NCBI RefSeq assembly: GCF_000341735.1
Contig: NZ_KB455575.1
Span: forward strand, 1,631,072-1,695,071
DNA: 64,000 bases
Reading direction: 5' to 3'
Origin: Methylotuvimicrobium buryatense 5G
GTDB lineage: Bacteria > Pseudomonadota > Gammaproteobacteria > Methylococcales > Methylomonadaceae
Under the pieces are notes generated by a model. That model worked only from the letters and a program-made list of their open reading frames with translations, was not told where the DNA came from and did no database searches. A program made the translations under genes and the position numbers. Of this stretch, positions 1-64,000 are shown piece after piece (the stretch's first letter is position 1; every line of letters begins with the position of its first letter).

Positions 1-1
1 C

Positions 2-466
2 AAAATCTTGGCTTGGCGGGTGTCGAACACGATGGATGTTGGGTTTTGTGTGGACTGTTTAACGGCTGCTCTCAAGCAATACGGAGCACCGGAGATTTTC
101 AACACCGACCAGGGTTCGCAATTCACCAGTGACAAATGGGTCGCTGTGTTACAAGAAAACAGCATCAAAATCAGCATGGATGGACGGGGGCGAGCATTGG
201 ACAATATCTTTGTTGAACGTCTCTGGCGGAGTGTTAAGTACGAGGATATTTATCCGAAAAACTATGTTTATATGCCTGAGCTATTGTTGGGGTTGACCGA
301 GTATTTTGCCTTCTACAACGGTGAGCGATATCACCAGGCATTAGGCTATAAAACACCTGATCAAATCTATCAGACAGCGGAAGGCGGTGGGGCAATGATT
401 GTGGATAAATTTAACGAACGGACAGATAAAGAGACTACCGGCGGACTCCATGTGGACAAAGCGTGA
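2..466 (+). CDS. IS3-family transposase OrfB, C-terminal part (cut by window edge)
   Basis: This is the C-terminal part of an rve-type DDE integrase domain. The reading frame is open through the left edge, so the N-terminus lies outside the window. Two of the three catalytic acids are visible: Asp in NTDQGSQFTS and Glu in DNIFVERLWRSVKYE. The ending (YHQALGYKTPDQIY) is typical of IS3-family OrfB proteins. It catalyses cut-and-join of its element through a circular intermediate, as known for the family. The histidine kinase remnant that follows downstream suggests that this element, or a rearrangement around it, disrupted that gene. Confidence 0.85.
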   Translation, partial: KILAWRVSNTMDVGFCVDCLTAALKQYGAPEIFNTDQGSQFTSDKWVAVLQENSIKISMDGRGRALDNIFVERLWRSVKYEDIYPKNYVYMPELLLGLTEYFAFYNGERYHQALGYKTPDQIYQTAEGGGAMIVDKFNERTDKETTGGLHVDKA

Positions 467-480
467 ATTTCCTTCGGAAC

Positions 481-601
481 GTGTGGATAAGCTGATAGAA
501 AACTGCTTAGGCAGTTTACCACGAGCTTACCCACACTAATTCACCCTTTGACCACATTCCGCCGCAGCAAGCATGATGGAATATCAAAATGCCTGCGGCG
601 C
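481..601. repeat. Two hairpins between transposase and kinase remnant
   Basis: Positions 481-536 form an imperfect inverted repeat (GTGTGGATAAGCT against AGCTTACCCACAC) enclosing a smaller hairpin, AAACTGC/GCAGTTT. A second one pairs CGCCGCAG near 560 with CTGCGGCG ending at 601. They may belong to the right end of the IS element or act as transcription stops. I see no gene between 467 and 733. Confidence 0.5.
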
Positions 602-733
602 AATAATAACAATTTAATAAAATGAAAAAGGAAATGACTTAATTTTTGAGTCATTGGTTTAGACAATAGAGAAGAATTGGGGCAGCGCCAGTCAGCTGTA
701 ACAAAGACAACACCCTCTTAAACTCGGTGATAA

Positions 734-1183
734 ATTGTCTGGACAATGGGGTCCACTATACTGCGATGCGTCGAAAAAATCGAACCGCTGACCAAAGACA
801 GCGGCAATCGCATCCGGATGACCGGCGAGGCGGCCGAGATCGACACCGATCAAGACAAGGTAGCGCATATCGTGATGAACCTGTTGAGCAATGCCAATAA
901 ATTCACCCAACAAGGACGCATTGAGATCGCCTGGTCGATTCACCGAGCGCATTTGAACATCCGGGTCTGCGATACCGGCTGCGGTATCGACGAAGCCGAC
1001 CGCGATAAGATCTTCGAGCCCTTCTGGCAGGCGGACATGAGCCTCAGCCGCCCGGCCGGCGGCACCGGCCTTGGACTGGCCATCACCAAACTGTATTGCG
1101 AATTGCTATCGGGCGAAATCGACGTCACGAGCAACAAGCCAGGGAGCGTCTTTACCGTGACGCTACCGATTGCACAAGCTTGA
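734..1183 (+). pseudogene. Histidine kinase remnant (HATPase_c domain only)
   Basis: This is an ATP-binding domain of a sensor histidine kinase without its sensor and HisKA parts. The N box (HIVMNLLSNANKF), G1 (CDTGCGID), F box (IFEPFWQ) and G2 (GGTGLGLA) are all present and intact. The frame opens only after a TAA at 731, so no H-box histidine can precede it. The DNA immediately upstream is non-coding and follows the transposase end. The 3' end overlaps the convergent receiver gene by 32 bp. It is probably a dead 3' fragment of a kinase that once worked with the adjacent receiver protein; the pairing is an inference from proximity. A freestanding ATPase domain expressed from the ATG at 746 cannot be excluded. 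Confidence 0.7.
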
Positions 1184-2075
1184 ATTGTTCGTCGTCACTC
1201 GGCGATAGGGCCGGAATGATCGCTTGCATGCGTTGCATGACGCGATGACTGTTGACATGATCGTTTTTGGCTAGACACCGGTCCAACAGCCAGAGCTGAT
1301 GGCCGATCAGTTTGAATTGGTCTTCCCGGTAATGAATTTCTGTGACCAAGCGCGCCCGATGATGAACCGTTTGGCATAATTTACGCAGTTCGGTCAATGA
1401 ATAGGGCTTGCCGAGAAACTCGCTGGCGCCATTGATCAGTAGGTTCTTGTGATTTTCCAGGCCGGAAAAGGCGGTCACGATGATGACCGGCTGCTCGCAG
1501 TCGACCGCCAGTATTTCGGTCAGCAAGCGGTCGCCGGAAAGCCCGGGTAACATCAAATCCAACAGAATCAGATCATGCCGTTGCCGCAACCACAACTCAA
1601 AACCCTGCCGCCCTTCTCTCGCCACATCGATCCGATAATGATCCGCCAATGCATGAAAAGCGATATTGGCGGCATCCGGCTCGTCTTCGATGATCAACAG
1701 GGTCGGCTTGAACGCATCGAGGTCCGGCGGGGTGATGAGCATCCGCGTCAATTGGTCCAAAGCGGCGACCTTGAATCGGTATTCATTGGCCAAGATGCGG
1801 GGAATTTCGGTCTCGCAGCTTTCCTGAATCAGATAGATCGGCACCGCTGGATCGGCGAATCGGCCGGAACGAACCAGGGTCGACAGTTTCCAGATATCGA
1901 TGTCGTGGAGCGTATAATCGGCTATCAAGCCGTCGAAGCGCTGTTCCAACAAGGCTTCCACCAACTCATCGGCCGATTGAGCTGACGTCAGATCGGCGAC
2001 TATGCCGTCAGTGCGGAGCTGTCGTTCGAGTTGCGCCGTGAGGTCACCGAAAGCGGAGGCTACCAGGAGATTCAT
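1152..2075 (-). CDS. Response regulator with degenerate plus intact receiver domain
   Basis: The 307-aa protein has two receiver-like domains. Residues 1-115 look like a degenerate receiver: a single acid in LIADYTL and no acidic pocket pair. Residues 123-240 form a canonical REC domain with E130/D131, phospho-acceptor D173 (ILLDLMLPG), T201 and K223 (LGKPY). A C-terminal stretch of about 65 residues is helical, with no DNA-binding or enzyme domain that I recognise. The start was chosen at 2075, not further upstream, because its ATG overlaps the stop of the P450 gene as ATGA, which implies translational coupling. It is the last gene of the TonB receptor-P450-receiver operon. Its 3' end overlaps the convergent kinase remnant, so the cognate kinase may be lost. 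Confidence 0.75.
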   Translation of the reverse strand: MNLLVASAFGDLTAQLERQLRTDGIVADLTSAQSADELVEALLEQRFDGLIADYTLHDIDIWKLSTLVRSGRFADPAVPIYLIQESCETEIPRILANEYRFKVAALDQLTRMLITPPDLDAFKPTLLIIEDEPDAANIAFHALADHYRIDVAREGRQGFELWLRQRHDLILLDLMLPGLSGDRLLTEILAVDCEQPVIIVTAFSGLENHKNLLINGASEFLGKPYSLTELRKLCQTVHHRARLVTEIHYREDQFKLIGHQLWLLDRCLAKNDHVNSHRVMQRMQAIIPALSPSDDEQFKLVQSVASR

Positions 2076-3433
2076 GTTCTTTTCGAGTATTGGATCGTGA
2101 TGCCCTTTCGGGCCTTCAGTGTCATGTGCGGAACGAACTTCACCGGGTAATTTTCCGGCAAGGTCCATTGAAAATGTTGCAGCAATAAAGCCACTACGGT
2201 CAGGATTTCCACGCGCGCCAGGTTCATGCCCAGACAGGTGCGCATGCCGCCGCCGTAGGGCATAAAGGCGAATCGTTCCTGCGCGGAACCGCTTATGAAG
2301 CGTTCCGGGTCGAAGCGCTCGGGATCCGGCCAGAAATCCGTGTGGCGATGGGTCAGATAGGGTGAAAACACGAGCAGTGACCGGTCGTGAATACGCACAT
2401 CCCTCAGTTGCCGGTCGCCGATGACATCTCGGTAGGCGGCATAGGCCGGCGGCGCCAATCGCATCGATTCATAGATGACGCTGTTGGTATAGGGAAGCCG
2501 TTTCAAATCCCGATAGGCCAATGGCCCCGTTGCTCCCAAGACGGACTCGACCTCAGCCGCAGCCCGTTGCTGTATCATCGGATGCTTACCCAAATAATAG
2601 AGCGTAAAGGCGATGGCGTTAACAGTGGTGTCCTGTCCGCCGAAAAACAACGTGAATAAATGATCGCGCAGTTCCTGAGCATCGAAATGCGGCGCCAATT
2701 GGGCGATCAAACTGCTGTCATCGCCGGCCTGCTCGGCCTGCTCGGCCTTGACCCGTAAATTCGTCAGGGTCCGATCGATATCATCGAGCGCTCGATGAAA
2801 TTTTCGATTACCGGGCGTGGGCAGGCGGTTGAATACGCCGTTCAGAATGAATGCCGATATCGAGCGGGTCACGTTGTAGCGGCTGACCGTATTGATCGCT
2901 TCCACGGCGCGGCGCGAATCGTCGTCGTCCAAGGGTCTGCCGAACAGTATCCGGCACATGATCGATTGCACCAGCGGCAAGATCTCGCGTTCCACATGAA
3001 TGTGCGGTTGTTGCCGCGTTGTCAAACGCTGTATCGTTAGCTCTGTTTCCTCGCGCAGAATCGGGAACCAGGTTTCGATTGCCCGCTTCTGGAAGTAGGG
3101 CTGCAGGATCTGGTGCTGTTTTTGCCAGGTTTCACCGTAACTGTTAAAAATACCGTTGCCGAACGACGGCTTGTAGGCCTCATGAAAAAATTGCCGGCTG
3201 TAGCCCCCTTTTCTTTCATCGGCGAACAGCGTCGCCAAGTCTTTCGGGTGACTGATCAGATAGACCTTCTTTCGGCCCAATGTGAATAAGGCGATGTCGC
3301 CATGCTTGGCCGTCACGCGTTCAAAAAACCGCAAGATATTCGAGGCCAGCATCGGTAACGAACCGGTCACCGGGCAGCCTTTCGGTCCCGGCGCCTCCCG
3401 CAGGCGGTTTTGCGGGTCGCTTGTGCGGTTCAA
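2072..3433 (-). CDS. Cytochrome P450
   Basis: This heme-thiolate monooxygenase has 453 residues, normal for a soluble bacterial P450, with no membrane anchor. The I-helix motif GGQDTT is at 265-270, the ExxR motif (ESMR) at 322-325 and the PERF motif after 370. The heme-binding loop FMPYGGGMRTCLG places the cysteine ligand at 400. The substrate is unknown; the sequence looks like fatty-acid or terpenoid type class P450s, but I cannot assign a CYP family. Start and stop both overlap the neighbours by 4 nt (ATGA at 3430-3433 and at 2072-2075), so it sits in a coupled operon with an outer-membrane receptor upstream and a receiver protein downstream. No ferredoxin or reductase partner is encoded nearby. 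Confidence 0.93.
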   Translation of the reverse strand: MNRTSDPQNRLREAPGPKGCPVTGSLPMLASNILRFFERVTAKHGDIALFTLGRKKVYLISHPKDLATLFADERKGGYSRQFFHEAYKPSFGNGIFNSYGETWQKQHQILQPYFQKRAIETWFPILREETELTIQRLTTRQQPHIHVEREILPLVQSIMCRILFGRPLDDDDSRRAVEAINTVSRYNVTRSISAFILNGVFNRLPTPGNRKFHRALDDIDRTLTNLRVKAEQAEQAGDDSSLIAQLAPHFDAQELRDHLFTLFFGGQDTTVNAIAFTLYYLGKHPMIQQRAAAEVESVLGATGPLAYRDLKRLPYTNSVIYESMRLAPPAYAAYRDVIGDRQLRDVRIHDRSLLVFSPYLTHRHTDFWPDPERFDPERFISGSAQERFAFMPYGGGMRTCLGMNLARVEILTVVALLLQHFQWTLPENYPVKFVPHMTLKARKGITIQYSKRT

Positions 3434-5490
3434 AAGCTTAACTCCGCTTGCCCGAGAAAGGCGATCCCTGCGATCGGATAATCGTATGGGACCGCCTGGC
3501 CGTTGATGCTCGGATGCCGGGCTTTGACCTCGAATAGGTTATCGACCTTGAAGCTGAGCGCCAGGCCGTCCATGAACTGCTCGCGGCGCAAGTTGAATCC
3601 GACCAGGACATAATCGCCGATCGCATCACGTTCGTCACCCGCCGCCCGATGCCGGCCGATGATCCAATCGGAACGCACATTGACATGCCAATCCTTCACG
3701 AATTGCCAGTTGATCTGCGCAAAGATATCGTGCTGCGGTGCGCCGATGATGAAACTGTCATTGGCGCTGTTCTTCGGCTCGAGTCGCAGATAGGTGTAAT
3801 TGAGATCGAACGTCAGACTTTCGTTGTATCGGTATTGACCGAGCCACTCGAAACCATAACCGATCGCTCCGGCGGAATTTTCGAAGGTGCGTAGCGTGCT
3901 ACTCGTCTCGGCAATCAGATCGGCGCTGGAATACCCGAAGAGATTGATACCGGTCGAGAGGCCGTATTTCCATTTTTTGGCGACCGACAACTCTACGGTA
4001 TCGATGGTTTCGGGCTTCAAGTTCGGGTTGCCCCGTAATTGCAGACCCTCATTACTGTAGAGTTCGATGAAAGACGGCGCCCTGAAGGCGCGCCCAACCA
4101 TCAGTTTGGCCGACAACGCGGGGCCGACTTGCCAAACCAGACTGGCTCTGGGATTGGCCGTCAAACCGAAATCGGAATAATGATCGAGCCTGAGCCCGGT
4201 GGTCAAGGTCCAGTCATTGGCAATGTTCCATTCATCCTGGACGAGGCCGAATACGATGTGTCGGTCCGCGTCGTCGGATAAGGCTTCGACCCCGAGGCTG
4301 TCGGTGCTTTGCAACGGCCCGGCAGGTACGATCAGGCTATTCGGCAGGATCAAGAAATTGCGGTTTTCCGTGAGATCGTGTGCCACCGCATATTTATAGC
4401 CCGCTCCGACAGTGACTCGGTGATGCTTGAATCCGTCATAGAGTGTCTTGAAGGTCGCATCGACGGTATGAGAAAAATACTGATATGTCGAGGTCACCGG
4501 GTCGGAAAAAGTTCCGCCGAAGGCTCCGGCAGGAAAATGATGATTGAGACCGGTGGCTTTGTAGAAAAAATAGTTCAGATTGAACTGCGGTTCGAAATTG
4601 CCAAACCGTTGTTTGAGATCGAGCCCCGACGTCCAGGATTGATAGCGGATTGAACCGTCAGGATCCAACGCCAAGGTTGTGCCCACACCATTGGCGGATT
4701 CGAAATCCTGATAACGCAGATGCAGTTTGACCGTGTCACGATAGCGTAGCGACGCACCCACATCGATGTCGTTACGCGCGACATTGATCGGCCCCGGCGC
4801 CAATGATGCCTGCGTATTGAACAGCCGATCCATTCGGGTTTGCGCATCGGCTTTGACGGTCTCCCGCTGACCTTTGGTGGTTCGGCCTTGAGCCGAAAAA
4901 GCCAGATCAAAATCACCGAACTGCTTACCCAACAATGCCCAACCGCCATAGCTGTCGAAACTGCCGGCCAACGCACCGACTTCGCCGCCGCCGATTTCCC
5001 GACCGGTTTTGGTGATGATATTGATGACGCCGGCAAAGGCATCGGCACCGTAGAGCGCCGACCCCGGGCCTCGGATGATTTCGATTCTTGAGATATTTTT
5101 GGTCAGATGCGTGTAACTGAATAGCTTACCGGAATTGACCGGATCGTTGACGGGCACGCCATCCTGCATCACTAAAACATGAGAACTCAGTGGCGAAAAA
5201 ATCCCTCGAACGACATAGGCCGGGACAAAACCGTTGGCCGAAGACACATGGAATCCCGGCACGGTTTCCAGTAACTCTTCAATCGAGACCGCGCCCCTCT
5301 TTCTGATGTCGTCTGCCGTGATGACCGTGACGACCGACGGGGATTCGGCCAAGGGACGGGAATAGCCGGTCGCGATACCTACCGTTTGTTCATCGCCATA
5401 GAAATGACGAAAATCATCGAGCTCATCGGAATAAACGATATGCGGCAAGGCCAGTGAAAATGATAAGGCTGCCTTAAGCGTTGTCGTCAT
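3430..5490 (-). CDS. TonB-dependent outer-membrane receptor
   Basis: The product is a 686-aa outer-membrane receptor. It has a hydrophobic N-terminal signal peptide (about 1-22), a plug domain (about 45-165, with SVVTVITADDIRKRG, YVVRGI and EIIRGPGSALYGADAFAGVINI) and a 22-strand-type barrel ending in a terminal Phe (AELSF), as needed for BAM insertion. The early segment GDEQTVGIATGYSRP may serve as the TonB box region. By family it imports a scarce ligand such as a siderophore or other iron complex, a cobalamin-like cofactor or an oligomer; the ligand is not evident. A ribosome site (AGGAG) lies about 8 nt before the ATG. It is the first gene of the operon with the P450 and the receiver protein. 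Confidence 0.92.
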   Translation of the reverse strand: MTTTLKAALSFSLALPHIVYSDELDDFRHFYGDEQTVGIATGYSRPLAESPSVVTVITADDIRKRGAVSIEELLETVPGFHVSSANGFVPAYVVRGIFSPLSSHVLVMQDGVPVNDPVNSGKLFSYTHLTKNISRIEIIRGPGSALYGADAFAGVINIITKTGREIGGGEVGALAGSFDSYGGWALLGKQFGDFDLAFSAQGRTTKGQRETVKADAQTRMDRLFNTQASLAPGPINVARNDIDVGASLRYRDTVKLHLRYQDFESANGVGTTLALDPDGSIRYQSWTSGLDLKQRFGNFEPQFNLNYFFYKATGLNHHFPAGAFGGTFSDPVTSTYQYFSHTVDATFKTLYDGFKHHRVTVGAGYKYAVAHDLTENRNFLILPNSLIVPAGPLQSTDSLGVEALSDDADRHIVFGLVQDEWNIANDWTLTTGLRLDHYSDFGLTANPRASLVWQVGPALSAKLMVGRAFRAPSFIELYSNEGLQLRGNPNLKPETIDTVELSVAKKWKYGLSTGINLFGYSSADLIAETSSTLRTFENSAGAIGYGFEWLGQYRYNESLTFDLNYTYLRLEPKNSANDSFIIGAPQHDIFAQINWQFVKDWHVNVRSDWIIGRHRAAGDERDAIGDYVLVGFNLRREQFMDGLALSFKVDNLFEVKARHPSINGQAVPYDYPIAGIAFLGQAELSF

Positions 5491-5753
5491 GATAGTAAGC
5501 TCCTAATGAAAGTTCGGAACTGATACGACTCACATAGGCCTATTCAACAGACAAACCATTCACACAAACGGCAATGACCGAGTCAACTTAGCAGTAGGCC
5601 ATGGATTTGCAAAGCAATAACTGCTCAAAAACAATTGCTTTTTTTGGATTATAGCCAGTCATTTTAAAAAAGCAACTTAGTTTAGATGAAAGCGTTGGAT
5701 TTTTCAGACTTCATCCAGCGAATTGTTTCCGCACGCACTACAGAACTTGGTAA
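5491..5753. promoter_or_regulatory. Leader and probable promoter region of the TonB receptor operon
   Basis: This is the upstream region of the minus-strand operon. The ribosome site (TAGGAGCTTAC read on the minus strand) is clear just before the receptor ATG. I see no convincing Fur box. A weak inverted repeat (GCAAT...ATTGC) lies around 5611-5641. Nothing else can be assigned. Confidence 0.35.
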
Positions 5754-6011
5754 ACGAATGGAACTCACGATTCAAAGGTTCCTCGGATTCATGAGGGACC
5801 AAAAGTACACGGCAGTAAAAAACCATCGAGGAAAGAAGCAAGAAGTTCGGCGGTTACCCATTGGCAAAAGTTAAATGCATTAAGTAGTCGGATTAGCCAA
5901 TTCCCTGCTAACCGACTCAATACCAAAATTTTAATTGAAGGAATATTTCCGCCCGATGCCGATCGGGAGACCATCAGAAACGCAGCCAATAAAAAAGGGC
6001 CTAAGCGTTAA
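5754..6011 (+). pseudogene. Orphan reading frame without start codon, probable gene remnant
   Basis: The frame is open for 85 codons after a TAA at 5751 and contains no ATG, GTG or TTG near its beginning. It encodes a basic tail with RKEARSSAVTHWQKL, LNTKILIEGIFPPDADR and ETIRNAANKKGPKR. The even composition and protein-like periodicity suggest the end of a real gene whose 5' part is deleted or frameshifted. A competing frame at 5686-5874 has a start but less natural composition. I do not recognise the family. Confidence 0.35.
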
Positions 6012-6030
6012 CGTAAGCCCTTGCTTTATT
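5991..6030. terminator. Possible bidirectional terminator hairpin
   Basis: An imperfect stem pairs GGGC at 5997 with GCCC at 6020 around a GCGTTAACG core. It is preceded by A6 and followed by a T-rich stretch, so it could end transcripts from either side. Confidence 0.35.
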
Positions 6031-6080
6031 ATTAACCCCGGACGAGATATACGACCGATTGAGCGTCTATCTTTGACTGT

Positions 6081-6749
6081 TTAAATCGGTCTATGACCAA
6101 AATTGGAGGTTTTATCTAATTGGAAAGTCGCAGAAAAGATCGCTTTTGCCATCTTGGCGCCGTTTGCCGGTTTGTTCAGAAAATGACTCAACTCATTATC
6201 ATCGATCCGGTCAATTATCCGTTTGACCTGCTCCACCTGGAGGATTTCTTTGCTGAGAAAAACGGTTCCTCCTGTTTGAATCGAAAAACCATCGAAATCG
6301 ACCAAATAGCCCGCCAGAACCACTCCTAAACTAGTTGCTTTCGCCATGTTGTAATCGATAATCTGAAAAGTCGCTTTGCTGAATATATTCTCCGCTTTGA
6401 TGGTATCTTTGCGATTCGTTTCATCCAGTCGGTAAATCGCATAAGGCGCTTGGCTCATGCGACGCAGCAATTCCAATTCATATTCGTCGGCTTCTTTGCT
6501 GAATAGACGCAAGAACTTCTCCGCCATGTTGAAGTCGTTCGGACGATAGCCGTAAATCGCATAATCGGTAAACAAGTCCATTTCGTTTTCTTTTTTGACC
6601 ATCAATGTCTTTTGATGCCAAATCCCTAAATGCTTGCCGCAGGTTTTAATGTCGTCCTTCGTGAGCTTTCTGAAAATCTTACTGTTCAAATCCATCATAC
6701 GATGACGAATCTCGGGATAATCGGCTGGAGTAAAGGTAAAATCGGCCAT
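6081..6749 (-). CDS. Hypothetical protein, 222 aa
   Basis: This soluble, lysine-rich protein has no signal peptide or membrane segment. I do not recognise the family. Visible features are an amphipathic N-terminal third (FTPADYPEIRHRMMDLNSKIFRKL), a central segment with YAIYGYRPND and SQAPYAIYRLDETNRKD, and a C-terminal half rich in beta-type hydrophobic runs (ATSLGVVLAGYLVDFDGFSIQTGGTVFL). The gene stands alone: the next gene on the same strand upstream is the tRNA cluster, whose terminator lies between them. The ATG at 6749 starts with MADFTF; no strong ribosome site is seen. Confidence 0.7.
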   Translation of the reverse strand: MADFTFTPADYPEIRHRMMDLNSKIFRKLTKDDIKTCGKHLGIWHQKTLMVKKENEMDLFTDYAIYGYRPNDFNMAEKFLRLFSKEADEYELELLRRMSQAPYAIYRLDETNRKDTIKAENIFSKATFQIIDYNMAKATSLGVVLAGYLVDFDGFSIQTGGTVFLSKEILQVEQVKRIIDRIDDNELSHFLNKPANGAKMAKAIFSATFQLDKTSNFGHRPI

Positions 6750-6892
6750 GAGCTATATTGAATGATGATGCGAAGTTTGTTCTTAACAGGTCGTGCAGAT
6801 TTTTCCGACCCGATACCGCCCCCACCGGGAGACTGTTGGAATTATGGAGTAATACTGTATTTTTTCAAAGGCACTATAAAAGGCACTACAAA

Positions 6893-6928
6893 TAAAAAAG
6901 GCCTGTAGAGAAAAACTCTACAGGCCTT
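6893..6928 (-). terminator. Rho-independent terminator of the csrA-tRNA unit
   Basis: A perfect 13-bp stem (AAGGCCTGTAGAG/CTCTACAGGCCTT) closes a 5-nt loop. On the minus strand a run of T follows. It lies directly downstream of tRNA-Asn. Confidence 0.88.
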
Positions 6929-6936
6929 AATTTATA

Positions 6937-7012
6937 TGGCTCCCCCGGACGGGCTCGAACCGCCGACCTAGTGATTAACAGTCACCCGCTCTACCGACTG
7001 AGCTACAGGGGA
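6937..7012 (-). tRNA. tRNA-Asn (GTT)
   Basis: The 76-nt gene includes an encoded CCA. The minus strand shows TAGCTCAGTCGGTAGAGC in the D arm, anticodon loop CTGTTAATC with GTT, and GGTTCGAGCC in the T arm. The acceptor strands TCCCCTG and CGGGGGA pair. Confidence 0.96.
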
Positions 7013-7030
7013 TTAATTCGGTATTGTCAA

Positions 7031-7107
7031 TGGCGCGCCCGGAGAGATTCGAACTCCCGACCGCTCGGTTCGTAGCCGAGTACTCTATCCAGCTGAGCTA
7101 CGGGCGC
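7031..7107 (-). tRNA. tRNA-Arg (ACG)
   Basis: The 77-nt gene includes CCA. The acceptor GCGCCCG pairs with CGGGCGC; the anticodon loop CTACGAA gives ACG, expected to be edited to ICG. The D and T arms match the E. coli argV type closely. Confidence 0.96.
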
Positions 7108-7187
7108 CTTATTGAGCCGCTTATTATCTTCTCTTTGTCTTATCTTGTCAAGATTTTATTTTAAAAAATAATCGATTTTAAAATCGA

Positions 7188-7279
7188 TGGCGGAGAGTGA
7201 GGGATTCGAACCCTCGATGGGAGTTAAAGCCCATACTCCCTTAGCAGGGGAGCGCCTTCAGCCTCTCGGCCAACTCTCC
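7188..7279 (-). tRNA. tRNA-Ser (GCT)
   Basis: The 92-nt gene includes CCA and the long variable arm of class II tRNAs. The acceptor GGAGAGT pairs with ACTCTCC and the anticodon loop CTGCTAA gives GCT. It begins only 14 bp after the csrA stop, in the order known from gammaproteobacteria (csrA, serV, argV). Confidence 0.96.
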
Positions 7280-7293
7280 GAAACTTCCTTAGG

Positions 7294-7491
7294 TCACTCG
7301 GAATCGCTTCTATCCGTTGATTCCGATTGTTCCTTTTTAATTCTTTCGTAAATTTCTTCTCGGTGAACCGATACTTCTTTTGGCGCATTGACACCGATGC
7401 GAACCTGATTTCCTTTGACTCCAAGAACAGTGACGGTTACCTCATCACCAATCATCAAAGTCTCCCCTACCCGACGAGTCAAGATAAGCAT
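7294..7491 (-). CDS. csrA: Carbon storage regulator CsrA
   Basis: CsrA is a small dimeric RNA-binding protein that blocks or stabilises mRNAs at GGA-containing leader hairpins and controls carbon metabolism, motility and biofilm. The 65-aa sequence begins [16 protein letters not shown] and carries the RNA-contact residues L4, R6, R7 and the [14 protein letters not shown] region with R44-type arginine. The tail ([10 protein letters not shown]) is longer and more acidic than usual. A ribosome site GGGAG precedes the ATG. It lies between lysC and three tRNA genes, probably in one transcript that ends at the hairpin near 6900. Confidence 0.97.
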
Positions 7492-7583
7492 GGCTTCTCC
7501 CTATATTGTATGTAATTTCTACTGCTTTGCATGCAGTAACCAACCAAGAGCGCTATTCTACCAGGTTTTATTGATAAATAAAA

Positions 7584-8813
7584 CTAACTTTCTACCGGCT
7601 CTCTATCCAGCTCGAAGGCCGAGTGCAGGGCTCTAACCGCCAATTCCAGATATTTTTCATCGACGACGACCGAAATCTTAATTTCCGAGGTCGAGATCAT
7701 TCTAATATTAATACCTTCGTCTGCCAAGGCTTTAAACATCGTGCTGGCGATTCCCGCATGCGAACGCATGCCGACGCCGACGATCGATATTTTGACGATT
7801 TTGACATCTCCGGTAACGGCCTTGGCACCTAATTCGGCGCAAACCGAATCAAGCAGCCCTTTGGCTTTTTCGTAATCGTTGCGATGCACCGTGAAGGTAA
7901 AGTCGGTCGTCTCATCGCCGGCGATATTCTGAATGATCATATCGACTTCGATATTGGCATCGGCAATCGGTCCCAAAATTTTATAGGCGACGCCAGGCAA
8001 ATCAGGCACACCGGTTATCGTTAATTTGGCCTCGTCCCGGTTAAATGCAATTCCTGAAATTAAAGCTTGTTCCATTTGATCGTCCTCATAGCTAATCAGC
8101 GTACCCTTGCCTTCTGTAAATGATGATAAAACTCTTAATGGCACATTGTATTTGCCGGCGAACTCGACCGATCGAATTTGCAATACTTTCGAACCTAAAC
8201 TGGCCATCTCAAGCATTTCCTCGAAGGTGATTTTTTCCAATCGCCTGGCATTCGGCTCGACCCGCGGGTCGGTCGTATAAACGCCGTCAACATCGGTGTA
8301 AATACAACATTCATCGGCCTTTAAGGCTGCCGCCAAAGCAACTGCCGTCGTATCTGAACCGCCGCGACCCAAAGTCGTAATATTACCCTTCTCGTCAACG
8401 CCTTGAAAGCCAGCAACGACAACCACGCGTCCCGCCGCCAAATCCTCGCGCATTCTTTTATCGTCGATATTGATGATTCTGGCCTTCGTATGACTGCTAT
8501 CGGTCAAAATTTTGACTTGCCCGCCGGTATAGGAGCAGGCTGGGCATCCCAGCTCATGCAAGGCCATGCTCAGCAAGGATGTCGTCACCTGCTCGCCGGT
8601 CGACAATAAAACATCCATTTCCCGGGTATTCGGATACTTCTGGATTTCATTCGCCAAAGCGGTCAAACGATTGGTTTCGCCGCTCATGGCGGAGACGACA
8701 ACGACTAATTGATCTCCCTGGTCATGAACTCTTTTAACTTTTTCCGCTACCGCTTTGATTCGTTCGACCGATCCGACCGATGTTCCACCGAATTTATATA
8801 CGTATAATCCCAT
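7584..8813 (-). CDS. lysC: Aspartate kinase (lysine-sensitive type, class with two ACT domains)
   Basis: This enzyme phosphorylates aspartate in the first step toward lysine, threonine, methionine and diaminopimelate. The 409-aa protein has the kinase motif KFGGTSVGS at 7-15, GFQG and TLGRGGSDTTAVALA in the middle, and two C-terminal ACT domains (about 265-335 and 345-405) that bind allosteric effectors. The length fits the alpha chain of monofunctional aspartokinases; an internal start for a beta subunit is possible but not shown. It follows alaS by 3 bp, so the two are co-transcribed, a gene order seen in several gammaproteobacteria. Confidence 0.96.
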   Translation of the reverse strand: MGLYVYKFGGTSVGSVERIKAVAEKVKRVHDQGDQLVVVVSAMSGETNRLTALANEIQKYPNTREMDVLLSTGEQVTTSLLSMALHELGCPACSYTGGQVKILTDSSHTKARIINIDDKRMREDLAAGRVVVVAGFQGVDEKGNITTLGRGGSDTTAVALAAALKADECCIYTDVDGVYTTDPRVEPNARRLEKITFEEMLEMASLGSKVLQIRSVEFAGKYNVPLRVLSSFTEGKGTLISYEDDQMEQALISGIAFNRDEAKLTITGVPDLPGVAYKILGPIADANIEVDMIIQNIAGDETTDFTFTVHRNDYEKAKGLLDSVCAELGAKAVTGDVKIVKISIVGVGMRSHAGIASTMFKALADEGINIRMISTSEIKISVVVDEKYLELAVRALHSAFELDREPVES

Positions 8814-8816
8814 TAT

Positions 8817-11447
8817 TCAATAACCTTTAAAATAAGCACCGAGTTGTTCCCGAACCCATTGCGCAACCGAGTTGAGCGCCTCCGGCAATGCCGCCGGATT
8901 ATTACCTCCCGCTTGAGCCATATCGGGTCGACCACCCCCTTTACCGCCGACTTGCGTGGCTACCACATTGACCAAATCACCGGCTTTGATTTTAGAAACC
9001 AGGTCTTTCGATACTCCCGCTATCAGACTGACTTTATCATCTTTGACTGTCGCAAGCACGACTGCCGAGCTGCCGAGCTTGTTGCGCAATTGGTCAAGCA
9101 TGTCACGGAGCGCTTTCGGGTCACTATCGTCGATTTTAACCGCCAAGACTTTAACACCTTCAATATCAACTGCTTGACTACTCAACTCGCCGCCGGCGGA
9201 ACTGGCCAATTTCGACTTTAAACGTTCCAACTCTTTTTCTAGTTGCTTATTTTTTTCCAGCAATTGCTCGACTTTATCGGCCGCCTTTTCCGGCGCGCTT
9301 TTCAAGCATCCGGCAATGATAGCTAAGGCCTTATCGCGACTGTCGATCCAATCCAATGCCACATTGCCTGTAACCGCTTCGATTCTTCTGACGCCGGCGG
9401 CAACACCGGTTTCGCCGATGATCTTGAACAAGCCGATATCGCCGGCCCGATCGACGTGCGTGCCGCCGCACAGTTCGGTCGAAAAACCGCCGATACGCAA
9501 GACCCTGACTTCATCGCCGTATTTTTCGCCGAACAAGGCCATTGCCCCGGCTTGCATCGCCTCTTCCTTGGCCATGACTTCTGCCAATACCGGCTCGTTC
9601 AAACGAATTTGTTCGTTGACCAAGCGTTCGATCGTAGCGATTTGCTCGGGCGTCACCGGTTCGAAATGAGAAAAGTCGAAACGCAGGCGATCGGCATTCA
9701 CTAAGGATCCTTTCTGCGTTACATGATCGCCTAAGACTTCACGCAAGGCCGCATGCAATAGATGTGTCGCAGAATGGTTCAACTCGGTCGCTTTTCGTTT
9801 GATCTTATCGACGCTTGCGGTACAGTTTTCACCCACCGACAAACTTCCCGACAACAGTCTGCCGCGATGCAAGAACAAGTCGCCGCCTTGCTTTTGCGTG
9901 TTGACGACTTCGAATACGCCTTGCTCGGTCGCAATGCGTCCGCTGTCGCCGACCTGTCCGCCGGATTCGCCATAAAACGGCGTTTTTTCCAAGACGACGA
10001 TGCCCTCATCGCCTTCGTTCAAGCTCTCTACCGCTTCGCCTTCTTTAAACAAGCCGATGATCTTGGTGCTGTCTTCAAGATATTGATAGCCTGTGAATTC
10101 GGTTTGACCATCGAGTTTTAAGGTTTGATTGTAATCGGCACCGAAGCTGCTTGCCGCCCGCGCCCGATTGCGCTGTTCGGCCATTTCGGTCTCGAAGCCG
10201 GCGTGATCGATCGTCAACTGATGTTCGCGCGCAAAGTCGGCGGTCAAATCGACCGGAAATCCGTAAGTGTCGTATAACTGAAACACGATGCTTCCGGGTA
10301 TCGTCGAACCTTCCAGCTTGGCTACGCAAGCCTCCAGAATCTTCATCCCTTGCTCGAGTGTTTCGGCAAAGCGCTCTTCTTCTTTTTTTAGTACGCGCTC
10401 GACTTGGTCTTGAGCATTTTTCAATTCGGGATAAGCCTCGCCCATTTGTTCGACAAGCGGCGCTACCAATTGATAAAAGAAAACTTCACGGATACCCAAT
10501 CGGTAACCGTGGCGAATGGCCCGGCGAATGATTCGCCTCAACACATAACCGCGCCCTTCGTTAGACGGCAAAACACCATCCACGATCAAAAACGCGCATG
10601 AGCGGATATGATCGGCGATCACGCGTAGCGAACTCTTGGTCAAGTCCTCGGTGCCGGCCAATTTCGCGGCCGCCTTCAGCAAGCCTTGAAACAAATCGAT
10701 TTCGTAATTGCTATGCACGCCCTGCATGACCGCGGCAATTCGCTCCAGCCCCATGCCGGTATCGACCGACGGCTTGGGCAATGCATGCAGATTACCTTCG
10801 CTATCGCGTTCGTATTGCATGAACACTAGATTCCAGATCTCGATGAAACGGTCGCCGTCTTCATCGGGAGAACCCGGCGGTCCACCCGGAATCGATTCGC
10901 CGTGATCATAAAAGATTTCGCTACACGGACCGCACGGACCGATGTCGCCCATCGCCCAAAAGTTGTCTTTCGCGCCGATACGGGAAAAACGCTTCGGATC
11001 GACACCGACATCTTCCAGCCAGATTTTTTCGGCTTCGGAATCTTCATCGAAAACCGTCACCCATAATTTATCCGCAGGAATACCCAGTTCTTTGGTCAAA
11101 AAATCCCAAGCCAAGTGTATTGCTTCTTGTTTGAAATAATCGCCGAAACTGAAGTTACCGAGCATTTCAAAAAAGGTATGATGCCTCGCCGTGTAGCCGA
11201 CATTTTCCAAATCGTTATGCTTGCCGCCGGCACGAACGCAGCGCTGACTGGTCGCGGCACGTGTGTAGTCGCGATGTTCGCGTCCAAGGAACACGTCCTT
11301 GAATTGCACCATACCGGCATTGGTAAACAATAGTGTCGGATCGTTACCCGGAACCAGCGAACTGGAAGGTTGGATCGAATGTCCGCGTTGGCGGAAAAAA
11401 TCCAGGAATGCGGAACGCAATTCCGAGCTGGTCATATTTTTCATCAT
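8817..11447 (-). CDS. alaS: Alanyl-tRNA synthetase
   Basis: AlaS charges tRNA-Ala and clears misactivated serine and glycine. The 876-aa protein matches the bacterial length. The class II catalytic core covers about 1-250 ([31 protein letters not shown]). The editing domain has the zinc motif HSATHLLH at about 567 and CGGTH at about 670, and a coiled coil ([19 protein letters not shown]) leads to the C-Ala domain ending in [12 protein letters not shown]. The start may be the first or the second methionine ([11 protein letters not shown]). It sits in the recA-recX-alaS-lysC-csrA run. Confidence 0.98.
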
Positions 11448-11472
11448 CTTTGAATACTAAATGTTCTTGGAA

Positions 11473-11949
11473 TTACTTAATTTTGATGTTCAAGTGTTCG
11501 AGCAAAGCAGCGATCATGCCACCGGAAAACCCTCGTTGCAATAAAAAACGGCTTCGTTTACTCCATTCCGATAAGGTCACCTGTTCGTCTTGACGATATT
11601 TTTTGAGGTAGACCCGCTGCAACACGTTAAACCAACTCCCCGCCGCATCCTCTCCGGCTTCGTCCAAATCGAAGCGGTCTATGCCCAATTGCCGCAACTC
11701 ATAATCGATACGGCTCGGACCGAAACCCTTTTCGATCCTCTGTCGAACGTAACATTCGGCGAAACGCCTGTCGCTCAACCAGTCATTCAGGACTAGTTTA
11801 TCCAGGACATTATCGATATGCGCCTGTTCAAACCCTCTCGACAATAATTTATTATTCAGTTCCAATCGACTGTGTTCGCGCCGTGCCAACAATCGCAGAC
11901 ACACTGCTTCGATTTTTTTGAGTTCAGCATCCATGTCGAATAAAAGCAC
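11473..11949 (-). CDS. recX: Regulatory protein RecX
   Basis: RecX binds and caps RecA filaments and so limits recombination and SOS signalling. The 158-aa sequence shows three helical repeats of the RecX fold, with LLARREHSRLELNNKLLSRGF, LSDRRFAECYVRQRIEKGFGP and a third near RFLLQRGFSGGMI. It lies 22 bp downstream of recA on the same strand, as usual. The start is uncertain: GTG at 11949 or ATG at 11934 (MDAELKKIEAV); an AAGGTAGG sequence lies just before the former. Confidence 0.92.
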   Translation of the reverse strand: MLLFDMDAELKKIEAVCLRLLARREHSRLELNNKLLSRGFEQAHIDNVLDKLVLNDWLSDRRFAECYVRQRIEKGFGPSRIDYELRQLGIDRFDLDEAGEDAAGSWFNVLQRVYLKKYRQDEQVTLSEWSKRSRFLLQRGFSGGMIAALLEHLNIKIK

Positions 11950-11971
11950 CTACCTTAATTTATACTCGACT

Positions 11972-13012
11972 TTATTCTTCCGAAAAAACCTCTTCGCCAC
12001 TCTTCTCGGCCGGTGCTCGCAGTCCTCCAAAAGCCTCGGCTCTGATTTTTGCTTCGATATCCGCCGCTTTCTCCGGATGTTCTTTTAAAAATTGCTTGAC
12101 GTTGTCCTTGCCTTGCCCGATTTTTTCGTCATTATAACTGTACCAAGAGCCGGCTTTTTGAATGAGTCCGTAAGACACGCCTAAGTCGACCAGTTCTCCA
12201 TAAAACGACACGCCTTCGCCATAAAGAATCTCGAATTCAGCCTGCTTGAAAGGCGGCGCGACCTTGTTTTTGACGACCTTGACGCGGGTTTCGTTGCCGA
12301 TCACTTCGTCGCCTTTTTTAACCGAGCCGATGCGTCGAATATCCAAACGCACCGAAGCATAAAATTTCAAGGCATTGCCGCCGGTCGTAGTTTCCGGACT
12401 GCCGAACATGACGCCGATTTTCATGCGAATCTGATTGATGAATATCACCAAGGTATTCGAACGCTTGATATTAGCGGTCAATTTTCTGAGCGCCTGAGAC
12501 ATCAAGCGGGCTTGCAAGCCCATGTGCGAATCGCCCATATCGCCTTCGATTTCGGCTTTCGGGGTGAGCGCTGCAACCGAATCGACGACGACGATATCGA
12601 CTGCTCCCGAACGAACCAGCATATCGGTAATTTCCAGCGCCTGCTCGCCGGTGTCGGGTTGAGAAACCAATAAATCGTCGACGTTGACGCCGATTTTTTC
12701 GGCATAACCGGGATCGAGTGCATGCTCGGCATCGACGAACGCGGCTGTCCCGCCCAGTTTTTGCATTTGCGCGATAACCGATAAAGTCAATGTGGTTTTA
12801 CCTGACGACTCCGGGCCGTAAATTTCAATCACCCTTCCACGCGGTAGCCCCCCGCATCCTAAAGCAATATCCAAGGATAAAGAACCGGTCGAGACAACCT
12901 GGATATCTCGAGAAGCGGCCACATCGCCCATCCGCATCACCGAGCCTTTGCCGAATTGTTTTTCGATCTGCATCAAGGCAGCGCCAAGTGCTTTTTTCTT
13001 GTTCTCATCCAT
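11972..13012 (-). CDS. recA: Recombinase RecA
   Basis: RecA is the ATP-dependent strand-exchange protein and SOS co-protease. The 346-aa sequence contains the Walker A box [10 protein letters not shown], the Walker [16 protein letters not shown], the L1/L2 DNA loops ([18 protein letters not shown] and [18 protein letters not shown]) and the usual acidic C-terminus (EEVFSEE). It is followed closely by recX. I found no clear LexA operator in the 13013-13280 upstream region, so SOS control is not demonstrated here. Confidence 0.98.
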
Positions 13013-13280
13013 TTATATTGCCCTCATCTAAACTAGTTTCTATTTCGAAAACACTCTGCGCAAAATGTCTTCTGTTAGGCGTTCGCTGTTTCTTTCCAAA
13101 AGTACATTTCATACTCAATTTTAAAAACCACCAATCCGATGCTTACCATTGGAAGAATCGGCATTGCTAGTCATCGCCTTTCGATTAAGCGGTAACAGCC
13201 ATCGCTAAAAAGGGCTTATTATGACATAGCGTATTTTATTTGGCACAGCTAATATGTCTCGTTCAATTTAAACGACTTAC

Positions 13281-13442
13281 TATACCTATCGCACTTCAAA
13301 TTTCGGCATTAGCGTATGGAGGCGCCGGGGTGTTCGGCAAAGGCTTTGGCAGCATAGATGCTGTCATAGAGTCTACATGGACGTATTCACGGCGTCCTTT
13401 GACGGGCACCACGACGCCGAAATTTGACTAGCAAAGCGTATA
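13281..13442 (-). repeat. MITE-like repeat, TATACC family, copy 1 (inverted)
   Basis: This 162-bp palindromic element has TATACC...GTATA ends and CAAATTTCGGC/GCCGAAATTTG sub-terminal repeats. It is the reverse orientation of the copies at 27459, 27923, 31418 and 53067. The core reads ACGTATTCACGGCGTC on the plus strand. The adjoining stretch 13013-13280 contains no gene I can support. Confidence 0.75.
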
Positions 13443-13532
13443 ACTATTCACTTGGTTATGGCAATGCTGTTTTGTTCGACGCTTACACCAAATGTGATCG
13501 GTAAACTGCGCCTGGAATTGCCAGTCTACACA

Positions 13533-13610
13533 TACAACAATGTAAGTTTCGGTATCGAAAAAAACCATTTTAGCTAATTGCTGTGTTCGCGCTTTTCAAC
13601 TGAAATATTT
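13533..13610 (+). repeat. 78-bp direct repeat, left copy
   Basis: This copy starts TACAACAATGTAAGTTTCGG and ends TGAAATATTT. It is identical to 15506-15583 except for one base. The pair brackets the palindromes and the complete IS3-type element. Confidence 0.9.
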
Positions 13611-13615
13611 CGCTC

Positions 13616-13782
13616 TTTCCCAAGCTCCAGCTTGGGAAAGACACCCCGGAAGCTCCAGCTTCCTGAGACCGACACAACCTCCGCACATTCTCAATCAACC
13701 CCGACTCGCTCGTTCAATCTTTCTTGATTGTCGGGAAGCTAGAGCTTCCTGAACAGGTTACCCAAGCTGGAGCTTGGGTAAC
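13616..13782. repeat. Cluster of four AAGCT palindromes
   Basis: There are perfect or near-perfect palindromes at 13616-13639 (CCCAAGCTCCAGCTTGGG core), 13648-13663 (GGAAGCTCCAGCTTCC), 13734-13749 (GGAAGCTAGAGCTTCC) and 13757-13782 (GTTACCCAAGCT/AGCTTGGGTAAC). The first and fourth can also pair with each other, as can the second and third, giving nested hairpins. They form a REP-like intergenic unit beside the IS element. Confidence 0.8.
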
Positions 13783-13880
13783 AGCATATTTTAGTTTTTG
13801 CGACTGCGTCTGCCCCCTGTGCCAATATGACCTGAGACACTTACCCCTCGGAAATTAGAGTATAAAGGTAGGCCAGAATC

Positions 13881-14369
13881 ATGAGCAAATCAAAAGCAGA
13901 GACCATGGAATCACCACAATTAACTGCGCCGGAGGTCGCGTTGGAAGACGCCCGTAGGGCGGCTGGAAACGCGACCTCCGGCGCGCGGCCCGATCCGGAG
14001 GTGGTTGCCACCGCCCAGCGCCGACAATTTACCAGCAGCGACAAGCGCCGCATCCTGGATGCCGCTGATCGCTGTACTCAGCCGGGTGAGATTGGCGCCC
14101 TATTACGCAAAGAAGGGATTTACTCCTCCCAATTAGCCACTTGGCGCAAACAGCGTGCTGCCGATCAGCGTGCCGCGCTGGCGCCGCAAAAGCGCGGGCG
14201 CAAGGCCGACTCGGCTCAGGCCGAGGACCGTCGTGTGCGCCAACTTACCCAGGAAAATGAGCGCCTGCGTCGCAGACTCGCTCAGGCCAATGCCATTATT
14301 GATGTCCAAAAAAAACTTTGCGTCTTGTTCGGACTGCCGGCGGACGAGACGCCGAGCGAGTCCAACTGA
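13881..14369 (+). CDS. IS3-family transposase OrfA
   Basis: The 162-aa protein is basic and binds the element ends. It has a helix-turn-helix (RRQFTSSDKRRILDAADRC...GEIGALLRKEGIYSSQLATWRKQ, about 48-95) and a leucine-zipper-like segment (RVRQLTQENERLRRRLAQANAII) typical of OrfA multimerisation. An unusual alanine- and proline-rich N-terminal extension precedes the HTH. The 3' end overlaps OrfB in the -1 frame. Confidence 0.88.
   Translation: MSKSKAETMESPQLTAPEVALEDARRAAGNATSGARPDPEVVATAQRRQFTSSDKRRILDAADRCTQPGEIGALLRKEGIYSSQLATWRKQRAADQRAALAPQKRGRKADSAQAEDRRVRQLTQENERLRRRLAQANAIIDVQKKLCVLFGLPADETPSESN
14308..14315 (+). other. Slippery A8 run for -1 frameshifting (OrfA/OrfB)
   Basis: Eight consecutive A sit in the overlap, with frame-0 codons AAA AAA at 14310-14315 preceded by A. 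A -1 slip continues directly into the OrfB frame, giving an OrfAB fusion transposase as known for IS3 elements. Confidence 0.75.
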
Positions 14370-15388
14370 TGCAAGCCCTTAACCAGCTGGCCCCGGAGGT
14401 CGGCCTGGCTCCGGCTTGTGCAGCCCTGAATTTGAACCGCAGTTCGGTCTATCGCGAGGATGCCCGTCGGCGCCTCCTGACGCCTGTGCCGGTAACGCGG
14501 GTGCCTCGTCCATCCGCCCCGCTGGCTTTCTCGACTAATGAGCGGCAGCAAATGCTGGCGGTGCTTAACAGCGAACGCTTCGCCGACTGCTCGCCGTATT
14601 TTGTCTATGCCACTCTGCTGGACGAGGGGCGCTACATCGGCTCGGTGCGCACCTTGTACCGTGCTCTGGAAGCGGACGGCCAGTCAGCGGAGCGCAGGCG
14701 CCAACGGATGCACCCGGTCTATACCAAGCCTGAACTCCTGGCCACCGCGCCCAATCAAGTCTGGAGCTGGGATATTACGAAACTCAAAGGCCCGGCTAAA
14801 TGGACCTGTTTCCACCTCTATGTGATCCTGGATATTTTCAGTCGCTATGTCGTTGGCTGGATGGTCGCCCCGCGGGAAACCGCCGAACTGGCCGAGCAGC
14901 TGATCGCCGAGACGGTGACCAAGCACAACATCCCGCCGCATACCCTGACGCTGCATGCCGATCGCGGTTCCAGCATGCGCAGCAAGCCCGTGGCTGCCTT
15001 ACTGGTCGATCTGGATGTCGCCAAGACTCATAGCCGGCCTTATGTCTCGGATGACAATCCCTATTCCGAGGCCCAGTTCAAAACCCTGAAATATCGGCCT
15101 GATTTCCCCGTCCGCTTCGGCTGCATTGAGGATGCCCGCAGCCATTGCCAACGCTTCTTCCCGTGGTACAACCAGTCCCATTGCCACTCGGGCATCGGTT
15201 ACATGACCCCGGCCACCGTCCATTTCGACCAAGCGGCTACGGTATACCAAGCACGCGCAAAAACCCTGGAGATTGCCTTCCTCGCCAATCCAAAGCGATT
15301 CAAAGGAAAGTGCCCTTTGCCACCCAGCTTGCCTAACGCCGTTTGGATTAATCCGCCTATTAACACAAAGGAGAACCTCGACTCATAA
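14318..15388 (+). CDS. IS3-family transposase OrfB (DDE integrase)
   Basis: The protein is 356 aa from a TTG, but is more likely made as the C-terminal part of an OrfAB frameshift product. The catalytic triad is visible: Asp in WSWDITKLKG, Asp in LHADRGSSM, Glu in NPYSEAQFKTLKY. The HTH_21-like N-terminal part covers about 60-115 and the rve domain about 135-300. The frame is intact through its stop, so the element may be active. Confidence 0.92.
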   Translation: MRLVRTAGGRDAERVQLMQALNQLAPEVGLAPACAALNLNRSSVYREDARRRLLTPVPVTRVPRPSAPLAFSTNERQQMLAVLNSERFADCSPYFVYATLLDEGRYIGSVRTLYRALEADGQSAERRRQRMHPVYTKPELLATAPNQVWSWDITKLKGPAKWTCFHLYVILDIFSRYVVGWMVAPRETAELAEQLIAETVTKHNIPPHTLTLHADRGSSMRSKPVAALLVDLDVAKTHSRPYVSDDNPYSEAQFKTLKYRPDFPVRFGCIEDARSHCQRFFPWYNQSHCHSGIGYMTPATVHFDQAATVYQARAKTLEIAFLANPKRFKGKCPLPPSLPNAVWINPPINTKENLDS

Positions 15389-15461
15389 ATACACAACAAT
15401 TAGACACTAATTAAAACAACTTGGTGTCTCAATGTCATTGACACATTCCGCTGACCCCTGC

Positions 15462-15505
15462 TTGGACACTTGGCTTCGACAAGCTGAAGCATCTTGCTAA
15501 TCAGG
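15462..15505. repeat. REP-like palindromic repeat (GCTGAAGC...TGCTAATCAG)
   Basis: This 44-bp sequence contains TTCGACAAGCTGAAGC and ends CTTGCTAATCAGG. It recurs inverted at 22947-22988 and in shortened form at 23151-23180. It abuts the right 78-bp repeat. Confidence 0.75.
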
Positions 15506-15583
15506 TACAACAATGTAAGTTTCGGTATCGAAAAAAGCCATTTTAGCTAATTGCTGTGTTCGCGCTTTTCAACTGAAATATTT
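15506..15583 (+). repeat. 78-bp direct repeat, right copy
   Basis: This is the partner of 13533-13610 with one mismatch. From its end to 15768 I see no gene or clear signal. Confidence 0.9.
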
Positions 15584-15768
15584 TTGAAATTGTTAGTGAT
15601 CATAGGCTTTTAAGCGCTTGATGTAATGTACTAGCAGTCGAGAGCAAGGCGCTAAACGACACCTTATAACTAACGCCTTTTATAGGCCGTTTCTCACCCA
15701 ACCCACTCAACACTACCTCGCATCAATGACTTCACCCCAACCCATTAGAGTCTCCGCTCAAAAATAAA

Positions 15769-16032
15769 TCAATCAGAATCAATATCCGATTTATCTTTCG
15801 ACTTTTCAATCAATTGATCCATTTCTTCTCTAGGCAAATAATCCAAATCCCAATGACTGGTATAGTTTTCTTTTAAGCGCCGTCTTCCCGGATGTAATGC
15901 CTTCGACTCAGCGCGACAAGTTACCGCGGCGGTTTGTGACGACTCTTCGGATAATTCGTTATCTTTGTCATCGCCATAATGGTTAAATCGCGCAAAAACC
16001 GTTTGTTTGATGCTGTCGAACAGATGACTCAT
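15769..16032 (-). CDS. Hypothetical protein, 87 aa
   Basis: This small, strongly charged soluble protein begins MSHLFDSIKQTVFARFNHYG and ends in an Asp/Ser-rich tail (DKSDIDSD). I do not recognise a family. The start at 16032 is preferred over an upstream in-frame ATG at 16077 because AGGAG lies about 8 nt before it. It stands alone downstream of lpxB's 3' end, on the same strand. Confidence 0.6.
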   Translation of the reverse strand: MSHLFDSIKQTVFARFNHYGDDKDNELSEESSQTAAVTCRAESKALHPGRRRLKENYTSHWDLDYLPREEMDQLIEKSKDKSDIDSD

Positions 16033-16249
16033 ATCCTCTACTCCTAGCTTTTTACCGAATTTATGCCCGCAGATCAAAATAGGCTCCCCGAGGCCGAATT
16101 TTCATCTACGATGGGTATAACACAGTAGTCATGGAAACTAAAATTTCGCTTATAGTTTATCGCGCAATGCATTATAAGCAAATCCTAGTAATTTACTAGG
16201 AAATACAAACCCTAACCTCTGTCCGGTAGCTAAAACCGAACCGTCTTTC

Positions 16250-17401
16250 TTATTTTTCGGTCAACATTTCTAAAGCCAGGATCGCCATGTTTTTCGACCC
16301 TTCTCCACTTCCCAGCGTATTTTTAATGGCACTCAAATCGGACTTTACCGCATCGTAATAAGCTCGATCGCTCAATAGCTTGACGATTTCATCGGCAATA
16401 TTTTTCGCGTTAGCTTGGTGCTGTATCAATTCTTTTACCACCGCCTTACCCGCAACGATATTGGGCAAGCCGATAAAAGGAGTTTTCACTAACAAACGTC
16501 CGAGCCAGTAGGTCAATTCGGATAGTTTGTAAACGATAACCATCGGCACCTGGAGTAACGCAATTTCCAGCGTAGCGGTCCCCGAACTTGACATGATCGC
16601 CGTACAACATTGAACCGCATCGTAGGTTTCGTTTTTAATAACCTTGATTGCCAAATCGGAACGATCGAGATATGACCGGAGCAGTTCGTCGCTGACACTT
16701 TGGGCTTGCGGCAAAATGAATTGCGCACCGGGCACAAGGGAAAGCACAATCGACGCGGCGTCCAGCATCACCGGTAGTAATCGTTCAATTTCTTGTTTTC
16801 TGCTGCCGGGCACTAACCCAATGACGGGGCGCTCGCCGTCTAGGCCGAAACGATCCAGATCCTCATGTTTCGTGTACCGAGGGTGCACTTTGTCGATCGA
16901 AGGATGCCCAACATAACTTACCGGAACGTTTTCCGCTTCATAATAGGCCGTTTCGAACGGAAAAATCACCGCCATCCTATCGATCACTCGGCCGTATTGC
17001 TTAACCCGCCCAGGACGCCAAGCCCAGACTTGAGGGCTCACATAAAACAACACCTTGACGCCGAAGCTTTTGGCAAATTTGGCCAATTTAAAATTGAATT
17101 CCTTATAATCGACGCAAACCAGCAAATCGGGCCGTTCGTCAACCAATAAACGTTGCATTTGCTTTAAGGCTTGCCGTATTTCGCGGTAATGCTTGAGCAC
17201 TTCGACGACGCCGATTACCCCGATATTCGACGAATCGAAACGAATATCGATTCCGGCTTCGCGCATTGCCGCCCCTCCCATGCCAAGTCCTTCGATGCCG
17301 GGATGCAGGTTCTGCAATTCGAGAAACATATGCGCGGCATGACGGTCGCCGGAGGATTCGCCGGCGCTGAACATGACCTTAAAAGACTGGGTAGATGTCA
17401 A
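16250..17401 (-). CDS. lpxB: Lipid-A-disaccharide synthase
   Basis: LpxB is a GT19 glycosyltransferase that joins UDP-2,3-diacylglucosamine and lipid X into the beta-1,6 disaccharide of lipid A at the inner membrane face. The 383-aa protein shows FSAGESSGDRHAA at about 11-23, VDYKEFNFKLAK, FYVSPQVWAWRPGR and GLVPGSRKQEIERLLP, all family hallmarks. The first codon is TTG with a weak GAGAG upstream. It lies 22 bp downstream of the aminotransferase gene and completes a lipid A gene set with it and the oxidoreductase. Confidence 0.96.
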   Translation of the reverse strand: MTSTQSFKVMFSAGESSGDRHAAHMFLELQNLHPGIEGLGMGGAAMREAGIDIRFDSSNIGVIGVVEVLKHYREIRQALKQMQRLLVDERPDLLVCVDYKEFNFKLAKFAKSFGVKVLFYVSPQVWAWRPGRVKQYGRVIDRMAVIFPFETAYYEAENVPVSYVGHPSIDKVHPRYTKHEDLDRFGLDGERPVIGLVPGSRKQEIERLLPVMLDAASIVLSLVPGAQFILPQAQSVSDELLRSYLDRSDLAIKVIKNETYDAVQCCTAIMSSSGTATLEIALLQVPMVIVYKLSELTYWLGRLLVKTPFIGLPNIVAGKAVVKELIQHQANAKNIADEIVKLLSDRAYYDAVKSDLSAIKNTLGSGEGSKNMAILALEMLTEK

Positions 17402-17423
17402 AAGCAGGTCTCTCAGCGATTGA

Positions 17424-18521
17424 TCAAGCCGTTAGCACGGAACGAATCACGCCGACGATGGTTTCGATGTTTTCATCCGACAAATTCGGACAAATCGGCA
17501 GCGCCATGCAGTTCGCGGCCACCGATTCGGTCACCGGCAGCGACACATCGGCATAGGCTTCCTTGAAGACATTTTGCCGATGCAAGGGCACGGGATAATA
17601 GATCGCGCAGCCGATTTGCTTATCTTGCAAGGCTTTCAGAACGTCATCTCGCCGGTCGCATAATAACGTGTATTGATGATAGACATGCTCTCCTAAGCCG
17701 TCTTCGTAAGGCACGGTCAACGGCAAATCGGCCATTAATTTCGAATATAAGTGAGCGGCGCGGCGGCGGCCTTGATTATATTGTTCGATGCGTTTCAATT
17801 TGACACGCAGCACCACGGCCTGCATGTCGTCGAGCCGGCTGTTATAGCCGATCGCGTCGTGATAATAGCGCACATCGGAGCCGTGATTGCGCAGCATTTT
17901 GACTTTCGCGGCAGTCTCGTCCGAATTTGTCGTGACCAGGCCGCCGTCGCCGAACGCACCGAGATTCTTACTCGGAAAAAAGCTAAACCCGGCTGCATTA
18001 CCGATACTGCCTGTTTGTTGACCGCCTATACGAGCACCGAACGATTGCGCACAATCTTCAATTAATTTCAGATGATGTTTGGCGCAAATTTCTTTGATTC
18101 TTGCCATATCGGCCGGCTGTCCGAACAAATGTACCGGCATCACTGCCTTGGTTTTCGGCGTAATCGCTTGCTCGATCGCTTCCGAGTCGATATTGAAGGT
18201 GCGAGGATCGATATCGACGAAGACCGGTTTTGCGCCGACATAGCAGATCGCCTCGGCCGTGGCAATGAATGTAAAAGCCGTTGTAATCACTTCATCGCCG
18301 GCGCCGATTCCTTCGGCGGCCAGAGCCAAATGCAGCGCATCGGTTCCTGAAGCCACACCGATGGCATGCTTGACCCCTAAATAATCGGCCGCTTCCTTCT
18401 CGAAGCCTTGAACATTAGGCCCCAATATGAAAGAACAATTTTCAATCGTTTGTGCAAGACCCTGCTCGATTTCATCTTTGATTTCGGCATATTGAGCTTG
18501 CAAATTTACCATAGGGATCAT
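17424..18521 (-). CDS. DegT/DnrJ/EryC1 sugar aminotransferase, GnnB-like
   Basis: This is a PLP enzyme that transaminates a keto sugar nucleotide with glutamate. The 365-aa protein has the PLP lysine at K185 (FFPSKNLGAFGDGG), ASGTDAL at 57-63 and EDCAQSFGA. WbpE/WlbC-type enzymes, which make 3-amino sugars, look very similar. Placement between a Gfo/Idh oxidoreductase and lpxB matches the gnnA-gnnB arrangement known near lpxA/lpxB in Acidithiobacillus, where the pair converts UDP-GlcNAc to its 3-amino form for amide-linked lipid A. I therefore favour GnnB; a WbpE-type O-antigen role is the alternative. The start MIPMVNLQAQY fits the family. Confidence 0.85.
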   Translation of the reverse strand: MIPMVNLQAQYAEIKDEIEQGLAQTIENCSFILGPNVQGFEKEAADYLGVKHAIGVASGTDALHLALAAEGIGAGDEVITTAFTFIATAEAICYVGAKPVFVDIDPRTFNIDSEAIEQAITPKTKAVMPVHLFGQPADMARIKEICAKHHLKLIEDCAQSFGARIGGQQTGSIGNAAGFSFFPSKNLGAFGDGGLVTTNSDETAAKVKMLRNHGSDVRYYHDAIGYNSRLDDMQAVVLRVKLKRIEQYNQGRRRAAHLYSKLMADLPLTVPYEDGLGEHVYHQYTLLCDRRDDVLKALQDKQIGCAIYYPVPLHRQNVFKEAYADVSLPVTESVAANCMALPICPNLSDENIETIVGVIRSVLTA

Positions 18522-18640
18522 GTCGATTAACGCCTCTTTGTAGAACTATAGATTTTTTAAACTTGAATCGCTCAGGCCGAATAAACCGGACAAAATCTGC
18601 GCGCCCATCTTGCGTAACTATTCAGTCCCCCGGAAATTAT

Positions 18641-18883
18641 CGTTCCCACGCTCTGCGTGGGAACGCCTGAGTACCGCTCCGGCGGTACGAGACGCTAGAG
18701 CGTCTCGGCCTTCATTCCCACGCCGGAGCGTCACTGCCATTAAGTTAAGGATTTTTCCGTTCGCCCTGAGCCTGTCGAAGGGTGAATGGAAAAATCCTGG
18801 GTCGATAAGTTAAGCCGTCCATGGTTCGACAGGCTCACCACGAACGGCTTAACTTAATGGCAGTGGCGCTCTGCGTGGGAACG
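18641..18883. repeat. Nested palindromic intergenic cluster
   Basis: This compound palindrome lies between the two sugar genes. Hairpins are at 18641-18665 (CGTTCCCACGC/GCGTGGGAACG), 18671-18688 (GTACCGC/GCGGTAC) and 18688-18707 (GAGACGC/GCGTCTC). A large outer stem pairs 18733-18749 (ACTGCCATTAAGTTAAG) with 18848-18864. An inner hairpin has GGATTTTTCC/GGAAAAATCC arms around GCCTGTCGAAGGG. The remaining part of 18522-18914 shows nothing else. The cluster could attenuate gnnA-to-gnnB read-through. Confidence 0.85.
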
Positions 18884-18914
18884 ATAGGGGGTGTGAATAA
18901 TTACCATCTTGCTG

Positions 18915-19850
18915 TTATTTATTCAACGCCTTGGAAATTTCCAATGCTGTCGCCAACGCGCGTCTACCGGCCTCACCCGGTACCAGCGGGTTACTTCCTG
19001 TATGAATGCAATTGACGAAATGTTTGATTTCCTCAAGCAACGCATCGCCGTTTTCGAACACCGACTCTTCGGTTAATATTTCGGGAATACCGGGAAACAT
19101 TTCTTTGGGGCCGGTTTTATGCTTGGTCAGCACTCGATTTTGGAAATCGACCGAGATATAAGAACTCGGTCTGAACATGCGCATTTTGCGCTCCATTTTC
19201 ATACTAATTCGGCTGGCAGTGACATTCGCAACGCATCCCGTCTTGAATACCAGTCGGGCATTGGCGATATCGATATCGGAAGTCAAAACCGACGTACCGC
19301 TCGCGTCGATCCGCTCGACTTCGGAATCGACCAAGGCCAAAATGATATCGATGTCGTGAATCATTAAATCCAGCACGACGCTAACATCGTTGGCGCGCGG
19401 ATTGAATGGAGACAAGCGGTGCGATTCAATAAAAAGCGGTTTTTCCTCCGCTTGCCCAAGACCTAGCACAGCCGGGTTAAAGCGCTCCAGGTGACCGACT
19501 TGCAAAATGACTTTGTTGCGCTCGGCAATGGCGATCAAGTCATCGGCTTCATCGACCGTCACGGTAATCGGCTTTTCGACCAGCACATGCGCGCCGGATT
19601 CGAGAAAATCTTTGGCAACCCGATGATGCAAGGTCGTCGGCACAACGATACTGACCGCATCAACCTGACCCAACAAAGACTGATATTCGGTCAAGGCCCT
19701 TGCACCATGTTTTTCAGCGACATTGCGCGCGGCCGTTTCGTTAATATCGACGACTGCCGTCAATTCGCAATCGGGCAGTGATGCATATTTCTCGGCATGA
19801 AACTTACCGAGATAACCGGTTCCAATAACCGCACATTTTAATTTTTTCAT
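18915..19850 (-). CDS. Gfo/Idh/MocA sugar-nucleotide oxidoreductase, GnnA-like
   Basis: This NAD(P)-dependent dehydrogenase has a Rossmann fold at the N-terminus (VIGTGYLGKFHAE, 8-20), the EKP motif at 92-94 and a C-terminal substrate domain containing GHLERFNP and HDIDIILALV. It has 311 residues, typical of the family. By context it would oxidise the 3-OH of UDP-GlcNAc, giving the keto sugar used by the adjacent aminotransferase. The same strand continues to the aminotransferase and lpxB, but about 390 bp of palindromes separate them, so co-transcription is possible rather than certain. Confidence 0.83.
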   Translation of the reverse strand: MKKLKCAVIGTGYLGKFHAEKYASLPDCELTAVVDINETAARNVAEKHGARALTEYQSLLGQVDAVSIVVPTTLHHRVAKDFLESGAHVLVEKPITVTVDEADDLIAIAERNKVILQVGHLERFNPAVLGLGQAEEKPLFIESHRLSPFNPRANDVSVVLDLMIHDIDIILALVDSEVERIDASGTSVLTSDIDIANARLVFKTGCVANVTASRISMKMERKMRMFRPSSYISVDFQNRVLTKHKTGPKEMFPGIPEILTEESVFENGDALLEEIKHFVNCIHTGSNPLVPGEAGRRALATALEISKALNK

Positions 19851-19956
19851 AGTGCCAACTAAAATTCTCGTCAGACAGCAACGCTACCGCATACTTCGCG
19901 TTCCTGTGAATTATGTAAATGATGCATTGTAGACTATTACGTTTAATCCATGAAAT

Positions 19957-20170
19957 CAGCAATTCCCAGTTTGAGCAGTTTCGCCGATTTTAGGGTGTGG
20001 GGTATGCCTGTCGAGGAACGCCGTAAACCCATCCATGGGGGCTTGGCGGCAGCTCGAACGCCAAGGATGGCGTGAATGCAGATTTTGCAGGAGCAAAAAT
20101 CTGCCCTGCTGCCGACATCCTCGCCAAGCATACCCCACACCCTTTTTGATCTCCAAATTGGGAATTGCTG
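19957..20170 (-). repeat. MITE-like element, CAGCAATTCCCA family, copy 1
   Basis: This 214-bp element is bounded by perfect 12-bp inverted repeats CAGCAATTCCCA/TGGGAATTGCTG and flanked by the 9-bp direct repeat CCATGAAAT (19948-19956 and 20171-20179), read as a target duplication. The interior pairs GGGTGTGGGGTATGC with GCATACCCCACACCC. Relative to the second copy it carries about 50 extra bases in the centre. It sits between the divergent GnnA-like and phosphoketolase genes; 20180-20340 must hold the xfp promoter, but no clear box is visible. Confidence 0.88.
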
Positions 20171-20368
20171 CCATGAAATGGACTTTTACAAAGCGTCAAG
20201 CAATATGCTTCAGTCACAAGAGTCATCACGCACATCGACGTCCGACAACATTAAAACGGTCACATTGTGGTCATATCTGCGTTATATTGTAGCCATGGAC
20301 CTGAAAATTAAGTTGGATCGCTAGTTTCCAGGAATTCTCGGACAAACCCTAAAACTTAGGAGTAACTT

Positions 20369-22759
20369 ATGAGCACTGAAATTTCAACATCCGTCTCCGA
20401 CCCCCTCGATGCCGAAGAATTAAGAAAAATCGATGCTTGGTGGCGCGCCTGCAATTATTTGTCGGTCGGCATGATTTATCTCCGAGCTAATCCTCTCCTG
20501 AAAGAACCCTTGTCGACCGAACATGTCAAACATCGTTTATTAGGCCACTGGGGAGCCAGTCCCGCGTTGTCGTTTGCCTGGGCGCATCTCAATCGTTTGA
20601 TTAAACGTGACGAGCTCGATGTGATTTTTATCGCCGGTCCCGGTCATGGAGCCCCCGGCGTTTTAGGGCCGAGTTACTTGGAAGGCACCTATTCCGAAGT
20701 CTATCCCGATAAAAGCGAAGACACGGAAGGCATGCGTAAATTCTTCAAACAATTTTCATTCCCGGGCCAGATCGGCTCGCATGTCACGCCGGAAACGCCC
20801 GGTTCGATCCATGAAGGCGGCGAATTGGGCTACAGTCTCGCACATGCCTACGGCGCAGCATTCGACAATCCGGATTTGATCGTCGCCTGTGTGGTCGGAG
20901 ACGGCGAGGCGGAAACAGGGCCATTGGCGACTGCTTGGCATTCGAATAAATTCTTGAATCCGATACGCGACGGCGCGGTCTTGCCCATTCTCAATCTGAA
21001 TGGCTACAAAATCGCCAATCCGACAATTCTTGCCCGCATCAGTCACGAAGAACTGGAGGCCATGTTTATCGGTTATGGTTACCGGCCCTATTTCGTCGAA
21101 GGCAGCGATCCGGCAGAAATGCATCAAAAAATGGCTTCCGTTGTTGATGAAGCCATCGCCGAAATCAAAACCATTCAAAAGTCCGCCCGAGAAAGCGGAA
21201 TCGCAGAGCGCCCGCGCTGGCCGATGATCGTGTTACGGTCTCCGAAAGGCTGGACCGGACCGAAAACAATCAACGGCCATCAATCCGAAGGCTCGTGGCG
21301 ATCTCATCAAGTGCCCTTTGCCGACGCTGGCACCAGTTCGTCCGGCTTGCGCTTACTGGAGGAATGGCTGCAAAGCTATCGACCGGAAGAGCTATTCGAC
21401 GACAACGGCCGCTTAGTGGCAGAACTCAGAGAACTTTCTCCACAAGGCCAGCGCCGAATGAGCGCCAATCTTCACGCCAACGGCGGCTTATTGCGCAAGG
21501 CGCTCAAATTACCCGATTTTCGAGACTATGCGGTCGAAGTCAACCGGCTCGGCCAAGCCGAACATGAAAACACCAAGCCGCTGGGCGAATTCTTAAGGGA
21601 CGTTCTAAAAAACAACATGAACAATTTCCGGATTTTCGGTCCGGACGAAACCGCATCGAACCGCTTGCAAGCGGTCTATGGAGCGTCCAAAAAGACTTGG
21701 ATGGCGGATTTTTTACCCGAAGACGAAGACGGCGGCGAATTGAGCCGGGACGGGCGCGTCATGGAAATGCTCTCCGAACATACCCTGGTCGGCTGGCTTG
21801 AAGGCTACTTGCTGACCGGCCGGCACGGTTTTTTCCATACCTACGAAGCCTTCGCCCACGTCGTCGATTCGATGTTCAACCAACATGCAAAATGGCTCGA
21901 CACCAGTAAAAACCATGTGCCATGGCGAGCGAAAGTATCTTCGCAAAATATCTTGTTGTCCTCGACCGTCTGGCGTCAGGATCATAACGGCTTCTCGCAC
22001 CAAGACCCCGGCTTTATCGATCTGGTCACGAACAAAAGCCCATCGGTGACCCGCGTCTATTTGCCGCCCGATGCGAACACCCTGCTTTCGGTTGCCGATC
22101 ATTGCCTGCGTTCGACCGACTATATCAACGTCATAGTCGCGGACAAGCAAAAGCATCTTCAGTTTTTGACGATCGAAGAAGCGATTGTGCACTGCACCAA
22201 GGGTGTCGGACTTTGGGAACGCGCCAGTAACGACCAAGGTCAAGACCCGGACGTAGTCATGGCTTGCTGCGGCGATGTCGCAACCTTGGAAGCGCTGGCC
22301 GCAACGGCCATTCTGCGTGAGCATCTACCGGATTTGAAAGTCCGTTTTGTCAATGTGGTCGATTTATTCAAACTGCAACCGAACACCGAACATCCTCACG
22401 GTTTAAGTCATCGCGAATTCGATAGCCTATTTACGGTCGACAAACCGGTCATTTTCAATTTCCACGGCTATCCCTGGTTGATTCACAAATTGGCCTATCG
22501 CTTCAAGAATCATGAAAATCTGCATGTGCGGGGCTATAAAGAACGCGGCAATATCAATACACCCATGGAGCTTGCGATTCTGAACGAAGTCGATCGCTTC
22601 AATCTAGTCATCGATGTCATCGACCGGGTTCCGAAATTGCAAATCAGGGCGGCCCATCTCAAGGAGCTCATGAAAAACGAAATCATCGAGAATCTTCGTT
22701 ATGCGCATCAACACGGCACCGATAAACCCGAAATCACCGGTTGGCAATGGCCGTTTTAA
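20369..22759 (+). CDS. xfp: Phosphoketolase (xylulose-5-phosphate/fructose-6-phosphate)
   Basis: This TPP enzyme cleaves xylulose-5-P or fructose-6-P with phosphate into acetyl-phosphate and an aldose phosphate. The 796-aa length is typical. Motifs are [19 protein letters not shown], the TPP/Mg motif [36 protein letters not shown] and the C-terminal [12 protein letters not shown] and [16 protein letters not shown] ribosome site (TAGGAG) precedes the ATG. With acetate kinase just downstream it forms a route from sugar phosphates to acetate and ATP, described for methanotrophs that use the ribulose monophosphate cycle. Confidence 0.97.
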
Positions 22760-22790
22760 CAGTAATCCTGAAAAGAGCAGTTGGCCTATG

Positions 22791-22913
22791 TTGTAGACCG
22801 TTCGTGCTGAGCCAAGTCGAAGCATGAAGGGTCTACAATACTTTCACCGGACTGGTGAAGCCTCAAACTACCGTTCACCCTTCGACAAGGCTCTCCTGAG
22901 CGTAGCCGAAGGG
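22791..22913. repeat. Two hairpins downstream of phosphoketolase
   Basis: The first, 22791-22838, pairs TTGTAGACC with GGTCTACAA around a GTGCTGAGCC loop. The second, 22878-22913, pairs CCCTTCG with CGAAGGG and is followed after some bases by a short T run at 22928-22932. The second may contribute to termination. Confidence 0.65.
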
Positions 22914-22946
22914 GCTCTCAACAGCTCTTTTTAGGGTAATGACAAA

Positions 22947-23180
22947 CCTGATTAGCAAGATGCTTCAGCTTGCTGAAGCCAATTGTCCGAGCAGAGGCAT
23001 AAGTATCTACACAATTTTTCTGCGGGACGGGTTATTTAACCCGTCCCCAACGTTTCGGTTTGCCCTAAACATTTCGGCTAACTTCGGCCAAAGTCAAAAC
23101 GTTTAGGACGGGATTACAAACCCCGTCCTGCTAGGGATATGCTGGTTTTTGGGCTTTAGCTGAAGAAACTTGCTAATCAG
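22947..23180. repeat. REP-like copies flanking a GACGGG palindromic element
   Basis: Inverted REP-like copies at 22947-22988 and 23151-23180 bracket the element 23021-23135. That element starts with the palindrome GGGACGGGTTATTTAACCCG, contains AACGTTTCGG-type motifs and ends ACGGG...CCCGT. Related elements are at 32190-32268 and 37565-37679. It lies between xfp and ackA, so the two may not share one transcript. Confidence 0.8.
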
Positions 23181-23224
23181 ATTTTTATTTGTAAAACGGC
23201 GTTTACCAAAATCATTTTAAGGAT

Positions 23225-24430
23225 ATGACAATACCAAACGGCAATATTCTCGTTATCAACAGCGGCAGTTCCTCAATTAAGTATCGATTGATTGCTCTGC
23301 CGCAAGAGCAGGTACTGGCAGACGGCTTGCTGGAACGCATCGGAGACCAGAAAAGCAGGATCATTCATAGAGCCGACGATTCGGGTCGTTTATATGAAAT
23401 CAAGCAGTCGGTCGCCGCTGCCGATCATCACCAAGCCTTCAAGGCAGTCTTCGAGATTTTGGGCGAAAATTGCCCGGTCGATGCAATAGGCCACCGCGTC
23501 GTACATGGCGGTGACCGGTTCTCCGGCCCTGCCTTGGTCGATGACGATACGATAGCGTCGATGCGCGCGCTCTGCCGAATAGCGCCGCTGCACAATCCGG
23601 TAAACTTGCTTGGCATCGAGAGCTGCTTGGCTCATTTCCCGGGAGTACCTCAGGTGGCGGTATTCGATACGGCATTTCACCAAACGATGCCGCCCCACGC
23701 CTATCGTTATGCGATTCCGGAAACTTGGTATAGCGATTACGGCATACGCCGATTCGGTTTTCACGGCACCTCTCATCATTATGTGGCGAGACGGGCCGCC
23801 GAATTTATCGGGAAACCTTTCGATCGCAGCCATCTGATTACTTTGCATTTGGGCAATGGCGCGAGCGCAACGGCGATTGCAAACGGCCGTTCCATCGATA
23901 CATCGATGGGATTTACGCCCTTGGAAGGTCTTGTGATGGGCACGCGTAGCGGCGATTTGGACCCGGCAATACCGCTATTTGTCGAACAAACCGAAAATAC
24001 CGACACGAACGTAATCGACCGGGCATTGAACCGCGAATCCGGATTAAAAGGCTTATGTGGTACCAGCGACTTAAGAACCGTGCTCGAACAAACAAATGCA
24101 GGCGATGAACGAGCCCGCTTGGCTCTCGATCTGTATTGCTATCGAATCAAGAAATATATCGGCGCTTACTACGCGGTACTCGGCGAAGTCGACGCTCTGG
24201 TTTTTACCGGCGGCGTCGGCGAAAACGCGGCCGAAGTGCGCCGTTTAGCCTGCGAAGGCCTGTCGCGTCTCGGCATCACTATTGATGAAGCGGCCAATAG
24301 CGACGTGACCGGAGCTATCGCCGAAATCGGACATCCCGAAAGTCGAACCCGTATTCTAGTCATTAAAACTGACGAAGAATTGCAAATTGCCCGGGAAACC
24401 ATGGTTGTACTTGATAAAGATCACGCATGA
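23225..24430 (+). CDS. ackA: Acetate kinase
   Basis: AckA converts acetyl-phosphate and ADP to acetate and ATP, reversibly. The 401-aa protein has the N-terminal VINSGSSSIKY, GHRVVHGG, FDTAFH, GFHGTSHHYV, LHLGNGASA and VFTGGVGENA motifs of the ASKHA fold. A GGA-type ribosome site sits right before the ATG (AAGGATATG). It directly follows phosphoketolase on the same strand, separated by repeats, and would process the acetyl-phosphate made there. Confidence 0.97.
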   Translation: MTIPNGNILVINSGSSSIKYRLIALPQEQVLADGLLERIGDQKSRIIHRADDSGRLYEIKQSVAAADHHQAFKAVFEILGENCPVDAIGHRVVHGGDRFSGPALVDDDTIASMRALCRIAPLHNPVNLLGIESCLAHFPGVPQVAVFDTAFHQTMPPHAYRYAIPETWYSDYGIRRFGFHGTSHHYVARRAAEFIGKPFDRSHLITLHLGNGASATAIANGRSIDTSMGFTPLEGLVMGTRSGDLDPAIPLFVEQTENTDTNVIDRALNRESGLKGLCGTSDLRTVLEQTNAGDERARLALDLYCYRIKKYIGAYYAVLGEVDALVFTGGVGENAAEVRRLACEGLSRLGITIDEAANSDVTGAIAEIGHPESRTRILVIKTDEELQIARETMVVLDKDHA

Positions 24431-24469
24431 AAATATTTAGACTGAACGGTTTACCGGGCACCCAACACC

Positions 24470-24550
24470 ATGGAAAAATTCTTCAACACGTTAGGTCCCA
24501 TAAAAGCGGCCATGCATTATTATATTCCGCCGCTGGATCGCATCGATTGA
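24470..24550 (+). pseudogene. 5' remnant of an AAA-type ATPase gene
   Basis: A 26-codon frame, MEKFFNTLGPIKAAMHYYIP followed by PLDRID, resembles the N-terminus of AAA ATPases of the archaeal/bacterial type that precedes the Walker A box. It ends at a stop, and a palindromic repeat follows, so only the beginning survives. Recognition rests on memory of that N-terminal motif and needs a search. Confidence 0.4.
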
Positions 24551-24574
24551 CCTAAAATTCAACACATAGCTTAC

Positions 24575-24725
24575 GTAGGATGGGTAGAGGCGGAAGCCGA
24601 AACCCATCGTTTCAACCCCACCACCGAATCTCTCGCCGAACGGATTTTTAAATCCAGCCGCAATAGTTTCCTGCCGTTTGCGGGGTCTCCATGATGGGTT
24701 TCCGCTTCGCTCCTACCCATCCTAC
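24575..24725. repeat. 151-bp inverted-repeat element with GTAGGATGGGT ends
   Basis: The outer arms GTAGGATGGGTAGAG and its complement CTCCTACCCATCCTAC bracket a GAAACCCATC/GATGGGTTTC inner pair. It is a MITE-like intergenic repeat. A degenerate TTTCCTC-type heptamer tract follows to 24760. Confidence 0.75.
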
Positions 24726-24760
24726 TGCCTCTTTCATCTTTCCCCTTTCTTCTTTCCTCT

Positions 24761-25609
24761 TTAACCTAAATCAAACATCTCCCCATAACCCTCCCGATAA
24801 GTCGGGTATTTAAACCGAAACCCCAAGGTCTTCAAGCGACTATTCCGACATCGTTTATTTTGATCTGGAACATTATCGGCAGGTTTTGCGATCGGCGGTT
24901 GGCTGTTCATTTGTTGAGCGAGCCATGAAATCACGTCCCACATCGGCGCGGGATTGTCGTCGCTGGCCAAATAAAAATTGTCCAGATGCCCTCCTTCGAT
25001 ATGCTTTTTCATTAAAAAAGCCAACACAGCCGCGCAATCATCTTGGTGAATTCGGTTCGTGTAATAAGGCGGGTCGACTTGAATGGCGGCTTGCCGCGAC
25101 GCCATTTGTAAAAGGCGCTCTCTACCCGGGCCGTAAATACCGGAAAACCGAACGACGACCGCGCCGGGATCATGCTCCAACAGCTTTTGCTCGGCCTTAC
25201 GGATGATTTGCCCGGTTACGGTATTCGGTTGGGCATCCGAAGATTCATCCACCCATTCACCCGCTGTTTGCCCGTAAACGCCGGTGGATGAAACAAAAAA
25301 CCATTGCGGCATGCGGCCGTCGGCTTTAAATCGTTGTATCAGATTGTTCAATGCCGTATCGAAAACGGCACGATAGGCTTCGGCATCGCGTCCGCCGGGC
25401 GTTGGTAAGTAGAGCACTTGGTCAAAATCGCAATCGATCCGTTCGAGATCCTCAGGCCGTGTCAGGTCGGCTTTGATAAAACGCGTTCCGCCATCATTCC
25501 TCATAGGCGGATTTCTTTTAAGGCCGAAAACCTGATAATGATTGCTATAGAGGATCGAGGCGAGCCTAGCGCCGATGTCGCCGTAACCGGCAATCAGTAA
25601 TTTTGTCAT
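24761..25609 (-). CDS. NAD-dependent epimerase/dehydratase family protein (YeeZ-like)
   Basis: This is an atypical extended short-chain dehydrogenase of 282 aa. The nucleotide-binding start is LLIAGYGDIGARLA (4-17), and the active-site region is FVSSTGVYGQTAGEWVDES, with the SxxxYGQ pattern in place of the classical YxxxK; RFSGIYGPGRERLL follows. The substrate is unknown. It is 4 bp from the TauE-type exporter gene, so it is the last gene of the persulfide dioxygenase operon, although no functional link is obvious. Its 3' end abuts a heptanucleotide tract. Confidence 0.85.
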   Translation of the reverse strand: MTKLLIAGYGDIGARLASILYSNHYQVFGLKRNPPMRNDGGTRFIKADLTRPEDLERIDCDFDQVLYLPTPGGRDAEAYRAVFDTALNNLIQRFKADGRMPQWFFVSSTGVYGQTAGEWVDESSDAQPNTVTGQIIRKAEQKLLEHDPGAVVVRFSGIYGPGRERLLQMASRQAAIQVDPPYYTNRIHQDDCAAVLAFLMKKHIEGGHLDNFYLASDDNPAPMWDVISWLAQQMNSQPPIAKPADNVPDQNKRCRNSRLKTLGFRFKYPTYREGYGEMFDLG

Positions 25610-25613
25610 CGCT

Positions 25614-26525
25614 TTAAGTAGATTTGTTACTTCGAAATGAATGTAAAAAAAGCCAAAGCCGGTAGAAAAGCATAATTGCTATCATTGCCAACCCGCCGAA
25701 TAAAAAATCCTGATGTTTTTGAGCTAACTGGCGGATTTGCTCAATCATGGCCATATCCGTTTCACGATAGAGGATAAAACTGCCCAACCCCAAAACGAAC
25801 AAGCCGAAGGCCGGTTTTAGATATCGACTGTCGATTTTGCTGGAAGCAAAACTTCCGATTAAGCTACCGAGTATTGCAAAACCTGCGACCAAAGCTGTTA
25901 ATTCTATATCGATATGCATGTGATCGGCATGACCTGCCAACGCGGCGCCGGCTTGCAGCACGATGATGAACAAAGAAGTACCGATAGCGGCGTGCATCGG
26001 CAGACCTGCCAAAAAATTCAGCGCCGGAACCAGCAAAAAGCCGCCGCCGACACCGACCAAGCCGGTCACGAACCCAACCAAAAAACCGTCGAACAAAATC
26101 GCCATGACCGGCAAATGAATCTTACAAAGATTTTTCGAAGTATCGGTCTCCTCTACGGCGACTTCAGACACCCCCCGTTTTCCCCTTAACATTGAAAACG
26201 AAGCCATAATCATCACGACAGCAAACAGCACCAATAAAATCGGACCGGGAATAAAAGCGGAACTGCGCCCGCCCAAAAAAGCGCCGGCCATACCGGCCGC
26301 ACCGAACGTGAAACCGGTTTTCCAGCACACGAAGCCATGCCTCGCATGATTGATTACTGCAATGATGCTGGTCAAACCGACCACGACCAAAGAAGTGACG
26401 ATCGCATCTTTAGCCGATAAATCGACTACATAAACCAGCACCGGTACGGTTAGAATCGAACCGCCGCCGCCCAACAAACCGAGCAGAATGCCGATCAGTG
26501 TCGCCAGCGCGATCAACAAGTACAT
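25614..26525 (-). CDS. TauE/SafE-family membrane exporter
   Basis: The 303-aa inner-membrane protein has about eight transmembrane helices, the glycine-rich LLGLLGGGGSILTVPVL of the first TauE repeat, and GLVGVGGGFLLVPAL of the second. A cytosolic loop near 115-135 separates them. Family members export sulfite or other small organosulfur anions. It lies 2 bp downstream of the persulfide dioxygenase gene, whose product is sulfite, which makes sulfite export the likely role. Confidence 0.9.
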   Translation of the reverse strand: MYLLIALATLIGILLGLLGGGGSILTVPVLVYVVDLSAKDAIVTSLVVVGLTSIIAVINHARHGFVCWKTGFTFGAAGMAGAFLGGRSSAFIPGPILLVLFAVVMIMASFSMLRGKRGVSEVAVEETDTSKNLCKIHLPVMAILFDGFLVGFVTGLVGVGGGFLLVPALNFLAGLPMHAAIGTSLFIIVLQAGAALAGHADHMHIDIELTALVAGFAILGSLIGSFASSKIDSRYLKPAFGLFVLGLGSFILYRETDMAMIEQIRQLAQKHQDFLFGGLAMIAIMLFYRLWLFLHSFRSNKST

Positions 26526-26527
26526 GA

Positions 26528-27241
26528 TTACCCCTGCCGAATCAAAGTATCCCGGCCCGGTTGACCGCAGGCTTGATTGGCCGGCAGCGCTTCATCGATA
26601 TACTTAGGGTATGGCAAATCCAGATTATGCATGATAGTGATAAATTCGGCCTTGCTTTTACCTGCGCCGAGCCGAGCATTCGAATCGATCTCCTGGCGTA
26701 TCGTCGAAACGGTTTTACGGTTGTAATCATGAGCGGGAAATACCAGCGTGTCGGGCGGCAGCGAAAACAGTTTTTTAGTAATACTGTCGTACAGGGTCCC
26801 GGCATCGCCTTCCTGAAAATCCGTGCGCCCGCAGCCGTTGATAAGCAAGGCATCGCCGGTAAAGACCCGGTCGCCGATCACATAACTGACGCAACCGGAA
26901 GTATGGCCGGGCGTATGTAGGACCTTGATTTCGATGTCGCCGACCTGCAGTTCCACACCGTCGGTAACGAGCAAATCGGCGCATATTGCTCCGGCATCGC
27001 GATGCACGATGCTTTTGCTGCCCAGCCTGTCTCTCAACAAGCCGGCCGCGGTAATATGATCGGCATGAACGTGCGTTTCCAGGGTATTGATCAGCGTCAA
27101 ATCCAAATCGTCCAATAATTCCATATACATATCGGCTTCGCTTTCGACCGAATCGATAATAATGGCTTTTCGGGTACGTTCGCAACCCAGCAGATAGCTG
27201 TAGGTAAAGGTATCGGGTTCAAAAAGTTGTCTAAAAATCAT
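26528..27241 (-). CDS. Persulfide dioxygenase-like metallo-beta-lactamase protein (ETHE1/Blh type)
   Basis: This non-heme iron enzyme of the MBL fold is predicted to oxidise glutathione persulfide to sulfite. It shows THVHADHITAA (metal motif), LHTPGHTSGCVSYV, FTGDALLINGCGRTDFQEGD and FPAHDYNRKT; the GRTDFQ signature is typical of ETHE1-like proteins. The start at 27241 (MIFRQLFEPD) is chosen over 27259 because GGAGA lies about 8 nt upstream of it. A glyoxalase II function is less likely given the length and the GRTDF motif. It is the first gene of a three-gene operon with the exporter. Confidence 0.88.
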   Translation of the reverse strand: MIFRQLFEPDTFTYSYLLGCERTRKAIIIDSVESEADMYMELLDDLDLTLINTLETHVHADHITAAGLLRDRLGSKSIVHRDAGAICADLLVTDGVELQVGDIEIKVLHTPGHTSGCVSYVIGDRVFTGDALLINGCGRTDFQEGDAGTLYDSITKKLFSLPPDTLVFPAHDYNRKTVSTIRQEIDSNARLGAGKSKAEFITIMHNLDLPYPKYIDEALPANQACGQPGRDTLIRQG

Positions 27242-27458
27242 GGCGAGTCTCCGAAGCAATGAGTCAGTCTATAATTAAATGCTAATATTGATTGTACGGA
27301 ATGCGCTATCGAAAGTGAAGCATTGTTAACTCTAGAAAAAGCATTTCACCATGAAGATCATGAAGAATAATAAGTTAATTCAATAGCTTGTCATGCCTTT
27401 GCAAAACATTTTTGCACTCCTTAAAGGTTACTCGAAGTCTATAGATAACCTATTGAAA

Positions 27459-27619
27459 TATACCCATCGTAGATCAAAATTCGGCACCGGGGTGCCCGTC
27501 AAAGGACGCCGTGAATACGTCTATGTAGGCTCTATGCCAGCATCCATGCTGGCAAAGCCTTTGCCGAGCACCCCGGCGCCTCCTTAAGCATCGCCGAAAT
27601 TTGAAGTGCGAAAGGTATA
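27459..27619 (+). repeat. MITE-like repeat, TATACC family, copy 2
   Basis: This 161-bp element has TATACCCATCG at the left, CGAAAGGTATA at the right, and CAAAATTCGGC/GCCGAAATTTG inside. The core is GGACGCCGTGAATACGTC followed by the hairpin GCCAGCATCCATGCTGGC. Confidence 0.88.
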
Positions 27620-27922
27620 CATCGCCGCCGACACCTGTCAAACGAGCCGAACCCTCCGTAAAATAGGACAGTTATTTATGACCAAATCCAAAGTTAAGCA
27701 ATAGATGCGTGGATACCATCAATGTTCAATAAAATGAGCCAGCGCTAAATCGATGAAACGTGAATATTACCGAGCGCAGAAAACCTATTTACATCAATGC
27801 GACCGGAATTTTATTTATCATATCCCTAAAATAGAGCACGATAACTATTAACGCACAATTTTAGTGCAAATAATTAGCCATTTTATTTGTTCGGTTGCAG
27901 GCATGAATACTGCTTAGTAGAT
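27620..27922. other. Gene-free AT-rich spacer between two TATACC repeats
   Basis: I see no reading frame longer than about 40 codons, no RNA gene and no clear promoter here. It separates copies 2 and 3 of the same repeat. 27260-27458 likewise carries only the promoter region of the dioxygenase operon. Confidence 0.5.
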
Positions 27923-28083
27923 TATACCCATCGTGGATCAAAATTCGGCACCGGGGAGCCCGTCAAAGGACGCCGTGAATACCTCCATGTAGGCTCTATG
28001 CCAGCATCCATGCTGGCAAAGCTTTTGCCGAGCACCCCGGCACCTCCTTAAGCTTTGCCAAAATTTGAAGTACGAAAGGTATA
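27923..28083 (+). repeat. MITE-like repeat, TATACC family, copy 3
   Basis: This 161-bp element has the same orientation as, and more than 90 per cent similarity by eye to, copy 2, 304 bp away. It ends CGAAAGGTATA, about 90 bp before the GH13 gene start. Confidence 0.88.
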
Positions 28084-28172
28084 TGAGCAACAATTATTTT
28101 TTAAACTTGCTTAAAATCGGAACCGCGCATTACGAAGCGCCGAAAGATAGTTAAGCGAATATAGGTGAAAGC

Positions 28173-29930
28173 GTGGCGAAATCTCAACCCATCATTCAAG
28201 AATTCCCTTTTTGGTTCACGCAACGCGCGGAATCACGACTGACATTTCTTTACGGCGAGGAACTAACGAAAGACTTGATGAACCGCTTACTCGACCGCAT
28301 GCAACGTTTTTCGGTCCCGAAAGTCAAACTTCTCTCCGAATATTGGAACGAGCAGGATGTCATTCTGATCGCCTACGGCGATAACATCCGGCAAACCGAC
28401 GCCAAGCCTTTAGCGACGCTCTACGAATTTTCATTGCTCCATCTAAAAGATTGCATCAATAGCATTCATGTTTTGCCTTATTTTCCGTTCAGTTCCGATG
28501 ATGGCTTTGCAGTGATCGACTACAAAACCGTCGATCCGCAATTAGGCGACTGGCGAGACATCGAGCGTCTTGCGCAAGACTTTAGCTTGATGACCGACTT
28601 GGTGATCAATCACGTTTCCCGCGAAAATCTTTGGTTTATCGATTATCTGAGTCATAAAAAACCGGCCTGCGATTATTTTATCGAAATGCCGGGAAATACC
28701 GATGTTAGCTCGGTCGTACGTCCGCGCAGCACGCCGGTGTTAGTACCGGCACATACCCACCAAGGCGTACGCCATGTCTGGGCGACATTCGGCGAAGACC
28801 AGATCGACGTCAACTTCGCTAATCCCGACGTGTTGTTCGAGTTTATCGACATTTTGCTGCTATATATCGAAAAAGGTTCTCGGTTTATTCGACTGGATGC
28901 GGTCGCATTTCTGTGGAAAAAATTGGACACCCGCTGTATCAACTTGCGCGAAACGCACGAAGTCGTCAAGTTATTACGCGATATCGTCGATTTAATTGCA
29001 CCAGGTACGGTACTGATCACCGAAACTAATGTACCGAACGGCGAAAACCTAAGCTATTTCGGTAACAGCGACGAAGCGCACATGGTCTATCAATTCACGC
29101 TACCACCCCTGCTCTTACATGCAATGTATCACGGTAACTCGCATTACTTGACCCGTTGGGCTAAGGACATGCCCCGTCCGCAAAAAAATTGCACCTATTT
29201 GAATTTTATCGCATCTCACGATGGGATCGGTTTGCGTCCGGCAGAAGGCATATTGCCCGAACAGGAAGTCACGGCATTGGTCGATGCGATGCACGAATAC
29301 GGCGGCTATGTCAGCACGCGCACCGGTTTGGACGGGCGCCCCGCACCTTACGAAATCAATATCGCGTTATTCGACGCCCTTAAAGGTACGTCTTTGGGCC
29401 TCGATCAATGGCAGATTCAACGATTTATTTGCGCGCATACCATCATGATATCGTTGCAAGGGATTCCGGCAATTTACATCAATAGCCTGATCGCAACAGC
29501 AAACGATTACCATGGCGTCGAGCAATCGGGTAAAACGCGATCGATCAACCGCCATAAATGGGAATATAACGAATTGATGGACTTGCTGAACAATCCTCAC
29601 AGCCCAAATGCGATTATATTTCATGAGCTTAAACGGTTACTAGGCATTCGGAGAAGGCAAGCCGCCTTTCATCCGGACTCGGCTCAGGAAACGCTAAGCG
29701 CCAACCCAGCCTTGTTCTCATTTTGGCGCACTAGCACGGACCATCGACAACGCGTTCTGGTCGTCAGCAATATTACGCCGCAACGACAAACCATGACTTT
29801 GCCGAATCATCCCCGCCCCGAAGGGTCGGGATTGTGGAGGGATTTAATCGAGCGCACAGCAATCAACAAGAACACGACCGAGTTGATTCTGTATCCCTAC
29901 CAAACCGCCTGGCTCGAAGCCTTGGATTAG
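28173..29930 (+). CDS. GH13 subfamily 18-type alpha-glucosyl phosphorylase
   Basis: The 585-aa cytosolic protein belongs to the sucrose phosphorylase/glucosylglycerate phosphorylase group, which splits an alpha-glucoside with phosphate to glucose-1-P. Catalytic residues visible: nucleophile D242 (FIRLDAVAF), acid/base E284 (LITETNVPN) and stabiliser D350 (IASHDGIGLR). The (beta/alpha)8 barrel begins with HVLPYFPFSSDDGFAV and YKTVDPQLGDW; LQGIPAIYINSL matches the phosphorylase group. The start is GTG after ATAGGTGA. Which acceptor it uses (fructose, glycerate or another) cannot be told; glucosylglycerate or sucrose, both possible osmolytes, are the leading options. A SemiSWEET gene follows. 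Confidence 0.88.
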   Translation: MAKSQPIIQEFPFWFTQRAESRLTFLYGEELTKDLMNRLLDRMQRFSVPKVKLLSEYWNEQDVILIAYGDNIRQTDAKPLATLYEFSLLHLKDCINSIHVLPYFPFSSDDGFAVIDYKTVDPQLGDWRDIERLAQDFSLMTDLVINHVSRENLWFIDYLSHKKPACDYFIEMPGNTDVSSVVRPRSTPVLVPAHTHQGVRHVWATFGEDQIDVNFANPDVLFEFIDILLLYIEKGSRFIRLDAVAFLWKKLDTRCINLRETHEVVKLLRDIVDLIAPGTVLITETNVPNGENLSYFGNSDEAHMVYQFTLPPLLLHAMYHGNSHYLTRWAKDMPRPQKNCTYLNFIASHDGIGLRPAEGILPEQEVTALVDAMHEYGGYVSTRTGLDGRPAPYEINIALFDALKGTSLGLDQWQIQRFICAHTIMISLQGIPAIYINSLIATANDYHGVEQSGKTRSINRHKWEYNELMDLLNNPHSPNAIIFHELKRLLGIRRRQAAFHPDSAQETLSANPALFSFWRTSTDHRQRVLVVSNITPQRQTMTLPNHPRPEGSGLWRDLIERTAINKNTTELILYPYQTAWLEALD

Positions 29931-30035
29931 CATACTTCGCGAGAAGTTGTTTCGAACCCGAACCGAAAAACCTATAATGTCGAGAATAAACCGTTTTTAA
30001 CGCCGACCTGCTAACCGGCAAATCCTATAAAATTC

Positions 30036-30308
30036 ATGCTAATAACAACTGAAGTCATCGGTTATATTGCCGCGACACTCACGACCCTGTCTTTTTTACC
30101 TCAGGCACTATTGACGCTCAAAACGCGCAATACCGAATCGCTATCATTAAGTATGTATAGCCTGTTTACGACCGGCGTTTTACTTTGGCTTATCTATGGG
30201 GTGTCGATTTCAGACAAGGCTATTATCTTCGCTAATTCAATAACATTTTTATTGGCTTTATCGATACTGTCTTTCAAAATCTACAATACATTACGCGACA
30301 GACAGTAG
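30036..30308 (+). CDS. SemiSWEET sugar transporter
   Basis: The 90-aa inner-membrane protein has three transmembrane helices and the PQ motif (LSFLPQALLTLKTRNTESLSLSMYSLF), as in bacterial SemiSWEETs, which dimerise to form a facilitative sugar path. Helices are at about 5-25, 40-57 and 64-82. It lies about 100 bp downstream of the glucosyl phosphorylase and 42 bp before fbp, which suggests a sugar or osmolyte-related setting. Substrate unknown. Confidence 0.88.
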   Translation: MLITTEVIGYIAATLTTLSFLPQALLTLKTRNTESLSLSMYSLFTTGVLLWLIYGVSISDKAIIFANSITFLLALSILSFKIYNTLRDRQ

Positions 30309-30349
30309 CTTACGGGTTTTAACCCTACTCAAATGGAGATCGAACGAAT

Positions 30350-31351
30350 ATGACCAAGAATGTAACCCTAACCCGGTTCATCATCGAGCAACAACGCGAA
30401 TTTCCTGGCGTTTCAGGAACTTTTACATTATTACTGAACGACATCGTCAAAGCTTGCAAACAGATATCGCACATGGTTAATCGAGGAGACTTAATCGGCG
30501 TTCTGGGCAGCGCGGGTTCGGAAAACGTTCAGGGTGAAGTACAGAAAAAACTGGACATCATCACCAACGACATCATGGTGGATTCGCTGATTTGGACGGG
30601 ACACTTATCAGGCATGGCTTCAGAGGAAGTCGACGACATAATCCAAATTCCCGATCATTATCCGCGCGGTAAATACCTAGCGCTATTCGATCCACTGGAC
30701 GGCTCTTCCAACATCGACGTAAATTTGACCGTTGGAACCATTTTTTCCATTTTGCGCTATAACGGAAGCGGCCAACCGCAATTGGAAGACTTTTTACAAA
30801 AAGGCAGTGAGCAAATCTGCGCCGGTTTCGTCCTTTATGGGCCATCGACGATGATGATCTTGACGACCGGTCATGGCGTCAACGGCTTTACGCTGGACCA
30901 GGACATCGGCGAGTTCATTCTGACGCATCCCAATATGACCATTCCAAGCGAAACCTCCGAATTCGCAATCAATATGTCGAACCAACAGTTTTGGGAAGCG
31001 CCGGTCAAACGTTATATCGACGAATGCGTGGCGGGCGAACAAGGCCCGCGCGGCAAAAACTTCAACATGCGCTGGGTGGCATCCTTGGTGGCCGAGGTTT
31101 TCCGGATTTTGACCCGCGGCGGTGTATTTTTATATCCCTATGATTTGCGCGATCCGGCTAAGCCTTGTAAATTGCGTCTGATGTATGAAGCGAATCCGGT
31201 CGCCTTTATCGTCGAACAAGCCGGCGGCGCCTGTTCAACAGGCCGGGAGCGCATGCTCGGTGTTCAACCGAAGGGCCTGCATCAACGCGTTCCGTTAATT
31301 CTGGGTTCGAAAAGCGAAGTTGACCGGATTATCGAGTATCATCAGTCGTAG
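30350..31351 (+). CDS. fbp: Fructose-1,6-bisphosphatase class 1
   Basis: Fbp hydrolyses fructose-1,6-bisphosphate to fructose-6-P in gluconeogenesis and in regeneration of ribulose monophosphate cycle intermediates. The 333-aa protein has the metal site [20 protein letters not shown], the [15 protein letters not shown] core and [37 protein letters not shown] at the C-terminus. It follows SemiSWEET at 42 bp. A MITE copy separates it from bcp. Confidence 0.97.
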
Positions 31352-31417
31352 GATGCCACTGCGCATCCTACTTGGGCGCTTAATCCGCGCGAAACGTTTT
31401 GCACACAGTACGCGAAG

Positions 31418-31674
31418 TATACTCATCGTAGATCGAAATTCGGCACCGGGGTGTCCGTCAAAGGAAGCCGTGAATACGTCCATGTAGGCTCTATGCCAGC
31501 TCCATGCTGGCAAAGCCTTTGCGAGCGCCATGGATGGCGTGAATGTCGATTTTGCATTACGCCACGGATGGCGTGTATTAGGGCAATGCAGGAGCAATTG
31601 CCGAGGAGCAAAAATCGACCGAGCACCCCGGCGCCTCCTCGGGCACTGCCGAAATTTGAAGTGCGAAAGGTATA
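31418..31674 (+). repeat. MITE-like repeat, TATACC family, copy 4 with internal insertion
   Basis: This 257-bp version of the family has about 95 bp more than the others. The extra part (about 31515-31620) contains GGATGGCGTGAATG, GATTTTGCA and GGAGCAAAAATCGACC, which also occur in the extra part of the unrelated-ended element at 19957-20170. Ends TATACTCATCG and CGAAAGGTATA are intact. Confidence 0.82.
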
Positions 31675-31706
31675 TCTTCCACCAAACTTAAATTCAGGGG
31701 TAACTC

Positions 31707-32171
31707 ATGTTAGAAGCACAGCAAAAAGCACCGGATTTCCAATCGGTTAATCAGTACGATCAGCCTGTCAGCCTGTCCGATTATCTCGGCAAAAAGAACG
31801 TGGTCCTTTATTTTTATCCAAAGGACGACACGCCCGGCTGCACGATAGAAGCCAATGAATTTACTCAAAAGGCATCGGAATTCGCCGAATACGATACTGT
31901 CGTCATCGGCGTCAGCAAGGATAACTGCGAAAGCCATCGAGCATTTATCGACAAATTCGGTCTCAAGGTCGATTTACTGGCCGACACCAGCGGAGAACTC
32001 TGCGAAAGTTACGGCGTCTGGCGCGAGAGAGAAAAAAACGGCGTCAAGAGCATGGCGATATTCAGATCGACGTTTATTATCGATAAACAAGGCAATTTGG
32101 CCGATGTTGAATACGGAGTCAACCCCGAAGGCCATGCACAAGCGGTGCTGGAGAAAGTTAAAGAGCTTTAA
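31707..32171 (+). CDS. bcp: Thioredoxin-dependent peroxiredoxin (Bcp/PrxQ)
   Basis: This thiol peroxidase reduces H2O2 and organic hydroperoxides. The 154-aa protein has peroxidatic Cys45 in YPKDDTPGCTIEANEF and the catalytic Thr/Arg of the family (FRSTFIID). The resolving Cys at +5 found in E. coli Bcp is replaced (TIEAN), but C74 and C99 remain; C74, on the following helix, could form the disulfide as in some PrxQ proteins. The ribosome site is GGGGTAA before the ATG. Confidence 0.94.
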   Translation: MLEAQQKAPDFQSVNQYDQPVSLSDYLGKKNVVLYFYPKDDTPGCTIEANEFTQKASEFAEYDTVVIGVSKDNCESHRAFIDKFGLKVDLLADTSGELCESYGVWREREKNGVKSMAIFRSTFIIDKQGNLADVEYGVNPEGHAQAVLEKVKEL

Positions 32172-32189
32172 CCCAAGAAAAAGCGCTTC

Positions 32190-32268
32190 TGCGAGACGGG
32201 TTATTTAACCCGTCTCCAATGTTTCGATTTGCCCTAAATATTTCGGCCATGGTCTAAACGTTTAGGAT
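32190..32268. repeat. GACGGG palindromic element, shortened copy
   Basis: It begins with GAGACGGGTTATTTAACCCG and continues to AACGTTTAGG, where the longer copies have their second arm. Downstream, 32310-32407 is another inverted repeat, TTTCCGCCA...TGGCGGAA. No gene is seen in 32172-32530. Confidence 0.75.
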
Positions 32269-32435
32269 TATTCATATCCAAGACATGGATACGATGCCAT
32301 GCATTGCCATCCCTGACCCTGGTTTCCGCCACAAATCCGTATGGAGCGGATTTGCATTTACCCGAAGGGCTCCGGGCAGGATAGTCCGGAGTGAATCCAT
32401 GGCGGAATGACGCGTTTTTTCCTTGAGTTGGCGCC

Positions 32436-32529
32436 CCTCTTTCCTCTTTCCTCTTTCCTCTTTCCTCTTGAACCTTGAACCTTGAACCTTGAACCTTGAA
32501 CCTTGAACCTTGAACCTTGAACCTTGAAC
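32436..32529. repeat. Two adjoining heptanucleotide tandem arrays
   Basis: CCTCTTT is repeated four times plus a partial unit (32436-32469), running straight into nine exact copies of CTTGAAC (32467-32529). The array ends 2 bp before the aminotransferase stop codon. Short CTTGAAC runs recur at 38780-38798 and 39171-39191, and a degenerate TTTCCTC tract at 24726-24760. Confidence 0.97.
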
Positions 32530-32530
32530 C

Positions 32531-33709
32531 TTAATCCTTTCCCCTCACCCCAATAAAACGCGCCAAACGCGCCATCGCTTCGCCCATTCTTTCAATCGAC
32601 GTAGTATAAGCAAAGCGTATGAAACGCTCGGCTTGGTTAACACCAAAATCCTTGCCTGGCGTCACCGCGACGCCTTCGGCTTCGAGTAAATCCAACGCGA
32701 AACGGTAACTGTCGTCGGTAAAACGCGAACAATCGGCATATATATAAAATGCGCCGTCCGGCTTGGCCGGGAGTTTAAATCCCAAATCGTGCAACTGTCC
32801 GTAGAGAAAATCTCTCCTTTTTTGAAACTCTAATCGGCGTTTTTCCAATTCTTCTATAGTCGCGGTATCAAATGCCGCCAATGCGGCATATTGAGAATGA
32901 CTAGCCGTCGCGATAAAAATATTTTGCGCAAGCTTTTCGACAACCTCCGCATAAGCTTCGGGCACAATCAACCAACCGACCCGCCAACCGGTCATGCCGA
33001 AATATTTAGAAAAGCTGTTAATCACAAAAACATCCGCACTGTACTGCAATGCGCTGACGGCATCGTTTCCGTCGTAAACCAGACCGTGATAAATTTCATC
33101 GGAATAAAACACACCATTACGCTCACGAACCGTCTCGATGGCTTGCCGCAAAACATCCGGAGCAATCACGGTACCGGTCGGATTCGACGGCGAGGCAATA
33201 ACCGCGCCTTTGCAGTCGCTCGACCAATATTTTTCGATCAACGCCGAATTTAATTGAAAATCGCTGCCCGCATCGACCGGAATCGTTTGCGCTCGACCTC
33301 CCAAAAACTTAACGAAATTGCTATTGCACGGATAACAAGGATCGGCCATCAGCACTTTTTCGCCGGCATTGAGACTCGCGCCCAATGCCAGCAAAAAGGC
33401 GCCCGACGCCCCCGGAGTTATAAAAATTCGCCCTTCATCGACAGCCACGCCGTAGCGATCGCAATAAAATTTTGCAATGCTTGTCCGAAGCTTTGAAAGT
33501 CCGGCCGCAGGCGTGTATTTGACATTCCCCGCCTCAAGATAAGCAATCGATGCATCGGTGATGGTTCGCGGCGTCAAAAAATCAGGCTCGCCAATCTCCA
33601 TATGAATGACATCCCTACCTTGCTGCTCTAATTCCTTGGCTCGCTCTAAAATCGCCATGACATAAAAAGCGCTAATTGTTTCGGTTCGATCCGCCGGTCG
33701 TTGATTCAT
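32531..33709 (-). CDS. Class I/II pyridoxal-phosphate aminotransferase
   Basis: This fold-type I aminotransferase belongs to the AspC/AlaT-like subgroup. It shows MEIGEPDFLTP, VKYTPAAGLSKLR, ASPSNPTGTV, YSDEIYHGLVYDG, and the PLP lysine in NSFSKYFGMTGWRVGW. The C-terminal arginine for the substrate carboxylate is in RFIRFAYTTS. Substrate is not certain; aspartate, alanine or aromatic amino acids are possible. The start at 33709 (MNQRPADRTETISAFYVM) fits homologues better than the in-frame start at 33760, whose first 17 residues look non-conserved. The 3' end abuts the heptanucleotide array. Confidence 0.9.
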   Translation of the reverse strand: MNQRPADRTETISAFYVMAILERAKELEQQGRDVIHMEIGEPDFLTPRTITDASIAYLEAGNVKYTPAAGLSKLRTSIAKFYCDRYGVAVDEGRIFITPGASGAFLLALGASLNAGEKVLMADPCYPCNSNFVKFLGGRAQTIPVDAGSDFQLNSALIEKYWSSDCKGAVIASPSNPTGTVIAPDVLRQAIETVRERNGVFYSDEIYHGLVYDGNDAVSALQYSADVFVINSFSKYFGMTGWRVGWLIVPEAYAEVVEKLAQNIFIATASHSQYAALAAFDTATIEELEKRRLEFQKRRDFLYGQLHDLGFKLPAKPDGAFYIYADCSRFTDDSYRFALDLLEAEGVAVTPGKDFGVNQAERFIRFAYTTSIERMGEAMARLARFIGVRGKD

Positions 33710-33821
33710 CTTTTCTTGGTTTATTACAAACCGGCAAATAATAGCAATAATTCTTGCCATGCGCTTCCCGTTCTGATAAAAATGCGCAGTTTTTTAATTG
33801 AATCTTCCCGGGAGTTAACGG

Positions 33822-34256
33822 ATGAGCGATAGCAATAAAACTGATTCCTCACCCTTCAGTTTTAAACCTTATCAAGAAAAAGAGGGCGAAGAGTATATGA
33901 ACGAAGCTCAGCTTCGTCATTTCGAAAGCATTCTTAATAAATGGAAAGCCAACCTAATGGAGGAAGTCGACCGAACCGTGCATCATATGCAAGACGATGC
34001 CGCGAATTTTCCCGACCCTAACGATAGAGCGACGCAAGAGTCCGAGTTTAGCTTGGAATTGAGAACACGCGACCGCGAACGCAAGTTGATTAGAAAAATC
34101 GATCAGGCGTTAAAGGATATTGAATCGGGCGATTACGGTTATTGCGAGTCTTGCGGCATTGAAATCGGTATTCGCCGATTGGAGGCCCGCCCCACCGCAA
34201 CGATGTGCATCGATTGTAAAACACTCGACGAAATTCGGGAAAAGCAAATGGGATAA
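33822..34256 (+). CDS. dksA: RNA polymerase-binding transcription factor DksA
   Basis: DksA binds in the RNA polymerase secondary channel and mediates ppGpp control of rRNA and amino acid promoters. The 144-aa protein has the coiled-coil with the DxxDxA tip ([14 protein letters not shown]) and the C4 zinc finger (CESCG...CIDC). The ribosome site GGGAG lies 8 nt before the ATG. gluQ follows immediately, as in E. coli, here with overlapping frames and no gap. Confidence 0.97.
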
Positions 34257-35179
34257 GCCCGGCTTCCAGCCTTCACACCCGCTATATCGGCCGGTTCGCG
34301 CCCTCGCCTTCCGGCCCTCTTCATCTTGGCTCTCTTTATGCAGCCTTGGCAAGTTTTCTCGACGCTCGAAAACAACGAGGCCAATGGCTGGTTAGAATAG
34401 ACGACATCGATACGCCCCGTAATGTCGCAGGCGCCGCCGACTCGATTCTCAAGACACTGGAAACGTTCGGCCTAACCTGGGACGGCGATGTTTATTACCA
34501 AAGCCGTCATCTTGAACACTACCGCTACTACCTCGATCTATTAAAAGACCAAGAATTACTTTATCCATGCCTCTGCAGCCGTAAAACGCTCACAGAGATA
34601 AAACATTCCGCAATTTATCCCGGATTGTGCCGAAACCGCACTTTTCCGGAAAAATCGCCTCATGCCGTGCGCATTCGGGTTGATGCTATCGATTCGACAT
34701 TCAACGATCGCTTGCAGGGCACGCAGTCCGAAAATCTTGCCACCCAACACGGCGACTTTATCTTAAGAAGAAAAGATGCGATCTTTTCCTATCAATTCAC
34801 GGTCGTCATCGACGATCATCTACAAGGCGTTACCGATATCGTTCGCGGCGTCGACCTATTGGATTCGACGATCAAACAGATCCATCTGCAACAAAAACTG
34901 GACTTTAAGCAACCGAGCTATATGCATGTTCCGTTGATTACCGACTCGCACGGCATCAAACTCAGCAAGCAATCGTTCGCCCGGCCTGTTGCTACCGACC
35001 ATCCGCCGCGTGTTATATTTAGCTTACTGGAATTACTAAAGCAAGCACCGCCGCAAGAACTGGCCGATGCGTCTTTATCCGAAATATTGGACTGGGCCAT
35101 CAACCATTGGCAACCCGGGCATTTATCAACGATGACCGCTATTTGCCCCGCTGCCGACCTTGATGCCTCTTGTATTTAA
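34253..35179 (+). CDS. gluQ: Glutamyl-Q tRNA(Asp) synthetase
   Basis: GluQ-RS attaches glutamate to the queuosine of tRNA-Asp. The HIGH-type motif is [17 protein letters not shown], the zinc ligands are in YPCLCSRK...YPGLC, and the KMSKS-like motif is GIKLSKQS. The gene lacks a canonical start: in this frame there is no ATG, GTG or TTG from the TAA at 34217 until a TTG at 34346, which lies after the HIGH motif and cannot be the true start. The ATA at 34253, overlapping the dksA stop, would give 308 aa, the expected size. A rare AUA start, a frameshift from dksA, or a sequence error are all possible, so the given start is tentative. Confidence 0.88.
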
Positions 35180-35205
35180 AACGACTACCCTGTTTTATCT
35201 TTATG

Positions 35206-35414
35206 TATACTTCGTGCGGCCACATTTGCGGCTTTCTGACGCGCTCTTTTGTCCGATAGCGGCGTTACCTACATGGATGTAGGTAAGGGGCGTGAGCAGG
35301 AGCGGAAGCTTTGCGAAAACAGTTACATAGCTTGCTATGCGCCTGTTTTCGCGCCTTGCTACCGAACAAAATAGCATTGCCATAAAAGCCGAAAACATGA
35401 CCGCGCGAAGTATA
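35206..35414. repeat. Palindromic element with TATACTTCG ends
   Basis: This 209-bp unit starts TATACTTCGTGCGG and ends CCGCGCGAAGTATA (13 of 14 complementary). Inside lies the small palindrome CCTACATGGATGTAGG and GCGAAAACAG...CTGTTTTCGC arms. No gene. Confidence 0.78.
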
Positions 35415-35508
35415 TCAGGTGACGCTGAAAGAAGTGTGTGGGGCATAGATGCCGCGCTCAAGCCTACACGGACGTATTCACGGCGTCTTCTGGAAGCGTT
35501 ACCTGATA
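35413..35508. repeat. Short palindromic element with TATCAGGT ends
   Basis: This 96-bp unit shares its first two bases with the previous element and is bounded by TATCAGGTGACGCT and AGCGTTACCTGATA. Its centre contains ACGGACGTATTCACGGCGTC, the complement of the core found in the TATACC family. Confidence 0.75.
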
Positions 35509-35551
35509 CTGGGCGGTAAATCGGTAAATAAAAAAAACATAAGGACTCATC

Positions 35552-37489
35552 ATGACTGAAGTGAAAACCTATCCTGTCGATCCCGAACTGTCAGCCCGAG
35601 CTCACATTACACCGGAACGCTATGAAACACTTTATCGACAATCGATCGATGAACCGGAATCCTTTTGGGCCGAACAAGCCGAACAATTTCTCGACTGGTT
35701 CAAGCCTTGGGATAAAGTCATGGATTACGACTATTCGAAAGGCTACATCCGCTGGTTCGAAGGCGGCGAACTCAATGTCAGCTATAATTGCTTGGACCGG
35801 CATTTAGCCACACGAGGCGATCAAACCGCAATTATCTGGGAAAGCGACGATCCCGCTCAAGACAAAAAAATCAGTTATCGTGAATTGCACCGAGAAGTTT
35901 GCAAATTCGCCAATGTTCTTAAAAGCCAGAGCGTCAAGAAAGGCGACCGGGTCTGTATTTACCTGCCGATGATCGTCGAAGCGGCCGTCGTCACCCTGGC
36001 ATGTGCCCGAATAGGCGCAGTCCACTCGATCGTGTTCGGCGGTTTTTCGGCCGAATCTTTACGCGACCGCATCCAAGACGCCGACTGTCACACTGTTATC
36101 TGCGCCGATGAAGGACTTCGCGGCGGCAAAAAGATACCGCTCAAAACCAGTGTCGACCAGGCGGTTTCGCACTGCCCGAATGTCAAAAACGTCATCGTTA
36201 TTCGAAACACCGGTAATGATATTCCATGGACACCGAAACGCGATATTTGGTATCACGAAGCGATGAAAACCGCATCGGACGACTGTCCGCCCGAAACACT
36301 ATCCGCCGAAGATCCGTTATTCATTCTTTACACATCGGGCTCTACCGGCAAACCGAAGGGCCTAGTGCACACTACGGGCGGTTATTTATTATTCGCCGCG
36401 ATGACGCATAAATACGTATTCGATTATCACGACGGCGATATATATTGGTGCACCGCCGATATCGGCTGGGTCACGGGCCATTCCTACATCATTTACGGAC
36501 CGCTCTGCAACGGCGCGACGACTTTGATGTTCGAAGGTATTCCGACCTACCCCGAGCCCGACCGTTTTTGGCGCATCGTCGATAAACACCAAGTCAATAT
36601 TTTCTATACTGCACCGACTGCGATTCGCGCCTTGATGGCGCAAGGCAACGACTTTGTCAATCGCACCGACCGCAGCAGTTTAAGAATCCTCGGCACGGTC
36701 GGCGAACCGATCAACCCCGAAGCGTGGGAATGGTATTATCACATCGTAGGCAACGAACGCTGTCCTATCATGGATACTTGGTGGCAAACCGAAACCGGCG
36801 GCATTTTGATCACGCCGCTGCCCGGCGCCATTGCATTGAAACCTGGCGCGGCAACACTGCCGTTCTTCGGCGTTAAACCGGAAATTCTCGACAATGCCGG
36901 TAATGTACTCGAAGGCGAAGCGGAGGGGATTCTGGTATTGAGCCGCCCGTGGCCGGGTCAGGCCAGAAGTATTTACGGCGATCACAACCGCTTTATCGAC
37001 ACCTATTTCAAAAATTTTCCGGGCTATTATTTTGCCGGCGACGGCGCGCGCCGTGACCGGGACGGTTATTACTGGATCACCGGCCGCGTCGATGACGTAA
37101 TCAATGTTTCGGGCCATCGCATGGGGACCGCAGAAGTCGAAAGCGCGCTAGTCTTGCATGAAGACGTCGCTGAAGCCGCCGTGGTTGGATACCCGCATCC
37201 TATCAAAGGACAGGGCATTTATGCTTATGTTACGCTAAACGCCGGCGTCGAACCGAGCGAAACTCTCAAGCAGGAATTAATCGATCTAGTCAGAAAAGAA
37301 ATCGGCGCTATCGCCCACCCCGATATCATTCAATGGGCACCGGGCCTTCCGAAAACGCGTTCGGGAAAAATCATGCGGCGTATTTTAAGAAAAGTCGCTT
37401 CGAACGAAATCGATAATTTAGGCGATACCTCGACGCTGGCAGACCCATCGGTTATAGATGAAATCATCGATCATAGAGCAAATAAATAA
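35552..37489 (+). CDS. acs: Acetyl-CoA synthetase
   Basis: Acs activates acetate to acetyl-CoA via acetyl-AMP. The 645-aa protein shows the adenylation P-loop [56 protein letters not shown] and the C-terminal lysine motif TRSGKIMRR, where acetylation normally regulates the enzyme. The ribosome site is AAGGA before the ATG. It could reclaim acetate made by phosphoketolase and acetate kinase. Confidence 0.97.
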
Positions 37490-37564
37490 CGACGACTTTT
37501 CGATCGAAAAACTGTAAATGAATAAAAGGTGAGCTAATTTTTTAGCATAAAGAGTCACTGCTCC

Positions 37565-37679
37565 TGCGGGACGGGTTATTTAACCCGTCCCCAACGTTTC
37601 GGTTTGGTCTAAGCGTTTCGATTTGCATCGACCAAGGTTGAAACGTTTCGGGCGGGGCTGCAAGCCCCGCCCTACTAAG
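37565..37679. repeat. GACGGG palindromic element, full copy
   Basis: It starts TGCGGGACGGGTTATTTAACCC and ends with the hairpin GGCGGGGCTGCAAGCCCCGCC. Related to 23021-23135. The rest of 37490-37840 contains only the cysD leader. Confidence 0.8.
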
Positions 37680-37840
37680 AAAGGTGTGCCAATTTTAGTA
37701 TAAGGAGTAGAAACAACCCATCGGCGTTTTTCTTAATTCACAGCCGCTATGGCAAATTGCCCGCTTTCAACTTAAAATGTAAATTATTTTCGCATTGGCT
37801 CTTCACGGTTAAACCGTGAAATATAAATAACGGATCATTG

Positions 37841-38749
37841 ATGACTGACTATAAACTCACCCACCTCAAGCAGCTCGAAGCCGAAAGTATTCACATTATC
37901 CGTGAAGTGGCGGCCGAATTCGAACGACCCGTCATGCTGTATTCGATCGGCAAGGATTCGGCCGTCATGCTGCAATTGGCTTTGAAAGCCTTTTATCCCG
38001 GCAAACCTCCGTTTCCATTGATGCATATCGACACTACCTGGAAATTCCGGGAAATGATCGAGTTTCGCGACAAATTAGCGAAAGATTTAGGCCTGGAATT
38101 ACTGGTTCACATCAATCAGGATGGCGTCGAACAAGGCATCGGACCTTTCACACACGGCAGCAAGAAGCACACCGAAGTGATGAAAACCGATTCGCTCAAA
38201 CAAGCACTCAATAAATATAAGTTTGACGCGGCATTCGGCGGCGCTCGTCGCGACGAAGAAAAATCCCGTGCCAAGGAACGCGTCTATTCGTTCCGCGACA
38301 AGAACCATAGTTGGGATCCCAAAAATCAAAGACCCGAGCTTTGGAACATTTATAACGGCAGAATCGACAAAGGCGAAAGCATCCGCGTCTTTCCGTTGTC
38401 GAACTGGACCGAACTCGATATCTGGCAATACATTCATCTTGAAAACATCCCGATCGTACCGCTCTATTTCGCCAAGGAACGCCCTGTCGTCAACAAAGAC
38501 GGCATGCTGATCATGGTCGATGACAACCGTATGCCGATAGGGCCTGAAGATAAAGTCGAAATGAAAAGGGTCCGATTTAGAACCTTAGGCTGCTATCCCT
38601 TGACCGGCGCAGTCGAATCGACCGCGACGACGCTACCCGAAATCATTCAAGAAATGTTGTTGACGACCAGTTCCGAACGTCAAGGACGGCTGATAGACTT
38701 CGACCAAGCCGGCTCGATGGAACAAAAAAAGCGCGAAGGGTATTTCTAA
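37841..38749 (+). CDS. cysD: Sulfate adenylyltransferase subunit CysD
   Basis: CysD is the ATP-sulfurylase small subunit, which makes adenosine phosphosulfate (APS) from sulfate and ATP in complex with the CysN GTPase. The 302-aa protein has the PP-loop [13 protein letters not shown] and the conserved [22 protein letters not shown] and [18 protein letters not shown] at 37841 is preferred to the TTG one codon upstream. cysN normally follows directly, but here a 342-bp S23-type ORF intervenes. Confidence 0.97.
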
Positions 38750-38805
38750 GGGGCAAGGAGAAAGGAGCAAACTGGAACTTAAACCTTGCTCCTTGAACCT
38801 TGCCC

Positions 38806-39147
38806 ATGAGCTTTGAAGATTTAGTTGTATGGAAACGCGCGTGTAGGTTGTGTGTTAATGTTTATCTGCACCTCAAAGAATGCACAGACCTCGGTTTTAA
38901 AGACCAAATAACCCGTAGCGCGTTATCCATACCCAGCAACATAGCCGAAGGTTATGAACGAAACACCAACAAAGATGCTATAAAGTTCTTTTATTATGCA
39001 AAAGGCTCAGCAGGCGAATTGCGCACCCAAATTTATATTGGTATGGAAATCGGCTGTATCCACAAACAAACCGGATCAAGTTGGTTAGAAGAAGCCCAAG
39101 AAATATCGATGATGATATCCGGCCTAATCAAAGCCCGCTCAGCTTAA
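38806..39147 (+). CDS. Four-helix bundle protein of the S23 family
   Basis: The 113-aa protein begins MSFEDLVVWKRACRLCVNVY and contains SIPSNIAEGYERNTNKDAIKFFYYAKGSAGELRTQI, the hallmark of the 23S rRNA intervening-sequence protein family. It folds as a four-helix bundle; the biochemical role is unknown. The ATG at 38806 is used; a TTG 6 nt upstream is possible. The gene is inserted between cysD and cysN and is framed on both sides by CTTGAAC-type repeats, which suggests it entered the operon with them. Confidence 0.88.
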   Translation: MSFEDLVVWKRACRLCVNVYLHLKECTDLGFKDQITRSALSIPSNIAEGYERNTNKDAIKFFYYAKGSAGELRTQIYIGMEIGCIHKQTGSSWLEEAQEISMMISGLIKARSA

Positions 39148-39170
39148 CTCACGCATCCCGAACCTTATTC

Positions 39171-39191
39171 CTTGAACCTTGAACCTTGAAC
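39171..39191. repeat. CTTGAAC heptamer, three copies
   Basis: Three exact tandem copies lie 7 bp upstream of the cysN start. The same heptamer appears as nine copies at 32467-32529 and as degenerate units at 38780-38798. Confidence 0.95.
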
Positions 39192-39198
39192 CTAACCC

Positions 39199-40833
39199 AT
39201 GTCCCACCAATCAGAACTCATCAGCACCGATATCAACGCCTATTTGGCTCAACATGAACGCAAGGAGTTATTGCGTTTTTTAACCTGCGGCAATGTCGAT
39301 GACGGCAAAAGCACGCTGATCGGCCGCTTGTTGCACGACTCAAAAATGATCTACGAAGATCAACTGGCCGCAGTAAAAGCGGACAGCGTCAAATCCGGCA
39401 CCACCGGCGCCGGACAGATCGATTTAGCTTTGTTGGTCGACGGCTTGCAAGCCGAACGCGAACAAGGCATCACGATTGATGTCGCGTACCGCTATTTTTC
39501 AACCTCGACACGTAAATTCATCATCGCCGACACGCCGGGCCACGAGCAATACACCCGAAACATGGCTACCGGCGCATCGACCTGCGATTTGGCGATTATC
39601 TTGATCGATGCCCGATATGGCGTGCAAACGCAAACCAAACGTCACAGTTTCATCGTCTCGTTGCTCGGCATTAAACGGATTATCGTCGCTATCAACAAAA
39701 TGGACCTGATCGAATTCAGCGAAGAAAAATTCAATCAAATCAAAGAAGATTACCTGAATTTCGTCAAAGCCCTGGATCTACACGATATTCGCTTCATCCC
39801 AATTTCGGCGCTGAACGGCGACAATGTCGTCAACCCCAGCGAAAGCATGCCGTGGTATACCGGCAAGCCAATGATGGAAACATTGAACACGATCGAAATC
39901 GCCTACGATCGTAACTACAGCGACGCGCGTTTTCCGGTGCAATACGTCAATCGACCCAATTTAGATTTCCGCGGTTTCTGCGGTACCGTTGCATCCGGAG
40001 TTTTCCACAAAGGCGATCGTATTACTGCTCTGCCTTCCGGAAAATCCAGCAAAATCAAATCCATCGTGACTTACGACGGCGAACTGGAACAAGTCTTCCC
40101 GCCGATGGCCGTTACCTTGACGCTCGAGGATGAAATCGACATCAGCCGTGGCGACATGATCATCGGCAAACAAACGGATTCACCAACCATCGCCGACAAA
40201 TTTAAAGCGATGATCGTCTGGATGACCGAAAAATCTCTGACACCGGGCCGACAATACATTATCAAGCTCGCGACGCGAACCGCTTCGGGATCAATATCGA
40301 TGATTCATCACCGAGTCGATGTCAACACGCTGGAACATCACGATGCAAGCGAGCTCAATCTCAATGAAATCGGCCTATGCACGGTCAACCTGAACGCACC
40401 GGTCGTCTTCGACCCATACAAACGCAGCAAAGGCACCGGCTCGTTCATCGTTATCGACCGACTAAGCAATGTCACAGTCGGCGCAGGCATGATCACCGAT
40501 AATGCCGATGAGTTCAATCTGCAACCGGTTACACCGGAAGACCGCACGGCACGATTCGGCCAAAAAGCCACGGTCATTTTATTGAAAGGCCATAAAGCGC
40601 ATGAAACGGCTTATTTGTTGGAAAGAAGACTATTCGACAACGGCCATGCCGCAACGGTCGTCGAAACGCTATTCAGCGAACCGGACGAATTCGCTGAACT
40701 CATTAAAAATGCCGGCTTGATCGCTCTATGCGTCGGGTTGAATTACGAAGCTGCCGACATTGAATTCGATAGCGAAACCGACTCGATCGATGATATCTAT
40801 GCATCATTAAAGTCCGAAAAAATTATATTTTAA
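39199..40833 (+). CDS. cysN: Sulfate adenylyltransferase subunit CysN with degenerate APS-kinase-like tail
   Basis: CysN is the GTPase subunit that drives APS synthesis by CysD. The 544-aa protein has [17 protein letters not shown] (G1), [12 protein letters not shown] (G3), NKMDL (G4) and EF-Tu-like beta domains. It is about 70 residues longer than E. coli CysN. The tail reads [33 protein letters not shown], which follows the beginning of an APS kinase domain but lacks the P-loop GxxxxGKS/T and stops early. It therefore looks like a NodQ-type CysN-CysC fusion whose kinase part was lost, or a repurposed tail. Confidence 0.94.
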
Positions 40834-40851
40834 CGCGTCAATAAACGCTTG

Positions 40852-41865
40852 ATGACTATCAATCTATCCGTAGAACAAGTCTTTGCCTGGGCTGCTTTGC
40901 TAACCGAGCAGCCCGATTATCAGACGCTAACACACCAATTTCTGGACATTCTGCTTGAAATACCTGGGGTAAAAAAAGCCGCGGCTTATGAGATTTACAA
41001 CCGGAGCCGAAAGAAAACAGGCGAAGCCGTCGCACCCTGCGAACAATTGGTGAGACGCTTCCCATTGGATTTTACTCGTGACGAAAGCAACGATCATAAC
41101 GACTTAATCAACATCCTGGACACCGAATCACGCGTCATTCCGAAAATGTCCGATGCCAACGGGTGTTTTCGCCAAGTCTATCTCTCGCTCAAAGAGACGA
41201 AAGGCCCCGATCGCGCGATTGCCTTAGACGGCCTTTTCGACCAACCAGCGATAGATTTATTCCGCCAACTCCTTTCGATATTTAAAAACCAAGTTATATT
41301 GCACGACAGCAAAGAACGCGACGTACTGACCAAATTACCTAACCGTCAATCGTTCGATACTCGTCTTTTGCAAGTTTGCGAACATTATTTGAAACACCCG
41401 GTCACCGACACAAGCCATCAAAAAAGCTCCTGGATTGCTTTGCTCGACATCGATCATTTCAAGCGAGTCAACGATGATTTCGGCCATCTATACGGCGACG
41501 AAGTGCTATTGATTTTCAGCCAACTGATGGAAAAATGCTTTCGCTATAACGATTTTTTATTTCGCTTCGGCGGCGAAGAATTCGTCGTCATTCTCAACCT
41601 AACCGATATGGCAGGTGCCGAACATACGTTTAACCGATTTCGCGAAACGGTCGCCAACCATAACTTTCCGACGGTAGGACGCATTACAGTCAGCATCGGC
41701 ATTACGCATATCGACAGCATGTGTATGCCGACAACGCTACTCGATCGCGCCGACAAAGCACTGTATTACGCTAAGGAAAACGGAAGAAATAGAGCCGTGA
41801 TCTACGAAAACACCGATACGCTCATCAAAAATGCCGACACAAACGACGATATTGAGCTATTTTAA
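40852..41865 (+). CDS. GGDEF-domain diguanylate cyclase
   Basis: The 337-aa cytosolic protein has an N-terminal sensory region of about 155 residues, GAF-like in pattern but not firmly assigned. A GGDEF domain follows, with DVLTKLPNRQSFD, LDIDHFKRVNDDFGHLYGDEVL and the active site RFGGEEF. It should make cyclic di-GMP; no RxxD inhibitory site precedes the active site. ATG at 40852 follows a possible TTG at 40849. The C-terminal DDIELF resembles the ends of CheD and a chemoreceptor in the adjacent cluster, which links it to that system. Confidence 0.9.
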   Translation: MTINLSVEQVFAWAALLTEQPDYQTLTHQFLDILLEIPGVKKAAAYEIYNRSRKKTGEAVAPCEQLVRRFPLDFTRDESNDHNDLINILDTESRVIPKMSDANGCFRQVYLSLKETKGPDRAIALDGLFDQPAIDLFRQLLSIFKNQVILHDSKERDVLTKLPNRQSFDTRLLQVCEHYLKHPVTDTSHQKSSWIALLDIDHFKRVNDDFGHLYGDEVLLIFSQLMEKCFRYNDFLFRFGGEEFVVILNLTDMAGAEHTFNRFRETVANHNFPTVGRITVSIGITHIDSMCMPTTLLDRADKALYYAKENGRNRAVIYENTDTLIKNADTNDDIELF

Positions 41866-41890
41866 ACTCAACGCCTTATCGATCTCATTG

Positions 41891-42055
41891 CAGCAATTCC
41901 CAATTTGGAGATCAAAAAGGGTGTGGGGTATGCTTGGCGAGGATGTCGGCAGCAGGGAGCTGCCGCCAAGCCCCCATGGATGGGTTTACGGCGTTCCTCG
42001 ACAGGCATACCCCACACCCTAAAATCGGCGAAACTGCTCAAACTGGGAATTGCTA
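41891..42055 (+). repeat. MITE-like element, CAGCAATTCCCA family, copy 2
   Basis: This 165-bp element starts CAGCAATTCCCA and ends TGGGAATTGCTA, one base off a perfect 12-bp terminal repeat, and is flanked by the exact 9-bp duplication ATCTCATTG (41882-41890 and 42056-42064). The orientation is opposite to copy 1. It lies in the region ahead of cheY; 42065-42360 holds the presumptive cheY promoter, with no box I can name. Confidence 0.9.
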
Positions 42056-42380
42056 ATCTCATTGCAAAAAAGAGACAGGAATCGCATTTTTTGATAATAA
42101 CCCAAGAAATACGATGATATGGCAATCGCTTCCCAAACAAAAAGCGCTAAAATGCCAACAAATTTATCCAATAAGAATGAGTAATAGGTAAAAAACCCGA
42201 GCGCCGCCTTACCCACCTCACGCCAAACAAGGCCGTGTAGACATCATAATGAAATAAACGACCTCGTTTTAGTTATTATTAGTCAATTGCTTGAGTTATA
42301 TTATTACTTCATTAAAGACTAGGGATCTCTATTTGTCCTTAGCCCAATCAGATCCGACTACTACACTTTAGGAGAACATC

Positions 42381-42743
42381 ATGGCGAGTATTCTTGCAGT
42401 CGACGATTCCGCATCGATGAGACAAATGGTCTCGTTTACATTAAAAGGGGCCGGCTACGACGTTGTCGAAGCCGTAGATGGCGTAGATGCGTTAAATAAA
42501 GCAAAAAGCAAAAAATTCGACTGTGTCGTGACCGATGTCAACATGCCGAATAAAGACGGCATTGCCTTGATCAAAGACTTAAGAGCCTTGCCCGATTACA
42601 AATTCGTGCCTATGCTTATGTTAACGACAGAATCGGGCACCGACAAAAAACAACAAGGCAAGGAAGCGGGAGCGACCGGCTGGATCGTCAAACCATTCAA
42701 CCCGGATCAATTACTGAAAACGATCCAAAAAGTACTTGGTTAA
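42381..42743 (+). CDS. cheY: Chemotaxis response regulator CheY
   Basis: This single-domain receiver has 120 aa. The acidic pocket is VDDS at about 6-9, the phospho-acceptor Asp is in CVVTDVNMPNKDG, and T (LTTE) and K (IVKPFNP) complete the site. It is phosphorylated by CheA. The ribosome site TAGGAG precedes the ATG. It is the first che gene of the cluster. Similarity to the CheY group with MASILAVDDSASMRQMV suggests a motor or other output partner outside the window. Confidence 0.95.
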   Translation: MASILAVDDSASMRQMVSFTLKGAGYDVVEAVDGVDALNKAKSKKFDCVVTDVNMPNKDGIALIKDLRALPDYKFVPMLMLTTESGTDKKQQGKEAGATGWIVKPFNPDQLLKTIQKVLG

Positions 42744-42907
42744 GCGGCCTCGATTCGACCATTAATCGTCAATACACCGTCGGCCGTTGTTAACGAGACG
42801 AAATTCGTAACAAATAGATATCAGCTATTGATGTTTTCTTTTGTTACCGCCGCATCCGTTTCAATCAACATCATTTGTAACAACAACCTTCAGATACGGA
42901 CCACTTA

Positions 42908-44950
42908 ATGTCTATTGATATGGCGCAATTCCACCAGATTTTCTTCGAAGAAAGCTTCGAAGGACTTGATATCATGGAATCCGGCCTATTAAACCTAGAC
43001 ATGGGCGATGTCGATGCCGAAACCATCAATACGATTTTCAGAGCCGCGCATTCGATCAAGGGCGGGAGTGGAACATTCGGGTTTTCCGCAGTAGCCGACT
43101 TCACGCATGCAATGGAAACACTGCTCGATGAAATGCGCGACGGCCGCCGAAAAGTCACTCAGCCGGCCGTCAATGTTTTGCTAGGATCGGTCGATTGCCT
43201 CCGCGAAATGCTAACTGCAATTCAAGACGAAAAAATCTTAGATGAAGCTAAAGTCACGGAGCATAAAAAAGCGCTCGACACCGAATTAAACGGTGGCGAC
43301 AATACCGCATTGCCCTCTGTACAACCAACGCAACCTATCGCATTTGAAAACGAAAACGCAGGATGGCGTATCGCCTTTAGCCCCCATACCGATTTGCTTA
43401 AAACCGGCAACGACCCGGTCAGAATGTTTCGTGAATTGGCCGAACTGGGGCAAATCGATATTACCGTAGACCTACAGGGCGTGCCCGGACTTTACGAACT
43501 CGACCCCGAGGAATGCCATCTTTCCTGGCAAATAACCGTGCATGGCGATATCCCGCGCTCGGAAGTCGACGATATTTTCGATTGGGTCGAGGAACATTGC
43601 GACCTTGCCGTGCAAGACATCAAACAAACGACACAGGCTTCCTCGCCGGTATTCGACGAACCCCCTCAAACCGCTGCAATTGAAACAACGCCTCCTTCTT
43701 CGGCAACCAATCCTCCCATTGTCAGCGAGTCTGGTCAAAGCGAAAAAATAAACGCCGATAAAACCCCAAGCGCCGGCAAAAGCTCCGCCTCGATCCGTGT
43801 CGATACCGCCAAAATCGATACACTGATTAACATGGTCGGCGAATTGGTCATTACCCAATCGATGCTGAGCTTAATCGGCGAGCATTTCGACCTAAATAAA
43901 CTGGATCAACTCAAAAACGGTCTCGCACAACTGGAACGGCATACGCGCGAACTGCAAGAAAGCGTCATGAATATCAGAATGCTGCCCATCAGTTTCGTAT
44001 TCAGCCGCTTTCCTCGACTGGTTCATGATTTGAGCTCGAAACTGGGCAAAAAAATTGAACTACAACTCATCGGCGAACATACCGAAGTCGATAAAACAGT
44101 CGTCGAACTCATTAGCGACCCCCTGGTACATTTAGTTCGAAACAGCCTCGACCACGGTATCGAAACACCGGATGAACGCATTGCGGCAGGAAAACAAGAA
44201 ACCGGCACCGTCACACTCGAAGCTTATCACCGGGGAGGTAATATCGTCATCGAAGTCAGTGACGACGGACGCGGATTGGACAAAGACAAGTTGCGGGCCA
44301 AAGCGCTGGAAAAAGGACTGATTCAGGACGATGCCGTATTGAGCGACAAACAGACCTTCGAACTCATTTTCATGCCCGGGTTTTCGACCGCCGAACAACT
44401 AACCGACGTATCCGGGCGCGGTGTAGGCATGGATGTCGTCAAACGGAACATTCAATCGCTTGGCGGCAATATCGATATCGTTTCGCAGTTGGGCACAGGC
44501 TCTACCATGGCGATCTATTTGCCGTTGACGCTGGCGATCCTGGACGGCCAATCAGTTGCGGTCGGCGATGAAACCTATATCATACCGCTCGGCTCCATTA
44601 TCGAATCGATTAATGTCACCGAACGTATGATCAATCGCGTGGCCGGAAAAGGCGAAACCTTCCGGCTGCGCCAGGAATATTTGCCTATTATCCGCATGCA
44701 TGAAATTTTTTCGGTCCCGAATGCGAAAGCGACCAAATTAACCGAAGGCTTACTGGTGGTCGTCGAAGGCCAAGGCATCCGCTGCGGCCTGTTCGTCGAC
44801 GACCTTTTAACGCAACAACAAGTCGTCGTTAAGTCGCTCGAAGCCAATTACCGACATGTCGAAGGCATATCGGGCGCAACCATTCTTGGCGACGGCTCGG
44901 TTGCCTTGATCCTGGATATTCCAGGACTCGTCCGTTTATCGAACCATTGA
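42908..44950 (+). CDS. cheA: Chemotaxis histidine kinase CheA
   Basis: The 680-aa kinase has the Hpt domain with phospho-His48 (AAHSIKGGSGTFGF), a ferredoxin-like domain at about 150-235 in the place of P2, a proline-rich linker, the dimerisation P3 (KIDTLINMVGELVITQSML) and the ATP-binding P4 (VRNSLDHGIETPDER, VSDDGRGLDKDKL, GRGVGMDVVKRNI). A C-terminal CheW-like P5 follows (MAIYLPLTLAILDGQSVAVG). It receives input from the receptors through CheW and phosphorylates CheY and CheB. It begins 165 bp after cheY. Confidence 0.96.
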   Translation: MSIDMAQFHQIFFEESFEGLDIMESGLLNLDMGDVDAETINTIFRAAHSIKGGSGTFGFSAVADFTHAMETLLDEMRDGRRKVTQPAVNVLLGSVDCLREMLTAIQDEKILDEAKVTEHKKALDTELNGGDNTALPSVQPTQPIAFENENAGWRIAFSPHTDLLKTGNDPVRMFRELAELGQIDITVDLQGVPGLYELDPEECHLSWQITVHGDIPRSEVDDIFDWVEEHCDLAVQDIKQTTQASSPVFDEPPQTAAIETTPPSSATNPPIVSESGQSEKINADKTPSAGKSSASIRVDTAKIDTLINMVGELVITQSMLSLIGEHFDLNKLDQLKNGLAQLERHTRELQESVMNIRMLPISFVFSRFPRLVHDLSSKLGKKIELQLIGEHTEVDKTVVELISDPLVHLVRNSLDHGIETPDERIAAGKQETGTVTLEAYHRGGNIVIEVSDDGRGLDKDKLRAKALEKGLIQDDAVLSDKQTFELIFMPGFSTAEQLTDVSGRGVGMDVVKRNIQSLGGNIDIVSQLGTGSTMAIYLPLTLAILDGQSVAVGDETYIIPLGSIIESINVTERMINRVAGKGETFRLRQEYLPIIRMHEIFSVPNAKATKLTEGLLVVVEGQGIRCGLFVDDLLTQQQVVVKSLEANYRHVEGISGATILGDGSVALILDIPGLVRLSNH

Positions 44951-44954
44951 CCGA

Positions 44955-45476
44955 ATGAACAACAAAATGGCAAACACAGACGATCAGTCCCAACAACAGC
45001 CGGACAGCAAAAAGTCGTCCGATATGGCGCAATATTTGAGTTTTACACTCGGCGACGAGGAATATGGCGTCGATATTTTGCGGGTACAAGAAATCCGCAG
45101 TTGGGAACCGGTATCCAGAATTCCGAATGTCCCCGCTTATGAAAAAGGCGTCGTCAATCTGCGCGGCGCAATCGTGCCGATCATCGATTTGCGCGAACGT
45201 TTCAACCTTGGCCACTCCCACTACACGCCGTTGACCGTCGTCGTCGTCCTGCAAGCCTTCATCGGCAGTAAACCTCGGGTGATGGGCGTGGTCGTCGATT
45301 CGGTTTCGAACGTAATCGACATTGAAAAAACCAGAATTCAAAGCGCGCCCGATTTCGGCGCCAAAGTCAGCACCGAATTCATCAACGGCCTCGCATCGTT
45401 CAACGAACGCATGGTGATGCTGCTGGATGTCAACAAATTACTTAAATTAGAAGGCGTGGATAACGATGAAAATTAA
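44955..45476 (+). CDS. cheW: Chemotaxis coupling protein CheW (first)
   Basis: This 173-aa protein links receptors to CheA. It has the CheW fold with YLSFTLGDEEYGVDILRVQEIRSWEPVSRIPN and VNLRGAIVPIIDLRERF. The N-terminal extension of about 25 residues is polar (DDQSQQQPDSKKSSD). It starts 4 bp after the cheA stop. A second, different cheW lies at 48016, one for each side of the first receptor gene. Confidence 0.95.
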   Translation: MNNKMANTDDQSQQQPDSKKSSDMAQYLSFTLGDEEYGVDILRVQEIRSWEPVSRIPNVPAYEKGVVNLRGAIVPIIDLRERFNLGHSHYTPLTVVVVLQAFIGSKPRVMGVVVDSVSNVIDIEKTRIQSAPDFGAKVSTEFINGLASFNERMVMLLDVNKLLKLEGVDNDEN

Positions 45477-45518
45477 CCGCCTTCGATTGAATGCCACAGT
45501 TTACGGGGAAACCTTACA

Positions 45519-47882
45519 ATGAAAATGAATATGCCTGTTACCGATCGTGAAATCATGATGAAGCAGGGCACGATCCTGGTCACCAAAACCGACTTGAAAG
45601 GCTGCATCATCTATGCGAACGACGCCTTCGTCGAAATCAGCGGTTTCACCCGTGATGAACTCGTCGGCTCGAACCATAACATTGTTCGTCATCCCGACAT
45701 GCCCCCCGCTGCATTCAAAGATTTATGGGAAACGATCAAAGCAGGGCGCCCGTGGATCGGTTACATCAAAAACCGCACCAAAACTGGCGATTACTATTGG
45801 GTCGAAGCCAACGTCACGCCGTATTTCGAAAATAAACGGATTGCCGGCTATTTGTCGGTTCGCCAAGCTCCTTCTCGCGATCAAATCGATCATGCCGAAG
45901 AGCTTTATCAAAAAATCGCCGCGGATCGAGCCAGCATCAGACCGACCGGAATTGCGGCTAAACTAACTGCGGTCAAACAAGGCGCATTGTCTAAAAAAGC
46001 CGGCCTCGCCTTTTTGCTGCTGTTATTGCCGTCACTTCATGCCGGCTATCAAGCCATGATCGACGGCAACATTATCGCCCTTGCCGGCTATTCGCTATCG
46101 TCATTGTTGGGCTTGATATTAGGCATTCATACCTTCCGCTTGATGCTCGGCTCAATCGAGCAGTCGATCGTATTTTGCCATAATGCCGCGAGCGGTTTCT
46201 TCCGTAATAAGGTCGACATCGACCGCTTGGATCAAATCGGCGACCTCAATCGAGCACTCCAATCGATGCAAGTCAAACTGAATGCCGATTTGTCCGCGAC
46301 ACTCGAAGCCGGAGCCGTCACCGAGAGACTCAAGCAAGCGCTGGATCAAGTGACCGGCAATGTCATGATGGCCGATGCGGACTGCAACATCATCTATATG
46401 AATCATGCCGCGAAACGCCTATTCAAACGTAATGAAAACCACTTCCGACGAGATTTGCCCGACTTCAATGCCGACACATTGATCGGTTCGAATATCGATA
46501 GTTTTCATAAAAACCCGGCCCACCAACGCGGTTTGCTGGCAAAATTAACGCAAACCTACAAAGCCGAATTGATGATTGGCGGCCGCACAATGGTGGTCAT
46601 TGCAACACCGGTATTCGCCGGCGAAACACGGCTCGGCACGGTCGTCGAATGGATCGACCGCAGCGACGAAGTCAGCATTCAGCATGAAATCGCCGAAATC
46701 GTGCAACAGGTCAAGTCCGGCGAACTCGGCGGACGTGTGAATCTGGACGGCAAGGAAGGCTTCTTCGAAACCTTGAGCGAGGGTATCAATGAATTAACCG
46801 ACGTCATCGAACGCGCCTTCAGCGATGTCGCACGCGTCATGCAAAGCATGTCGACCGGCGATTTGACGCAACGCATCACGAACGATTATGAAGGCGTCTA
46901 TGCTCAATGTAAAAACGATATCAACGAAACGCTTGATAAGCTCAGCGAAATATTCGAACAAATCAGAAGCTCGGCCGACTTCATTAGCAATACCTCTCAA
47001 CAAATCGCGAGCGGCAACAACAACCTCTCGCAACGGGTAGAAACCCAGGCGGCCAGTCTCGAAGAAACCGCATCGAGCATGGAACAACTGACCGGCACCG
47101 TCAAAAACAATGCCGACAATGCGCAACAAGCCAATCTGGTTTCCAGTAATGCCCGGCAACTCGCGGAAAAAGGCGGGACCGTAGTCGCTTCAGCCGTCTC
47201 GGCAATGGCTGAAATCAACGACAGCAGCAATAAAATCGCCGAAATCATCGGCGTCATCGATGAAATCGCTTTTCAAACCAACCTGCTTGCCTTGAACGCT
47301 TCGGTCGAGGCTGCCAGGGCCGGCGAACAAGGACGCGGCTTTTCGGTCGTTGCCACCGAAGTGCGCAATCTAGCGCAAAGAAGTGCCGTCGCGGCAAAAG
47401 AAAGTAAAGAGTTGATTCAAAATAGCGTACAAAAAGTAAGAACCGGCACCGACTTTGTCAATGAAACCGGCTCCGCATTGCAAGAGATCGTGCAAGGCGT
47501 CAAAAAAGTCGGCGATATCGTTTCGGAAATCGCCGCCGCCAGCATGGAGCAATCTCAAGGCATCCTGCAAGTCAATCAAGCGGTTTCCGAAATGGACGAG
47601 ATCACACAACAAAATGCCGCACTAGCCGAACAGGCATCTGCCGCCAGCATGTCGATGACCGATCAAGCCACTCAGATGGCGAATTTATTGAGTTTTTTCA
47701 AGCTGGGGCAAAACATGGACAGATCTAAACAGACTTTCGAAACAATAACGGATAAACCGAAACCGGCAGTTGGAAAAACAACGGCATCAGCGCCGTCGAA
47801 ACAACATTCAACACAAGCAAAACCAACGGCGCCCACATTCAATACACCGATACAAGACGACGATGAATGGGAAGAATTTTAA
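45519..47882 (+). CDS. PAS-containing methyl-accepting chemotaxis protein
   Basis: The 787-aa receptor has an Aer-like PAS domain at about 20-125 ([22 protein letters not shown]), a membrane hairpin at about 160-207 with almost no periplasmic loop, a second PAS at about 265-380, a HAMP-like segment and the signalling domain with hairpin tip [21 protein letters not shown]. It probably senses an internal redox or energy cue; FAD binding is possible in the first PAS but not proven. The flexible tail ends EWEEF, which fits the CheR/CheB-tethering pentapeptide pattern (aromatic at positions 2 and 5). Confidence 0.93.
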
Positions 47883-48015
47883 ACCTTAAACAGACCCTAT
47901 GACGGATCGATTCGAGTTTCGCGACGCGTATTGAATAGCGCTTTACCTAATCATTCCGACACACTCGGCGCGTGATGCATAAAACAGGAAGGTTTTCACA
48001 AAGGATCAACAAGTT

Positions 48016-48513
48016 ATGACGAACAACCAAACCATCGCGAAAAACACCCCCGCCTCCGAACAGTTTTTGACTTTTGAACTGGCCGGCGAAATGTATGGCG
48101 TTGAAATACTAAAAGTCCAAGAAATCAGGGGCTGGGAGCCGATACGCAAAATCCCTAAAACGCCTGGTTATATCAAAGGCGCGCTGAATCTTCGCGGCGC
48201 CATCGTCCCGATTCTCGACTTGCGCGAACGCTTCGATATCGCCACCGTAGACTATTCGCCGACGACCGTCGTCATCGTTATCAATGTCGCAACGGCCTCA
48301 GGACAAATGGTCATGGGGGTCGTCGCCGATGCTGTGTCCGACGTATTGGATATTCGTCATGACGACATCAAAAAAGCGCCCGACCTAGGCACTAACATCG
48401 ATACTCGTTACATGCGCGGGATGTATGTCGCCAAGCAAGGCATGATCATGCTGCTCGACGCCGATAAACTCCTGAATCCGGACGAACTCGATCAAATCGG
48501 TCATTTGTTATGA
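48016..48513 (+). CDS. cheW: Chemotaxis coupling protein CheW (second)
   Basis: The 165-aa CheW-fold protein has FLTFELAGEMYGVEILKVQEIRGWEPIRKIPKTPGYIKG and LNLRGAIVPILDLRERF. It is similar to the first CheW and may pair with a different receptor in the same array. The stop overlaps the next gene's ATG (ATGA at 48510-48513), which implies coupling with the STAS protein. Confidence 0.94.
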   Translation: MTNNQTIAKNTPASEQFLTFELAGEMYGVEILKVQEIRGWEPIRKIPKTPGYIKGALNLRGAIVPILDLRERFDIATVDYSPTTVVIVINVATASGQMVMGVVADAVSDVLDIRHDDIKKAPDLGTNIDTRYMRGMYVAKQGMIMLLDADKLLNPDELDQIGHLL

Positions 48514-48893
48514 GCGACATGTTTAAAAACGCCCCCCACATGGAAAATCCAGCCATGAACCATGACACAACCACGACCGATGCGGGGGATTTAACAATGG
48601 CCGAAGGTCCGATAATGCTGGACGCCGTGTTAAATATCCGTCACATCAACGAATTACACGAGTCTCTACTCAAGGCCTTCGAATCCCGTGACACACTGGA
48701 AGTCGATGCATCGGCGGTAACGGCCGTCGATACTGCAACCTTACAATTACTCACCGTGTTAAAACAGGAGGCTGTCAAATCGGGAAAACACGTCGTTTTC
48801 GACTTTCCATCGGATAAATTCATCGATAGCGCTCGCTTACTCGGCTTGGCCGAACTGCTCGAAATCGACCACCCCGCATCCGGTTTATTCTAA
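48510..48893 (+). CDS. STAS-domain protein
   Basis: This 127-aa protein has a variable N-terminal tail of about 35 residues and a STAS domain (MLDAVLNIRHINELHESLL, VDASAVTAVDTATLQLL, LLGLAELLEI). The phospho-serine position of anti-anti-sigma factors is replaced by Thr in VDTATLQ, as in MlaB-like STAS proteins. It is coupled to the second cheW upstream and precedes cheR by 2 bp. Its job in chemotaxis clusters is not known to me; it may modulate a switch partner. Confidence 0.88.
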   Translation: MSDMFKNAPHMENPAMNHDTTTTDAGDLTMAEGPIMLDAVLNIRHINELHESLLKAFESRDTLEVDASAVTAVDTATLQLLTVLKQEAVKSGKHVVFDFPSDKFIDSARLLGLAELLEIDHPASGLF

Positions 48894-48895
48894 AA

Positions 48896-49759
48896 ATGAG
48901 CGTGCCGCCGCGACAAGAGCCGTCCTCACTACAACAATTTCGAGAGTTCGAATACACTCGTGCGGACTTCGATCGCTTAAGAGCTTTGTCGAACAAGCAT
49001 TCCGGCATTTTAGTTCCGGACGACAAGTTCGACATGTTTTATTCACGCCTTACCAAGCGCATCAGAGCGCTGAGACTAAACAGTTTCAAGGAGTATTGCC
49101 AACTTCTGGAGGACGGTTCCACGCAGGAATTCACGAACTTCATCAACTCAATCACGACCAATCTGACCGCATTTTTCAGAGAAAACCATCATTTCGACTA
49201 TTTAAAAAAAACCGTCATCCCGGAATTGATCAAAAAAAATCAAACTTCTCGGCAAATTAGAGCCTGGTCGGCAGGTTGTTCGACCGGCGAGGAAGCGTAT
49301 TCGATAGCAATGACGCTGCTGGAAAATTTGCCTGCCGGCTGGACCGCCAAGATTCTGGCAACAGACATCGACACCCAAGTATTGGATATCGCGGCCAACG
49401 GCGTATATGAATTGAACCGGATCAACGGTATACCCGAGGAACATCTGAAACGTTGGTTCAAAAAAGGCACCGGCTCGCAAATCAACAAAGTCAAAGTCAA
49501 ACCGGAACTGCGGCAAATGATTACATTCAAGCAACTAAATCTGATGCAGGATTGGCCGATTAAAATCCCTTTCGACTTTATTTTTTGCCGTAACGTTTTT
49601 ATTTATTTCGACCGGGAAACCAAAAAAACATTGGCCGCGAAATATTCGAACTTATTAACTATCGACTCCTGTCTGTTCATCGGTCATTCGGAATCGTTGC
49701 AACAAGTTGCCGATCAATTCGAATTAATCGGTAACACAATTTATCGCAAGGTCGGATGA
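48896..49759 (+). CDS. cheR: Chemoreceptor methyltransferase CheR
   Basis: CheR transfers methyl groups from S-adenosylmethionine to receptor glutamates. The 287-aa protein has the N-terminal helical domain (TRADFDRLRALSNKHSGI) and the SAM site AWSAGCSTGEEAYSIAM, then ATDIDTQVLDIA and FDFIFCRNVFIYFD. It overlaps cheD by 4 nt (ATGA at 49756). It likely docks on the EWEEF tail of the PAS receptor. Confidence 0.95.
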   Translation: MSVPPRQEPSSLQQFREFEYTRADFDRLRALSNKHSGILVPDDKFDMFYSRLTKRIRALRLNSFKEYCQLLEDGSTQEFTNFINSITTNLTAFFRENHHFDYLKKTVIPELIKKNQTSRQIRAWSAGCSTGEEAYSIAMTLLENLPAGWTAKILATDIDTQVLDIAANGVYELNRINGIPEEHLKRWFKKGTGSQINKVKVKPELRQMITFKQLNLMQDWPIKIPFDFIFCRNVFIYFDRETKKTLAAKYSNLLTIDSCLFIGHSESLQQVADQFELIGNTIYRKVG

Positions 49760-50394
49760 CGATGTCTAACGAGATCAAACCGCCTGCCCTGCCCGGTTTC
49801 GCATCAATCAATCGTTATTGGGACCGTGAAAACGACATCATCGCGGCAAAACTGCTTCCCGGCGAATATTATGTAACCAACGAGAACGAAATGATTACAA
49901 CCGTACTCGGTTCCTGCATCGCTGCTTGTATTCGGGATAGCGTCCTCGGTATCGGCGGAATGAATCATTTCATGCTGCCGGAAACCTCGACCGAACAAGC
50001 GAAAAACGCAGGTTATTCGCTGCTCGGTAGCGCAACACGTTATGGCAACTACGCGATGGAGCATCTGATCAACACGATACTAGCCTCCGGCGGCAAACGT
50101 AAAAACCTCGAAGTCAAAGTTTTCGGCGGTGGAAAAATCATCCCGAGCTTGAGCGATGTCGGATTGCGCAACATCGGTTTCGTGCTCGATTATATCGATA
50201 CCGAAGCATTGAACTTATTGGCTCAGGATCTAGGCGATATTTATCCGCGCAAAGTCAACTTTTATCCGAAAACAGGGAAAGTCCGCATGAAAAAAATCAA
50301 AAATCTACACAACGATACGATCGCGTTACGCGAAAACAATTACCGAAGCCAAATTAAAAATGCCGCAGTCGAAGGCGAAATCGAGTTGTTTTAG
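49756..50394 (+). CDS. cheD: Chemoreceptor glutamine deamidase CheD
   Basis: CheD converts receptor Gln to Glu ahead of methylation. The 212-aa protein has catalytic Cys54 in TTVLGSCIAACIRD and His71 in GMNHFMLPE, then KVFGGGKI and the KTGKVRMKKI signature. It is overlapped by cheR and followed 10 bp later by cheB. The C-terminus EGEIELF matches the endings of the GGDEF protein (DDIELF) and second chemoreceptor (EGDIELF). Confidence 0.95.
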   Translation: MTMSNEIKPPALPGFASINRYWDRENDIIAAKLLPGEYYVTNENEMITTVLGSCIAACIRDSVLGIGGMNHFMLPETSTEQAKNAGYSLLGSATRYGNYAMEHLINTILASGGKRKNLEVKVFGGGKIIPSLSDVGLRNIGFVLDYIDTEALNLLAQDLGDIYPRKVNFYPKTGKVRMKKIKNLHNDTIALRENNYRSQIKNAAVEGEIELF

Positions 50395-50404
50395 GAAACA
50401 AGGC

Positions 50405-51445
50405 ATGAAAAAAATACGATTATTGATAATCGACGACTCGGCTTTGATCAGAGCGCTGTTGACCGAAATATTCAACAGCTCGCCCAATATCGAAGTGGTT
50501 GGAACCGCCGCGGACCCTTACATAGCCCGTGAAAAAATCAAGCAACTCGACCCCGATGTCTTGACGCTGGATATTGAAATGCCGCGCATGGATGGCTTAA
50601 CCTTTTTGCGCAACTTGATGCGTCTTCGGCCCATGCCGGTCGTAATGATTTCCACATTGACCGAACAGGGTGCCGACGTCACGCTTGAAGCATTGAAACT
50701 CGGCGCAGTCGATTTCGTCGCAAAACCCAAACTGGATCTGGCGCACACGCTGAAAGAATACACCGAAGAAATGATCGGCAAAGTCACCATGGCAGCCGGC
50801 GCGCGAATCCAGGATAATACTCCCGTTTCCATACCGGTTAAACCCGGAGTTATCAACCGAAACCGTAAAGGCACTCCACAAAAACCGCTCATTGCACTCG
50901 GCGCATCCACCGGCGGCACCGAAGCAATCAAACGGATAGCCGGTATTCTTCCTGCAAACACCCCGCCCATTGTCATTTCGCAGCATTTGCCTGCAGCGTT
51001 TAGCGCCTCGTTTGCCAGACATGTCGACGAGGTATCGGCAATGACGGTGATGTTGGCACAAACGGGGTTGAAAATTGAGCCCGGGCATATTTATATTGCA
51101 CCGGGCGATAGGCATTTAAAGATTACTCGGGAGCACAAGGCTTATTTCTGCCAACTCGATGACTCCAAGCCAGTCAACCGACACAAACCTTCGGTGGACG
51201 TGATGTTTCATTCGGTTGCGGAACAAGTCGGCGATCAGGCCATCGGCGTCATGCTAACCGGCATGGGTGTCGATGGCGCGGCCGGCATGAAGGCCATGCA
51301 CGAGGCAGGCGCTTTCAACATCGTACAAGACGAAGCCAGCAGCGTCGTTTGGGGTATGCCCGGCGAAGCTTATAAAATCGGAGCCGCCGATATCGTTCTG
51401 CCGATCGATCAAGTCGCGGAACAAATTGTGGCTTTAATCCAATAG
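50405..51445 (+). CDS. cheB: Chemotaxis methylesterase/receiver CheB
   Basis: This receiver-controlled esterase or glutaminase acts on receptors. The REC domain has DD at 10-11, phospho-Asp56 (TLDIEMPRMDGL) and K (VAKPKLD). The esterase domain has the Ser in GASTGGTEAI, His in SQHLPAAFS and Asp in GMGVDGAAGM, a complete catalytic triad. The ATG at 50405 (MKKIRLLIIDDS) was chosen; upstream in-frame TTG at 50360 lies inside cheD and is not credible. Confidence 0.95.
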   Translation: MKKIRLLIIDDSALIRALLTEIFNSSPNIEVVGTAADPYIAREKIKQLDPDVLTLDIEMPRMDGLTFLRNLMRLRPMPVVMISTLTEQGADVTLEALKLGAVDFVAKPKLDLAHTLKEYTEEMIGKVTMAAGARIQDNTPVSIPVKPGVINRNRKGTPQKPLIALGASTGGTEAIKRIAGILPANTPPIVISQHLPAAFSASFARHVDEVSAMTVMLAQTGLKIEPGHIYIAPGDRHLKITREHKAYFCQLDDSKPVNRHKPSVDVMFHSVAEQVGDQAIGVMLTGMGVDGAAGMKAMHEAGAFNIVQDEASSVVWGMPGEAYKIGAADIVLPIDQVAEQIVALIQ

Positions 51446-51455
51446 GAGATAATCA

Positions 51456-52661
51456 ATGGATAATTTGCTGAAAAAACCCGCCCTACCTATCGTATTGGCC
51501 ATCGTCGCGGGAATTTCGCCGGCTTTATTTGCCGTAACGACTCTGTATTGGATATTCCTGCCCATCCTATCAATCGGTTGGTTATTAACGATATATGGGG
51601 GCAAATCCTCGGCGAAGCCCACGGAATCGAATTCGCCCAAGTTAGACAAAATCGAGACCGATCGATTACTCGAACGTTATATCAACGATCTACAAGCCTG
51701 CGCCGCGCAAGAACTCAATACCTTTAACGAAGAATTGCAACAAGTCAAATCGGTCGTATCGGACGCGGTCGTGACTATGTCCGACAGCTTCAATGGCATG
51801 CACACACTTGCCTCTCGGCAAAATGAAACTATGCTATCGCTGATCAATAACCTGGGCGAATCAAACGATAAACAAGAATCGGGCACCTTGAGCTTTAAGC
51901 AATTCGCCAAGGAAACCGATATCGTACTAACCGATTTTATCAACCATATTCTCGCGGTCAGTAAACAAAGCATCGAAATGGTCAATGTCGTCAACGATGT
52001 CGAATCGCACATGGAAATCATCAGCAAATTATTGGCCGATGTTCAGGGTATCGCCGACCAAACCAATCTATTAGCGCTGAACGCCGCGATCGAGGCGGCA
52101 AGAGCCGGAGAAGCCGGACGCGGTTTCGCGGTAGTCGCCGACGAAGTGCGTAAACTATCTAAAAACTCGGATAAATTCAGCGAGGAAATCAAAACCGTCG
52201 TTAGCGATTCGAAAACCAATATCGGTCAAGCCAAGCGCATGATCGAGACGATGGCATCGAAAGACATGACAACAACGATCCATTCGAAAGCTCATATCGA
52301 TGAAATGATGACTGAAATTGCCAAACTCAATACCTTGATCGATCGAAAAGTCAAAGATGTTTCAGAGCTAACCCAACAAATAGAAAACAATGTCAACCAT
52401 GCGGTCAGAGCCCTTCAATTTGAAGACATGACAAGGCAACTGATCGAATACATGCAAGCCAATACACAGCATTTTCAAGCCTTGATCGATGAAATGCGCA
52501 TCGGTTTTGAAATATTGACGTCGAGCGATCAAGAAAACGTCGCCAATGAGCTGACTCACGGCATCAAGCGCCTCAACGATATGAAGCAACAATGGCGCAC
52601 AAAAACCCATAAGGCCGTTATGCAAGGTTCAATGAATGAAGGCGATATCGAATTATTTTAA
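51456..52661 (+). CDS. Short chemoreceptor with membrane hairpin and no periplasmic domain
   Basis: The 401-aa receptor-type protein has two close transmembrane helices (about 9-27 and 29-48), no periplasmic sensor, and a cytosolic signalling region with tip [39 protein letters not shown]-terminal helical part follows ([23 protein letters not shown]). The sensing part may be another protein, for example the ODP-like protein encoded downstream. It begins 10 bp after cheB and ends EGDIELF like CheD. Confidence 0.92.
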
Positions 52662-52711
52662 CCGAAAGCACTCATTCAAGTTTTAACGATGCTCATATAG
52701 GAAGCAAGCAA

Positions 52712-53020
52712 ATGGCATTAGAAATCATTCATCATCCGGAAAAAAAAGAATTGACCGTCCGCATTTCAGGACGCTTCGATTTCAGCGTTCATCAAGACTT
52801 TAGAAAAGCAACCGAATGGGATCGAGATACCGTCAAAACCATCAATGTGGATTTAAAGAATACCGAATACATGGATAGCTCCGCATTAGGCATGCTATTG
52901 ATATTGAGAGATAAGATGAATAACGCCCCATCAGCTATTCGCTTACTGAATGCCAAACCGGAAGTCAAAAAAATTTTGGAAATTGCCAATTTTCAAAAAT
53001 TGTTTACATTGGTTCCGTGA
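52712..53020 (+). CDS. STAS-domain anti-sigma factor antagonist-like protein
   Basis: The 102-aa single STAS domain has the serine of SpoIIAA/RsbV-type proteins in the pattern NTEYMDSSALGMLLILRDK, so a cognate kinase can phosphorylate it. The candidate kinase is the RsbW-like ATPase encoded at 53386, with a MITE between them. It would form a partner-switch module within the chemosensory island. Confidence 0.92.
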   Translation: MALEIIHHPEKKELTVRISGRFDFSVHQDFRKATEWDRDTVKTINVDLKNTEYMDSSALGMLLILRDKMNNAPSAIRLLNAKPEVKKILEIANFQKLFTLVP

Positions 53021-53066
53021 AAGCGCTTGATTTGAAAATGAAGTTCATTAAGTATTTCAAAGCGAT

Positions 53067-53226
53067 TATACCCATCGTAGATCAAAATTCGGCACAGGGG
53101 TGTCCGCCAAAGGACGCCGTGAATACGTCCATGTAGGCTCTATGCCAGCTCCATGCTGGCAAAGCCTTTGTCGGACACCCCGGCGCCTCCTCGGGAACTG
53201 CCGAAATTTGAAGTGCGAAAGATATA
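53067..53226 (+). repeat. MITE-like repeat, TATACC family, copy 5
   Basis: This 160-bp copy has TATACCCATCG at the left and CGAAAGATATA at the right. It lies between the STAS gene and the RsbW-like gene and fills most of that gap; 53227-53385 shows no other feature. Confidence 0.87.
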
Positions 53227-53385
53227 CCTAAATATTCCCGCTAACCTTTTTGTGCGAACGACAGTTCTATACAAACACATAACAAGTTTTCGGATTAACT
53301 GCTTATTCTTCATGATCTTCATGGTGAAATGCTTTGTCTAGGTTTGTAGCCGTTGCAACGCCTCAATAAATTGGACGATTCTTAA

Positions 53386-54345
53386 ATGCCGCGCAATAAT
53401 CCTGTACCGGTTTCCGTATCCGCGAGAATTCTAATTGCATCTCCGAACCAAACTTTTACCGAAACCCTAAAAAAAAATTTAGTTAATCAAGGATACCTTG
53501 TCTCTATCGCATGCGAGCATAAAGAAGCCCTTAGTCTCATTGCTGCACAAGACCTCGATCTCATCGTCACCGCACCATTGCTAGACTATCGCTCTGGTAA
53601 TATCGACGACGAGCCGAGTATTTCGACATTAGCACCGAACATCTCACAAGCAATTTTCATCGTCGAACCGGCCGGCTCGAAAGCGATGCTGAGTCGTTGT
53701 CTAAAAAATCCTAACCAAGCAACTGACATCCTGTTGTTCGATCCCGAATTTATTGAAAATCAAATAGCCCGACTGCTCCGCCATCGGCTCAAGCAAGCAA
53801 CGAAATCGCCTACCGAACTACGCGCTTGCCAATGGGCTATCGCAATGCAGTTTAATATTGAAGGATTACGCCTGATGAATCCGATTCCGGCTATTATTGA
53901 CGAATTGACAGAGCTGCATGGATTACACGGTCCGCGAGAAATGATCTTCACAATTGTCAGCGAATTATTTACCAATGCACTGGACCATGGGCTGCTCCGA
54001 ATGGATTCCCTGCAAAAACAAACGCCCGAAGACTTTTTACATTTCTATGAGCTTCGCCAGGAACGATTGAACAGCGCCATGTCCGGCAAGATAGAAATAG
54101 CGATCGACTATCTTCCTAAGTCGGACGGCGGCCAATTCATCGTTGACGTCCAAGATAGCGGTGAAGGATTCAATATTGACGACATTTTTTCCGATCTCGA
54201 TAACAACCAAAGTTTTTTCGGCCGGGGTATTCAATTAGTCACGCAATTGTGCAGCACCATCGAATATAACCCTTGCGGCAATCGAGTCAAAGCAGTATAT
54301 GATTGGTATCACAAACAAAAAGACCAGGATAACTTGTGTTCTTGA
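53386..54345 (+). CDS. Receiver-like plus RsbW-type HATPase protein
   Basis: The 319-aa cytosolic protein has two parts. Residues 12-135 resemble a receiver without a clear phospho-acceptor site (ILIASPNQTFTETLKKNL, DLIVTAPLLDYR). The C-terminal 165 residues form a GHKL ATPase of the RsbW/SpoIIAB type with N box ELFTNALDHGLLRM, G1 QDSGEGFN and G2 FFGRGIQLV. By family it phosphorylates a STAS antagonist on Ser. The adjacent STAS protein is the obvious substrate. The target it releases is unknown; no sigma factor is encoded nearby. Confidence 0.85.
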   Translation: MPRNNPVPVSVSARILIASPNQTFTETLKKNLVNQGYLVSIACEHKEALSLIAAQDLDLIVTAPLLDYRSGNIDDEPSISTLAPNISQAIFIVEPAGSKAMLSRCLKNPNQATDILLFDPEFIENQIARLLRHRLKQATKSPTELRACQWAIAMQFNIEGLRLMNPIPAIIDELTELHGLHGPREMIFTIVSELFTNALDHGLLRMDSLQKQTPEDFLHFYELRQERLNSAMSGKIEIAIDYLPKSDGGQFIVDVQDSGEGFNIDDIFSDLDNNQSFFGRGIQLVTQLCSTIEYNPCGNRVKAVYDWYHKQKDQDNLCS

Positions 54346-54442
54346 TTATTCAATATATTGCCGGTAAAACATAGAATGCGCGACCGTTGAAAAACAAAAC
54401 CGATTTTTTTTATTTCCAACACCATCACTCAGTTCAAGCGCC

Positions 54443-55063
54443 ATGACCGACAAAACGCACCAAACCAAATCCCAATTCGTTGCCGTTGCATCCATTGCCG
54501 CGGAGTTGAGCGCTGTGATGGAAGTTGCCAAAGAAATCTCGCTGGCCGCCGCAAACGCCAAGGCCATCGCCTTCCGAGCCGGAGAAAAAGCCAGAGGATT
54601 TCAGCCAATCACCGATTTCATCAACGAATTGGCCAAGGAAACGATAACATTGGTCAATGCCATCAACGAACACGCCTTATTGCTTTACCGTTTGACCGTC
54701 AATGAATATCGGACTTCGACCGCATTCGACAAATTCCAAGCCGCGACAAAAATGGCGGAAGGCGCGCAGTATCAATCCTCACTGCAAACTTCGACCGAAG
54801 CTGTCGAACAAAGAATGCTGGAGTGCCGAAAACAATTCAGGCGGCATGTCGGACAATTGCTCGATCAATTACAAGAAGTCATGCATCCGGCCCGAGCCGC
54901 GCGCGTCATTGCCGCCAATTCCCGAATAGAAGCGTCGCAAGCGGGGGAATACCTTCTTAGCTTACAGGCGGTTGCCGAAAGCGTCGATCGCGCCGCGCAA
55001 ATCATTCACAATAACGTACAACGTTGCCGCAGTGCTTTGAATGTCATTAATATTAACGAATAA
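54443..55063 (+). CDS. Soluble helical protein with two chemoreceptor-tip-like segments
   Basis: The 206-aa all-helical protein has no membrane segment. Residues about 30-66 (ISLAAANAKAIAFRAGEKAR followed by GFQPITDFINELA) match the chemoreceptor hairpin tip in the order N-A-x-x-A-x-x-A-G-E-x-x-R-G-F. Residues about 149-177 (RVIAANSRIEASQAGEYLL then SLQAVAESV) look like a second, more worn copy. It may be a duplicated, receptor-derived piece that binds CheW or CheA and changes array packing. I know no named family for it. It precedes the ODP-like gene by 25 bp. Confidence 0.75.
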   Translation: MTDKTHQTKSQFVAVASIAAELSAVMEVAKEISLAAANAKAIAFRAGEKARGFQPITDFINELAKETITLVNAINEHALLLYRLTVNEYRTSTAFDKFQAATKMAEGAQYQSSLQTSTEAVEQRMLECRKQFRRHVGQLLDQLQEVMHPARAARVIAANSRIEASQAGEYLLSLQAVAESVDRAAQIIHNNVQRCRSALNVININE

Positions 55064-55088
55064 CCGTAAAAAATAAGGCGAAAAAACC

Positions 55089-55817
55089 ATGAAGATGACC
55101 CCAATATACGAGGGAGCGCACCGTTGGATCATGTTCGGCCGGGATACCAATAAACCTGCCAACATTATCGATACCAATCAATATATTGTGCGAACAGCGA
55201 ATCGTTGTTTATTAATGGACCCCGGCGGTATCGAACTGTTCGCACCGATGCTGGCAGCCGTCTTGCATCATGCGCCGGTCGAGGAAATCACCGATCTATT
55301 CGCATCGCATCAAGACCCCGACATCATTTCCTCGCTGGGTTTGTGGGACCAAGCCCTGCCGAAAGCCAAACTACATGCCTCATCGCTTTGGGAAGGTTTC
55401 ATCCGCCACTTCGGTTGCGAATCAATCGATTATGTCGGCATTCCCGATAACGGCGGCAAGATCAAGCTGGATTCTACCGAGCTGAAAATAATCCCGGCAC
55501 ACTACCTGCATTCATCGGCCAATTTTCATATTTACGATGCGGAAGCGAAAATCCTGATGTCCGGCGATGTCGGTGCGGCACTCGAAGCCTCCGGCGCGCC
55601 GATTTATGTCGATAATTTCGATAGCCACATCGATCACATGCGCTTCTTTCATCAACGCTGGATGCCATCGAATCAGGCTAAGAGAGACTGGATCGAGCGC
55701 GTTCGCAAACTCGACATCGACATGATGGCGCCGCAACACGGGCGCATTTTTAAAGGCGATAACGTTAAACGCTTTTTGGATTGGTTCGAAGGCCTGGAAG
55801 TCGGCATAGCCGTTTAA
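55089..55817 (+). CDS. Flavodiiron-like metallo-beta-lactamase protein, candidate ODP oxygen sensor
   Basis: This 242-aa MBL-fold protein has the flavodiiron metal layout: HQDPD at the first site, H in PAHYLHSSANF, D in LMSGDVG and H in APQHGRIF, but no flavodoxin domain. The closest functional model known to me is ODP, a diiron protein recruited as an iron and oxygen sensor in Treponema chemotaxis. A gene position among receptors and before two hybrid kinases fits such a role. In an aerobic methane-oxidiser it would report on oxygen. Enzymatic NO or O2 reduction, the classical flavodiiron role, is the alternative. Confidence 0.82.
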   Translation: MKMTPIYEGAHRWIMFGRDTNKPANIIDTNQYIVRTANRCLLMDPGGIELFAPMLAAVLHHAPVEEITDLFASHQDPDIISSLGLWDQALPKAKLHASSLWEGFIRHFGCESIDYVGIPDNGGKIKLDSTELKIIPAHYLHSSANFHIYDAEAKILMSGDVGAALEASGAPIYVDNFDSHIDHMRFFHQRWMPSNQAKRDWIERVRKLDIDMMAPQHGRIFKGDNVKRFLDWFEGLEVGIAV

Positions 55818-55831
55818 GCCAAAAACCCAGT

Positions 55832-55907
55832 AGGGTGCGCATCGCGCACCTTTCCATGGCACCTAACCCGACAACAGATTCCGACCCAAGTGCGCGATGC
55901 GCACCCT
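55832..55907. repeat. Perfect 18-bp inverted repeat upstream of the hybrid kinases
   Basis: AGGGTGCGCATCGCGCAC at 55832-55849 is the exact complement of 55890-55907, with a 40-nt loop. It lies just after the ODP-like gene and could act as a terminator or boundary; a T run is missing. Confidence 0.75.
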
Positions 55908-55949
55908 GATGCTTTATAGCCTTTTCAAAAGTATCTCTAAAACCAAGCC

Positions 55950-58900
55950 ATGCAATCCCAATTTTCCGACGCCCTGAAAGAATTGCAAACTGAATTCATC
56001 GACCGACTGCCGGAGCGAATCGGCGCTATTCGTTCGCAATTTCAGAAGATAGATGCTTCAGCATGGCGCCCCGAAGAAGCGGCAACCTTGCATCGTCTGG
56101 TTCATGGATTAACCGGCTCGGCCGGTACATTCGGCATGCAGGCGCTCTCGGATGCCGCGCGCGACATGGAAATACGCTTGTCGGATTTACTTCGATCCGG
56201 CAAAACCCCTACCGATATGGAATGGCAAGCCGTCGGCCTAGCGTTCGATAGTTTAAGCCGTCTCGCCAGCCTAGAGTTGCCAACCGACGCCCCCAGCCTT
56301 CCTCCGCCGCCGACACCGAAACGCGCCAACCATTCGCCTTTGATCGACATAATTGAAGACGATGTCGATCAAGCGCTACATTTGCAAAGCGTTTTACAGA
56401 AAAACGGGTTTCGCACACGCGTATTCTCCGAACCTACGCAATTTCAAACCCTATTCACAGAGCCGAACGCGGAACCGCCGGCCGCCGTGATCATGGACAT
56501 GATATTCCCCGATGGGAATCTTGCAGGCGCGGAAGCCGTTAGCCATATAAAAAATCTTGGCAAAGACTCCGAAACTCCGGTCATCATCGTCTCGGTACGA
56601 GACGATATCGCTGGACGACTCGCCGCGTTTCGCGCCGGCGCCTCCCGCTATCTTGTAAAACCGGTCAATTCCGAACGCATCGTCGATATTTTGGATGCAC
56701 TGACCGGACGCCACCCGACCAAGCCTTATCGGGTGTTATTGATCGATGACGATCCGCTCATAGTCAATGCGCACGCGGCTGAATTGCAAGCGGCCGGAAT
56801 GGAAGTCAAAACCTCGACCCAACCCCTCGACATATTGAATATACTGGACAATTTTTCGCCCGATGTCGCGGTGCTCGATGTTTATATGCCCGAAGCCAGC
56901 GGTCCGGAATTGGCCGCTATCATACGCGAGCGCGACGAGTATCTGCATTTGCCGATTCTATTTCTATCCGGCGAAACCGATATGACCCAACAACTGTTAG
57001 CGCTCAGTCTAGGCGGCGACGATTTTTTAGTGAAACCCGTACAGCCCCGGCATTTGATCGCCGCCGTTTCGGCAAGAGCGCGCAGGGCTCGACAAAACAG
57101 CGCATTACGTCTACGGCTCGAAACCACGCTCTACGAACGCGAGCGAGAACATCTGGCGATCAATCATCACGCAATCATCAGCATCGCCGACCGCTCCGGC
57201 AATATCACCTACATCAACGACAAATTTTGCGAAATCAGCGGCTACCGGCGCGAAGAGTTGATCGGACAAAACCATCGCATTGTCAAATCGGGCGAACACT
57301 CGCCCGAATTTTACCACGACTTATGGGAAACCATCGCCGGCGGCAGGGTCTGGCAAGGCGAAATTTGCAATCGGCGCAAGGACGGCAGTCTATATTGGGT
57401 CGAGTCCACGATTACTCCCTTTCTCGGCAGTAACGGAAAACCTTATCAATACGTCTCGATCCGCACCGACATCAGCCATGTCAAAAAGTCTGTACAACAA
57501 TTAAGATTACTGGAGCGTGCGGTCGAAGCCAGCACCAGCGGTATCGTAATCGCCGATGCCAACCAACACGATATGCCTCTCATTTTCACTAATAAGGCGT
57601 TCGAGGGTATTACAGGCTACTCGCGCGAGGAAATATTGGGCAAAAACTGTCGATTTCTCAACAGCAATGACCGCCATCAACCCGGACTGGATCATGTGCG
57701 ATCGGCTTTATCAAAGGGCGAAAAAGTCGAAACCGTGTTACGCAATTACCGCAAAGACGGATCGATGTTTTGGAACGAGTTGCGGATTGCGCCGGTCCAT
57801 GACGAACAAGGCAATTTGACGCATTTCATCGGTATTATCAAGGATGTTAGCGAACGCGTGCGCAGCAACGAAGCGCTGAAAAAAGGCGAACAAAATCTAC
57901 GCGCGACGCTCGAATCCACTCTGGACGGCATTTTAGCCGTCGACGATAGCGGCTCGATTCTTTTCGCCAACCGGCAATTTATCGAACTGTGGCGCATACC
58001 GGAAGAACTCGCCTTACCCGGCCAACCGGACCAACACCTACTGGATACTGCTGAGCATCAACTGGCCGACCCGCTCGAGTTTCGCAAGGTTGTACAAAAC
58101 ATTTATCGCTCCGGCCAAGATTCGCAAGACCTGCTTGAATTTGCGGACGGCAGAATAGTCGAACGCCATTCAAAACCGCTCGTTTCGGAAGGAAAAATCG
58201 GCGGCCGGGTATGGAGCTTTCACGACATCACCGAAATCAAACGCGCCGAACGCTCGGTGGAATATCACAAAGAAAGACTGCGCCGCGGACAAATTTTCGC
58301 GAACATCGGCACCTGGGAATGGAATATCCAATCCGGCGATCTTTTTTGGTCCGAACGCATCGCGCCGCTGTTCGGCTACCCGGACGGGAATTTAGAAACG
58401 TCCTATGAAAACTTCCTTAACGCGATACACCCCGAAGACCGGCAAGCTGTTGTCAAGGCTGTAAGCGCCTGCCTTGAATACGATGAGCCTTACAACATCG
58501 AACACCGCGTCATTTGGCCGGACGGCACCGAGCGCTGGCTGCTCGAGCGAGGAGCCGTGGTGCGCGACGAGGGCAAACCCACGCAAATGCTTGGCGTGGT
58601 ACAAGATATCGACGACCGCAAACGCGCGGAACTGGCGCTAGCCGAGCGCGAAAAATATCTGCGCATCTTTCAGCATATTGTCGATTCGGTCGTCGACGGC
58701 GTCATCACAATCGGCGCCGACGGTATTATCCACTCATTCAATCCTGCGGCATGCGCTATCTTCGGTTATCGAGAATCGGATATCGTCGGCCGCAAAGTCA
58801 ATGAACTGATGCCGGAGCCTCATCGATCCGAAATCGACAACTATCTCCAGCGTTATTGCGCGACCGGAACCGGAAAAATCATCAATCAGCAACTTGAAGT

Positions 58901-60206
58901 AGCCGGACTCAAAGCGGATGGGAACATTTTTCCACTCGAAATTGCCTTCAGCCAAATCAAACTATCCGATGACCTCCTCTTCGTCGGCCTCGCGCGAGAC
59001 ATTACCGAGCGCAAACGAGCCGAACAGGCATTAATTACCGCCCGAGTCATCGCAGAACGCGCCAACCAGACTAAATCGGACTTTCTCTCAAACATGAGCC
59101 ACGAGTTGCGCACGCCGATGAACGCGATTCTCGGTTTCGGTCAACTGCTGCAATACGACGAAACCTTGAGCGATACACAAAAAGAGGATGTAGGGGAAAT
59201 TCTCAAGGCCGGCCGGCATCTACTCGATTTAATCAACGAAATATTGGATTTAGCCAAGATCGAATCCGGTCGGATTTCGTTATCCATAGAGCCCGTAAGG
59301 GTCGCACCGATTATCGAGGAATGCCTGAGCCTGGTATCCACACAAGCGGATAAACGCCGAATAAGCCTCCGCAACAATGCGCAAGAAGACTTTACTGTCC
59401 AAGCCGACCAAACACGGCTCAAACAAACGCTACTCAATTTGATCTCTAATGCGATCAAATATAATCGCGAAGGCGGCTTAGTGGCCGTAGAGGCCATGCC
59501 TAAAGACAGCGAATACTTGTCAATACAAATAACCGATACCGGACGCGGTATCCCGAAGGAACGTTTACATGAACTCTTTCAACCGTTCAACCGTCTCGAC
59601 GCTGAAAACAGCGCTATCGAAGGCACCGGCATCGGACTGACCATCTCTCGCCGCATCGTTGAAATGATGGGCGGCGCGATCGAAGTCGAAAGCGAAGTCG
59701 GCGTGGGCAGCCGTTTCATGATTACGCTTCCGGCGGCATCGAACCCGACCTTATCGGAACCGCCTAAAACATCTGCAGCCATCGAAAAACCGGCATTGCA
59801 GAGTCGCTCGAGGCAACAGCTCGTGCTCTATATCGAAGACAATCCGTCAAATATCCGGCTCGTCTCTCAAATACTCGAAAGACAACGGCACATTCGTCTC
59901 ATCACGGCCCACACACCGGAACTGGGCATCGATTTAGCCCGAGCGCACCGCCCCGACCTCATTCTACTCGACATCAACATGCCGAATTTGAACGGTTTTC
60001 AGGTATTATCCATTTTTCAAAACGATCCTATCGTTAAGTCCGCACCGGTCATCGCAATCACCGCCAATGCGATGCCGCGCGATATCGAACAGGGCAAAGC
60101 GGCCGGCTTCGCGGACTATTTAACCAAGCCGTTGGACATCACGCAATTCAACGCCGTTTTGGAAGATTTGCTTAACCGCATTCAAAAAGATCCGGATTCA
60201 TCATGA
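55950..60206 (+). CDS. Giant hybrid histidine kinase with Hpt, two REC, LOV/PAS array and C-terminal REC
   Basis: The 1418-aa cytosolic protein has an N-terminal Hpt with H52 (VHGLTGSAGTFG), REC at about 130-245 (D183), REC at 250-375 (D310), then five PAS units at about 395-1020. A HisKA domain has H1051 (MSHELRTPMNAIL), then HATPase_c (NLISNAIKYN, DTGRGIPKE, GTGIGLTIS), and a final REC carries D1341. The second PAS is LOV-like: Cys567 in GKNCRFLNS, NYRKDGSMFWNEL and TGYSREEILGKN. All modules for an internal phosphorelay are on one chain. The stop overlaps the next kinase gene by ATGA. Confidence 0.92.
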   Translation: MQSQFSDALKELQTEFIDRLPERIGAIRSQFQKIDASAWRPEEAATLHRLVHGLTGSAGTFGMQALSDAARDMEIRLSDLLRSGKTPTDMEWQAVGLAFDSLSRLASLELPTDAPSLPPPPTPKRANHSPLIDIIEDDVDQALHLQSVLQKNGFRTRVFSEPTQFQTLFTEPNAEPPAAVIMDMIFPDGNLAGAEAVSHIKNLGKDSETPVIIVSVRDDIAGRLAAFRAGASRYLVKPVNSERIVDILDALTGRHPTKPYRVLLIDDDPLIVNAHAAELQAAGMEVKTSTQPLDILNILDNFSPDVAVLDVYMPEASGPELAAIIRERDEYLHLPILFLSGETDMTQQLLALSLGGDDFLVKPVQPRHLIAAVSARARRARQNSALRLRLETTLYEREREHLAINHHAIISIADRSGNITYINDKFCEISGYRREELIGQNHRIVKSGEHSPEFYHDLWETIAGGRVWQGEICNRRKDGSLYWVESTITPFLGSNGKPYQYVSIRTDISHVKKSVQQLRLLERAVEASTSGIVIADANQHDMPLIFTNKAFEGITGYSREEILGKNCRFLNSNDRHQPGLDHVRSALSKGEKVETVLRNYRKDGSMFWNELRIAPVHDEQGNLTHFIGIIKDVSERVRSNEALKKGEQNLRATLESTLDGILAVDDSGSILFANRQFIELWRIPEELALPGQPDQHLLDTAEHQLADPLEFRKVVQNIYRSGQDSQDLLEFADGRIVERHSKPLVSEGKIGGRVWSFHDITEIKRAERSVEYHKERLRRGQIFANIGTWEWNIQSGDLFWSERIAPLFGYPDGNLETSYENFLNAIHPEDRQAVVKAVSACLEYDEPYNIEHRVIWPDGTERWLLERGAVVRDEGKPTQMLGVVQDIDDRKRAELALAEREKYLRIFQHIVDSVVDGVITIGADGIIHSFNPAACAIFGYRESDIVGRKVNELMPEPHRSEIDNYLQRYCATGTGKIINQQLEVAGLKADGNIFPLEIAFSQIKLSDDLLFVGLARDITERKRAEQALITARVIAERANQTKSDFLSNMSHELRTPMNAILGFGQLLQYDETLSDTQKEDVGEILKAGRHLLDLINEILDLAKIESGRISLSIEPVRVAPIIEECLSLVSTQADKRRISLRNNAQEDFTVQADQTRLKQTLLNLISNAIKYNREGGLVAVEAMPKDSEYLSIQITDTGRGIPKERLHELFQPFNRLDAENSAIEGTGIGLTISRRIVEMMGGAIEVESEVGVGSRFMITLPAASNPTLSEPPKTSAAIEKPALQSRSRQQLVLYIEDNPSNIRLVSQILERQRHIRLITAHTPELGIDLARAHRPDLILLDINMPNLNGFQVLSIFQNDPIVKSAPVIAITANAMPRDIEQGKAAGFADYLTKPLDITQFNAVLEDLLNRIQKDPDSS

Positions 60207-63200
60207 ACGCGTGGTGCGAAACCTATCTCGGCATGATCTTTCAAATCTACGCTTTAGCTTTTTTTTGCTTGGGCGCGGTAGTTTCCGTATTACCGAAACC
60301 AAACAACGCCTTGTTTGTTTTCCGGCATTTAAATTGGTTGGCGGGGTTCGGTTTTTTGCACGGCTTTCTGGAGCTAATCGAAGGAGAGCGCTTACACAAC
60401 GATGCGAGCTGGCTAACAATCGCAAGCGCTCTACTCTTAACCGTCTCATTCTGCGCGCTCTTGGAATTCGGACGGCGCAGTTTGAATTCGATATCCGCTG
60501 CAATACGTCTACCGGCATTACCGCTCTACGGCATGTTAACGGCCCTCAGCATAGCTATCGCCGTCAATTCAAACGACCCTTTCGCGGGAATAGAGTTTAG
60601 TCTTCGCTATTTTGCCGGTGCTCCGGGAGCGTATTTGGCAAGTTACGTGCTATTGGCAAGCCGCCAAGATCCCGCCTATGGCGGCAAAGGCGAAATAAAT
60701 ATTCGTTGGTTATTTGCCGTAGCCGCGGCATTCGCCGTCTACGGTTTCTTGACTTTATTCGTATCAACCGGTTTGTCTTTGTTGCCATGGCTACCGACCG
60801 CGCAACACTTTGCCGAAATCACAGGACTGCCGGTGCAATTGCCGAAAGCGCTATGCGCGATCTTGATCGCACTTTCGTTTGCGTGGTTGATACACACGAC
60901 CGGTCGATTGGCCAACGATACGCTATCGCGGGTGCTCGATACGCTCAACGGCTTCGTCTACCGCTGCCGCAACGACCGGGCTTGGACTCTGGATTTCATG
61001 ACCGGCGGCGTCGAACAGCTTACCGGTTATTCTACAAAGGACTTTCTAGCGCCGAGAAGCCTGAATTATAACGAACTGATTCACGCGGACGACACCGAAC
61101 GCGTTTGGAACGAAGTTCAGGCCGCTATTAGCAAGCGCCGCGAATTTGAAATCGATTATCGAATTTTGACTCGAAACGGAGAGATTCGTTGGGTCTGCGA
61201 ATACGGAAGAGGTGTCTTCGCCAGAAACGGTAAGCTACTTTTTATTGAAGGTCGAATCACCGACAATACCGCTCGACGGCAAGCCGAGGCCGGCTTACAT
61301 ATCAAGAATGCAGCAGTCGACGCTTCCATCACCCCGATCGCGATCGCCGGACCGGACGCCAAGCTTTCCTATGTCAATCCGGCTTTCGCCGAGCTATGGC
61401 ATTTACCGGATACTGGATCGGCCATCGGCCGCTCGGCACTCGAATTCTGGAAATACCCCGACGAGGCGGAAGCGGTCATCGATAATCTGTCCGTAAAGGG
61501 CCGATGGCAAGGCGACTTAATCGCCAAGCGCTTCGACGGTTCGACGGTTGAAGTACAATTATCGGCCTGCATGGTAAACGACCAAGATGGCGCGCCTTTA
61601 TGCATGATGGTCTCGTTTCTCGACATCAGCGGCCGCAAACAGGTGGAAAAAGAACTATTGCAGGAACGCGATTTCACTAACAGCTTGATCAACACCGCAC
61701 CGGTCATCGTACTACTCCTCGACCCGCAAGGATTCATTCTGCATGTCAACCGATATTTCGAAGAGTTAACCGGTTATCGGTTGCACGAAATCATTAGTAA
61801 AGAATGGTTCGCATCATTCTTACCGAAACGCGACAGAGATCGAATTCGTCAAATATTCCGCAGTGCCGTTCACGAAGAACCGGCACAAGGCAACATCAAC
61901 CCCATCGTTATTCGAAACGGCGAAGAACGGGACATCGAATGGCATTCCGAGATTATGCGCGATGCCAATGGAACGACTTCGGGGCTACTCTGTACCGGCC
62001 AAGACGTAACCGAACGCCGGGCGATACAACAACGCGCAGAGATGTTGCAGATGTTGGCGGACGCCTCGGTCCAAGGCATCGGCTGGGCGAATCTTACCGG
62101 TAAAGTCAATTATTTCAATCCTGCCCTGAGGCGCCTGTTGGCAGTTCCGGAAAACGCCGAGGTCGGCGATTATACATTTTTCGATTTCTATCAAGAAAAT
62201 CAAATAATGGAATTGAAGTCCCGGATTTTACCGGAAGTATTGCAAAACGAGTTCTGGACAGGCGAATTCGACATTACCGCCGTCGACGGACGCGTGATAT
62301 CGACTATCCATAGCGTTTTCTTAATCAAAGATAGCGATGGTAACCCCATCGCTTTCGCCAATGTAATCACCGATCTCACCGAACGGAAACGCACCGAAAT
62401 AGAACTGAAACGGCTCAACCTGGAGCTCGAACAACGCGTGCTCGAACGCACCGCGGAACTGGAAAGACAAAGCCGCCGCAATGCAATGATCGTCGACGCC
62501 GCGATCGACGGCTTTTTCACCGCCGATCTGCAAGGCAGAATCCGCGATTGCAACGACGCTTATTGCGCCATGCTCGATTACACCCGAGACGAACTGCTCG
62601 GTTTGCACATAGCCGACATCGAAGCATTGGAAACGCCGAAACAACTCGAGGCTCATATCGCTAAAGTGATAGAGCAAGGCAAGGACCGATTCGACACCCG
62701 CCACCGCCGCATAGACGGGACTTTGCTGGATGTGGAAGTTAATGTCACATTGAACGAGCTAGGCGGCGAGCGCCTGTTTTTCGCCTTTGTCAGAGACATT
62801 TCCGAACGTAAACGTTCCGAGGCCATGCTAATCGCCGCCCGCGAAGAAGCCGAGCGCGCCAATGCCGCCAAATCGGAATTTCTCTCGCGCATGAGTCATG
62901 AATTGCGCACGCCGCTCAACGCCATTCTCGGTTTCGGACAATTATTGGAAGCCGACGCCGAACAACCGTTGACCGTCATGCAGGCCGACAACCTTCAAGA
63001 AATACTCCAGGCCGGCAGCCATCTTTTGACGCTGATCAATGAAGTCCTAGACCTGAGCCGCATCGAAAGCGGTCGTATCGAGCTCAACCTCGATATCATC
63101 GCGATCGGCCCGCTTCTCCAATCCTGCGTCAAACAGATCAAACCGCTGGCCGAACAACGCGGCATCGCAATCTGTTTTGAATCAATCGACAATTGTTCGG

Positions 63201-64000
63201 TTGTGGCCGATTCGACTCGACTCAAGCAAGTGTTACTGAATCTACTGTCTAATGCGGTTAAATACAACCGCGACGGCGGGCGGATAGCCATCGATTGCAT
63301 CTCCGCCGGCCCCGATAGACTCCGAATCGGTGTCAAAGACACCGGCTACGGCATATCCGAGAAATTGCTGCCCCGCCTGTTCAAGCCTTTCGAGCGACTC
63401 GAATCGGCCTATCAGGGAATCGAAGGTACCGGAATCGGTCTGGCGCTGGCGAAAAAACTGGTCGAATCCATGCATGGCGAGATCGGGGTAGACAGCACCC
63501 CCGGCGAAGGCAGTGTTTTCTGGTTCGAATTGCCGTCGGCCGTTTTGCTCGATACCGAAGCCCCGACCGTTCCAGCTAAACTGCCGGCAATAAACGCCTC
63601 GAATAACATCCCTAGCCAGTGCAAATTGCTCTATGTCGAAGACAATCCGGCCAATTTGAGACTGGTACAAAAAATTCTCGCCGCTCGCCAAAACATGGAA
63701 TTGTTTACTGCCGTCAATGCCATGGACGGACTGGCAATCGTCGCACACGAACATCCGAATTTGATCCTGCTCGATATCAATCTGCCGGATATAGACGGAT
63801 TCGAAATGTTGCGCCACTTAAAGAATAACCCCGCCACCCGAGACATTCCGGTGATCGCGGTCACCGCCAATGCCATGCGCAGCGATATCGAACGCGGCAT
63901 GGCCGCAGGCTTTGCCGATTATCTGACGAAACCCTTGGATGTGCTAGAATTTCTCAAATGCATAGACCGTTTTAAACACAACGCCGACGGAAAACCTCAT
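60203..64000 (+). CDS. Membrane-bound PAS hybrid histidine kinase (runs off the window)
   Basis: The frame starts at 60203 inside the stop of the previous kinase gene (ATGA) and stays open to the right edge: 1266 codons, no stop. It starts MNAWCETYLGMIFQIYALAFF and has about seven hydrophobic helices in the first 235 residues, a MASE-like sensor. Five PAS-type domains follow at about 250-880, with a coiled coil near 730-760 (LEQRVLERTAELERQ). HisKA is at H899 (RMSHELRTPLNAIL), then HATPase_c (NLLSNAVKYN, DTGYGISEK, GTGIGLALA) and a REC domain with D1191 (ILLDINLPD). Coupling to the previous gene implies the two kinases are made together. Confidence 0.9.
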   Translation, partial: MNAWCETYLGMIFQIYALAFFCLGAVVSVLPKPNNALFVFRHLNWLAGFGFLHGFLELIEGERLHNDASWLTIASALLLTVSFCALLEFGRRSLNSISAAIRLPALPLYGMLTALSIAIAVNSNDPFAGIEFSLRYFAGAPGAYLASYVLLASRQDPAYGGKGEINIRWLFAVAAAFAVYGFLTLFVSTGLSLLPWLPTAQHFAEITGLPVQLPKALCAILIALSFAWLIHTTGRLANDTLSRVLDTLNGFVYRCRNDRAWTLDFMTGGVEQLTGYSTKDFLAPRSLNYNELIHADDTERVWNEVQAAISKRREFEIDYRILTRNGEIRWVCEYGRGVFARNGKLLFIEGRITDNTARRQAEAGLHIKNAAVDASITPIAIAGPDAKLSYVNPAFAELWHLPDTGSAIGRSALEFWKYPDEAEAVIDNLSVKGRWQGDLIAKRFDGSTVEVQLSACMVNDQDGAPLCMMVSFLDISGRKQVEKELLQERDFTNSLINTAPVIVLLLDPQGFILHVNRYFEELTGYRLHEIISKEWFASFLPKRDRDRIRQIFRSAVHEEPAQGNINPIVIRNGEERDIEWHSEIMRDANGTTSGLLCTGQDVTERRAIQQRAEMLQMLADASVQGIGWANLTGKVNYFNPALRRLLAVPENAEVGDYTFFDFYQENQIMELKSRILPEVLQNEFWTGEFDITAVDGRVISTIHSVFLIKDSDGNPIAFANVITDLTERKRTEIELKRLNLELEQRVLERTAELERQSRRNAMIVDAAIDGFFTADLQGRIRDCNDAYCAMLDYTRDELLGLHIADIEALETPKQLEAHIAKVIEQGKDRFDTRHRRIDGTLLDVEVNVTLNELGGERLFFAFVRDISERKRSEAMLIAAREEAERANAAKSEFLSRMSHELRTPLNAILGFGQLLEADAEQPLTVMQADNLQEILQAGSHLLTLINEVLDLSRIESGRIELNLDIIAIGPLLQSCVKQIKPLAEQRGIAICFESIDNCSVVADSTRLKQVLLNLLSNAVKYNRDGGRIAIDCISAGPDRLRIGVKDTGYGISEKLLPRLFKPFERLESAYQGIEGTGIGLALAKKLVESMHGEIGVDSTPGEGSVFWFELPSAVLLDTEAPTVPAKLPAINASNNIPSQCKLLYVEDNPANLRLVQKILAARQNMELFTAVNAMDGLAIVAHEHPNLILLDINLPDIDGFEMLRHLKNNPATRDIPVIAVTANAMRSDIERGMAAGFADYLTKPLDVLEFLKCIDRFKHNADGKPH

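Follow-up and report, generated by a model that had tools for sequence, protein, structure and literature searches.

The chemosensory cluster of the window, by which we mean the whole 64,000-nucleotide stretch analysed, is a published stage 1 F7 system with two departures and a new part, a conserved two-gene add-on. The pair spans 54443–55817 and encodes TIP, a protein of 206 residues given this name in the present analysis, and ODP, a homologue of oxygen-binding diiron proteins. We think it rather probable that TIP and ODP form a plug-in sensor of oxygen or iron that signals into the F7 array. F7 is the ancestral system from which the chemotaxis machine of E. coli descends, and an oxygen-sensor pair that is conserved and co-occurs with F7 genes is a direct candidate for its input.

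Gene content and relation to the F7 system

In this methane-eating bacterium, open reading frames and Pfam matches define a run of genes on the + strand from cheY to the hybrid kinase HK2, with a GGDEF gene upstream. The order is cheY, cheA, cheW, a PAS receptor, cheW, STAS, cheR, cheD, cheB, a second receptor and STAS, followed by an HATPase protein, the short MCP-like protein TIP, ODP and two hybrid kinases.

40849–41865, +, GGDEF diguanylate cyclase ending in DIELF (Pfam GGDEF, E 1e-36)
41848–41865, +, ELF tag codons and stop of the cyclase (one of three genome-wide pattern matches)
42381–42743, +, F7 CheY (Pfam Response_reg, E 4e-27)
42908–44950, +, F7 CheA with Hpt, dimerisation, HATPase and CheW domains (Pfam)
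44955–45476, +, CheW (Pfam CheW, E 2e-37)
45519–47882, +, Aer2-like PAS chemoreceptor ending in EWEEF (Pfam MCPsignal, E 5e-56; PAS)
48016–48513, +, second CheW (Pfam CheW, E 7e-34)
48510–48893, +, STAS protein, STAS1 (Pfam STAS_2, E 2e-13)
48896–49759, +, CheR (Pfam CheR, E 3e-64)
49756–50394, +, CheD ending in EIELF (Pfam CheD, E 4e-26)
50377–50394, +, ELF tag codons and stop of CheD (one of three genome-wide pattern matches)
50360–51445, +, CheB (Pfam CheB_methylest, E 5e-61)
51456–52661, +, McpA-like receptor ending in DIELF, with QFEDMTRQ near the C-terminus (Pfam MCPsignal, E 3e-31)
52644–52661, +, ELF tag codons and stop of the McpA-like receptor (one of three genome-wide pattern matches)
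52712–53020, +, STAS anti-sigma-factor antagonist (Pfam STAS, E 6e-13; NCBIfam ant_ant_sig just over its cut-off)
53386–54345, +, degenerate receiver and RsbW-like HATPase, SpoIIE absent (HATPase slightly below the Pfam cut-offs)
54443–55063, +, TIP, one chain carrying two receptor tips, both degenerate (sequence, profile and fold evidence)
55089–55817, +, ODP, oxygen-binding diiron protein homologue (PF19583, E 6e-72)
55950–60206, +, HK1 hybrid kinase with Hpt, receivers, PAS repeats and LOV (neighbour, membership not supported)
60203–64000, +, HK2 hybrid kinase, ending at 64009 past the window (neighbour, membership not supported)

The complete che set with two receptors, the flavodiiron ODP-like protein and the two giant hybrid kinases of the initial annotation were all recovered, as was its preceding cyclic-di-GMP synthase, which the C-terminal tag described below ties to the cluster more firmly than had been claimed. 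The view that the combination was undescribed had to be abandoned for the che core and partner switch, since these are the published stage 1 F7 system. The gene order of that system, M. alcaliphilum included, is given in the available part of Ortega et al. 2020 (PMC7184735), and the window has in common with it the che core (cheY, cheA, two cheW, cheR, cheD, cheB), the aer2-like and mcpA-like receptors and the STAS genes, all clustered. Residues 268–787 of the Aer2-like receptor matched the NCBIfam Aer2 model with an E of 5e-154, below that model's cut-off. As the same partial source has it, a STAS antagonist precedes cheY in the stage 1 F7 system and a serine phosphatase follows the last STAS, whereas in the window cheY is preceded by the GGDEF gene, STAS1 (48510–48893) lies between the second cheW and cheR, and the phosphatase domain is absent; TIP–ODP and the tagged cyclase are extras of the window (PMC7184735). 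The function of the F7 system is still unknown according to its describers, in the part of their account available, with evidence for a role in stress response (PMC7184735).

The STAS/RsbW-like pair that had been proposed stands as regards the STAS protein and the HATPase, the ORF at 53386 having in addition a weak receiver-like stretch before its HATPase. No SpoIIE domain was found there by Pfam. The protein of L046, the sole relative scanned, is a receiver–SpoIIE–HATPase of 567 aa and the counterparts in congeners are of 320–324 aa, indicating that the phosphatase domain is missing in this genus. S. oneidensis has a comparable partner switch, CrsR/CrsA of Che1, in which a regulator and an anti-sigma-factor antagonist adjoin a che cluster that includes Aer2 and McpA (PMC9855816); the window protein, by contrast, retains the degenerate receiver and the HATPase only. 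Signalling genes extend beyond the window, up to genome position C1:1704754. Scans for promoters and terminators gave no more sites than shuffled sequences (18 versus a mean of 20.8, and 27 versus a mean of 27.3, respectively) and are thus uninformative on transcription units.

The TIP–ODP pair

The soluble receptor-tip mimic of the initial annotation is indeed a short MCP-like protein, with two tips and not one, both of them degenerate. Its two halves matched receptor hairpins with hhalign probabilities of 98 and 95, and one another with a probability of 82, compared to at most 1.4 for five reversed controls. The PDB sequence matches of TIP were receptor hairpins, the best being 4jpb (E 2e-6), which we take to be the CheA–CheW–receptor complex. 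The AlphaFold model predicts four long helices (pLDDT 84, pTM 0.73); Foldseek of this model against the PDB returned generic helical bundles only, and no NCBIfam model was matched above its cut-off by TIP or by two divergent TIPs. In the alignment of TIPs both tips are strongly conserved and the middle is variable, the second tip being hard to discern in the most distant members, e.g., L165 and L166. ODP scored 242 bits against PF19583 (cut-off 27.2) and matched the structures 6qrq (E 2e-63) and 6qnm (E 7e-57), both named oxygen-binding diiron protein. Its motifs HQDPD, PAH..HS, SGD and APQHG, which we presume to hold the ligands, align with 6qrq, and ODP would be expected to bind metal and oxygen.

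Pairing of the two genes is strict. Of 151 family genomes, 76 carry an orthologue of TIP, and exactly these 76 also carry one of ODP; at 75 of 77 places ODP lies directly downstream of TIP on the same strand, with a median gap of 39 bp, the two remaining places being contig ends. Across the class, the TIP profile detected the same 20 of 369 genomes as ODP scores of at least 358 bits. Among the ODP loci scoring at least 247 bits, window excluded, 29 of 32 were fetched, and a TIP-like ORF adjoins ODP in all 29. At the 75 places, an MCP-like gene without a sensing part thus adjoins ODP, as in T. denticola. In the available part of PMC7666581, the T. denticola ODP (TDE2498) is genetically coupled, as in the window, to an MCP homologue without transmembrane and sensing parts (TDE2496), and this partner modulates CheA. 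TIP differs from TDE2496 in carrying two tips, both degenerate, on one chain, and the two proteins are likened here by description, as given in that part, and not by sequence (PMC7666581).

The pair also tracks F7 genes. In counts that ignore kinship among genomes, F7 cheA and TIP are both present in 73 of the 151 family genomes, cheA alone in nine, TIP alone in three and neither in 66; outside the family, an F7-type CheD is found in 13 of the 18 genomes with a 358-bit ODP and, within the genomes with handles up to G424, taken as a smaller sample, in 13 of 14 with ODP versus 45 of 259 others. We propose that ODP, with a predicted diiron site, would sense oxygen or iron, and that TIP, its chain forming two hairpins, would mimic the tip of a receptor dimer with one molecule. 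In the F7 array, TIP would take a place within the CheA/CheW layer and relay the state of ODP, or might instead disturb the array once released by ODP. The contact between the two proteins, the insertion into the array and the direction of the effect are likewise proposed. Such a one-chain mimic of the receptor dimer would offer a simple means of acting on arrays.

The distribution of the pair also has features that would suit an oxygen sensor that serves not F7 but F6 or some other che system of the cell, and that lies beside F7 genes for historical reasons. Only 46 of the 76 family genomes with the pair have TIP–ODP both within 16 kb of F7 cheA and on the strand of that gene. TIP is on the cheA contig but more than 16 kb away in nine, barely in G032 and far in G027, G043, G061, G079, G084, G094, G106 and G134. 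Divergent TIPs accompany divergent ODPs, in keeping with the pairing, but do so within other che clusters. In other families che genes were found near the stronger ODP in none of 15 stretches and near the weaker ODP in six of eight, and the genome of the window has several che systems, with 17 CheW domains. On the other hand, in many loci the pair is directly linked downstream of cheB, and it co-occurs with F7 cheA within the family and with F7-type CheD elsewhere, which speaks for the F7 array; another target seems to us unlikely. A different possibility is that ODP is a diiron enzyme, for instance a scavenger of oxygen or NO, and TIP its private helical partner or scaffold whose receptor likeness is a relic. 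ODP falls in the metallo-beta-lactamase superfamily with a weak flavorubredoxin match, TIP remains under the MCPsignal cut-off (PF00015, 20.8 versus 34.6 bits), and the methylation consensus that was looked for is absent from TIP, though also from the McpA-like receptor. Yet the structures matched by ODP bear the name of oxygen-binding proteins and it is the two tips of TIP, not its middle, that are highly conserved, and we hold the enzyme reading for quite improbable.

The initial annotation had instead seen all parts, HK1 and HK2 included, as probably one system combining oxygen, light or redox input. Spacing is short in the window, and the LOV domain of HK1 bears GKNCRFLN with the cysteine motif NCRFL, a motif retained in L044, L134 and L135; its PDB matches include chains named "Blue-light photoreceptor" (to E 4e-28), the best being 7r5n, a "Sensory box protein" (E 2e-38). 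GKNCRFLN is absent from HK2. In G084 (locus L220) an HK1-like gene with 52% identity lies beside cheY on the opposite strand. However, among the loci seen, some of which stop within a few kilobases of ODP, HK1 with at least 40% identity follows ODP on the same strand in congeners only, and the gap between them varies, being larger in L134 and holding a 338-aa ORF in L135. Membership of HK1 and HK2 is therefore not supported: in the loci seen their linkage is confined to the genus, the whole 23 kb as one system was rejected, and the combined reading is very improbable. What stands of the proposed linkage of the tail (53386 onward) to cheA is the TIP–ODP part, kept together and tracking F7 cheA.

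A shared C-terminal tag

The pattern [DE][IV]ELF at the C-terminus matches only three proteins of the genome, the cyclase, CheD and the McpA-like receptor. The DIELF tail of the cyclase is retained in four congeners (L213–L216), each of the 58 family CheD orthologues whose 3' end is complete among the scanned loci closes with [IV]ELF, and the receptor's QFEDMTRQ motif and tail are both kept in its orthologues. The tag was seen also on F7 CheDs from other gammaproteobacterial families. In 61 genomes the forward pattern gave 97 matches and the reversed one 38; 24 of 88 classified matches look like background (21 in ORFs of less than 60 aa and three without stop), and FAM180, SM159 and MCPx match by construction, their references having been drawn from the matches themselves. 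In the structure model, CheD tail residues 206–212 have a pLDDT below 50.

The C-terminal pentapeptide of receptors that binds CheR and CheB (x-[HFYW]-x2-[HFYW]; PMC7698151, PMC7390727, and the available part of PMC7184735) is likewise C-terminal with an aromatic last residue. EWEEF of the Aer2-like receptor fits it, whereas the tagged proteins have I or V at the second place, where the pentapeptide needs an aromatic residue, and the tag is also present on CheD and the cyclase (PMC7698151, PMC7390727). The stage 1 F7 McpA tail is kept, the second place being V in P. aeruginosa, where the McpA tail bound none of four CheRs; no mention of such a tail on CheD was found in the available part of that account (PMC7184735). 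The shared tail ties this unexplained McpA tail to CheD and the cyclase. A common partner may bind the three tags and could be searched for with the peptide; from the CheZ tail DDLLSSLGF and the biology of CheZ, our guess would be CheY.

A bolder reading, tentative and in its entirety unlikely, combines TIP as a one-chain stand-in for a receptor dimer, letting a separate sensor, ODP, drive CheA, with the tag as an F7 CheY docking code on CheD, the cyclase and McpA-like/FAM180 proteins that would be CheZ-like phosphatases, receptor-borne or free. If true, the docking code would give this ancient system an output through c-di-GMP as well as the phosphatase that it lacks. Pfam gave no CheZ match (PF04344) for the McpA-like protein or FAM180 at an E of 0.1 and no match of any kind for FAM180, and a PDB sequence search with FAM180 and the McpA C-terminus gave no CheZ match; a short motif, FxDxxxQ, is common to the McpA-like protein, FAM180 and the genome's own CheZ. 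The other CheD of the genome ends in DVEFW and a neighbouring McpA-like protein in DLTFF, indicating that related tails occur outside F7.

The chemotaxis core and the partner switch

All the genes named by the initial annotation were found on the plus strand (ORFs and Pfam). The cheY, cheA, cheW, Aer2-like receptor, cheW, cheR, cheD, cheB, McpA-like receptor, STAS and regulator genes are shared with the stage 1 F7 system of Ortega et al., where M. alcaliphilum is among the species imaged, as far as the accessible text goes (PMC7184735). Two departures were observed: the window has its first STAS gene between cheW and cheR, and a SpoIIE domain, present in the relative from locus L046, is missing from the regulator at 53386. 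The idea that this core and its partner switch had not been described therefore falls, and the che part is ordinary for the group. A comparable connection is reported in the accessible part of PMC9855816 for the S. oneidensis che1 locus, with RpoS under the control of a CrsR/CrsA pair.

The gap at 53021-53385, between the second STAS gene (STAS2) and the HATPase gene, resembled in translation repeated stretches near gaps of locus L134. The SpoIIE loss is not due to this gap: in L044, L045 and L135 no more than about 25 bp separate STAS2 from the start of the 324-aa ORF.

TIP, a two-tip protein paired with ODP

G000:C1:1631072-1695071, forward strand, the window in the 5.07 Mb genome
54443-55063, + strand, TIP, 206 aa

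No model above cut-off was found for TIP in Pfam or NCBIfam, and no transmembrane stretch was seen in its sequence. In an alignment of 37 sequences its two receptor-like tips, AAANAKAIAFRAGEKA.GF and VIAANSRIEASQAGE, were nearly invariant, and much of the part between them (positions about 85-135) was variable. Profile comparison (9 receptor and 51 TIP sequences, pairwise E-values) matched the first half to receptor hairpins at 98% (E 8e-14), the second half at 95% (E 8e-9) and the two halves to each other at 82% (E 1e-6), with five reversed controls at 1.4% or less. The AlphaFold2 model (pLDDT 84.2, pTM 0.73) consisted of four helices, at 2-50, 53-104, 111-166 and 168-204. Whereas the tip of a receptor dimer is made of two hairpins from two chains, TIP would hold two hairpins in one chain, and we infer that it imitates the dimer. 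Foldseek returned generic helical bundles alone, a chain-by-chain search being a poor test of dimer mimicry.

The nearest named relative, 97% identical, was the TIP of Methylomicrobium sp. wino1 (L044), in a contig search from which records of the same genome were possibly excluded. Within Methylomonadaceae, TIP was detected in 76 of 151 genomes, and exactly those 76 have an ODP orthologue scoring above 400 bits. ODP lay directly 3' of TIP on the same strand at 75 of 77 places, the gap having a median of 39 bp and varying from 23 to 461; at the other two (G144, G142) TIP is at most about 160 bp from the contig end on the ODP side, and ODP is on another contig. The same order was found in 78 of 80 named loci, L053 and L103 stopping at a contig edge right after TIP. 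Among 369 gammaproteobacterial genomes, the TIP profile (E 1e-10, at most eight candidates scored per genome) retrieved 20, the same 20 that have an ODP of 358 bits or more. Out of 33 ODP matches of 247 bits or more, 29 besides the window were fetched (G183:C104, G377:C16 and G015:C10 were left out), and a TIP-like ORF adjoined ODP in every one (weakest E 1e-5). For the 61 matches under 195 bits, none of the 16 fetched had such an ORF within the 3.7-7 kb covered in each; one had a GGDEF neighbour and two lay inside ORFs of over 600 aa. TIP thus accompanies a single branch of the ODPs. Five divergent TIPs, forming two subfamilies (23-27% identity), adjoin ODP in other che clusters and keep the two-tip layout by eye; in the most distant TIPs of the class (L165, L166) the second tip was hard to see.

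The closest PDB entry to the window ODP was 6qrq (E 2e-63). In T. denticola, according to the accessible text of PMC7666581, ODP senses oxygen in chemotaxis. It is coupled genetically to TDE2496, a modulator of CheA that is homologous to MCPs but lacks their transmembrane and sensing parts, and deletion of ODP alters CheA ordering in arrays. A literature search revealed no similar pair in Gammaproteobacteria among the matches listed, most subscription papers falling outside its scope. The genomic support for TIP-ODP as a new variation on the ODP-receptor theme is strong, and its mechanism is putative.

Several ODP arrangements were seen in passing. In L168 and L169 an extra receptor-like ORF of 420-424 aa lies directly 3' of ODP, and in G027 and G052 (L124, L127) the pair is adjoined by an ODP and a cyclase-like match. 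The stretch L357:5138-8090 (from C1:4743137) holds the second ODP of the window genome, overlapping a downstream GGDEF gene. In the congener G078 (L216), which has the F7 cluster, TIP is absent and ODP is represented only by a distant and incomplete match. The contig stops next to the HATPase gene, and the missing TIP there may be a loss or an assembly gap.

Linkage to F7 and the hybrid kinases

The initial annotation had proposed one sensory system, from the che genes to the two hybrid kinases. Gene order in relatives bears this out for TIP-ODP and not for HK1 and HK2. An F7 cheA, at no less than 63% identity and with incomplete matches counted, was present in 82 of the 151 family genomes, 73 with TIP and nine without; these counts, like all the others on co-occurrence, ignore genome relatedness. 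Three genomes had TIP without F7 cheA, among them G046, with a broken TIP, and G133, 63% complete. The pair and F7 cheA were at most 16 kb apart on one strand in 46 of 76 genomes. We also searched 24 stretches around ODP pairs for che genes by blast, which divergent genes could escape. None were detected in the 15 stretches from other families with the stronger ODP, or around the pair of L193 (Methylomonadaceae); with the weaker ODP they occurred in six of eight (L186, L187, L189-L192), L185 having a receptor only among the genes sought. Of the 18 genomes outside the family that hold the stronger ODP, 13 also have an F7-type CheD (225 bits or more); four of the remaining five have handles above those in the smaller CheD sample.

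The LOV domain of HK1 matched PDB chains of blue-light photoreceptors (E 4e-28; best match 7r5n, E 2e-38). Its cysteine motif is retained in L044, L134 and L135, and HK1 has I where the PDB protein has the final Q of FIGVQ. Among 80 named loci, some of which stop within a few kilobases of ODP, the only ones with an HK1 (at least 40% identity, same strand) behind ODP were L044 and L045, both congeners (Methylotuvimicrobium/Methylomicrobium, genus inferred). The same order occurred in L134 and L135, the latter with a 338-aa ORF, transposase-like by eye, between the two genes. Because the linkage was confined to congeners among the loci seen and is interrupted in L135, HK1 and HK2 were not counted as members of the system. 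In G084, from another genus, an HK1-like kinase (L220:1899-5372; 52% identity over the N-terminal half) adjoins cheY on the opposite strand. The stop codon of HK2 is nine bases past the window end, and more signalling genes extend beyond 64009 to C1:1704754 (L010:5070-14754): by eye from translations, a receiver-HD-GYP-like ORF, two kinases, a receiver and an Hpt-receiver-GGDEF-like ORF.

A C-terminal tag on CheD, receptor and cyclase

41848-41865, ELF tag, C-terminus of the cyclase
50377-50394, ELF tag, C-terminus of CheD
52644-52661, ELF tag, C-terminus of the McpA-like receptor

These are the only three matches of the DNA pattern [DE][IV]E[LF]F-stop in the genome (reversed control, one). 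The congeners G010, G037 and G060 have exactly three each, and in congeners the tails were seen in frame. Every family CheD whose end was complete in the scanned loci (58 of 58) finishes in [IV]ELF; among the 29 best-scoring class orthologues besides that of the window (loci fetched for 30 of all matches), 27 finish in [IV]xLF and two run past the tail. The last seven residues of the CheD model have a pLDDT below 50; near-invariant and predicted to be disordered, this end is as expected of a docking tail. Eight different CheDs from other types of che system, two of them in oddly long ORFs, all lacked [IV]x[LM]F at the end. The McpA tail is described as conserved, with V at the second place in P. 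aeruginosa, where it bound none of four CheRs and its role was called unclear; no mention of a tail common to McpA, CheD and cyclase was found in the accessible text (PMC7184735).

Over 61 family genomes the pattern matched 97 times, against 38 for the reversed control. Leaving out the nine of G010, G037 and G060, 64 of 88 lay at the end of an ORF at least 60 aa long: 23 CheD, 20 of the FAM180 family, nine McpA-like, seven cyclases like that of the window (six in other genera, 49-62% identity), two of a 159-171-aa group, one other receptor and two unassigned.

L236:609-1148, L235, L244, L260 and others, FAM180 members, 180 aa, tag [DE][IV]ELF, QFYDRxxQ or similar

FAM180 occurs in 26 of the 61 genomes, was not found in four searched genomes of the window's genus and had no Pfam match (one member scanned). 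The motif Q[FH]xDxxxQ is carried by 31 of 32 tagged FAM180, McpA-like and related proteins, and the CheZ of the window genome has a similar FQDITGQ, D and Q being the catalytic residues of CheZ. The tag emerged as a by-product of the analysis.

L358:8428-9639, McpA-like protein of a second che cluster in the window genome, contains QFQDRVTQ and ends DLTFF
L358:10570-11166, same cluster, CheD ending DVEFW

These two tails may be a second, cluster-specific version of the tag.
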